Assembly: GCF_025602895.1 (NCBI RefSeq)
Contig: NW_026516453.1
Location: forward strand, 1-39,346
Direction of reading: 5' to 3'
From: Polychytrium aggregatum
Lineage: Eukaryota; Chytridiomycota; Chytridiomycetes; Polychytriales
DNA length: 39,346 nucleotides
Shown: in pieces, positions 1-39,346 of the stretch
Numbering within the stretch: the stretch's first letter is position 1
Layout of the letters: every line of letters starts with the position of its first letter
Made by a program: the position numbers and the translations under genes
The notes under the pieces: model-generated
What the model was told of the DNA's origin: nothing
Databases searched by the model: none
The model's input: the letters and a program-made list of their open reading frames with translations, nothing else

Positions 1-310
1 CCGCCATCGCTCCCGCGCCGTCCTCGCTCCGCCGCACCCCTCCTACATTGTTTCCGAGCCCATGCAAGTGGACTCTGCCGTCTCTGGACCCCTGACCGCC
101 GAGGAGAAACAACGCCGCCGCCGCTTTGGACTCTGCCTGTACTGTGGCAAGAAGGGCCACTTGGTACGAAACTGCCCCGTCAAGTTTGGATCTACCAGAG
201 CTACCGGACCGCCCCCTGGACCTCCCGGCCCGAGGATCATCCGCACCATCGTTTACGAAGATGGAGAAGTGCAAGACTTCAGTTCGGGAAACGACCAGGC
301 CCGGTTCTAA
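1..310 (+). CDS. gag: Gag C-terminal fragment (Gypsy-1, left copy)
   Basis: This is the end of the nucleocapsid part of Gag, which packages element RNA. It contains the canonical CCHC knuckle CLYCGKKGHLVRNC (C-x2-C-x4-H-x4-C) and ends at TAA 308-310. One C is missing near position 20 compared with the complete copy, so the reading frame before that point is shifted; this is probably a contig-edge error. The in-phase slippery heptamer GGGAAAC lies at 286-292. The rest of gag is outside the window. Confidence 0.85.
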   Translation, partial: RHRSRAVLAPPHPSYIVSEPMQVDSAVSGPLTAEEKQRRRRFGLCLYCGKKGHLVRNCPVKFGSTRATGPPPGPPGPRIIRTIVYEDGEVQDFSSGNDQARF

Positions 311-3300
311 GTGAAGGCCTTGAACCGGAGCCGTGCCCACCGCCTTCCGAAAGTGAAGACATTGGTAAGGTGCCTTTGGTAAGTACTGGGGAAGCAGTGA
401 TGTGCGGACAGCTTCGCCTTGCCTCTGGACCGGCGGACACTCTCAGCTCTGGCATAGTACCCGTGGCACCTCTGGTGTCACTGGGAACTGCACCTCATCC
501 ACAGGTGCAAATACCTGAGCTGTCCTGCCAACCCTCGGCAAAGTTAACTGTCTGTGCTAGCCGCAACCCTGGTGCCGAAGCTGGTACCGAACCAAAGTCT
601 TGTGTTTCGTCTGTTCGTCGTTGCTCGTTGGTTGTTCCCGTCGCTGTTCGTCTTCCTTCTGGTGATTCTCTGTCGTGCGAAGGACTTGTCGATTCTGGTG
701 CCTCTGGCAACTTTATCGACCGAGGACTTTGTTGCTCGACACTCTGTCCCCACCCTGCTCCAAGGCTTCGCCTTGGCAGTGGAAGGCTGTGGATGGTAAG
801 GCCGCCTAGTCATCTGGCCCCATCCTCCGCGAGACTGCTCCACTCGAGGTGATTCTCGGGGACGTCTCGCAACGCCTTCGGTTCGATGTGATCAGGTCTC
901 CACATCAACCACTTATCCTTGGCTTTCCTTGGTTGCGCACCGCCGAGCCCAAGATTGTCTGGTCTCGCGGTCTTCTTTGTCTCCCTCCTTCTGTTGATTC
1001 CGACCCCTCTCCATGCACTACTTCTCTTTCGTCTTGCTCCACTTCCTCCAATGTCACTCCCCTTCTTGATGATTCCACTCCTTTGATTGATCTAAGCTCC
1101 TCTCCTACGCTCCCACCTTCGTCTTCCCCTTCTTGTCTTGTTCCTCCCGAACCCCTTCGCTCTTCCCAAACCCCTTCTTCTGTTGTCAGTTCTCTTTCCC
1201 TCCTTGATGTACCTCCTCCTGTTGTTTGTTCTTCGGACATTGTTCAGAATAAAGTAACCGTCGAACATTATTCTGACCTTGTCCACGCCCCTCCTCTCAG
1301 CTCGGACGCTCCTCTCCGCGTCTGCAGCATTGATTACCGCTCGATGCGCGAGTCTTTGGATGCATGCAGGCATGGAACGCAACCCCTGACCATCTTTCAG
1401 GTCCATGTCCTGCCCACTGACGAGCCGAGCACTGCGACTGTCGAAGTGCCTGCGGAGTACAAGGACTTCCTGTCTGTTTTCTCTAAACAGGAAGCTGACT
1501 CCTTGCCTCCGCATCGCCCTTATGACTGCCCCATTGACTTGGAGCCGGGCAAGTCGCCAAAGTTCGGGCCTCTGTACTCACTGTCCGAGCCCGAACTTCA
1601 CGCTCTGCGTGACTATCTCGACGAGAATCTTGCCAAGGGATTCGTTCGTCCTTCGTCGTCCCCAGCAGGCTCACCAATCCTCTTCGTCAAGAAGAAGGAC
1701 GGCTCACTTCGTCTTTGCGTTGACTACCGCGCACTGAACGGTATCACGGTAAAGAACCGTTACCCTTTACCGCTGATCGGCGAGCTGCTGGACCGACTTC
1801 GAGGCGCGAAGGTGTTCACTAAGCTGGACCTTCGTGGAGCCTACAATCTGCTGCGCATCCGCTCCGGGGACGAGTGGAAGACAGCTTTCCGTACTCGATA
1901 TGGGCACTTCGAGTACTTGGTGATGCCCTTTGGGCTCACCAACGCGCCAGCGACGTTCCAGCACTTCATCAACGACGTCCTGCGCACCGAGTTGGACCAG
2001 TTCGCAATTGCGTATCTTGACGATATCTTGATCTACAGTGCTGATCCGTCGCAGCATGTAGAGCACGTCAAGCAGGTCCTCTCGAAGCTCCGAGCTGCAA
2101 AGCTGTATTGCAAGCTGGAGAAGTGCGAGTTCTCCAAAACCTCGGTCTCGTTCCTTGGTTTCATGGTCTCGCCCGAGGGCATCGGTATGGAGCGATCCAA
2201 GCTCTCTGCGATCTTGGATTGGCCCATACCGCGCAACATCTCGGATCTTCGATCCTTTGTCGGGTTTGCGAACTTCTATCGACGCTTCATCGATGGATAC
2301 GCAAAGATCGCGGGGCCCATGACTCGGCTCTTCCGGAAGACGCATGGCTTCCAGTGGTCCCGCGAAGCCGATAAAGCATTCAGATCCTTGAAGGATGCCT
2401 TCGTTTCGGAGCCCGTTCTGGTGCATCCGGACCCATCCAAGCCGTTCGTCGTAGAGTCAGATGCGTCGGACTTTGCGCTTGGATGCGTGCTCTCCCAGCG
2501 GGGTGCTGATGATCGCCTTCATCCTTGCTCGTTCCATTCGCGGACACTCTCGAATGCTGAACGTAACTACAGCATATACGAGAAAGAGCTGTTGGCGATC
2601 AAGGAGGCTTTCGAGGCGTGGCGACACTACCTCGAAGGCGCCCAGCATCCCGTTGCCGTTCTGACCGATCACAAGAACTTGGAGTACCTGGCAACGGCTC
2701 GCATCCTAAACCAGCGTCATGCACGGTGGTCCCAGTTCTTGTCTCGGTTCGACATCCGCATCCAGTACCGTCCTGGTGCGAGGAACGGCAAGGCCGATGC
2801 CCTGTCTCGTCGCTCGGACTACATCCCTTCGTCGGCCTCCGTGTCGAGGGATCCGCCTCTGCTTCTCGATCCTGCCGCGGTGATACGCGTGCTCCGAAGC
2901 AGAGACGCCCGCTCTTCGGTTGCAAGTCGCAGTGACCCTGTGGATTTGCTGCAGCTCATAGCCGAAGAGCAGGCTCGGGATCCCGGTCTAGACAAATACC
3001 GTCGTGACCCGAAGTTCGTCTGGAATGGCCAGTACCTCACCTTCCAGAACAGGATTGTGGTCCCAGAGTCGTGCCGAGTTCCGGCGCTCAAGTCGTGCCA
3101 TGACCCAGTCGCTGTGGGTCATCCAGGCATCCGACGGACTCTGGCTCTGGTATCGCGACAGTTTTGGTGGCAAACCTATCGGAAAGATGTCAAAGAGTAC
3201 GTCTCGACGTGCGACACCTGTGCACGCTCGAAAGCTCCGCGACACAAGCCGTTTGGGTTCCTGTTGCCACTCCAGACAGCCGATCGACCCTGGGGGACAC

Positions 3301-4397
3301 TGACCATGGACTTTATCACTGATCTGCCAAAGTCCAAGGGTCACACCTGCATCTTTGTGGTGGTATGCAGCCTCACAAAGATGGCACACTTTATGTCCTG
3401 GCGTTCACTGCCGTCGGCGGAGGAGACTGCGTCACTGTTCCTCGACAATGTCTTTCGTCTCCATGGCCTCCCCGACACAGTGGTTTCAGACCGAGGAAGT
3501 CAGTTCACCTCTCGGTTCTGGAAGGCACTCTGCACGCAGCTCGGGATCCAAACCAGTCTGTCCACGGCCTTCCATCCCCAGACCGATGGACAGACTGAGA
3601 GGGTCAACCAGGTCATCAACCAATACCTGCGCTGTTACACGTCGTATCAGCAAGATGACTGGGCCGAGCTGCTGCCGTTGGCCGAGTTCTCTTACAATAA
3701 CCTCGAGAACTCGTCAACACATGCCTCGCCATTCTTGGCAACCTATGGGTTCCACCCAAGGTTCGAAGTCCCCGTTGTCGCTGGCGGCCCTGATGTTCCC
3801 TCTGCCACGGAGAGGGTTGAACATCTCCAGCGGAACCTGGCACTGTTGAAGGAGAATCTTGAGAAGGCAAAGTCTGACTACAAGCACTTCTCAGATCTCC
3901 GGAGGTCCCAGGCTCCCGACTTGCGTCCGGGCGATCAAGTCTGGGTGCTGACTCGTAACATCAGCACCACTCGCCCAAGCAAGAAGCTGGATTACCAGAG
4001 GATTGGACCATTCACCATCCTCGAGGCCGTCGGGACATTGGCTTTCCGCCTGGACTTGCCAAAGGACATAAAGGTGCACCCGGTGTTCCATGTGTCTCTT
4101 CTTGAGCCCTACAAGAAGAACTCGCTTCCGGGTCGGGTGCAAGCGCCGCCCCCTGCGGTGGTCATCGATGGGAACTTGGAGTGGGAGGTCGAAGAGATCT
4201 TAGACTCCAAGTTCGTGCGCGGAAAGCTGCACTATCTCATCGATTGGAAAGGCTACCCGGTCACCGATCGAAGTTGGGAGCCCGCCGACATTGTCTTTGC
4301 CCCAACGGTGGCCGCGGAGTACCACCGACGCTACCCAGACAAGCCTGGCCCCAGGAGAACTCAAGATGGAACACGCCGTAGTTTAAGGAGGAGATAG
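292..4397 (+). pseudogene. pol: Pol polyprotein (Gypsy-1, left copy), frame broken near 720-850
   Basis: The order is protease, reverse transcriptase, RNase H, integrase, chromodomain, as in the complete copy at 32511-36611. From position 849 to the TAG at 4395-4397 the frame is open and matches the right copy, including YLDD, ESDASDFALG, the DD35E integrase and the C-terminal chromodomain. Between about 720 and 850, right after the DSGA protease motif, several small indels put the N-terminal part in a different frame. Because the other copy is intact and the damage sits at the contig edge, I consider these sequencing errors more likely than mutation, but as written the gene is broken. Confidence 0.85.
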
Positions 4398-4816
4398 TGT
4401 GATGACCAGCATCACAACGGACCAATGAGATTGTCCCGCATGCTCTCGCCCTCCGCACCAATCATGAGTCCCCACGTGTTTGTTTGCCCCCATGCATGAG
4501 CACGCGCCGTTGCCACCCGCGTCTACTGGTTTCCTGCCTCCCCCACCGCTCGGCACATGTCCCCGGGCTGTGCCAAGCCTCTCTCGCTTGCACACCAGCC
4601 ACTCTCGCACCCCCTTCTCGCTTCTCTGTGATGCTCCACCCTTCTCGCCCACTTTTGCCCCTCGACCTTCTCCCGGTCTATAAATAGCCCTGCATGTCTG
4701 AGCCTATGTTGAACACCAGTTCGAACAAAACTTGTTCTTTGGTGTTCGGGGCTAAAAGCTAATAAAGCTCATACCAAGCACTTGGTCTTCGTCCTTGCGC
4801 TTGTTCACTCCTTACA
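4398..4816 (+). repeat. Gypsy-1 3' LTR (left copy)
   Basis: This is a 419-bp LTR beginning TGTGATG and ending TTACA. It matches 30956-31374 and 36612-37031. It contains TATAAATAG at 4679 and an AATAAA signal near its end. It is followed directly by GACCA, the 5-bp target duplication, and then LINE ORF2 sequence. Confidence 0.95.
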
Positions 4817-5282
4817 GACCAGTGGACAAGCTGCTGGACCTGCTCAGTTTCGATCGCACTCCCCCTCGCAGTCGCACCCCTCCCGCACTTGGATCACTTG
4901 CTGCTCATGTACCCGCTCCCCGCACTGCCTTCCGAGCATTCGCACTTGGTGCACACCCAGCACCACCACCCACTCCCACACCCAGTGTAGTCCCACCCTT
5001 GCAGTCTCTCCCTGCACCCTCATCACAGCGTAGTATAGTGTCAGCACTTGTCATTCCTCCACCCCGACCCCCCCTCGATCCTGCTGTTCCCTTGTGGGAA
5101 CTGCTCGAAAATGTGTTCACCCGCTTGGTCTCAGACCTTGTGGGCAGCTGAGGCAGCACTAGGCTGCAACAGGAGTAAATAGGCTTGCCTGTGTACTCAA
5201 CGTGCCGGGGTACCAACCTGTTGGACCTGATGGCTTGTCTTCTTGAATAAAGTTGACTATAGTAACAAAAAAAAAAAAAAAA
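4817..5282 (+). mobile_element. LINE 3' remnant downstream of Gypsy-1, with poly(A)
   Basis: This is the part of a LINE copy lying 3' of the Gypsy-1 insertion. It encodes the last ~110 residues of ORF2, a Pro/Ala/Thr-rich tail with no recognised domain, ending at TGA 5149-5151. A ~115-nt 3' UTR follows, with GAATAAAG about 20 nt before a 16-A tail (5267-5282). It equals 37032-37496 on the right side of the window except for small indels, and 27593-28058 of intact copy L2. Confidence 0.93.
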
Positions 5283-5360
5283 CGTGCCGGGGTACCAACC
5301 TGTTGGACCTGATGGCTTGTCTTCTTAAATAAAGTTGACTATAGTAACAAAAAAAAAAAA
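5283..5360 (+). repeat. 66-bp LINE 3'-end fragment plus A12
   Basis: This is a copy of only the last 66 bp of the LINE, starting CGTGCCGGGG, followed by 12 A. It carries a diagnostic change (TTAAATAAAG instead of TTGAATAAAG) also present at 28059-28136 and 37497-37573. It lies between the poly(A) of the preceding LINE and the truncated 5' end of the next. It may be an extremely 5'-truncated insertion, or a 5' tag transcribed from an upstream neighbour's 3' end. Confidence 0.92.
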
Positions 5361-8300
5361 CTGTCTCCCGCGCCGGTCTCCGCGTTGTGCCTCCAGCTGT
5401 GATCCCGACCCACACCCGGCAGCGGGGTCCCAGCTGGACAACGATCGACTACATCTTTGTGTCGCATCGCCAGGCCAACAACGACCCGCTGCTGCAGGTC
5501 GACACTGCCGGTGCCTTCCGTGGCCAGTCCGACCACTTCCCCATCTGGGCGACTCTGCGGGTACAGCCAAAGTACTACCCAAAGGTCGACCAATGGCAGT
5601 GGAAGATCGCCCAGCTCGAGGATCCTGCCGTCCGCGCCCAGTACCTCTTGGCGCTGCTGGACGAGCGCGAACGCGGTCTGCAGCGCATCCAGGCTGCACT
5701 CCGGCCAATCTCAAGGGGATCGGTCATTCCGATCTCGGAGAGTGCGGCCCAGGACTGCATCGACCGCGCCTGGTCCATCATGATCGCCCTGATCACCACC
5801 GCTGCCGACTCCACCATCGGCAAGGCTTCCATCAAGACCGTCTGGAAGGACCCGGCCCTGATCCCCGAGATGCGGCAGCTTCGCGAGAGGCGCCGCGATC
5901 TCATCTACCAGCTCAAGTTGCCCGGGCTCTCCCTCCGCGTCGCCGAGGACAAGCGCGCCGAACTCCGCGCTGTCCGCAAACAAGAAAAGAACCTCATCGT
6001 CCAGTCCCGCCGAGCAGCCGAGACCCTGGCCATGAACAAGCTGCACTCCCTCAACGCTTCCGAGGTCGCCAAGTCCCTGGCCGCCATGAAGAAGCGCAAG
6101 GAGCTCGACGACGCCTTCCACTTTGACAACTCGGACGAGGCCCTCGAGCGACTTGTGGTCCACTACGGCAAGGTCTCCTCGCACTCCCAGGACACCCCCG
6201 GTGCCGCCTTTGACCGGACCGTCGGCCCAAGACCCCTGGACACTGTTCCGCGCCTGCTCCCCGAGGACCGCTCCATTCCCCGATTGTCGTCGGACGAGGT
6301 GGCCGATGCCATCGTCAAGTCCCCCAAGCGCAAGTCTTCCGGCCCGGACAAGATCAAGGCCGAGATGCTGCACCCTGTCGCTCCCGTGGTCGCTCCCTGG
6401 CTCCGGGCCATCCTGCTGGCCGCCCTCAAGGCCTCCGTCGTCCCGACCGAGTGGAACACTGTCCTGATCCACCCGGTCTACAAGAACAAGGGTTCGATCC
6501 TCGATCCGGCCATGTACCGGCCCATCGGGTTGACCCAGGTCCTCCGCAAGATCGCCGAGCGAGTCCTGCTGCCGTTCCTCACCCGCGAGATCGGCATCAT
6601 GGACATTGCCCAGGGAGGCTTCCGCCCGGACCGAGGCACCCTCGACCAGGTGTACTCGCTCGACGCTCTTGTCCGCATGAACAAGATCCGCGACGACGAG
6701 TACAGCCTGGTCTTCCTCGACATCAAGGCCGCCTACGACACTGTCTGGCGGGAGCGCCTCTGGGACAAGATCGCCACCCGAGGTGCTGGTCCGGTCGCCG
6801 TCGGGGTCCTCAGGGCCATGTTCGACCGCACTCTTGTCCGCGTCGCCAGCAAGGGCCGCACGTCGCAGCCTGTGTGGCTGCAGAAGGGTCTCATCCAAGG
6901 CTCGGTCCTGAGTCCCCTTCTGTTCAGTGCCCACATTGACGACCTGCCTGGACTGCTCCGAGCCGAGGACGGACTTGTGCTTGCCTCGAGTCGCCACCAC
7001 CGTCTCCGGGTCAACTCGCTCTGGTTTGCCGATGACGGTGTCCTCATCTGTCCGGCTGGCCGCACCCAGGCCATGCTGGATATCTGCGAACGCCACAGCA
7101 TCGACAACCGGTACCGCTTCTCGCCTCCCAAGTGCGAGGTGCTGTACTCGGCCTGCAACGTCGACCAGCTCCATCCCGCCAAGCTGTACGGCACCGAGCT
7201 GCCCAAGGTCCTCCAGTTCCGCTACCTCGGTGTCATGGTCGACATTGACGGATTCCGCCCGGACCTCCAGTTCGACAAGCTCCTCCGCAAGGTCCACATG
7301 GTCACCGACACCGTGGTTGGACTCGGCATCACCCTCGGCAAGGTCTCGGCCAAGACCATCACCCAGGTCTACAAGACCTTTGTGCGGCCGACCCTCGAAT
7401 ACGGGATGGCCATGGACATCCCCGACCCAGCTCTGCGCGACCGCCTCGACGACGCCCAGATGACGGCCCTCCGCACCATGTTCCGCGTCGGCCCCGGCAC
7501 TCCCGTCGGTGCCATGCACCTCAACTGCGGCCTTCCCAAGATGTCGGTCCGTGTCAAGATGCTGGCCCTGCAGAACTGGGCCCGCTGGGACGACCAAGTC
7601 TCTGACGGCGACAAGATGCTGTCGATGATCCTGCGCAACAAGATCATTGCGCCCTACCACCCCGACCAGTTCCTCGGCCAAGGAGTCCGAGCCGATCCGC
7701 ACTGGGCCATGGTGGTCCGCCGACAAGAGGCCGACCACTCCCTCACGGCCACGGAGATCTACCGAGGCAAGACCCGACACCAGCCGCCGCCGCCCGGACC
7801 GCCCCGACCCCAGCCCGTCCCGATCAAGACCCTCATCTTCGAGGACCACATGAAGAACGGCTTCGACCGCTCCAAGCAGCTCACCGCCGCCTGCACCCCG
7901 TCGACCAAGATGTCGGGACTCTGGGAGGCTCGCGGGTACCAAGGATCCATGATCATGCTCATGTTCATGGTCCGATGGCGACTCGGTGCTCTCCCAGGCC
8001 ACTTCAGATTTGGCTACCGCAAGTGCAAGAACCTGGCTCGACACGGATCCGGGATCGACTTGACCAGGACCCACGCACAGCAGTGTGTGGATCCGCATCA
8101 AGTCCTGGTCCGCAAGGTCGCAGCCCTCAAGACGGCCCACCCGACTTGGGTGGAAAGTGGTATAGCCGGAGTGGGACCAGTGGACAAGCTGCTGGACCTG
8201 CTCAGTTTCGATCGCACTCCCCCTCGCAGTCGCACCCCTCCCGCACTTGGATCACTTGCTGCTCATGTACCCGCTCCCCGCACTGCCTTCCGAGCATTCG

Positions 8301-8639
8301 CACTTGGTGCACACCCAGCACCACCACCCACTCCCACACCCAGTGTAGTCCCACCCTTGCAGTCTCTCCCTGCACCCTCATCACAGCGTAGTATAGTGTC
8401 AGCACTTGTCATTCCTCCACCCCGACCCCCCCTCGATCCTGCTGTTCCCTTGTGGGAACTGCTCGAAAATGTGTTCACCCGCTTGGTCTCAGACCTTGTG
8501 GGCAGCTGAGGCAGCACTAGGCTGCAACAGGAGTAAATAGGCTTGCCTGTGTACTCAACGTGCCGGGGTACCAACCTGTTGGACCTGATGGCTTGTCTTC
8601 TTGAATAAAGTTGACTATAGTAACAAAAAAAAAAAAAAA
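5361..8639 (+). mobile_element. LINE copy T1, 5'-truncated, poly(A)-tailed
   Basis: This LINE begins inside the endonuclease region of ORF2, at the base equivalent to 24779 of copy L2, and runs to the normal 3' end with a 15-A tail (8625-8639). It has no 5' UTR or ORF1. Its truncation point and the tagged fragment before it are identical to those of T2 (28137), so T1 and T2 descend from one insertion by duplication. T1 lacks the Gypsy-1 insertion and thus gives an empty site near 8175. Confidence 0.95.
5363..8509 (+). pseudogene. LINE ORF2, 5'-truncated (copy T1)
   Basis: This frame is open from the equivalent of residue 177 of the intact ORF2 to its stop. It lacks endonuclease residues N22, E49, D151 and N153 but keeps the TTIDY and SDH motifs. 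The whole reverse transcriptase is present (SSGPDK..., FADD at intact residues 731-734), as is the Pro-rich C-terminal region. No ATG lies near the 5' end of the frame, so this is a dead 5'-truncated copy although it has no internal stop. Without the catalytic half of the endonuclease it could not nick DNA. Confidence 0.93.
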
Positions 8640-8696
8640 CCTGATGGCTTGTCTTCTTGAATAAAGTTGACTATAGTAACAAAAAAAAAAAAAAAA
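8640..8696 (+). repeat. 41-bp LINE 3'-end fragment plus A16
   Basis: The last 41 bp of the LINE, starting CCTGATGGCT, follow directly on T1's poly(A). They are followed by 16 A and then by the CCTAA tract. It retains the GAATAAAG signal. It is the shortest of the fragments in this array. Confidence 0.92.
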
Positions 8697-8721
8697 CCTA
8701 ACCTAACCTAACCTAACCTAA
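8697..8721 (+). repeat. Telomere-like repeat (CCTAA)5
   Basis: Five perfect CCTAA units, TTAGG on the bottom strand, lie between an A16 tail and the 5' end of full-length LINE L1 (CCCTGACAC...). The C-rich strand reads left to right, so a chromosome end would be to the left. The same number of units occurs before L2 at 21683-21707. None is found before truncated copies. Confidence 0.85.
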
Positions 8722-8740
8722 CCCTGACACATCGAGTTCT

Positions 8741-8880
8741 CTGCTCCTGCCGCACCTATCCTGCTCCTGCTGCACCTGTCCTGCTCTTGCTGCACCTGTC
8801 CTGCTCTTGCTGCACCTGTCCTGCTCTTGCTGCACCTGTCCTGCTCCTGCTGCACCTGTATTGCTCTTGCTGCACCGTGT
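8741..8880 (+). repeat. Seven 20-bp tandem repeats in LINE 5' UTR
   Basis: Seven units of about 20 bp, consensus CTGCTCTTGCTGCACCTGTC, are exactly in phase. The first has CCG for CTG and the last is degenerate. They lie 20 bp downstream of the CCTAA tract and 105 bp upstream of the ORF1 start. L2 has the same array at 21727-21866. The 5' position suggests promoter or RNA-structural repeats, by analogy with tandem monomers in mammalian L1 5' UTRs; that role is inference. Confidence 0.88.
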
Positions 8881-8984
8881 GGCCTGCACCACACTGCTTT
8901 CACCTCTGTGTTTGTTCCAGCTCTGCCCCTCCAGTTCCCCGCCCTCGCTCCCACACTCCCTGTCCCCTTCCCCACTGCTGAGCG

Positions 8985-9600
8985 ATGTCCAAGGACAGAC
9001 CCCAGCAGTCCCTTCTCCCGGCCTCGACCATCGCTGTCGGCAGCTTGATCTTCAAGCGCAAGGAGCGACCCGTGGCCACCCCTTCCTCCCCCGCCAAGCG
9101 TCGCCTGTCCTTGCCCGACGCAATGACCATGCTCCCCAGGCCGGAGCATGACGAGCGTCTCCCCGAGTCCGAGTTCCCGTCCGTGTCCGTGCCCGAGTCC
9201 AGGCTCCCGGCCCCGCCCGAGTTCAGGTTCCCGGCCGAACCCGACTTTTCGTTCCCGCCCTTGGACCGCGCTGCCGCCCGTGCCGCCGTCGACATTGATG
9301 AACTGGAGGACATCAATGTCGAAGAAGACCTCAGCCCGGACCAAGAGCCTGACGCTGAGCCCTCGTCCTCCTGTGCCGACCAAGACCACCCTGCCGAGTC
9401 CCTGGCTCCCGTGTCCTCCTCCGCCGCTCCCCACCAAGACCACTGTGCCATGGACATTGTTGTCCAGCCCAGTGCCGACGTCGTCTCGGTTCCTTGGCGC
9501 GACGAGTTCTGGCGCAAGTGGCACGCCTCGTCCGACGTCGATGATCAGAAGGCTGCAACCCAGATCATCGACGTCACCAAGATGAACAACCAGCTGTGGA
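8985..9600 (+). pseudogene. LINE ORF1, 5' part (copy L1), interrupted by Gypsy-2
   Basis: This holds residues 1-205 and the first base of codon 206 of the Gag-like ORF1. It starts at ATG 8985 and is identical in plan to ORF1 of L2 (21971-24256). The segment contains a basic patch (KRKERP...AKRR) and a Pro/acidic-rich stretch. The frame runs into the Gypsy-2 LTR and stops at about 9653. The remainder resumes at 16010. Confidence 0.93.
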
Positions 9601-10391
9601 TGTTAGAGTCCGAAGGGGACTCAACGGCAAAAGAAGAAGTGAGCTCGAAGTGAGCTCAGGGAAGGCAAGGGTAAAGTCCGAAGTGGACTCGGAGAGGGAG
9701 CGAGGGAAGCAAAGATCCGTTCAAGATAAGACTTGTCTCGAAATGAGACGTGAGGAACACTCAGAGAATAAAGTAGAAGGCACTTTATTTAGTCCTATTT
9801 TGAACGCTGAGGTTCGACTACACATCGCGGGGGTCAGGCTATTTATAGACAAGTCCGGACTTGGCAGCGAAGGGCGGCCAAGGGAGGGAAAAGTGGGCGA
9901 TCGAGCAGGGCGAAGGGGGCGATGCACGAACGAGGGCCGAGAAGGACCACCGAGACAGGCAGAGAACCAAAGCGAGGGAGGCGCAAGCAAAAGCGAAGCA
10001 CCTGGCAGGAGAAACGTGCAAAGGCGAAGCAATGTGACTCAACGTCCAAGAAGCGGATTGGTCAAGTATAAGGTTGGGGCAAATGCATGCGAGATGAACA
10101 AGAGATCGGGGCGGTCAGGCAGGTCATGAGTCACCGGTGGTGGGACACATGACCGGCAGCCGAATTGCAACCAATCGCAGCAAGGCGCGTGCACAAACAA
10201 ACCGGCGCGTGCGAAGAAGACAAAGGAAGCGGAGCAGCGCGGGGAAACGGAAGTGCGGAAGGAGCGGAAATGGCAGGCAAAAGGCGGAAAATTGGAGGGG
10301 AACTGCAAAGCTACACACAAACAAACAGAAAGGCAAAAGAACAGCCAAGTGTGCAGTCAAAGTGGAGAACAAGCAGAAGCTATCCCTAACA
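9601..10391 (-). repeat. Gypsy-2 3' LTR
   Basis: This is the 791-bp LTR at the element's 3' end (left side). On the minus strand TATAAATAG begins at 9847 and the 12-nt self-primer begins at 9808. An inverted repeat AATAAAGT/ACTTTATT at 9767-9789 places AATAAA on both strands. Near the left edge are short palindromes around GAGTCC...GGACTC and a direct duplication of GAAGTGAGCTC. Confidence 0.95.
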
Positions 10392-10403
10392 TCATCCCCT
10401 TCC

Positions 10404-13400
10404 TTAGCGACGAACTCCGGGCGTCGCCTTCGGCTTTGAGGGATAGCGAAGGTGGAAGTCAGCAACAAGATCAGTGGCGTGGGAAACATTGGCAGCGGGC
10501 TCCCAAGACCGGTCAGTCTCGGAATAGCCCTTCCACTGAACCAAGTACTGTAAGCGACCACGGAAGAGCCGAGAATCGAGAACAGTCTCGACCTCAAACT
10601 CTTCCTGGGAGTCAACAAGAATGGGTGGAGGTTCGGGTTGGGTGAACTCGGGAACAATGTCCTTCGTTCGGGGTTCAAGGAGGGATACATGAAAGACGGG
10701 GTGGACTTTGAGTGTGGAAGGGAGTTTAAGTTCAAAGGCAACGGGGTTGATGCGGCGAAGAACTTTAAAGGGGCCAAGCTTTTTCTGATCAAGCTTGTTG
10801 GAGGGACGAAGGGTGCGGATGTGGCGACGATCAAGAAAAACGAGGTCGCCAACGGAGATGTCGGGAGTGGGGAGACGGGATTTGTTGGCCTGCAAAGTGT
10901 AGGACTCTTGGGCAACCCGGAGGTTGGCCTTGAGATCCTCGAGAACGGTCTGAAGTCGGTCGACACGTTCTTCGGCAGAGGGCACAACAGAAGGATCACG
11001 GATGATGGAGGGATCAAAAATGGGGTGATGGCCATGGACTGCAAAGAAGGGAGTCATGCCAGTGGAGGTGTTTTCCGAGTTGTTGTAAGTGAACTCGGCA
11101 AGGGGAAGGTGAAGGGTCCAGTCGTCTTGCAGGTAATTGCAATGGATACGCAAATACTGCTCGATGACCTGGTTGAGAACCTCGGTCGAACCGTCGGTCT
11201 CGGGGTGGAAGGCAGAAGAAAGGGAAATCTTCGTCTTCAGAAGCTCATTGAAGCGCCTCCAGAAGGCCGAAGTAAACTGAGTTCCTCGGTCCGAAACAAT
11301 AGACCGGGGACAACCATGCAAGCGGAAGATGTGGGAGAGGAAGAGTTCGGCGGTTTGCTCGCCTGTAACCGTCTTCGTGGTGGGCACAAAGTGTGCTTGT
11401 TTGGACAGGCGGTCCTTAACCACGAAGATGGAGTCAAAGCCGTTCGAAGGTGGGAGATCCGTGATGAAGTCCATCGACAGGTCCCACCAACGTTCGGAAG
11501 GAACGGGGAGAGGGTGAAGTAAACCATAAGGGGAGTGACGGGACGGCTTGGCTCGCTGGCACGCTTCACAATTAGCAATGAAGCGACGCACAGACTTACG
11601 AAGCCGGGGCCAGTGAAAGTCCCGGGAGATGAGCTCAACGGTCTTGGCAAGACCAAAGTGACCAGCGGCAGCGGAGCAGTGACGTTGCTCAAACACTTTG
11701 AGCTGGAGCTCGGGGGAAGGGACAACGATCAGGTCTTTAAAGTAAAGGAGACCGTCACGGAAGGAGTAATCGCCATCAAGACGTTTGGCGTTGAAGTCAG
11801 AAAGAAGGGAACAAGAAAGGGTGGCAGCTCGAATCTCGGAAAGAAAATCGGGGTTCGAGCCGATAACGGTGATGCTGTCGAGAGAAATAGACTCGAACAG
11901 CTGAAGGAAGTTGGTGGAGTGGAGGGAGTCACCAGGCTTTATCTCAAAGTCAGAACGGCGACTGAGAGCATCGGCTTTGGTGTTGAGGCGACCAGGGCGG
12001 TGGTAAATGCGAAAAGCAAAATCAGAAAGGAATTGGGCCCACCGGAACTGGCGGCGAGAAAGTTGGGAAGCGGAAGTGAACCGGGTGAGGTTCTGGTGAT
12101 CAGAGAAAACAAGAGTGGGATGATCGGGGTCGGCAGCCATCAAGTAATGACGCCAGGCAGTAAAGGAATCGACAATAGCAAGGAGCTCTTTGTCGTGGGT
12201 GTCATAATTCACCTCGGCGGGACGGAATTGCCGAGAGTGAAAAGCAACGGGGTGAAGAGCGCCGTCAGGGTCAAACTGGGAAAGGACGGCACCCAGAGCA
12301 AAGTCAGAAGCATCGGGCTCGATGACAGCGGGTTTGGAGAAATCAAAGTAACGAAGAATAGGTGCGGAAGTGAATGAACGTTTAAGAGAATCAAAAGCCT
12401 CTTGGGCCTCGGGAGACCAAGAGAAGGTGGAGGATTTGGTGGTGAGTGAAGTCAAAGGACGAGCAAGTGCGGAAAAGTCCTTGACGAAGCGGCGGTAAAA
12501 GTTTGCGAAACCAATAAAAACTTGGATGTCGCGAGCAGAAGAGGGAACAGGCCAAAGGGAAACGGCCTCGACCTTGGCAGGGTCCATTTTAATGCCATCG
12601 GCAGAAATGATCATGCCGAGAAAGTCAACTTCAGAAAGGTCAAAAGAACACTTGGCCGGATTGACCTTAAGAGAGTGTTCACGAAGGCGAGAAAGAACAA
12701 GCTTAACATGCTCCTCATGCTCCAGGGGATCTTTTGAGAAGATCAGGATGTCGTCAAGATAAATGACAACACAGACACCAAGGAGGTCCGAGAAGATGTC
12801 GTTCATAAAAAACTGAAAAGCAGCGGGGGCATTCGAAAGACCAAAGGGGATAACATTGTACTCGTAAGAGCCAGATTTGCAAACAAAAGCAGTCTTCCAC
12901 TCATCGCCCTTCTTGACACGAACCAAGTGGTAAGCATCAGGAAGGTCAAGGTGTGAGAAGACGCGGGCAGAAGAAAGTTTATCCAGAAGATCCTGGAAGA
13001 GGGGAAGAGGGTAGCGGTTCTTCTTCGTGATGGCATTGAGGCCCCGGTAGTCGACGCAAAGGCGAAGACCACCATTGGGCTTCTTCACGAAGAAGCAGGG
13101 AGCACCAACGGGAGAAGAGGATTTGGAGATCCAACCACGTGCGAGGGCGTTGGTCAGATACTCCGAAAGAGCAGATTCCTCGGCCGGGGACAAAGGATAG
13201 ACTTTCCCCGGCTTTGGCAAACGAGGTTCCTTTCCATCCTCGGTCCGTACAAACTCAATAGACAAGTCATACGGACGGTGAGGAGGCAAGGAAGAAGGAG
13301 GGTCAGACTTGAGGCTGAAAACGTCGCCAAACTCATTGTATTTGAGCGGGACACCTCGAGAGTCAACAGGGGTGCCAGACTCGGCATACACCTTCGTCGT

Positions 13401-14219
13401 GAGCACGGACCTTATCGACACCGTAGGATACGTCTCCGGCGAAGGAGGACGGATATCCATTTGGGCAGCGAAAATGTCGAGCTTGTCTTCCCGTGCAAGA
13501 CGGAGAAGACTCGCCGCATTAACGAGCTCAATGTCGGGCGAAGATAAAGCCGTTGGCTCTTCAGAAAGCGAAGCAGAGTCAAGGCGGGAAGAAAGGGAAG
13601 GCGAAGTGCCAAAGGAGGGAACCGGTGTAAGGGAAGGACCGGAGGGAGGAGTCAAAGGCGAAGTGCCCGAAGGGGGAGGCGAATAGCCGGAAGGGGACGA
13701 AGTGTCCAAGGAGGAAGCAGAGACATCCGCGAGGATGTGTCCATCAGCAAGGCAAGAGGGATCGGAGAACGAAAGGGAGAGGGACTTCCAATTGACAACT
13801 GGATTATGCAAGCGCATCCAGGGAAGACCAAGAGTGATGGGAGTGGTGGAGAGTCGAGTCACAAGAAAAGAAATCGACTCGGTGTGGGAACCAATGGTCA
13901 ACGTCACAGGAACGGTTTGGAAACGAATGAAACCGGCCGAAGAACCATCAGCAAGGGAAACGGAGTAGGGAGTAGAAAGAGGGATAAGAGAGAGTTTATG
14001 GAGATCCGCAAAGGCAGGATCAATGAGGGCAAGAGCGGTGCATCCATCATCAATAAAGACAGAAAGGGAGATGGAGACCGGGCCAGAAAGACTCATGACG
14101 ACAAGGGTGGCCGGAAGAAGAAGCTTATCGTCCGATAATGACGAGTCAGAGGGGGAAGATGTTCGTATCGCCGAACAGACCACCTCGCTTACTTGCGAGG
14201 TGCTGCTCGGCTGTGGGCA
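10404..14219 (-). CDS. pol: Gypsy-2 Pol (protease-RT-RNase H-integrase-chromodomain)
   Basis: This polyprotein copies element RNA into DNA and integrates it. No ATG lies near its start; it is read by -1 frameshift from gag at 14219-14225. Counting residues from TTG 14279, it has a protease-like FIDDGC (77-79; DDG rather than the usual DSG/DTG), RT YLDD (Y507, D509, D510), RNase H EPDASDFALG, and an integrase HHCC finger (GHFG..., CEAC). The integrase triad is D937-x59-D997-x35-E1033 (DD35E), followed by a GPF-type module and a C-terminal chromodomain (FEVETVLDSR...WKGYSETDRSWEP). The stop TAA at 10404-10406 abuts the polypurine tract. No internal stop is seen. The chromodomain is expected to bind methylated histone H3 and direct insertion to heterochromatin. 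Confidence 0.95.
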   Translation of the reverse strand, partial: CPQPSSTSQVSEVVCSAIRTSSPSDSSLSDDKLLLPATLVVMSLSGPVSISLSVFIDDGCTALALIDPAFADLHKLSLIPLSTPYSVSLADGSSAGFIRFQTVPVTLTIGSHTESISFLVTRLSTTPITLGLPWMRLHNPVVNWKSLSLSFSDPSCLADGHILADVSASSLDTSSPSGYSPPPSGTSPLTPPSGPSLTPVPSFGTSPSLSSRLDSASLSEEPTALSSPDIELVNAASLLRLAREDKLDIFAAQMDIRPPSPETYPTVSIRSVLTTKVYAESGTPVDSRGVPLKYNEFGDVFSLKSDPPSSLPPHRPYDLSIEFVRTEDGKEPRLPKPGKVYPLSPAEESALSEYLTNALARGWISKSSSPVGAPCFFVKKPNGGLRLCVDYRGLNAITKKNRYPLPLFQDLLDKLSSARVFSHLDLPDAYHLVRVKKGDEWKTAFVCKSGSYEYNVIPFGLSNAPAAFQFFMNDIFSDLLGVCVVIYLDDILIFSKDPLEHEEHVKLVLSRLREHSLKVNPAKCSFDLSEVDFLGMIISADGIKMDPAKVEAVSLWPVPSSARDIQVFIGFANFYRRFVKDFSALARPLTSLTTKSSTFSWSPEAQEAFDSLKRSFTSAPILRYFDFSKPAVIEPDASDFALGAVLSQFDPDGALHPVAFHSRQFRPAEVNYDTHDKELLAIVDSFTAWRHYLMAADPDHPTLVFSDHQNLTRFTSASQLSRRQFRWAQFLSDFAFRIYHRPGRLNTKADALSRRSDFEIKPGDSLHSTNFLQLFESISLDSITVIGSNPDFLSEIRAATLSCSLLSDFNAKRLDGDYSFRDGLLYFKDLIVVPSPELQLKVFEQRHCSAAAGHFGLAKTVELISRDFHWPRLRKSVRRFIANCEACQRAKPSRHSPYGLLHPLPVPSERWWDLSMDFITDLPPSNGFDSIFVVKDRLSKQAHFVPTTKTVTGEQTAELFLSHIFRLHGCPRSIVSDRGTQFTSAFWRRFNELLKTKISLSSAFHPETDGSTEVLNQVIEQYLRIHCNYLQDDWTLHLPLAEFTYNNSENTSTGMTPFFAVHGHHPIFDPSIIRDPSVVPSAEERVDRLQTVLEDLKANLRVAQESYTLQANKSRLPTPDISVGDLVFLDRRHIRTLRPSNKLDQKKLGPFKVLRRINPVAFELKLPSTLKVHPVFHVSLLEPRTKDIVPEFTQPEPPPILVDSQEEFEVETVLDSRLFRGRLQYLVQWKGYSETDRSWEPAANVSHATDLVADFHLRYPSKPKATPGVRR

Positions 14220-14225
14220 TTTCCC
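14170..14225 (-). promoter_or_regulatory. Gypsy-2 -1 frameshift signal: GGGAAAT plus long hairpin
   Basis: In the gag frame the codons are TCG GGA AAT, so GGGAAAT (14225-14219) is an in-phase X-XXY-YYZ heptamer. After a 7-nt spacer comes a stem of GCCGAGCAG (14211-14203) with CTGTTCGGC (14178-14170), 9 bp including one G-U. A GT bulge follows, then 8 bp of CACCTCGC (14202-14195) with GCGAGGTG (14188-14181). The loop AAGTAA (14194-14189) contains the gag stop codon. Slipping back one base enters the pol frame exactly. Confidence 0.85.
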
Positions 14226-15142
14226 GAGTTCCGTTTGACCAGAACCGGGCACTGCTGAACATCGCGACTGCCGGGACAAGACTTTTCCCCGCAGTACAGG
14301 CAGAGACCCTGCTCACGACGTCGCTTTTTCTCGACGTCGGAGAGCTTAGCAGGGCGGACCGAGACAGAGTCAAGGTCCATGGGAGTGGGTGCAGAAGAGG
14401 AGGAAGAAGAAACATGCGCGGGAGAATGGTGGTGATGGGGAGCAGAGCGAGAAGAAGGAGGAGGAGGTTGGGAACGGGAGGAGATCTTGAGACGATGGAG
14501 GGCATCGTCGTACTCGACCGCTGCCTTGATCAACTCAGGCAGGGAAGCGGGAGCGGGGCGGAGACCGATGAGGTGGAACTTGACCTCAGACTTCAAACCC
14601 TCCTTGAAGAAGTGCATCTTGGTGGGTTCATCAGTCTGGACGCGGGCGGCGAGCTGGACGAAGCGGGTGGCGAAGGCTTGGCAGGACTTGAGCTGGACCA
14701 AGCGCTTGAGGTCGTTCAAGGCCTTATCTTGCGAGGAGGCCGTGTCCTCACCGAAGGTCGACTTGAGGGCAACTTCAAAATCCGCGAAGGAAGCCGGGAA
14801 GCGGTTGGCCATGTAGAAGGCGGCCTCGTACCACTTGAAGGCTTCACCGCGGAGGAAGGAGGTGGCGTACAGGACCTTCTGGCGCTCGGGCGCGAAGAAG
14901 GCAGGATCGGCGAGGAAAACCAGGTGGCACTGGGCGAGGAAGGCCGTCGTTTCATCGCGGGAACCTAGGAACTCCTTGGGCTTGTTGACCTGGTAGACCT
15001 GGCGGGGAGCGGCGGCGGGAGCTTGCAGATCTTGGATCTGACGATGGAGAGCAGCGTTCTGGGTCATGAGGGCGTTCATACGCTCCTCCATGCGCGCCAG
15101 ATACGCGTTGAGGTCTGCAGGGGGTGCAGCAGGCTCAGCCAT
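14189..15142 (-). CDS. gag: Gypsy-2 Gag
   Basis: This is a structural protein of 317 residues that forms the virus-like particle and binds RNA. I chose ATG 15142 because the frame extends upstream only through non-ATG codons into the PBS. Residues ~10-40 look like a coiled coil (LARMEERMNALMTQNAALHR). The middle is a retrotransposon-Gag domain rich in W/F/L helices (GEAFKWYEAAF...). A Ser/His/Pro-rich linker leads to a C-terminal zinc knuckle with an odd pattern, C281-x2-C284-x4-C289-x8-C298, where the usual His is replaced by Cys and the last spacing is longer. The final codons overlap pol by about 30 nt. The intact frame fits a young element. Confidence 0.92.
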   Translation of the reverse strand: MAEPAAPPADLNAYLARMEERMNALMTQNAALHRQIQDLQAPAAAPRQVYQVNKPKEFLGSRDETTAFLAQCHLVFLADPAFFAPERQKVLYATSFLRGEAFKWYEAAFYMANRFPASFADFEVALKSTFGEDTASSQDKALNDLKRLVQLKSCQAFATRFVQLAARVQTDEPTKMHFFKEGLKSEVKFHLIGLRPAPASLPELIKAAVEYDDALHRLKISSRSQPPPPSSRSAPHHHHSPAHVSSSSSSAPTPMDLDSVSVRPAKLSDVEKKRRREQGLCLYCGEKSCPGSRDVQQCPVLVKRNSGNAHSRAAPRK

Positions 15143-15199
15143 CGGATCGACGAGGGAAAGAGAGGCGAAAGAAGAAGAAAGGCCGGGAAGCCAAGAGGG

Positions 15200-15211
15200 A
15201 GCGTTCAAAAT
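15200..15211 (-). promoter_or_regulatory. Gypsy-2 primer-binding site for self-priming
   Basis: On the minus strand this reads ATTTTGAACGCT, 2 nt inside the 5' LTR boundary. It is the exact reverse complement of AGCGTTCAAAAT in the LTR (minus strand, 15421-15410), which begins 39 nt after the first T of TATAAATAG (15460-15452). This is the Tf1-type arrangement, in which the 5' end of the RNA folds back as its own primer. It does not have the TGG start typical of tRNA-primed sites. Confidence 0.85.
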
Positions 15212-15213
15212 GA

Positions 15214-16004
15214 TGTTAGAGTCCGAAGGGGACTCAACGGCAAAAGAAGAAGTGAGCTCGAAGTGAGCTCAGGGAAGGCAAGGGTAAAGTCCGAAGTGGA
15301 CTCGGAGAGGGAGCGAGGGAAGCAAAGATCCGTTCAAGATAAGACTTGTCTCGAAATGAGACGTGAGGAACACTCAGAGAATAAAGTAGAAGGCACTTTA
15401 TTTAGTCCTATTTTGAACGCTGAGGTTCGACTACACATCGCGGGGGTCAGGCTATTTATAGACAAGTCCGGACTTGGCAGCGAAGGGCGGCCAAGGGAGG
15501 GAAAAGTGGGCGATCGAGCAGGGCGAAGGGGGCGATGCACGAACGAGGGCCGAGAAGGACCACCGAGACAGGCAGAGAACCAAAGCGAGGGAGGCGCAAG
15601 CAAAAGCGAAGCACCTGGCAGGAGAAACGTGCAAAGGCGAAGCAATGTGACTCAACGTCCAAGAAGCGGATTGGTCAAGTATAAGGTTGGGGCAAATGCA
15701 TGCGAGATGAACAAGAGATCGGGGCGGTCAGGCAGGTCATGAGTCACCGGTGGTGGGACACATGACCGGCAGCCGAATTGCAACCAATCGCAGCAAGGCG
15801 CGTGCACAAACAAACCGGCGCGTGCGAAGAAGACAAAGGAAGCGGAGCAGCGCGGGGAAACGGAAGTGCGGAAGGAGCGGAAATGGCAGGCAAAAGGCGG
15901 AAAATTGGAGGGGAACTGCAAAGCTACACACAAACAAACAGAAAGGCAAAAGAACAGCCAAGTGTGCAGTCAAAGTGGAGAACAAGCAGAAGCTATCCCT
16001 AACA
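15214..16004 (-). repeat. Gypsy-2 5' LTR with promoter
   Basis: This is the 791-bp LTR that drives the element. TATAAATAG occupies 15460-15452 on the minus strand. The inferred transcript start is A15421, where the self-primer begins. A downstream AATAAA can act as poly(A) signal in the 3' LTR copy. It ends CTAACA at 16004, followed by the target duplication GTGGA. Confidence 0.94.
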
Positions 16005-16009
16005 GTGGA

Positions 16010-17679
16010 TGGCCGTGACCGCCAAGCTGCAGTGCACTGTCCTGTGCCGCAAGTGCAAGCTCGCCTCGGCCGATCCCTGGATCGTCGTCAAGCACGGCAA
16101 GGACGAGCTCCAGCTCAAGTGTCCCCAGGCCCTCGAGGACGGACCCTGCCCCGGCCAGATGTCGGCCTTCCAGTTCTGGGCCCACATGAGCCGCACCACC
16201 AAGGAGTCCCGCAAGCTGTTTGTGGATGCGTTCTCGGACAAGTTCAAGGAGAACTTCCACACCAAGTGCGGCCTCAAGACCATGGACAAGCAGCGCGCCG
16301 TCCCCCGTGGTGCCTCTGAAGGCGCCCCTCGAGCAGCCCCTGCTTCCACTGCTGACCCCGTCGATCCAGCTCGTCGAGCTGTTGATGCTGTTGGCACTGC
16401 GTCCCCTGTCCCCAAGGCCAGGCCCGTCCTTCCGCCCCGACCCGTCGTCAAGGCCAAGACCCCTCCTCCGTCCCAGGCTCCCGTCCCTGCGATGAAACCC
16501 GAGGAGGCCCTCGCTATCCTCAAGCGAGAGGCTGACCGGGTGCAGTCCATCCTGTTCGAGGCACTCGTGGCCGACAACATGGATGCTGCCACCAAGGCCA
16601 TGGTCCAGAAGATCGCCAAGTCCAATGTGGCAATCAGCCGTGCCACGGAGCAGCTCCGCAAGTCTGTTGCCAACAAGACTGCCACCCCCAAGACCCAGTC
16701 CCCCGGTTCCAAGACCCAGTCCTCCGGCTCCCTCCCTGGCTCTGCCCCTGTTTCCGCCCCGTCTCCCTCGTACAAGGCCGCTCTCTTGAAGAACGTTCGG
16801 GAGGCCGAGAGCCGTGTCGGCCGCATGTCCGAGGCCAGCCAGCTCGACGAATGGAAGAGGATGCTGACCACCGGCCGAATGCCAGGCTCCTCCAAGCCGA
16901 TCCAGCCCAACCAGCACCGCCAGCCAGTCCTTGTCCCCGGGACGGTCGCCAACTCTGAGCTCCGGAACGACAAGTTCAGGGAGGCCGTCACCAACATGGA
17001 CTGGCTGTACGTCGAGGGCATCCGCTGTGGCGACCTCGGCAGTGTCCGCCGCAACCTCAAGCGATGCGGCATCGACACCAGGGAGTTGGCCGAGATCAAC
17101 TTCCCTGAGGCCACGGTCATGGAGGTCCTTGTCCGCGACAAATCCAACAAGGCCGACCTTGGTGCCCGTCTGGAGTCGCTGTCGTCCACACATGGCAGGG
17201 TCAGGGTCGTACCGGCCTACGACGTCATCCATGGTCTCAAGCACCATGGACTGGCCCTGTCCCGATCCGATGCCATCAAGAACTTTATGGCAAAGTCCCT
17301 CCGCCAGGCAGCCAAGGCCAAGACCGCCCCTGTCCGCCGCTGCATCCAGATGCGCATCCCCGAGGAGTACCGCGACGAGTACGACTCGCTCCTCAAGAAG
17401 GCCCTATCCGGCAAGGAGGTCAAGCGGGCGGACATCACCGCCGTCCCCAAGGTCCCTGGTTCTGCCGCTGCCGCTGCCTCGTCGTCTGCCTCTGCCGCTG
17501 CCGCTACCGCTGCCCCTGCCGTTGTCGTTGCTGTCGCTGCTGCTGCTGCCCCCGCCGCTGGTGCCTCGTCAAAGCCCAGCAAGCCTCACCCCGCCTACAG
17601 AGTCCCGCTGTCCGTCATGGACACTGACTCTGAAGGAGAGGGCCCCCGGGCCAGCAGCAGCGCTGCACGACTCCAATGA
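16010..17679 (+). pseudogene. LINE ORF1, 3' part (copy L1)
   Basis: This is the rest of ORF1 from codon 206 (whose first base is at 9600) to TGA 17677-17679. It carries the Cys cluster C218-x2-C221-x21-C243-x8-C252 (numbering of intact ORF1), a central Lys/Pro-rich region and a C-terminal poly-Ala tract. The insertion fell at the L-W-M junction just before the Cys domain. An internal ATG (M206) restarts the frame right after the LTR, so a protein lacking the N-terminal third is conceivable. Confidence 0.92.
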
Positions 17680-20600
17680 ATCCACACCCCTCGCAGGGAG
17701 GCGGCAGGGCCCAGACATCCCTGACCGTCGCTTCCTTCAATGTCTGTGGCATCAACGTCAACGACGTTGAACTCAAGAACCTCATCGACACCAACGACAT
17801 CGACTTTGTCGGTGTCCAAGAAACCCTCGCCGACCTCGAACCCCGCAGCCCTCTCTGTGGCTATGCCGTCAAGGTCCCTGGTCCCCGTTGCCGCGCCGGT
17901 AGAGGCATCGCCATCCTCTACAACCCGGCCAGGATCGACCCGCACGACTTCACCAACATTGAAGTCAGCGACAAGGGCGACGCCATGTGGGTGACATACA
18001 AACACGTCATCCACATCGGCAACTTCTACCTGTCCCCGAGCCTCAAGCTGGACGACTACCGCGAGGCCCTCCAGTCGATCCACACCAAGGCCGCCCTCCC
18101 CGACGCCCAGGTCATTGTGGTGGGTGACTTCAATGCCCACCTCAGTGCCCTGAGCGGACTGCCCACGCCGCTCCGTGGCAGGGAGAAGATCCTCGAGGAC
18201 ACTGTCTCCCGCGCCGGTCTCCGCGTTGTGCCTCCAGCTGTGATCCCGACCCACACCCGGCAGCGGGGTCCCAGCTGGACAACGATCGACTACATCTTTG
18301 TGTCGCATCGCCAGGCCAACAACGACCCGCTGCTGCAGGTCGACACTGCCGGTGCCTTCCGTGGCCAGTCCGACCACTTCCCCATCTGGGCGACTCTGCG
18401 GGTACAGCCAAAGTACTACCCAAAGGTCGACCAATGGCAGTGGAAGATCGCCCAGCTCGAGGATCCTGCCGTCCGCGCCCAGTACCTCTTGGCGCTGCTG
18501 GACGAGCGCGAACGCGGTCTGCAGCGCATCCAGGCTGCACTCCGGCCAATCTCAAGGGGATCGGTCATTCCGATCTCGGAGAGTGCGGCCCAGGACTGCA
18601 TCGACCGCGCCTGGTCCATCATGATCGCCCTGATCACCACCGCTGCCGACTCCACCATCGGCAAGGCTTCCATCAAGACCGTCTGGAAGGACCCGGCCCT
18701 GATCCCCGAGATGCGGCAGCTTCGCGAGAGGCGCCGCGATCTCATCTACCAGCTCAAGTTGCCCGGGCTCTCCCTCCGCGTCGCCGAGGACAAGCGCGCC
18801 GAACTCCGCGCTGTCCGCAAACAAGAAAAGAACCTCATCGTCCAGTCCCGCCGAGCAGCCGAGACCCTGGCCATGAACAAGCTGCACTCCCTCAACGCTT
18901 CCGAGGTCGCCAAGTCCCTGGCCGCCATGAAGAAGCGCAAGGAGCTCGACGACGCCTTCCACTTTGACAACTCGGACGAGGCCCTCGAGCGACTTGTGGT
19001 CCACTACGGCAAGGTCTCCTCGCACTCCCAGGACACCCCCGGTGCCGCCTTTGACCGGACCGTCGGCCCAAGACCCCTGGACACTGTTCCGCGCCTGCTC
19101 CCCGAGGACCGCTCCATTCCCCGATTGTCGTCGGACGAGGTGGCCGATGCCATCGTCAAGTCCCCCAAGCGCAAGTCTTCCGGCCCGGACAAGATCAAGG
19201 CCGAGATGCTGCACCCTGTCGCTCCCGTGGTCGCTCCCTGGCTCCGGGCCATCCTGCTGGCCGCCCTCAAGGCCTCCGTCGTCCCGACCGAGTGGAACAC
19301 TGTCCTGATCCACCCGGTCTACAAGAACAAGGGTTCGATCCTCGATCCGGCCATGTACCGGCCCATCGGGTTGACCCAGGTCCTCCGCAAGATCGCCGAG
19401 CGAGTCCTGCTGCCGTTCCTCACCCGCGAGATCGGCATCATGGACATTGCCCAGGGAGGCTTCCGCCCGGACCGAGGCACCCTCGACCAGGTGTACTCGC
19501 TCGACGCTCTTGTCCGCATGAACAAGATCCGCGACGACGAGTACAGCCTGGTCTTCCTCGACATCAAGGCCGCCTACGACACTGTCTGGCGGGAGCGCCT
19601 CTGGGACAAGATCGCCACCCGAGGTGCTGGTCCGGTCGCCGTCGGGGTCCTCAGGGCCATGTTCGACCGCACTCTTGTCCGCGTCGCCAGCAAGGGCCGC
19701 ACGTCGCAGCCTGTGTGGCTGCAGAAGGGTCTCATCCAAGGCTCGGTCCTGAGTCCCCTTCTGTTCAGTGCCCACATTGACGACCTGCCTGGACTGCTCC
19801 GAGCCGAGGACGGACTTGTGCTTGCCTCGAGTCGCCACCACCGTCTCCGGGTCAACTCGCTCTGGTTTGCCGATGACGGTGTCCTCATCTGTCCGGCTGG
19901 CCGCACCCAGGCCATGCTGGATATCTGCGAACGCCACAGCATCGACAACCGGTACCGCTTCTCGCCTCCCAAGTGCGAGGTGCTGTACTCGGCCTGCAAC
20001 GTCGACCAGCTCCATCCCGCCAAGCTGTACGGCACCGAGCTGCCCAAGGTCCTCCAGTTCCGCTACCTCGGTGTCATGGTCGACATTGACGGATTCCGCC
20101 CGGACCTCCAGTTCGACAAGCTCCTCCGCAAGGTCCACATGGTCACCGACACCGTGGTTGGACTCGGCATCACCCTCGGCAAGGTCTCGGCCAAGACCAT
20201 CACCCAGGTCTACAAGACCTTTGTGCGGCCGACCCTCGAATACGGGATGGCCATGGACATCCCCGACCCAGCTCTGCGCGACCGCCTCGACGACGCCCAG
20301 ATGACGGCCCTCCGCACCATGTTCCGCGTCGGCCCCGGCACTCCCGTCGGTGCCATGCACCTCAACTGCGGCCTTCCCAAGATGTCGGTCCGTGTCAAGA
20401 TGCTGGCCCTGCAGAACTGGGCCCGCTGGGACGACCAAGTCTCTGACGGCGACAAGATGCTGTCGATGATCCTGCGCAACAAGATCATTGCGCCCTACCA
20501 CCCCGACCAGTTCCTCGGCCAAGGAGTCCGAGCCGATCCGCACTGGGCCATGGTGGTCCGCCGACAAGAGGCCGACCACTCCCTCACGGCCACGGAGATC

Positions 20601-21350
20601 TACCGAGGCAAGACCCGACACCAGCCGCCGCCGCCCGGACCGCCCCGACCCCAGCCCGTCCCGATCAAGACCCTCATCTTCGAGGACCACATGAAGAACG
20701 GCTTCGACCGCTCCAAGCAGCTCACCGCCGCCTGCACCCCGTCGACCAAGATGTCGGGACTCTGGGAGGCTCGCGGGTACCAAGGATCCATGATCATGCT
20801 CATGTTCATGGTCCGATGGCGACTCGGTGCTCTCCCAGGCCACTTCAGATTTGGCTACCGCAAGTGCAAGAACCTGGCTCGACACGGATCCGGGATCGAC
20901 TTGACCAGGACCCACGCACAGCAGTGTGTGGATCCGCATCAAGTCCTGGTCCGCAAGGTCGCAGCCCTCAAGACGGCCCACCCGACTTGGGTGGAAAGTG
21001 GTATAGCCGGAGTGGGACCAGTGGACAAGCTGCTGGACCTGCTCAGTTTCGATCGCACTCCCCCTCGCAGTCGCACCCCTCCCGCACTTGGATCACTTGC
21101 TGCTCATGTACCCGCTCCCCGCACTGCCTTCCGAGCATTCGCACTTGGTGCACACCCAGCACCACCACCCACTCCCACACCCAGTGTAGTCCCACCCTTG
21201 CAGTCTCTCCCTGCACCCTCATCACAGCGTAGTATAGTGTCAGCACTTGTCATTCCTCCACCCCGACCCCCCCTCGATCCTGCTGTTCCCTTGTGGGAAC
21301 TGCTCGAAAATGTGTTCACCCGCTTGGTCTCAGACCTTGTGGGCAGCTGA
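17676..21350 (+). CDS. LINE ORF2, intact (copy L1): APE endonuclease + reverse transcriptase
   Basis: This 1224-residue protein equals ORF2 of L2; see 24253-27927 for domains. The start ATG overlaps the ORF1 stop as ATGA (17676-17679). Although its own ORF1 is split by Gypsy-2, ORF2 itself has no lesion. Expression would depend on transcription crossing or restarting after the 6.4-kb insertion and on coupling to the ORF1 remnant. The 3' UTR and A16 tail follow. Confidence 0.95.
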   Translation: MNPHPSQGGGRAQTSLTVASFNVCGINVNDVELKNLIDTNDIDFVGVQETLADLEPRSPLCGYAVKVPGPRCRAGRGIAILYNPARIDPHDFTNIEVSDKGDAMWVTYKHVIHIGNFYLSPSLKLDDYREALQSIHTKAALPDAQVIVVGDFNAHLSALSGLPTPLRGREKILEDTVSRAGLRVVPPAVIPTHTRQRGPSWTTIDYIFVSHRQANNDPLLQVDTAGAFRGQSDHFPIWATLRVQPKYYPKVDQWQWKIAQLEDPAVRAQYLLALLDERERGLQRIQAALRPISRGSVIPISESAAQDCIDRAWSIMIALITTAADSTIGKASIKTVWKDPALIPEMRQLRERRRDLIYQLKLPGLSLRVAEDKRAELRAVRKQEKNLIVQSRRAAETLAMNKLHSLNASEVAKSLAAMKKRKELDDAFHFDNSDEALERLVVHYGKVSSHSQDTPGAAFDRTVGPRPLDTVPRLLPEDRSIPRLSSDEVADAIVKSPKRKSSGPDKIKAEMLHPVAPVVAPWLRAILLAALKASVVPTEWNTVLIHPVYKNKGSILDPAMYRPIGLTQVLRKIAERVLLPFLTREIGIMDIAQGGFRPDRGTLDQVYSLDALVRMNKIRDDEYSLVFLDIKAAYDTVWRERLWDKIATRGAGPVAVGVLRAMFDRTLVRVASKGRTSQPVWLQKGLIQGSVLSPLLFSAHIDDLPGLLRAEDGLVLASSRHHRLRVNSLWFADDGVLICPAGRTQAMLDICERHSIDNRYRFSPPKCEVLYSACNVDQLHPAKLYGTELPKVLQFRYLGVMVDIDGFRPDLQFDKLLRKVHMVTDTVVGLGITLGKVSAKTITQVYKTFVRPTLEYGMAMDIPDPALRDRLDDAQMTALRTMFRVGPGTPVGAMHLNCGLPKMSVRVKMLALQNWARWDDQVSDGDKMLSMILRNKIIAPYHPDQFLGQGVRADPHWAMVVRRQEADHSLTATEIYRGKTRHQPPPPGPPRPQPVPIKTLIFEDHMKNGFDRSKQLTAACTPSTKMSGLWEARGYQGSMIMLMFMVRWRLGALPGHFRFGYRKCKNLARHGSGIDLTRTHAQQCVDPHQVLVRKVAALKTAHPTWVESGIAGVGPVDKLLDLLSFDRTPPRSRTPPALGSLAAHVPAPRTAFRAFALGAHPAPPPTPTPSVVPPLQSLPAPSSQRSIVSALVIPPPRPPLDPAVPLWELLENVFTRLVSDLVGS

Positions 21351-21481
21351 GGCAGCACTAGGCTGCAACAGGAGTAAATAGGCTTGCCTGTGTACTCAAC
21401 GTGCCGGGGTACCAACCTGTTGGACCTGATGGCTTGTCTTCTTGAATAAAGTTGACTATAGTAACAAAAAAAAAAAAAAAA

Positions 21482-21682
21482 TCCTGCTGTTCCCTTGTGG
21501 GAACTGCTCGAAAATGTGTTCACCCGCTTGGTCTCAGACCTTGTGGGCAGCTGAGGCAGCACTAGGCTGCAACAGGAGTAAATAGGCTTGCCTGTGTACT
21601 CAACGTGCCGGGGTACCAACCTGTTGGACCTGATGGCTTGTCTTCTTGAATAAAGTTGACTATAGTAACAAAAAAAAAAAAA
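21482..21682 (+). repeat. 188-bp LINE 3'-end fragment plus A13
   Basis: This copies the last 188 bp of the LINE, starting TCCTGCTGTT (equivalent to 27855 of L2) and including the ORF2 stop region and 3' UTR. Thirteen A (21670-21682) follow, then the CCTAA tract. It is the longest of the tail fragments and has the standard GAATAAAG. Confidence 0.93.
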
Positions 21683-21707
21683 CCTAACCTAACCTAACCT
21701 AACCTAA
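21683..21707 (+). repeat. Telomere-like repeat (CCTAA)5
   Basis: Five perfect CCTAA units precede full-length LINE L2, as before L1. A terminal AA of the preceding A tract could equally belong to a sixth partial unit. The identical unit number at both sites suggests either duplication of the whole junction or that the repeats are part of the element's own 5' end. Confidence 0.85.
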
Positions 21708-21726
21708 CCCTGACACATCGAGTTCT

Positions 21727-21866
21727 CTGCTCCTGCCGCACCTATCCTGCTCCTGCTGCACCTGTCCTGCTCTTGCTGCACCTGTCCTGCTCTTGCTGCA
21801 CCTGTCCTGCTCTTGCTGCACCTGTCCTGCTCCTGCTGCACCTGTATTGCTCTTGCTGCACCGTGT
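21727..21866 (+). repeat. Seven 20-bp tandem repeats in LINE 5' UTR (copy L2)
   Basis: This is the same array as 8741-8880, in the same register 20 bp after the CCTAA tract. The unit consensus is CTGCTCTTGCTGCACCTGTC. No TATA box is evident before ORF1, so these CT/GC-rich repeats are the main candidate 5' regulatory element. Confidence 0.88.
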
Positions 21867-21970
21867 GGCCTGCACCACACTGCTTTCACCTCTGTGTTTG
21901 TTCCAGCTCTGCCCCTCCAGTTCCCCGCCCTCGCTCCCACACTCCCTGTCCCCTTCCCCACTGCTGAGCG

Positions 21971-24256
21971 ATGTCCAAGGACAGACCCCAGCAGTCCCTT
22001 CTCCCGGCCTCGACCATCGCTGTCGGCAGCTTGATCTTCAAGCGCAAGGAGCGACCCGTGGCCACCCCTTCCTCCCCCGCCAAGCGTCGCCTGTCCTTGC
22101 CCGACGCAATGACCATGCTCCCCAGGCCGGAGCATGACGAGCGTCTCCCCGAGTCCGAGTTCCCGTCCGTGTCCGTGCCCGAGTCCAGGCTCCCGGCCCC
22201 GCCCGAGTTCAGGTTCCCGGCCGAACCCGACTTTTCGTTCCCGCCCTTGGACCGCGCTGCCGCCCGTGCCGCCGTCGACATTGATGAACTGGAGGACATC
22301 AATGTCGAAGAAGACCTCAGCCCGGACCAAGAGCCTGACGCTGAGCCCTCGTCCTCCTGTGCCGACCAAGACCACCCTGCCGAGTCCCTGGCTCCCGTGT
22401 CCTCCTCCGCCGCTCCCCACCAAGACCACTGTGCCATGGACATTGTTGTCCAGCCCAGTGCCGACGTCGTCTCGGTTCCTTGGCGCGACGAGTTCTGGCG
22501 CAAGTGGCACGCCTCGTCCGACGTCGATGATCAGAAGGCTGCAACCCAGATCATCGACGTCACCAAGATGAACAACCAGCTGTGGATGGCCGTGACCGCC
22601 AAGCTGCAGTGCACTGTCCTGTGCCGCAAGTGCAAGCTCGCCTCGGCCGATCCCTGGATCGTCGTCAAGCACGGCAAGGACGAGCTCCAGCTCAAGTGTC
22701 CCCAGGCCCTCGAGGACGGACCCTGCCCCGGCCAGATGTCGGCCTTCCAGTTCTGGGCCCACATGAGCCGCACCACCAAGGAGTCCCGCAAGCTGTTTGT
22801 GGATGCGTTCTCGGACAAGTTCAAGGAGAACTTCCACACCAAGTGCGGCCTCAAGACCATGGACAAGCAGCGCGCCGTCCCCCGTGGTGCCTCTGAAGGC
22901 GCCCCTCGAGCAGCCCCTGCTTCCACTGCTGACCCCGTCGATCCAGCTCGTCGAGCTGTTGATGCTGTTGGCACTGCGTCCCCTGTCCCCAAGGCCAGGC
23001 CCGTCCTTCCGCCCCGACCCGTCGTCAAGGCCAAGACCCCTCCTCCGTCCCAGGCTCCCGTCCCTGCGATGAAACCCGAGGAGGCCCTCGCTATCCTCAA
23101 GCGAGAGGCTGACCGGGTGCAGTCCATCCTGTTCGAGGCACTCGTGGCCGACAACATGGATGCTGCCACCAAGGCCATGGTCCAGAAGATCGCCAAGTCC
23201 AATGTGGCAATCAGCCGTGCCACGGAGCAGCTCCGCAAGTCTGTTGCCAACAAGACTGCCACCCCCAAGACCCAGTCCCCCGGTTCCAAGACCCAGTCCT
23301 CCGGCTCCCTCCCTGGCTCTGCCCCTGTTTCCGCCCCGTCTCCCTCGTACAAGGCCGCTCTCTTGAAGAACGTTCGGGAGGCCGAGAGCCGTGTCGGCCG
23401 CATGTCCGAGGCCAGCCAGCTCGACGAATGGAAGAGGATGCTGACCACCGGCCGAATGCCAGGCTCCTCCAAGCCGATCCAGCCCAACCAGCACCGCCAG
23501 CCAGTCCTTGTCCCCGGGACGGTCGCCAACTCTGAGCTCCGGAACGACAAGTTCAGGGAGGCCGTCACCAACATGGACTGGCTGTACGTCGAGGGCATCC
23601 GCTGTGGCGACCTCGGCAGTGTCCGCCGCAACCTCAAGCGATGCGGCATCGACACCAGGGAGTTGGCCGAGATCAACTTCCCTGAGGCCACGGTCATGGA
23701 GGTCCTTGTCCGCGACAAATCCAACAAGGCCGACCTTGGTGCCCGTCTGGAGTCGCTGTCGTCCACACATGGCAGGGTCAGGGTCGTACCGGCCTACGAC
23801 GTCATCCATGGTCTCAAGCACCATGGACTGGCCCTGTCCCGATCCGATGCCATCAAGAACTTTATGGCAAAGTCCCTCCGCCAGGCAGCCAAGGCCAAGA
23901 CCGCCCCTGTCCGCCGCTGCATCCAGATGCGCATCCCCGAGGAGTACCGCGACGAGTACGACTCGCTCCTCAAGAAGGCCCTATCCGGCAAGGAGGTCAA
24001 GCGGGCGGACATCACCGCCGTCCCCAAGGTCCCTGGTTCTGCCGCTGCCGCTGCCTCGTCGTCTGCCTCTGCCGCTGCCGCTACCGCTGCCCCTGCCGTT
24101 GTCGTTGCTGTCGCTGCTGCTGCTGCCCCCGCCGCTGGTGCCTCGTCAAAGCCCAGCAAGCCTCACCCCGCCTACAGAGTCCCGCTGTCCGTCATGGACA
24201 CTGACTCTGAAGGAGAGGGCCCCCGGGCCAGCAGCAGCGCTGCACGACTCCAATGA
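21971..24256 (+). CDS. LINE ORF1 protein (Gag-like), intact
   Basis: This 761-residue protein is presumed to bind LINE RNA and take it to the nucleus and target. I recognise no standard Gag CCHC knuckles. Visible features are a basic, NLS-like segment near residues 24-45 (KRKERP, PAKRR) and a repeated Pro/Glu/Phe motif plus acidic stretch to ~130. A Cys cluster (C214, C218-x2-C221, C243-x8-C252) could form a zinc site. There is a long Lys/Ala/Pro-rich middle, a charged region, and an Ala-rich tract at ~691-726 followed by an acidic/Ser tail. ATG 21971 is the first ATG of the frame. The stop TGA overlaps the ORF2 ATG. Function is inferred from position in the element. Confidence 0.9.
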   Translation: MSKDRPQQSLLPASTIAVGSLIFKRKERPVATPSSPAKRRLSLPDAMTMLPRPEHDERLPESEFPSVSVPESRLPAPPEFRFPAEPDFSFPPLDRAAARAAVDIDELEDINVEEDLSPDQEPDAEPSSSCADQDHPAESLAPVSSSAAPHQDHCAMDIVVQPSADVVSVPWRDEFWRKWHASSDVDDQKAATQIIDVTKMNNQLWMAVTAKLQCTVLCRKCKLASADPWIVVKHGKDELQLKCPQALEDGPCPGQMSAFQFWAHMSRTTKESRKLFVDAFSDKFKENFHTKCGLKTMDKQRAVPRGASEGAPRAAPASTADPVDPARRAVDAVGTASPVPKARPVLPPRPVVKAKTPPPSQAPVPAMKPEEALAILKREADRVQSILFEALVADNMDAATKAMVQKIAKSNVAISRATEQLRKSVANKTATPKTQSPGSKTQSSGSLPGSAPVSAPSPSYKAALLKNVREAESRVGRMSEASQLDEWKRMLTTGRMPGSSKPIQPNQHRQPVLVPGTVANSELRNDKFREAVTNMDWLYVEGIRCGDLGSVRRNLKRCGIDTRELAEINFPEATVMEVLVRDKSNKADLGARLESLSSTHGRVRVVPAYDVIHGLKHHGLALSRSDAIKNFMAKSLRQAAKAKTAPVRRCIQMRIPEEYRDEYDSLLKKALSGKEVKRADITAVPKVPGSAAAAASSSASAAAATAAPAVVVAVAAAAAPAAGASSKPSKPHPAYRVPLSVMDTDSEGEGPRASSSAARLQ
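24253..24256 (+). promoter_or_regulatory. ATGA stop-start overlap coupling ORF1 and ORF2
   Basis: The ORF1 stop TGA and ORF2 ATG share bases (ATGA). The same overlap is present in L1 at 17676-17679. It implies that ORF2 is translated by ribosomes that have just terminated ORF1. Confidence 0.75.
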
Positions 24257-27200
24257 ATCCACACCCCTCGCAGGGAGGCGGCAGGGCCCAGACATCCCTG
24301 ACCGTCGCTTCCTTCAATGTCTGTGGCATCAACGTCAACGACGTTGAACTCAAGAACCTCATCGACACCAACGACATCGACTTTGTCGGTGTCCAAGAAA
24401 CCCTCGCCGACCTCGAACCCCGCAGCCCTCTCTGTGGCTATGCCGTCAAGGTCCCTGGTCCCCGTTGCCGCGCCGGTAGAGGCATCGCCATCCTCTACAA
24501 CCCGGCCAGGATCGACCCGCACGACTTCACCAACATTGAAGTCAGCGACAAGGGCGACGCCATGTGGGTGACATACAAACACGTCATCCACATCGGCAAC
24601 TTCTACCTGTCCCCGAGCCTCAAGCTGGACGACTACCGCGAGGCCCTCCAGTCGATCCACACCAAGGCCGCCCTCCCCGACGCCCAGGTCATTGTGGTGG
24701 GTGACTTCAATGCCCACCTCAGTGCCCTGAGCGGACTGCCCACGCCGCTCCGTGGCAGGGAGAAGATCCTCGAGGACACTGTCTCCCGCGCCGGTCTCCG
24801 CGTTGTGCCTCCAGCTGTGATCCCGACCCACACCCGGCAGCGGGGTCCCAGCTGGACAACGATCGACTACATCTTTGTGTCGCATCGCCAGGCCAACAAC
24901 GACCCGCTGCTGCAGGTCGACACTGCCGGTGCCTTCCGTGGCCAGTCCGACCACTTCCCCATCTGGGCGACTCTGCGGGTACAGCCAAAGTACTACCCAA
25001 AGGTCGACCAATGGCAGTGGAAGATCGCCCAGCTCGAGGATCCTGCCGTCCGCGCCCAGTACCTCTTGGCGCTGCTGGACGAGCGCGAACGCGGTCTGCA
25101 GCGCATCCAGGCTGCACTCCGGCCAATCTCAAGGGGATCGGTCATTCCGATCTCGGAGAGTGCGGCCCAGGACTGCATCGACCGCGCCTGGTCCATCATG
25201 ATCGCCCTGATCACCACCGCTGCCGACTCCACCATCGGCAAGGCTTCCATCAAGACCGTCTGGAAGGACCCGGCCCTGATCCCCGAGATGCGGCAGCTTC
25301 GCGAGAGGCGCCGCGATCTCATCTACCAGCTCAAGTTGCCCGGGCTCTCCCTCCGCGTCGCCGAGGACAAGCGCGCCGAACTCCGCGCTGTCCGCAAACA
25401 AGAAAAGAACCTCATCGTCCAGTCCCGCCGAGCAGCCGAGACCCTGGCCATGAACAAGCTGCACTCCCTCAACGCTTCCGAGGTCGCCAAGTCCCTGGCC
25501 GCCATGAAGAAGCGCAAGGAGCTCGACGACGCCTTCCACTTTGACAACTCGGACGAGGCCCTCGAGCGACTTGTGGTCCACTACGGCAAGGTCTCCTCGC
25601 ACTCCCAGGACACCCCCGGTGCCGCCTTTGACCGGACCGTCGGCCCAAGACCCCTGGACACTGTTCCGCGCCTGCTCCCCGAGGACCGCTCCATTCCCCG
25701 ATTGTCGTCGGACGAGGTGGCCGATGCCATCGTCAAGTCCCCCAAGCGCAAGTCTTCCGGCCCGGACAAGATCAAGGCCGAGATGCTGCACCCTGTCGCT
25801 CCCGTGGTCGCTCCCTGGCTCCGGGCCATCCTGCTGGCCGCCCTCAAGGCCTCCGTCGTCCCGACCGAGTGGAACACTGTCCTGATCCACCCGGTCTACA
25901 AGAACAAGGGTTCGATCCTCGATCCGGCCATGTACCGGCCCATCGGGTTGACCCAGGTCCTCCGCAAGATCGCCGAGCGAGTCCTGCTGCCGTTCCTCAC
26001 CCGCGAGATCGGCATCATGGACATTGCCCAGGGAGGCTTCCGCCCGGACCGAGGCACCCTCGACCAGGTGTACTCGCTCGACGCTCTTGTCCGCATGAAC
26101 AAGATCCGCGACGACGAGTACAGCCTGGTCTTCCTCGACATCAAGGCCGCCTACGACACTGTCTGGCGGGAGCGCCTCTGGGACAAGATCGCCACCCGAG
26201 GTGCTGGTCCGGTCGCCGTCGGGGTCCTCAGGGCCATGTTCGACCGCACTCTTGTCCGCGTCGCCAGCAAGGGCCGCACGTCGCAGCCTGTGTGGCTGCA
26301 GAAGGGTCTCATCCAAGGCTCGGTCCTGAGTCCCCTTCTGTTCAGTGCCCACATTGACGACCTGCCTGGACTGCTCCGAGCCGAGGACGGACTTGTGCTT
26401 GCCTCGAGTCGCCACCACCGTCTCCGGGTCAACTCGCTCTGGTTTGCCGATGACGGTGTCCTCATCTGTCCGGCTGGCCGCACCCAGGCCATGCTGGATA
26501 TCTGCGAACGCCACAGCATCGACAACCGGTACCGCTTCTCGCCTCCCAAGTGCGAGGTGCTGTACTCGGCCTGCAACGTCGACCAGCTCCATCCCGCCAA
26601 GCTGTACGGCACCGAGCTGCCCAAGGTCCTCCAGTTCCGCTACCTCGGTGTCATGGTCGACATTGACGGATTCCGCCCGGACCTCCAGTTCGACAAGCTC
26701 CTCCGCAAGGTCCACATGGTCACCGACACCGTGGTTGGACTCGGCATCACCCTCGGCAAGGTCTCGGCCAAGACCATCACCCAGGTCTACAAGACCTTTG
26801 TGCGGCCGACCCTCGAATACGGGATGGCCATGGACATCCCCGACCCAGCTCTGCGCGACCGCCTCGACGACGCCCAGATGACGGCCCTCCGCACCATGTT
26901 CCGCGTCGGCCCCGGCACTCCCGTCGGTGCCATGCACCTCAACTGCGGCCTTCCCAAGATGTCGGTCCGTGTCAAGATGCTGGCCCTGCAGAACTGGGCC
27001 CGCTGGGACGACCAAGTCTCTGACGGCGACAAGATGCTGTCGATGATCCTGCGCAACAAGATCATTGCGCCCTACCACCCCGACCAGTTCCTCGGCCAAG
27101 GAGTCCGAGCCGATCCGCACTGGGCCATGGTGGTCCGCCGACAAGAGGCCGACCACTCCCTCACGGCCACGGAGATCTACCGAGGCAAGACCCGACACCA

Positions 27201-27927
27201 GCCGCCGCCGCCCGGACCGCCCCGACCCCAGCCCGTCCCGATCAAGACCCTCATCTTCGAGGACCACATGAAGAACGGCTTCGACCGCTCCAAGCAGCTC
27301 ACCGCCGCCTGCACCCCGTCGACCAAGATGTCGGGACTCTGGGAGGCTCGCGGGTACCAAGGATCCATGATCATGCTCATGTTCATGGTCCGATGGCGAC
27401 TCGGTGCTCTCCCAGGCCACTTCAGATTTGGCTACCGCAAGTGCAAGAACCTGGCTCGACACGGATCCGGGATCGACTTGACCAGGACCCACGCACAGCA
27501 GTGTGTGGATCCGCATCAAGTCCTGGTCCGCAAGGTCGCAGCCCTCAAGACGGCCCACCCGACTTGGGTGGAAAGTGGTATAGCCGGAGTGGGACCAGTG
27601 GACAAGCTGCTGGACCTGCTCAGTTTCGATCGCACTCCCCCTCGCAGTCGCACCCCTCCCGCACTTGGATCACTTGCTGCTCATGTACCCGCTCCCCGCA
27701 CTGCCTTCCGAGCATTCGCACTTGGTGCACACCCAGCACCACCACCCACTCCCACACCCAGTGTAGTCCCACCCTTGCAGTCTCTCCCTGCACCCTCATC
27801 ACAGCGTAGTATAGTGTCAGCACTTGTCATTCCTCCACCCCGACCCCCCCTCGATCCTGCTGTTCCCTTGTGGGAACTGCTCGAAAATGTGTTCACCCGC
27901 TTGGTCTCAGACCTTGTGGGCAGCTGA
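24253..27927 (+). CDS. LINE ORF2: APE endonuclease + reverse transcriptase, intact
   Basis: This 1224-residue enzyme nicks DNA and reverse-transcribes LINE RNA from the exposed 3' end. The apurinic-type endonuclease spans ~15-245: SFN (N22), QET (E49), GDFN (D151, N153), TTIDY (D205), SDH (232-234). The reverse transcriptase spans ~490-770, with SSGPDK, FLDIKAAYD, GLIQGSVLSPLLF and FADD at 731-734. A degenerate Cys/His cluster follows (C1064, H1070, H1080-x3-C1084), in the place where many LINEs carry a CCHC finger. The last ~120 residues are Pro/Ala/Thr-rich and unrecognised. No RNase H is seen. Start ATG overlaps the ORF1 stop (ATGA), pointing to termination-reinitiation, as reported for the telomeric LINE SART1. 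Confidence 0.95.
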   Translation: MNPHPSQGGGRAQTSLTVASFNVCGINVNDVELKNLIDTNDIDFVGVQETLADLEPRSPLCGYAVKVPGPRCRAGRGIAILYNPARIDPHDFTNIEVSDKGDAMWVTYKHVIHIGNFYLSPSLKLDDYREALQSIHTKAALPDAQVIVVGDFNAHLSALSGLPTPLRGREKILEDTVSRAGLRVVPPAVIPTHTRQRGPSWTTIDYIFVSHRQANNDPLLQVDTAGAFRGQSDHFPIWATLRVQPKYYPKVDQWQWKIAQLEDPAVRAQYLLALLDERERGLQRIQAALRPISRGSVIPISESAAQDCIDRAWSIMIALITTAADSTIGKASIKTVWKDPALIPEMRQLRERRRDLIYQLKLPGLSLRVAEDKRAELRAVRKQEKNLIVQSRRAAETLAMNKLHSLNASEVAKSLAAMKKRKELDDAFHFDNSDEALERLVVHYGKVSSHSQDTPGAAFDRTVGPRPLDTVPRLLPEDRSIPRLSSDEVADAIVKSPKRKSSGPDKIKAEMLHPVAPVVAPWLRAILLAALKASVVPTEWNTVLIHPVYKNKGSILDPAMYRPIGLTQVLRKIAERVLLPFLTREIGIMDIAQGGFRPDRGTLDQVYSLDALVRMNKIRDDEYSLVFLDIKAAYDTVWRERLWDKIATRGAGPVAVGVLRAMFDRTLVRVASKGRTSQPVWLQKGLIQGSVLSPLLFSAHIDDLPGLLRAEDGLVLASSRHHRLRVNSLWFADDGVLICPAGRTQAMLDICERHSIDNRYRFSPPKCEVLYSACNVDQLHPAKLYGTELPKVLQFRYLGVMVDIDGFRPDLQFDKLLRKVHMVTDTVVGLGITLGKVSAKTITQVYKTFVRPTLEYGMAMDIPDPALRDRLDDAQMTALRTMFRVGPGTPVGAMHLNCGLPKMSVRVKMLALQNWARWDDQVSDGDKMLSMILRNKIIAPYHPDQFLGQGVRADPHWAMVVRRQEADHSLTATEIYRGKTRHQPPPPGPPRPQPVPIKTLIFEDHMKNGFDRSKQLTAACTPSTKMSGLWEARGYQGSMIMLMFMVRWRLGALPGHFRFGYRKCKNLARHGSGIDLTRTHAQQCVDPHQVLVRKVAALKTAHPTWVESGIAGVGPVDKLLDLLSFDRTPPRSRTPPALGSLAAHVPAPRTAFRAFALGAHPAPPPTPTPSVVPPLQSLPAPSSQRSIVSALVIPPPRPPLDPAVPLWELLENVFTRLVSDLVGS

Positions 27928-28058
27928 GGCAGCACTAGGCTGCAACAGGAGTAAATAGGCTTGCCTGTGTACTCAACGTGCCGGGGTACCAACCTGTTGG
28001 ACCTGATGGCTTGTCTTCTTGAATAAAGTTGACTATAGTAACAAAAAAAAAAAAAAAA
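27928..28058 (+). other. LINE 3' UTR, poly(A) signal and tail
   Basis: This is a 115-nt 3' UTR with GAATAAAG (AATAAA at 28022) about 15-20 nt before the A tract. A compact hairpin GGTaCCAA-CCTG-TTGGACC lies just 3' of the position where the 66-bp tail fragments start. It may serve as RT recognition structure; that is inference. Confidence 0.75.
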
Positions 28059-28136
28059 CGTGCCGGGGTACCAACCTGTTGGACCTGATGGCTTGTCTTC
28101 TTAAATAAAGTTGACTATAGTAACAAAAAAAAAAAA
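28059..28136 (+). repeat. 66-bp LINE 3'-end fragment plus A12
   Basis: This is identical to 5283-5360, including the TTAAATAAAG variant and the 12-A tract, and is again followed by a LINE truncated at the same base. The shared variant plus shared junctions show that this block was duplicated as DNA rather than inserted independently. Confidence 0.93.
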
Positions 28137-28138
28137 CT

Positions 28139-30955
28139 GTCTCCCGCGCCGGTCTCCGCGTTGTGCCTCCAGCTGTGATCCCGACCCACACCCGGCAGCG
28201 GGGTCCCAGCTGGACAACGATCGACTACATCTTTGTGTCGCATCGCCAGGCCAACAACGACCCGCTGCTGCAGGTCGACACTGCCGGTGCCTTCCGTGGC
28301 CAGTCCGACCACTTCCCCATCTGGGCGACTCTGCGGGTACAGCCAAAGTACTACCCAAAGGTCGACCAATGGCAGTGGAAGATCGCCCAGCTCGAGGATC
28401 CTGCCGTCCGCGCCCAGTACCTCTTGGCGCTGCTGGACGAGCGCGAACGCGGTCTGCAGCGCATCCAGGCTGCACTCCGGCCAATCTCAAGGGGATCGGT
28501 CATTCCGATCTCGGAGAGTGCGGCCCAGGACTGCATCGACCGCGCCTGGTCCATCATGATCGCCCTGATCACCACCGCTGCCGACTCCACCATCGGCAAG
28601 GCTTCCATCAAGACCGTCTGGAAGGACCCGGCCCTGATCCCCGAGATGCGGCAGCTTCGCGAGAGGCGCCGCGATCTCATCTACCAGCTCAAGTTGCCCG
28701 GGCTCTCCCTCCGCGTCGCCGAGGACAAGCGCGCCGAACTCCGCGCTGTCCGCAAACAAGAAAAGAACCTCATCGTCCAGTCCCGCCGAGCAGCCGAGAC
28801 CCTGGCCATGAACAAGCTGCACTCCCTCAACGCTTCCGAGGTCGCCAAGTCCCTGGCCGCCATGAAGAAGCGCAAGGAGCTCGACGACGCCTTCCACTTT
28901 GACAACTCGGACGAGGCCCTCGAGCGACTTGTGGTCCACTACGGCAAGGTCTCCTCGCACTCCCAGGACACCCCCGGTGCCGCCTTTGACCGGACCGTCG
29001 GCCCAAGACCCCTGGACACTGTTCCGCGCCTGCTCCCCGAGGACCGCTCCATTCCCCGATTGTCGTCGGACGAGGTGGCCGATGCCATCGTCAAGTCCCC
29101 CAAGCGCAAGTCTTCCGGCCCGGACAAGATCAAGGCCGAGATGCTGCACCCTGTCGCTCCCGTGGTCGCTCCCTGGCTCCGGGCCATCCTGCTGGCCGCC
29201 CTCAAGGCCTCCGTCGTCCCGACCGAGTGGAACACTGTCCTGATCCACCCGGTCTACAAGAACAAGGGTTCGATCCTCGATCCGGCCATGTACCGGCCCA
29301 TCGGGTTGACCCAGGTCCTCCGCAAGATCGCCGAGCGAGTCCTGCTGCCGTTCCTCACCCGCGAGATCGGCATCATGGACATTGCCCAGGGAGGCTTCCG
29401 CCCGGACCGAGGCACCCTCGACCAGGTGTACTCGCTCGACGCTCTTGTCCGCATGAACAAGATCCGCGACGACGAGTACAGCCTGGTCTTCCTCGACATC
29501 AAGGCCGCCTACGACACTGTCTGGCGGGAGCGCCTCTGGGACAAGATCGCCACCCGAGGTGCTGGTCCGGTCGCCGTCGGGGTCCTCAGGGCCATGTTCG
29601 ACCGCACTCTTGTCCGCGTCGCCAGCAAGGGCCGCACGTCGCAGCCTGTGTGGCTGCAGAAGGGTCTCATCCAAGGCTCGGTCCTGAGTCCCCTTCTGTT
29701 CAGTGCCCACATTGACGACCTGCCTGGACTGCTCCGAGCCGAGGACGGACTTGTGCTTGCCTCGAGTCGCCACCACCGTCTCCGGGTCAACTCGCTCTGG
29801 TTTGCCGATGACGGTGTCCTCATCTGTCCGGCTGGCCGCACCCAGGCCATGCTGGATATCTGCGAACGCCACAGCATCGACAACCGGTACCGCTTCTCGC
29901 CTCCCAAGTGCGAGGTGCTGTACTCGGCCTGCAACGTCGACCAGCTCCATCCCGCCAAGCTGTACGGCACCGAGCTGCCCAAGGTCCTCCAGTTCCGCTA
30001 CCTCGGTGTCATGGTCGACATTGACGGATTCCGCCCGGACCTCCAGTTCGACAAGCTCCTCCGCAAGGTCCACATGGTCACCGACACCGTGGTTGGACTC
30101 GGCATCACCCTCGGCAAGGTCTCGGCCAAGACCATCACCCAGGTCTACAAGACCTTTGTGCGGCCGACCCTCGAATACGGGATGGCCATGGACATCCCCG
30201 ACCCAGCTCTGCGCGACCGCCTCGACGACGCCCAGATGACGGCCCTCCGCACCATGTTCCGCGTCGGCCCCGGCACTCCCGTCGGTGCCATGCACCTCAA
30301 CTGCGGCCTTCCCAAGATGTCGGTCCGTGTCAAGATGCTGGCCCTGCAGAACTGGGCCCGCTGGGACGACCAAGTCTCTGACGGCGACAAGATGCTGTCG
30401 ATGATCCTGCGCAACAAGATCATTGCGCCCTACCACCCCGACCAGTTCCTCGGCCAAGGAGTCCGAGCCGATCCGCACTGGGCCATGGTGGTCCGCCGAC
30501 AAGAGGCCGACCACTCCCTCACGGCCACGGAGATCTACCGAGGCAAGACCCGACACCAGCCGCCGCCGCCCGGACCGCCCCGACCCCAGCCCGTCCCGAT
30601 CAAGACCCTCATCTTCGAGGACCACATGAAGAACGGCTTCGACCGCTCCAAGCAGCTCACCGCCGCCTGCACCCCGTCGACCAAGATGTCGGGACTCTGG
30701 GAGGCTCGCGGGTACCAAGGATCCATGATCATGCTCATGTTCATGGTCCGATGGCGACTCGGTGCTCTCCCAGGCCACTTCAGATTTGGCTACCGCAAGT
30801 GCAAGAACCTGGCTCGACACGGATCCGGGATCGACTTGACCAGGACCCACGCACAGCAGTGTGTGGATCCGCATCAAGTCCTGGTCCGCAAGGTCGCAGC
30901 CCTCAAGACGGCCCACCCGACTTGGGTGGAAAGTGGTATAGCCGGAGTGGGACCA
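28139..30955 (+). pseudogene. LINE ORF2, truncated and interrupted (copy T2)
   Basis: This is the reading frame from the equivalent of residue 177 through the RT domain to about residue 1115, where the Gypsy-1 LTR begins; it then reads ~34 codons into the LTR and stops near 31057. It lacks the N-terminal half of the endonuclease and the C-terminal tail. The remaining ORF2 tail codons lie from 37037 on, where a one-base deletion near 37240 shifts the frame (possibly a sequencing error). Confidence 0.92.
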
Positions 30956-31374
30956 TGTGATGACCAGCATCACAACGGACCAATGAGATTGTCCCGCATG
31001 CTCTCGCCCTCCGCACCAATCATGAGTCCCCACGTGTTTGTTTGCCCCCATGCATGAGCACGCGCCGTTGCCACCCGCGTCTACTGGTTTCCTGCCTCCC
31101 CCACCGCTCGGCACATGTCCCCGGGCTGTGCCAAGCCTCTCTCGCTTGCACACCAGCCACTCTCGCACCCCCTTCTCGCTTCTCTGTGATGCTCCACCCT
31201 TCTCGCCCACTTTTGCCCCTCGACCTTCTCCCGGTCTATAAATAGCCCTGCATGTCTGAGCCTATGTTGAACACCAGTTCGAACAAAACTTGTTCTTTGG
31301 TGTTCGGGGCTAAAAGCTAATAAAGCTCATACCAAGCACTTGGTCTTCGTCCTTGCGCTTGTTCACTCCTTACA
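30956..31374 (+). repeat. Gypsy-1 5' LTR with promoter
   Basis: This 419-bp LTR opens with the palindrome GTGATGACCAGCATCAC (30957-30973). TATAAATAG begins at 31237, the inferred transcript start is A31276, and AATAAA lies at 31319-31324. The start of R lies in nested inverted repeats: GAACACCA (31269) with TGGTGTTC (31298), and GAACAA (31281) with TTGTTC (31290). Confidence 0.95.
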
Positions 31375-31375
31375 C

Positions 31376-31387
31376 TTTGTTCGAACT
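31376..31387 (+). promoter_or_regulatory. Gypsy-1 primer-binding site for self-priming
   Basis: TTTGTTCGAACT, starting 1 nt after the 5' LTR, is the exact reverse complement of AGTTCGAACAAA at 31276-31287 in the LTR. That self-primer starts 39 nt after the first T of TATAAATAG, the same distance as in Gypsy-2. It fits Tf1-type self-priming by the RNA's 5' end, and the site lacks a tRNA-type TGG start. Confidence 0.88.
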
Positions 31388-31551
31388 CTCTTCTACTGAT
31401 ACCACCTGCTTGGTATCTTCCGCTCCTAGCCCCGCCCCTTTCCTAGTCCTGTCCGAACCTCAAGCACACTTGTGTCTGAGCCCTCTTCGCTCTCCTGTTC
31501 TTGAACCTCCTCGCTTTTTTTTTTTTTCCCAGTCCCAGTCCCAGTCCCGCC

Positions 31552-32529
31552 ATGGATCCTGCCCTCGTGGACCGCCTCCGTGCCTTGGAGGCCGAGCTCG
31601 CCGAGCTCCGGACAGCTCGCGATGCTCCTGCCGCTGGGTACAGCGTGCAGATGCCGGACCGTTACGACGGTAACCGGCAAGGGTTCCGGGCATTCGTAAA
31701 TCAGTGCAAACTGTATATACGAATGCAGCCCCACCGGTTCCCTGCTGACCCGATTAAGGTCGGATTCGTCATTAGTCTGCTCACTGGACCGGCTCTCCAG
31801 TGGGCGACTCCGATGCTTGAGATGGGTGATCCCCGACTCAACTCTTTTGGCGATTTCCTAGAACGCTTTTCCAAAGTGTTTGACGACCCTGATCGGGCCA
31901 GGACTGCCGAGTCAGTGATCACCACACTGTCTCAGGGCAACCGCCCGTGCGCAGTCTATGCATCCGAGTTCCTTCGTATTGCCGCCGATACGACTTGGAA
32001 CGACGGTGCAAAGATCTCGTTCTTCCGACTTGGCTTGTCGGATGATGTCAGAGACGAACTTTCGCGAGTTCGCCCTCTGCCACGAGATCTGGAGGAGTAC
32101 ATCGAGCTTTGTAACGAGCTCGATGCACGAATCCGCGAGCGCCGTCAAGAGCGCCGAAGCACGCCTGCCCGCTACCGGTCTTCCCAGTTCGCCTTTGGTT
32201 CCGCCTCCGCTGCCGTTCCCGCCATCGCTCCCGCGCCCGTCCTCGCTCCGCCGCACCCCTCCTACATTGTTTCCGAGCCCATGCAAGTGGACTCTGCCGT
32301 CTCTGGACCCCTGACCGCCGAGGAGAAACAACGCCGCCGCCGCTTTGGACTCTGCCTGTACTGTGGCAAGAAGGGCCACTTGGTACGAAACTGCCCCGTC
32401 AAGTTTGGATCTACCAGAGCTACCGGACCGCCCCCTGGACCTCCCGGCCCGAGGATCATCCGCACCATCGTTTACGAAGATGGAGAAGTGCAAGACTTCA
32501 GTTCGGGAAACGACCAGGCCCGGTTCTAA
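31552..32529 (+). CDS. gag: Gypsy-1 Gag
   Basis: This is a structural particle protein of 325 residues. ATG 31552 is chosen because it is the first ATG after the leader; the open frame upstream passes through a T-rich tract with no ATG. Residues ~4-25 form a short heptad-like helix (VDRLRALEAELAELRTARDA). Residues ~33-200 are a retrotransposon-Gag domain (ALQWATPMLE, FLERFSKVFDD). A Pro/Ala linker leads to a canonical CCHC knuckle, C268-x2-C271-x4-H276-x4-C281, which binds RNA. The stop is TAA 32527-32529. Pol follows in the -1 frame with overlap. The frame is undamaged. Confidence 0.95.
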   Translation: MDPALVDRLRALEAELAELRTARDAPAAGYSVQMPDRYDGNRQGFRAFVNQCKLYIRMQPHRFPADPIKVGFVISLLTGPALQWATPMLEMGDPRLNSFGDFLERFSKVFDDPDRARTAESVITTLSQGNRPCAVYASEFLRIAADTTWNDGAKISFFRLGLSDDVRDELSRVRPLPRDLEEYIELCNELDARIRERRQERRSTPARYRSSQFAFGSASAAVPAIAPAPVLAPPHPSYIVSEPMQVDSAVSGPLTAEEKQRRRRFGLCLYCGKKGHLVRNCPVKFGSTRATGPPPGPPGPRIIRTIVYEDGEVQDFSSGNDQARF

Positions 32530-32566
32530 GTGAAGGCCTTGAACCGGAGCCGTGCCCACCGCCTTC
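32505..32566 (+). promoter_or_regulatory. Gypsy-1 -1 frameshift signal: GGGAAAC plus pseudoknot
   Basis: The gag codons are TCG GGA AAC, making GGGAAAC (32505-32511) an in-phase X-XXY-YYZ heptamer, the same heptamer known from simian retrovirus gag-pro. An 8-nt spacer precedes stem 1, CCGGTTC (32520-32526) with GAACCGG (32541-32547). Loop bases GAAGGC (32532-32537) can pair with GCCTTC (32561-32566), giving an H-type pseudoknot. Slippage lands in the pol frame at 32511. The gag stop lies inside the structure. The left copy has the heptamer at 286-292. Confidence 0.85.
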
Positions 32567-35500
32567 CGAAAGTGAAGACATTGGTAAGGTGCCTTTGGTA
32601 AGTACTGGGGAAGCAGTGATGTGCGGACAGCTTCGCCTTGCCTCTGGACCGGCGGACACTCTCAGCTCTGGCATAGTACCCGTGGCACCTCTGGTGTCAC
32701 TGGGAACTGCACCTCATCCACAGGTGCAAATACCTGAGCTGTCCTGCCAACCCTCGGCAAAGTTAACTGTCTGTGCTAGCCGCAACCCTGGTGCCGAAGC
32801 TGGTACCGAACCAAAGTCTTGTGTTTCGTCTGTTCGTCGTTGCTCGTTGGTTGTTCCCGTCGCTGTTCGTCTTCCTTCTGGTGATTCTCTGTCGTGCGAA
32901 GGACTTGTCGATTCTGGTGCCTCTGGCAACTTTATCGACGAGGACTTTGTTGCTCGACACTCTGTCCCCACCTGCTCCAAGGCTTCGCCCTTGGCAGTGG
33001 AAGGCGTGGATGGTAAGCCGCTGTCGTCTGGCCCCATCCTCCGCGAGACTGCTCCACTCGAGGTGATTCTCGGGGACGTCTCGCAACGCCTTCGGTTCGA
33101 TGTGATCAGGTCTCCACATCAACCACTTATCCTTGGCTTTCCTTGGTTGCGCACCGCCGAGCCCAAGATTGTCTGGTCTCGCGGTCTTCTTTGTCTCCCT
33201 CCTTCTGTTGATTCCGACCCCTCTCCATGCACTACTTCTCTTTCGTCTTGCTCCACTTCCTCCAATGTCACTCCCCTTCTTGATGATTCCACTCCTTTGA
33301 TTGATCTAAGCTCCTCTCCTACGCTCCCACCTTCGTCTTCCCCTTCTTGTCTTGTTCCTCCCGAACCCCTTCGCTCTTCCCAAACCCCTTCTTCTGTTGT
33401 CAGTTCTCTTTCCCTCCTTGATGTACCTCCTCCTGTTGTTTGTTCTTCGGACATTGTTCAGAATAAAGTAACCGTCGAACATTATTCTGACCTTGTCCAC
33501 GCCCCTCCTCTCAGCTCGGACGCTCCTCTCCGCGTCTGCAGCATTGATTACCGCTCGATGCGCGAGTCTTTGGATGCATGCAGGCATGGAACGCAACCCC
33601 TGACCATCTTTCAGGTCCATGTCCTGCCCACTGACGAGCCGAGCACTGCGACTGTCGAAGTGCCTGCGGAGTACAAGGACTTCCTGTCTGTTTTCTCTAA
33701 ACAGGAAGCTGACTCCTTGCCTCCGCATCGCCCTTATGACTGCCCCATTGACTTGGAGCCGGGCAAGTCGCCAAAGTTCGGGCCTCTGTACTCACTGTCC
33801 GAGCCCGAACTTCACGCTCTGCGTGACTATCTCGACGAGAATCTTGCCAAGGGATTCGTTCGTCCTTCGTCGTCCCCAGCAGGCTCACCAATCCTCTTCG
33901 TCAAGAAGAAGGACGGCTCACTTCGTCTTTGCGTTGACTACCGCGCACTGAACGGTATCACGGTAAAGAACCGTTACCCTTTACCGCTGATCGGCGAGCT
34001 GCTGGACCGACTTCGAGGCGCGAAGGTGTTCACTAAGCTGGACCTTCGTGGAGCCTACAATCTGCTGCGCATCCGCTCCGGGGACGAGTGGAAGACAGCT
34101 TTCCGTACTCGATATGGGCACTTCGAGTACTTGGTGATGCCCTTTGGGCTCACCAACGCGCCAGCGACGTTCCAGCACTTCATCAACGACGTCCTGCGCA
34201 CCGAGTTGGACCAGTTCGCAATTGCGTATCTTGACGATATCTTGATCTACAGTGCTGATCCGTCGCAGCATGTAGAGCACGTCAAGCAGGTCCTCTCGAA
34301 GCTCCGAGCTGCAAAGCTGTATTGCAAGCTGGAGAAGTGCGAGTTCTCCAAAACCTCGGTCTCGTTCCTTGGTTTCATGGTCTCGCCCGAGGGCATCGGT
34401 ATGGAGCGATCCAAGCTCTCTGCGATCTTGGATTGGCCCATACCGCGCAACATCTCGGATCTTCGATCCTTTGTCGGGTTTGCGAACTTCTATCGACGCT
34501 TCATCGATGGATACGCAAAGATCGCGGGGCCCATGACTCGGCTCTTCCGGAAGACGCATGGCTTCCAGTGGTCCCGCGAAGCCGATAAAGCATTCAGATC
34601 CTTGAAGGATGCCTTCGTTTCGGAGCCCGTTCTGGTGCATCCGGACCCATCCAAGCCGTTCGTCGTAGAGTCAGATGCGTCGGACTTTGCGCTTGGATGC
34701 GTGCTCTCCCAGCGGGGTGCTGATGATCGCCTTCATCCTTGCTCGTTCCATTCGCGGACACTCTCGAATGCTGAACGTAACTACAGCATATACGAGAAAG
34801 AGCTGTTGGCGATCAAGGAGGCTTTCGAGGCGTGGCGACACTACCTCGAAGGCGCCCAGCATCCCGTTGCCGTTCTGACCGATCACAAGAACTTGGAGTA
34901 CCTGGCAACGGCTCGCATCCTAAACCAGCGTCATGCACGGTGGTCCCAGTTCTTGTCTCGGTTCGACATCCGCATCCAGTACCGTCCTGGTGCGAGGAAC
35001 GGCAAGGCCGATGCCCTGTCTCGTCGCTCGGACTACATCCCTTCGTCGGCCTCCGTGTCGAGGGATCCGCCTCTGCTTCTCGATCCTGCCGCGGTGATAC
35101 GCGTGCTCCGAAGCAGAGACGCCCGCTCTTCGGTTGCAAGTCGCAGTGACCCTGTGGATTTGCTGCAGCTCATAGCCGAAGAGCAGGCTCGGGATCCCGG
35201 TCTAGACAAATACCGTCGTGACCCGAAGTTCGTCTGGAATGGCCAGTACCTCACCTTCCAGAACAGGATTGTGGTCCCAGAGTCGTGCCGAGTTCCGGCG
35301 CTCAAGTCGTGCCATGACCCAGTCGCTGTGGGTCATCCAGGCATCCGACGGACTCTGGCTCTGGTATCGCGACAGTTTTGGTGGCAAACCTATCGGAAAG
35401 ATGTCAAAGAGTACGTCTCGACGTGCGACACCTGTGCACGCTCGAAAGCTCCGCGACACAAGCCGTTTGGGTTCCTGTTGCCACTCCAGACAGCCGATCG

Positions 35501-36611
35501 ACCCTGGGGGACACTGACCATGGACTTTATCACTGATCTGCCAAAGTCCAAGGGTCACACCTGCATCTTTGTGGTGGTATGCAGCCTCACAAAGATGGCA
35601 CACTTTATGTCCTGGCGTTCACTGCCGTCGGCGGAGGAGACTGCGTCACTGTTCCTCGACAATGTCTTTCGTCTCCATGGCCTCCCCGACACAGTGGTTT
35701 CAGACCGAGGAAGTCAGTTCACCTCTCGGTTCTGGAAGGCACTCTGCACGCAGCTCGGGATCCAAACCAGTCTGTCCACGGCCTTCCATCCCCAGACCGA
35801 TGGACAGACTGAGAGGGTCAACCAGGTCATCAACCAATACCTGCGCTGTTACACGTCGTATCAGCAAGATGACTGGGCCGAGCTGCTGCCGTTGGCCGAG
35901 TTCTCTTACAATAACCTCGAGAACTCGTCAACACATGCCTCGCCATTCTTGGCAACCTATGGGTTCCACCCAAGGTTCGAAGTCCCCGTTGTCGCTGGCG
36001 GCCCTGATGTTCCCTCTGCCACGGAGAGGGTTGAACATCTCCAGCGGAACCTGGCACTGTTGAAGGAGAATCTTGAGAAGGCAAAGTCTGACTACAAGCA
36101 CTTCTCAGATCTCCGGAGGTCCCAGGCTCCCGACTTGCGTCCGGGCGATCAAGTCTGGGTGCTGACTCGTAACATCAGCACCACTCGCCCAAGCAAGAAG
36201 CTGGATTACCAGAGGATTGGACCATTCACCATCCTCGAGGCCGTCGGGACATTGGCTTTCCGCCTGGACTTGCCAAAGGACATAAAGGTGCACCCGGTGT
36301 TCCATGTGTCTCTTCTTGAGCCCTACAAGAAGAACTCGCTTCCGGGTCGGGTGCAAGCGCCGCCCCCTGCGGTGGTCATCGATGGGAACTTGGAGTGGGA
36401 GGTCGAAGAGATCTTAGACTCCAAGTTCGTGCGCGGAAAGCTGCACTATCTCATCGATTGGAAAGGCTACCCGGTCACCGATCGAAGTTGGGAGCCCGCC
36501 GACATTGTCTTTGCCCCAACGGTGGCCGCGGAGTACCACCGACGCTACCCAGACAAGCCTGGCCCCAGGAGAACTCAAGATGGAACACGCCGTAGTTTAA
36601 GGAGGAGATAG
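32511..36611 (+). CDS. pol: Gypsy-1 Pol (protease-RT-RNase H-integrase-chromodomain)
   Basis: This is made as a Gag-Pol fusion by -1 frameshifting; the frame is open from before the gag stop and has no early ATG. Counting from GTG 32589, it has aspartic protease DSGA (108-111), RT with LDLRGAY and YLDD (547-550), RNase H ESDASDFALG (from 694), and an integrase HHCC finger (H909 to CDTC ~948). The integrase triad is D979-x59-D1039-x35-E1075, followed by GPF (IGPFTI) and a C-terminal chromodomain (~1268-1325: WEVEEILDSK...WKGYPVTDRSWEP). This order defines chromoviruses. The stop TAG (36609-36611) touches the LTR, so the polypurine run AAGGAGGAGA (36599-36608) that primes plus-strand synthesis is itself coding. 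No internal stop. Confidence 0.96.
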   Translation, partial: RPGPVLSEGLEPEPCPPPSESEDIGKVPLVSTGEAVMCGQLRLASGPADTLSSGIVPVAPLVSLGTAPHPQVQIPELSCQPSAKLTVCASRNPGAEAGTEPKSCVSSVRRCSLVVPVAVRLPSGDSLSCEGLVDSGASGNFIDEDFVARHSVPTCSKASPLAVEGVDGKPLSSGPILRETAPLEVILGDVSQRLRFDVIRSPHQPLILGFPWLRTAEPKIVWSRGLLCLPPSVDSDPSPCTTSLSSCSTSSNVTPLLDDSTPLIDLSSSPTLPPSSSPSCLVPPEPLRSSQTPSSVVSSLSLLDVPPPVVCSSDIVQNKVTVEHYSDLVHAPPLSSDAPLRVCSIDYRSMRESLDACRHGTQPLTIFQVHVLPTDEPSTATVEVPAEYKDFLSVFSKQEADSLPPHRPYDCPIDLEPGKSPKFGPLYSLSEPELHALRDYLDENLAKGFVRPSSSPAGSPILFVKKKDGSLRLCVDYRALNGITVKNRYPLPLIGELLDRLRGAKVFTKLDLRGAYNLLRIRSGDEWKTAFRTRYGHFEYLVMPFGLTNAPATFQHFINDVLRTELDQFAIAYLDDILIYSADPSQHVEHVKQVLSKLRAAKLYCKLEKCEFSKTSVSFLGFMVSPEGIGMERSKLSAILDWPIPRNISDLRSFVGFANFYRRFIDGYAKIAGPMTRLFRKTHGFQWSREADKAFRSLKDAFVSEPVLVHPDPSKPFVVESDASDFALGCVLSQRGADDRLHPCSFHSRTLSNAERNYSIYEKELLAIKEAFEAWRHYLEGAQHPVAVLTDHKNLEYLATARILNQRHARWSQFLSRFDIRIQYRPGARNGKADALSRRSDYIPSSASVSRDPPLLLDPAAVIRVLRSRDARSSVASRSDPVDLLQLIAEEQARDPGLDKYRRDPKFVWNGQYLTFQNRIVVPESCRVPALKSCHDPVAVGHPGIRRTLALVSRQFWWQTYRKDVKEYVSTCDTCARSKAPRHKPFGFLLPLQTADRPWGTLTMDFITDLPKSKGHTCIFVVVCSLTKMAHFMSWRSLPSAEETASLFLDNVFRLHGLPDTVVSDRGSQFTSRFWKALCTQLGIQTSLSTAFHPQTDGQTERVNQVINQYLRCYTSYQQDDWAELLPLAEFSYNNLENSSTHASPFLATYGFHPRFEVPVVAGGPDVPSATERVEHLQRNLALLKENLEKAKSDYKHFSDLRRSQAPDLRPGDQVWVLTRNISTTRPSKKLDYQRIGPFTILEAVGTLAFRLDLPKDIKVHPVFHVSLLEPYKKNSLPGRVQAPPPAVVIDGNLEWEVEEILDSKFVRGKLHYLIDWKGYPVTDRSWEPADIVFAPTVAAEYHRRYPDKPGPRRTQDGTRRSLRRR

Positions 36612-37031
36612 TGTGATGACCAGCATCACAACGGACCAATGAGATTGTCCCGCATGCTCTCGCCCTCCGCACCAATCATGAGTCCCCCACGTGTTTGTTT
36701 GCCCCCATGCATGAGCACGCGCCGTTGCCACCCGCGTCTACTGGTTTCCTGCCTCCCCCACCGCTCGGCACATGTCCCCGGGCTGTGCCAAGCCTCTCTC
36801 GCTTGCACACCAGCCACTCTCGCACCCCCTTCTCGCTTCTCTGTGATGCTCCACCCTTCTCGCCCACTTTTGCCCCTCGACCTTCTCCCGGTCTATAAAT
36901 AGCCCTGCATGTCTGAGCCTATGTTGAACACCAGTTCGAACAAAACTTGTTCTTTGGTGTTCGGGGCTAAAAGCTAATAAAGCTCATACCAAGCACTTGG
37001 TCTTCGTCCTTGCGCTTGTTCACTCCTTACA
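36612..37031 (+). repeat. Gypsy-1 3' LTR
   Basis: This is a 420-bp LTR, identical to the 5' LTR apart from one extra C near 36689. TATAAATAG is at 36894 and AATAAA lies about 80 nt further. GACCA follows directly as the right-hand target duplication. Confidence 0.96.
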
Positions 37032-37496
37032 GACCAGTGGACAAGCTGCTGGACCTGCTCAGTTTCGATCGCACTCCCCCTCGCAGTCGCACCCCTCCCG
37101 CACTTGGATCACTTGCTGCTCATGTACCCGCTCCCCGCACTGCCTTCCGAGCATTCGCACTTGGTGCACACCCAGCACCACCACCCACTCCCACACCCAG
37201 TGTAGTCCCACCCTTGCAGTCTCTCCCTGCACCCTCATCAAGCGTAGTATAGTGTCAGCACTTGTCATTCCTCCACCCCGACCCCCCCTCGATCCTGCTG
37301 TTCCCTTGTGGGAACTGCTCGAAAATGTGTTCACCCGCTTGGTCTCAGACCTTGTGGGCAGCTGAGGCAGCACTAGGCTGCAACAGGAGTAAATAGGCTT
37401 GCCTGTGTACTCAACGTGCCGGGGTACCAACCTGTTGGACCTGATGGCTTGTCTTCTTGAATAAAGTTGACTATAGTAACAAAAAAAAAAAAAAAA
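37032..37496 (+). mobile_element. 3' part of LINE T2 after Gypsy-1
   Basis: This holds the ORF2 C-terminal tail and 3' UTR with an A16 tail. It matches 4817-5282. One C is missing in CATCAAGCG near 37240 compared with every other copy, which shifts the end of ORF2. Confidence 0.93.
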
Positions 37497-37573
37497 CGTG
37501 CCGGGGTACCAACCTGTTGGACCTGATGGCTTGTCTTCTTAAATAAAGTTGACTATAGTAACCAAAAAAAAAA
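37497..37573 (+). repeat. 66-bp LINE 3'-end fragment plus short A tract
   Basis: This is the third copy of the fragment with the TTAAATAAAG variant. It ends GTAACC plus 10 A rather than GTAAC plus 12 A, again suggesting lower sequence quality here. It corresponds to 5283-5360. Confidence 0.92.
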
Positions 37574-39346
37574 CTGTCTCCCGCGCCGGTCTCCGCGTTG
37601 TGCCTCCAGCTGTGATCCCGACCCACACCCGGCAGCGGGGTCCCAGCTGGACAACGATCGACTACATCTTTGTGTCGCATCGCCAGGCCAACAACGACCC
37701 GCTGCTGCAGGTCGACACTGCCGGTGCCTTCCGTGGCCAGTCCGACACTTCCCCATCTGGGCGACTCTGCGGGTACAGCCAAAGTACTACCCAAGGTCGA
37801 CCAATGGCAGTGGAAGATCGCCCAGCTCGAGGATCCTGCCGTCCGCGCCCAGTACCCTCTTGGCGCTGCTGGACGAGCGCGAACGCGGTCTGCAGCGCAT
37901 CCAGGCTGCACTCCGGCCAATCTCAAGGGGATCGGTCATTCCGATCTCGGAGAGTGCGGCCCAGGACTGCATCGACCGCGCCTGGTCCATCATGATCGCC
38001 CTGATCACCACCGCTGCCGACTCCACCATCGGCAAGGCTTCCATCAAGACCGTCTGGAAGGACCCGGCCCTGATCCCCGAGATGCGGCAGCTTCGCGAGA
38101 GGCGCCGCGATCTCATCTACCAGCTCAAGTTGCCCGGGCTCTCCCTCCGCGTCGCCGAGGACAAGCGCGCCGAACTCCGCGCTGTCCGCAAACAAGAAAA
38201 GAACCTCATCGTCCAGTCCCGCCGAGCAGCCGAGACCCTGGCCATGAACAAGCTGCACTCCCTCAACGCTTCCGAGGTCGCCAAGTCCCTGGCCGCCATG
38301 AAGAAGCGCAAGGAGCTCGACGACGCCTTCCACTTTGACAACTCGGACGAGGCCCTCGAGCGACTTGTGGTCCACTACGGCAAGGTCTCCTCGCACTCCC
38401 AGGACACCCCCGGTGCCGCCTTTGACCGGACCGTCGGCCCAAGACCCCTGGACACTGTTCCCGCGCCTGCTCCCCGAGGACCGCTCCATTCCCCGATTGT
38501 CGTCGGGACGAGGTGGCCGATGCCATCGTCAAGTCCCCCCAAGCGCAAAGTCTTCCGGCCCGGACAAGATCAAGGCCGAGATGCTGCACCCTGTCGCTCC
38601 GTGGTCGCTCCCTGGCTCCGGGCCATCCTGCTGGCCGCCCTCAAGGCCTCCGTCGTCCCGACCGAGTGGAACACTGTCCTGATCCACCCGGTCTACAAGA
38701 ACAAGGGTTCGATCCTCGATCCGGCCATGTACCGGCCCATCGGGTTGACCCAGGTCCTCCGCAAGAATCGCCGAGCGAGTCCTGCTGGCCGTTCCTCACC
38801 CGCGAGATCGGCATCATGGACATTGCCCAGGGAGGCTTCCGCCCGGACCGAGGCACCCTCGACCAGGTGTACTCGCTCGACGCTCTTGTCCGCATGAACA
38901 AGATCCGCGACGACGAGTACAGCCTGGTCTTCCTCGACATCAAGGCCGCCTACGACACTGTCTGGCGGGAGCGCCTCTGGGACAAGATCGCCACCCGAGG
39001 TGCTGGTCCGGTCGCCGTCGGGGTCCTCAGGGCCATGTTCGACCGCCACTCTTGTCCGCGTCGCCAGCAAGGGCCGCACGTCGCAGCCTGTGTGGCTGCA
39101 GAAGGGTCTCATCCAAGGCTCGGTCCTGAGTCCCCTTCTGTTCAGTGCCCACATTGACGACCTGCCTGGACTGCTCCGAGCCGAGGACGGACTTGTGCTT
39201 GCCTCGAGTCGCCACCACCGTCTCCGGGTCAACGCGCTGGTTGCCGATGACGGTGTCCTCATCTGTCCGGCTGGCCGCACCCAGGCCATGCTGGATATCT
39301 GCGACGCCACAGCATCGACAACCGGTACGCTTCTCGCCTCCCAAGT
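37574..39346 (+). pseudogene. 5'-truncated LINE at right window edge, ORF2 with many indels
   Basis: This is the same start as T1 and T2; it runs to the window edge at the equivalent of 7133. It encodes ORF2 from the end of the endonuclease into the RT, up to just past the FADD region. The frame is broken by more than a dozen single-base indels (for example near 37746, 37793, 37855, 38460, 38505, 38538, 38600, 38765, 38790, 39046, 39235, 39304), mostly in short homopolymers and more frequent toward the end. All other copies are clean, so sequencing error at a contig end is the likely cause. Confidence 0.9.

Follow-up and report, generated by a model that had tools for sequence, protein, structure and literature searches.

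Evidence for a telomere-targeted LINE coexisting with a predicted telomerase in a probable early-diverging fungus

Results

A head-to-tail array of one LINE family

The window, by which we mean the whole 39,346-nt stretch of DNA that was analysed, makes up all of one contig (C170). Self-BLAST of the window, using an uninterrupted 6351-bp copy (L2, 21708-28058) as the query and reference, revealed 13 LINE segments between 4817 and 39346, all on the plus strand; seven of the 13 are 100% identical to L2, and the remainder are 97.5-99.97% identical. Two LINE copies are each interrupted by one Ty3/chromovirus element. The features of the window are as follows.

1-4816, plus strand: right-hand portion of Ty3/chromovirus B (the contig start cuts it), 3' LTR at ~4398-4816; repeat of 32219 onward
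4817-5282, plus strand: LINE positions 5886-6351 with a final A16; 3' end of a copy that Ty3-B divides (from sequence and self-BLAST)
5283-5360, plus strand: ~80-bp LINE 3' tail fragment with an AAATAAA variant, ending in A12
5361-8639, plus strand: LINE truncated at position 3072, ending in A15
8640-8696, plus strand: ~56-bp LINE 3' tail fragment, ending in A16
8697-8721, plus strand: (CCTAA)5, telomere C-strand repeat, between a poly(A) and a LINE 5' end
8722-21481, plus strand: LINE copy L1, with the same 5' start as L2, in two parts (8722-9600 and 16005-21481) interrupted by Ty3-A
9601-16004, minus strand: Ty3/chromovirus A with LTRs and a 5-bp target duplication, GTGGA (limits read by eye)
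21482-21682, plus strand: ~200-bp LINE 3' tail fragment, ending in A13
21683-21707, plus strand: (CCTAA)5
21708-28058, plus strand: LINE copy L2, uninterrupted, with both ORFs
21971-24256, plus strand: ORF1, 761 aa
24253-27927, plus strand: ORF2, 1224 aa from the ATG, APE endonuclease and reverse transcriptase
28059-28136, plus strand: ~80-bp tail fragment, second copy of 5283-5360
28137-37496, plus strand: LINE truncated at 3072, in two parts (28137-30955 and 37032-37496) interrupted by Ty3-B
30956-37031, plus strand: Ty3/chromovirus B with LTRs and a 5-bp target duplication, GACCA (limits read by eye)
37497-37573, plus strand: ~80-bp tail fragment, third copy
37574-39346, plus strand: LINE from 3072 that runs off the contig, with indels that resemble sequencing error

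Ten poly(A) runs start at 5267, 5349, 8625, 8681, 21466, 21670, 28043, 28125, 37481 and 37564. Directly 3' of every one lies either (CCTAA)5 or a 5'-truncated LINE, the latter being a tail of ~56, ~80 or ~200 bp or a copy that starts at LINE position 3072. The original prediction, of a single orientation, of poly(A) abutting CCTAA or the truncated next element, and of an intact copy in L2, was borne out on all three points: both ORFs of L2 are uninterrupted, overlapping by ATGA, and ORF2 contains the APE endonuclease and reverse transcriptase.

LINE-A encodes an APE-type endonuclease

This family, here LINE-A, has all the hallmarks of a LINE, namely a reverse transcriptase, an endonuclease, a poly(A) tail and 5' truncation. 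The N-terminus of ORF2 matched the APE endonuclease family in Pfam (PF03372, 1.7e-13), while no REL match was listed for ORF2 in Pfam at E 0.001. For ORF1, Pfam gave no match at a threshold of E = 1. A Foldseek search with the predicted endonuclease model (pLDDT 80.6) ranked human L1 entries first, with the TRAS1 endonuclease (1wdu) also among the matches (rank 42, TMt 0.76). Five endonuclease residues, which we take to be those that are catalytic in APE nucleases, are invariant across a 14-sequence alignment. Against solved structures in the PDB, the reverse transcriptase scored up to 62.4 bits with human L1 and 47.1 bits with R2, in a comparison without R1 references. Sixty of 263 candidates were scored; 48 of these were LINE-A matches, and 35 of the 48 have an open ORF2 frame of 1238 aa.

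The region upstream of LINE-A encodes a D5-like primase-helicase and is joined to LINE-A in all 39 scored copies that reach the region's inner edge. Together, a D5/ASFV-C962R-like primase-helicase ORF of ~1036 aa, ORF1 and ORF2 may make up the full element, a telomeric LINE of three genes and ~11 kb that would heal bare chromosome ends. In this extended version, short copies starting at CACATCGAG would arise from an internal start, and the same ends would be jointly maintained by telomerase, circle-templated recombination and both LINE families; we regard it as conceivable but somewhat doubtful. TRAS and R1 LINEs of insects reportedly carry viral helicase domains. If the helicase region is part of the element, it would be a parallel to these, using another helicase type.

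LINE-A is concentrated at contig ends in one orientation

Using contig ends as a proxy for chromosome ends, we mapped 60 LINE-A 3' ends to 22 contigs of known length: in 57 of the 60 the 5' end points towards the nearer contig end, and 58 of the 60 fall inside the terminal 60-kb zones, which make up 19.1% of those contigs. Mapping across the assembly thus agreed with the predicted outward-facing placement at contig ends. Orientation is uniform at 20 of 23 contig ends; exceptions occur on C28 (plus copies near the right end) and C335 (minus copies at the left end), and two copies lie in contig interiors (C112:710319 and C375:462331). Because contigs also break at repeats, not all contig ends are chromosome ends, and long terminal CCTAA tracts were observed only on C39 and C40. 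Since many of the junctions duplicate one another, any test that counts ends as independent will overstate certainty. A second family, LINE-B, shares this location: of 23 LINE-B ends found in all, 11 are on contigs of known length, and 10 of these agree. Of six ORF2 matches to other LINE families on contigs of known length, two fall in the 60-kb end zones, each with the opposite orientation. These results largely support LINE-A as a telomere-targeted element.

LINE-A poly(A) tails join telomere repeats and other DNA

Thirty-eight distinct LINE-A 3' ends (our own count from 60 overlapping matches) pass directly into CCTAACCTAA, while the reversed pattern occurs 0 times; in all 38, the poly(A) is immediately followed by CC. 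Exact LINE-A tails numbered 195, compared with these 38 ends against two or more CCTAA, using two patterns that differ slightly. Two contigs end in ~350 bp of telomere repeats adjoining LINE tails: C39 starts with 341 bp of CCTAA, a 51-bp LINE tail, (CCTAA)5 and a LINE cut at 3568, and C40 has the mirror order with a LINE tail of 253 bp.

Among the loci examined, 27 distinct sequences follow the poly(A), 25 of which are not telomere repeats. The base before the break is A at 12 of 13 junctions with a known native target (~4e-5, taking our own estimate of 36% for the chance of an A). Where the target is a truncated LINE, that LINE may already have been 5'-truncated when it inserted, and the break need not have been made in its native neighbouring sequence. 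By sequence comparison, targets end at the LINE, and nowhere in the window does the lost half of a cut target reappear beyond the new copy. The non-telomeric poly(A) junctions look as if broken ends had been capped. CCCTG begins four of nine distinct telomere-to-other boundary breakpoints (one of the four is partly explained by native bases), compared with 2 CCCTGA among 136 repeat units of the two end tracts; the first bases of L2, CCCTGA, may be a variant repeat added by telomerase.

A stricter TRAS/SART-like reading would have the APE endonuclease nick double-stranded telomere repeats inside the tract, never using a free end, with LINE-LINE joins resulting from later loss of repeats. The register of all 38 telomeric junctions fits the TRAS1 nick, which falls between T and A within TTAGG (PMC7265360, in part), and both the invariance of the five putatively catalytic APE residues and the LINE tails of C39 and C40, which are flanked by repeats on both sides, are consistent with this reading. 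However, the preponderance of non-telomeric DNA after poly(A) and the missing distal halves of those targets in the window make it rather unlikely.

Window ends and arrays are periodically repeated

The ends of the window repeat each other (1-7133 and 32219-39346, 99.6% match by self-BLAST). Of their 32 differing columns, 10 fall within the first 812 nt and 21 within the last 2.1 kb, with one in between, a distribution like that at thinly covered contig ends. The Ty3-B sequence at 1-4816 is the same element as that at 30956-37031, in the next period. The junction pair 5267/5349 is found again at 28043/28125 and 37481/37564. Because the contig ends repeat each other, the ten poly(A) junctions reduce to at most six different ones, of which two lead into CCTAA, three into tails (56, 80 and 200 bp, one each) and one into the 3072 truncation. 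Addition "again and again", as originally proposed, thus holds for at most six junctions, whereas recombination or circle-templated copying is required for the remaining four and for the periodic arrays elsewhere.

Could the arrays be mainly products of break-induced replication, unequal exchange or rolling copying of a telomeric circle, with few retrotranspositions needed? Periodicity argues for this, both in the window (32,219 and 3,358 bp) and elsewhere (alternating ~2,807/2,957 bp on C207, ~5,178 bp on C374 and C182, ~3,122 bp for LINE-B on C79 and 16,607 bp on C13), as do identical breakpoints on several contigs and window ends that overlap as in a circular contig; repeating patterns in MoTeR arrays have been explained this way (PMC7367193, in part). 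Recombination alone, however, makes no poly(A) at new sites, and 27 distinct sequences follow poly(A) at the loci examined, so we consider this account improbable. Collapsed or chimeric repeats could give a head-to-tail order and the overlapping ends typical of circularised or collapsed contigs, and the window ends are error-rich and C285 has inverted copies within 22.7 kb, but such an artefact is very improbable because the same junction kinds recur on many contigs, long ones included, and because misassembly is unlikely to produce short tails 35-204 bp apart that each carry a poly(A) of their own, one of them also a variant base. Equally remote is ordinary LINE gathering in subtelomeric heterochromatin with no end targeting, which would suit the Ty3 elements that gather there too and the many kinds of DNA joined to poly(A), but not the orientation bias, the CCTAA at both element ends, the distal target halves absent in the window or the lack of this pattern in the small number of other LINE families with a known position.

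A predicted telomerase and a proposed model for end-primed insertion

A TERT RNA-binding domain is encoded on C408 (three matches, best 6.4e-14), and CCTAA tracts and this domain thus occur in the same assembly as LINE-A. Because this domain is encoded, LINE-A would act beside telomerase rather than replace it, and a telomere-targeted LINE coexisting with a predicted telomerase is largely supported. The original prediction had offered a retrotransposon-based or telomere-targeted end system; position and orientation uphold targeting, while the TERT domain and the terminal CCTAA tracts argue against replacement of telomerase and, with it, the HeT-A/TART parallel in that sense.

Our preferred reading, which we consider probable, is that LINE-A, with two ORFs and an APE-type endonuclease, has been active recently and occupies the chromosome ends of a telomerase-bearing eukaryote, probably a chytrid-like fungus, through end-primed insertion, recapping and block amplification. 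A 3' end of the G-rich telomere strand, whose terminal T pairs with the poly(A), would prime reverse transcription of LINE RNA. This primer may come from an APE nick within TTAGG repeats, or may be the end of the telomere tract or an eroded chromosome end that has lost its repeats, as we infer for the non-telomeric sites. The register between poly(A) and CCTAA does not separate nicked from free ends. Because reverse transcription would be primed from the G-strand 3' end, the new copy would have its poly(A) inwards and its 5' end outwards. That outer 5' end would then be recapped by telomerase or take the next LINE directly, and the resulting blocks would be multiplied by recombination or circle-templated copying.

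Discussion

At base resolution, telomere repeats and LINE additions are seen here to be interleaved, in what is probably an early-diverging fungus. The junctions pose the questions of how the LINE chooses between nicked telomere repeats and bare broken ends, how telomerase would recap a retrotransposed end and how arrays are later amplified. The arrays appear to be a readable record of mobile DNA and telomerase sharing chromosome ends.

TRAS1 and SART1 have two ORFs, and their host retains the telomerase gene. They are telomere-specific LINEs of Bombyx mori from R1 families (PMC10088271, in part). LINE-A resembles them in its two ORFs, its APE endonuclease, its TTAGG target and the junction register expected of the TRAS1 nick, but many LINE-A copies directly adjoin non-telomeric or LINE DNA, and its reverse transcriptase matches human L1 above R2 among solved structures.

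MoTeR and FoTeR elements have their 5' end outwards. Found in Magnaporthe and Fusarium, respectively, they are telomere-embedded, MoTeR arrays are tandemly amplified, and FoTeR and MoTeR1 are grouped with CRE, SLACS, CZAR and Cnl1 in a REL-domain clade (PMC7367193, PMC12857005, both in part). LINE-A shares the probably fungal host, the telomeric setting and the tandem amplification of MoTeR arrays; in contrast to FoTeR and MoTeR1, its endonuclease is of the APE class and its ORF1 and ORF2 are separate. With an APE endonuclease at the ORF2 N-terminus and no REL match listed in Pfam at E 0.001, LINE-A does not fit the MoTeR/FoTeR/CRE clade, which requires a REL endonuclease.

Zepp of Chlorella has a nested head-to-tail anatomy. 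It is among the LINEs inserted in telomere repeats (PMC10088271, in part). LINE-A is like it in this insertion and in its head-to-tail order; the host lineage differs.

HeT-A, TART and TAHRE of Drosophila comprise more than one family and are added to broken ends. They are arranged head to tail with poly(A) towards the centromere (PMC10088271, in part). LINE-A shares this arrangement and the presence of more than one family; however, Drosophila is without telomerase (PMC7265360, in part), whereas LINE-A is accompanied by CCTAA tracts and a TERT domain.

LINE-A copies in the window share one orientation

The assembly comprises 418 contigs (64.7 Mb), and the window is the whole of one of them, C170. 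From 4817 to its right end, all 13 segments of the main LINE family, LINE-A, lie on the + strand (13/13), confirming the single orientation put forward in the original prediction. Two LINE copies are split by two Ty3 elements with 5-bp target duplications (limits read by eye).

21708-28058, + strand: L2, the uninterrupted reference LINE copy
21971-24256, + strand: ORF1 of L2, with an ATGA overlap with ORF2
24253-27927, + strand: ORF2 of L2, with APE endonuclease and reverse transcriptase domains
9601-16004: Ty3/chromovirus element Ty3-A, with chromodomain and long open frames
30956-37031: Ty3/chromovirus element Ty3-B, with chromodomain and long open frames

Residues E43, D145, N147, D199 and H228 of the ORF2 endonuclease, which we take to be catalytic, are unchanged across 14 aligned sequences. 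The top structural matches of the predicted endonuclease model (pLDDT 80.6) were human L1 entries, with the TRAS1 endonuclease at rank 42. ORF1 matched no family in a Pfam search up to E 1. Ty3-like sequence also lies 3' of LINE poly(A) on C46, C112 and C124.

LINE 3' ends cluster at contig ends

An exact 25-base LINE 3'-end pattern matched 195 times genome-wide (the first 100 were used), and a stricter pattern with at least 14 A matched 97 times, all listed. The scored set held 60 LINE-A 3' ends on 22 contigs, each >95 kb and of known length; sites on short contigs or contigs of unknown length were left out, and beyond contig C224 short-poly(A) sites entered only if telomeric. In this set, 57 of 60 sites had the 5' end towards the nearer contig end (exceptions: C28:132337, C335:1829 and C112:710319), and 58 lay within 60 kb of a contig end (exceptions: C112:710319 and C375:462331), a zone covering 19.1% of those contigs. 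Orientation was uniform at 20 of 23 contig ends (sign test, 4.9e-4). The expectation that copies would cluster at contig ends with their 5' ends outward thus held in the scored set, with contig ends standing in for chromosome ends. A broader list including ORF2 and upstream-region sites gave 87/92 outward. As a small control, 12 ORF2 matches of other LINE families, from a sample with 60 of 263 candidates scored, included 6 on contigs of known length; only 2 of these lay less than 60 kb from a contig end, each in the opposite orientation.

Arrays near contig ends run in the wrong direction at C335:427-1873 and C28:130041-132361, which may reflect end-to-end fusion or misassembly. The interior site C112:710319 (L094) is a 256-bp LINE relic. 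Its poly(A) runs into CCTAACC, after which Ty3-B sequence begins, and the DNA on its opposite flank is unrelated; it is perhaps a fusion or a former end. C285 (22,680 bp) carries inverted copies near 9186 (+) and 21417 (-) with 5' ends outwards, and may be a palindromic contig, an artefact or a hairpin-like end.

A related family, LINE-B, first found in locus L096, has 23 genome matches; on contigs of known length, 10 of 11 are outward and near an end (exception: C377:140192). Its sites at ends include C20, C38, C112, C408 and C79:11236-20625, the last holding a tandem array with a 3.12-kb unit.

LINEs coexist with telomere repeats

The C39 sequence opens with a 341-bp CCTAA tract, which is followed by a 51-bp LINE tail, then (CCTAA)5, then a LINE truncated at 3568. 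At the C40 end, ~350 bp of TTAGG repeats adjoin a 253-bp LINE tail cut at 6096; further inward lie five repeats and, beyond them, a longer LINE, 5' end first. C408 encodes a telomerase RNA-binding domain. Chromosome ends thus hold telomere repeats together with LINEs, and a telomerase gene is kept. The repeats and the gene speak against the LINE as a telomerase replacement.

Poly(A) junctions point to possible end-capping

We found 38 distinct LINE 3' ends (from 60 overlapping matches) running into CCTAACCTAA, and 0 in a reversed control. In all 38, CC directly follows the poly(A), a register that would be yielded by a nick of the type described for TRAS1, between T and A of TTAGG (PMC7265360). 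Among the loci examined, 25 of 27 distinct sequences 3' of poly(A) were not telomere repeats. The base before the break was A in 12 of 13 junctions with a known native target, against ~36% expected for random breaks by our arithmetic, which suggests a preference for primer ends carrying a 3' T; where a truncated LINE is the target, the native neighbour may differ from the DNA once present. For none of the truncated targets in the window was the missing half seen beyond the new LINE, which is a prediction of end-capping and not of insertion into intact DNA.

Nine distinct boundaries lead from CCTAA to other DNA in the loci examined, a count that omits an ambiguous boundary at L045 and any transition to variant telomere repeats. 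Because four of the nine start with CCCTG (one partly native), versus 2 CCCTGA in 136 units of the C39 and C40 tracts, we read these starts as telomerase probably adding de novo to a bare end, with a variant repeat as first unit.

The closest pair of LINE 3' tails noticed lies 35 bp apart (C228:16363 and 16398). At C135:641315 (L098), 57 kb from the contig end, LINE poly(A) adjoins an open frame resembling, by eye only, a cyclic-nucleotide-binding stretch.

Block duplication multiplies LINE copies

Ten poly(A) junctions are visible in the window. Window positions 1-7133 and 32219-39346 are 99.6% identical, so that one repeats the other, and an ~80-bp LINE tail and a truncation at 3072 are each present three times; because of these recurrences, at most six junctions are distinct. 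The proposal of repeated LINE addition can therefore account for six junctions at most. The overlapping ends differ at 32 columns, 10 of them among the first 812 nt and 21 within the last 2.1 kb, the distribution that low coverage near contig ends would produce. C170 could be a circle that was linearised, an array of tandem 32.2-kb units, or an assembly product of one of the two.

LINE 3' ends are also regularly spaced on C207 (~2,807/2,957, alternating), C374 and C182 (~5,178) and C13 (16,607), as are LINE-B 3' ends on C79 (~3,122). These spacings show block duplication. For MoTeR arrays with uniform truncations, the proposed mechanisms are extension of a D-loop and rolling copying of a circular template (PMC7367193); LINE blocks may have multiplied likewise.

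A primase-helicase-like region precedes many LINE-A copies

LINE position 7 (CACATCGAG) has 5' neighbours of two kinds: 17 copies match GACACATCGAG, preceded by CCTAACCCT in the loci examined, and 41 others share a common 5' region ending in TTCATCG (e.g. L109, C135:684503). The TTCATCG-junction pattern includes LINE sequence; a search with the region alone, an independent test, gave 43 candidates, of which 40 were scored. All 39 that reach the inner edge are fused to the LINE, and the fortieth (C232:5924) ends before it, the region apparently being interrupted there by a further insertion. The distal edge has variable cut points, with LINE poly(A) or telomere on most cuts read.

The region encodes the C-terminal portion of a protein resembling ASFV primase C962R (PDB match, 6e-7), with a weak match to poxvirus D5 (0.13) and a DUF5906 match below cut-off (26.3 vs 27.6 bits), which suggests a D5/ASFV-C962R-like primase-helicase. 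C101, C182, C193 and C374 have 1036-aa open frames (59% identity) beside a variant of the region that is 87% identical and joins the LINE at an unchanged junction. Distant homologues (24-37%) lie elsewhere.

The region is either the 5' part of the LINE element, a reading we hold tentatively and at somewhat less than even confidence, or a subtelomeric gene spread along with the LINE by break-induced replication. An interior copy (C375:455574-462384) has 449 bp of region, LINE and A14 between non-telomeric flanks, and 3' flanks differ in 6/6 region-bearing copies examined (C46, C112, C124, C35, C79, C135), both of which favour an element's 5' part over a subtelomeric gene; comparison of the C375 flanks gave no clear target duplication. 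The subtelomeric gene is favoured in turn because the 17 copies stop near position 7 and because the one distant homologue checked, on C377, is LINE-free, with Ty3 sequence ~5.5 kb downstream.

Comparison with known systems

No description of this LINE was among the papers listed in a literature search. The host is tentatively taken to be a chytrid-like fungus. CRE-group membership was rejected because the endonuclease of LINE-A is of APE type, not of the REL type of that group. Among the parallels named beforehand, TRAS/SART- and MoTeR-type working was upheld; HeT-A/TART-like replacement of telomerase was not. LINE-A is of a working type similar to TRAS/SART, MoTeR and Zepp, and we rate it as a variant of the known telomere-targeted LINE type.
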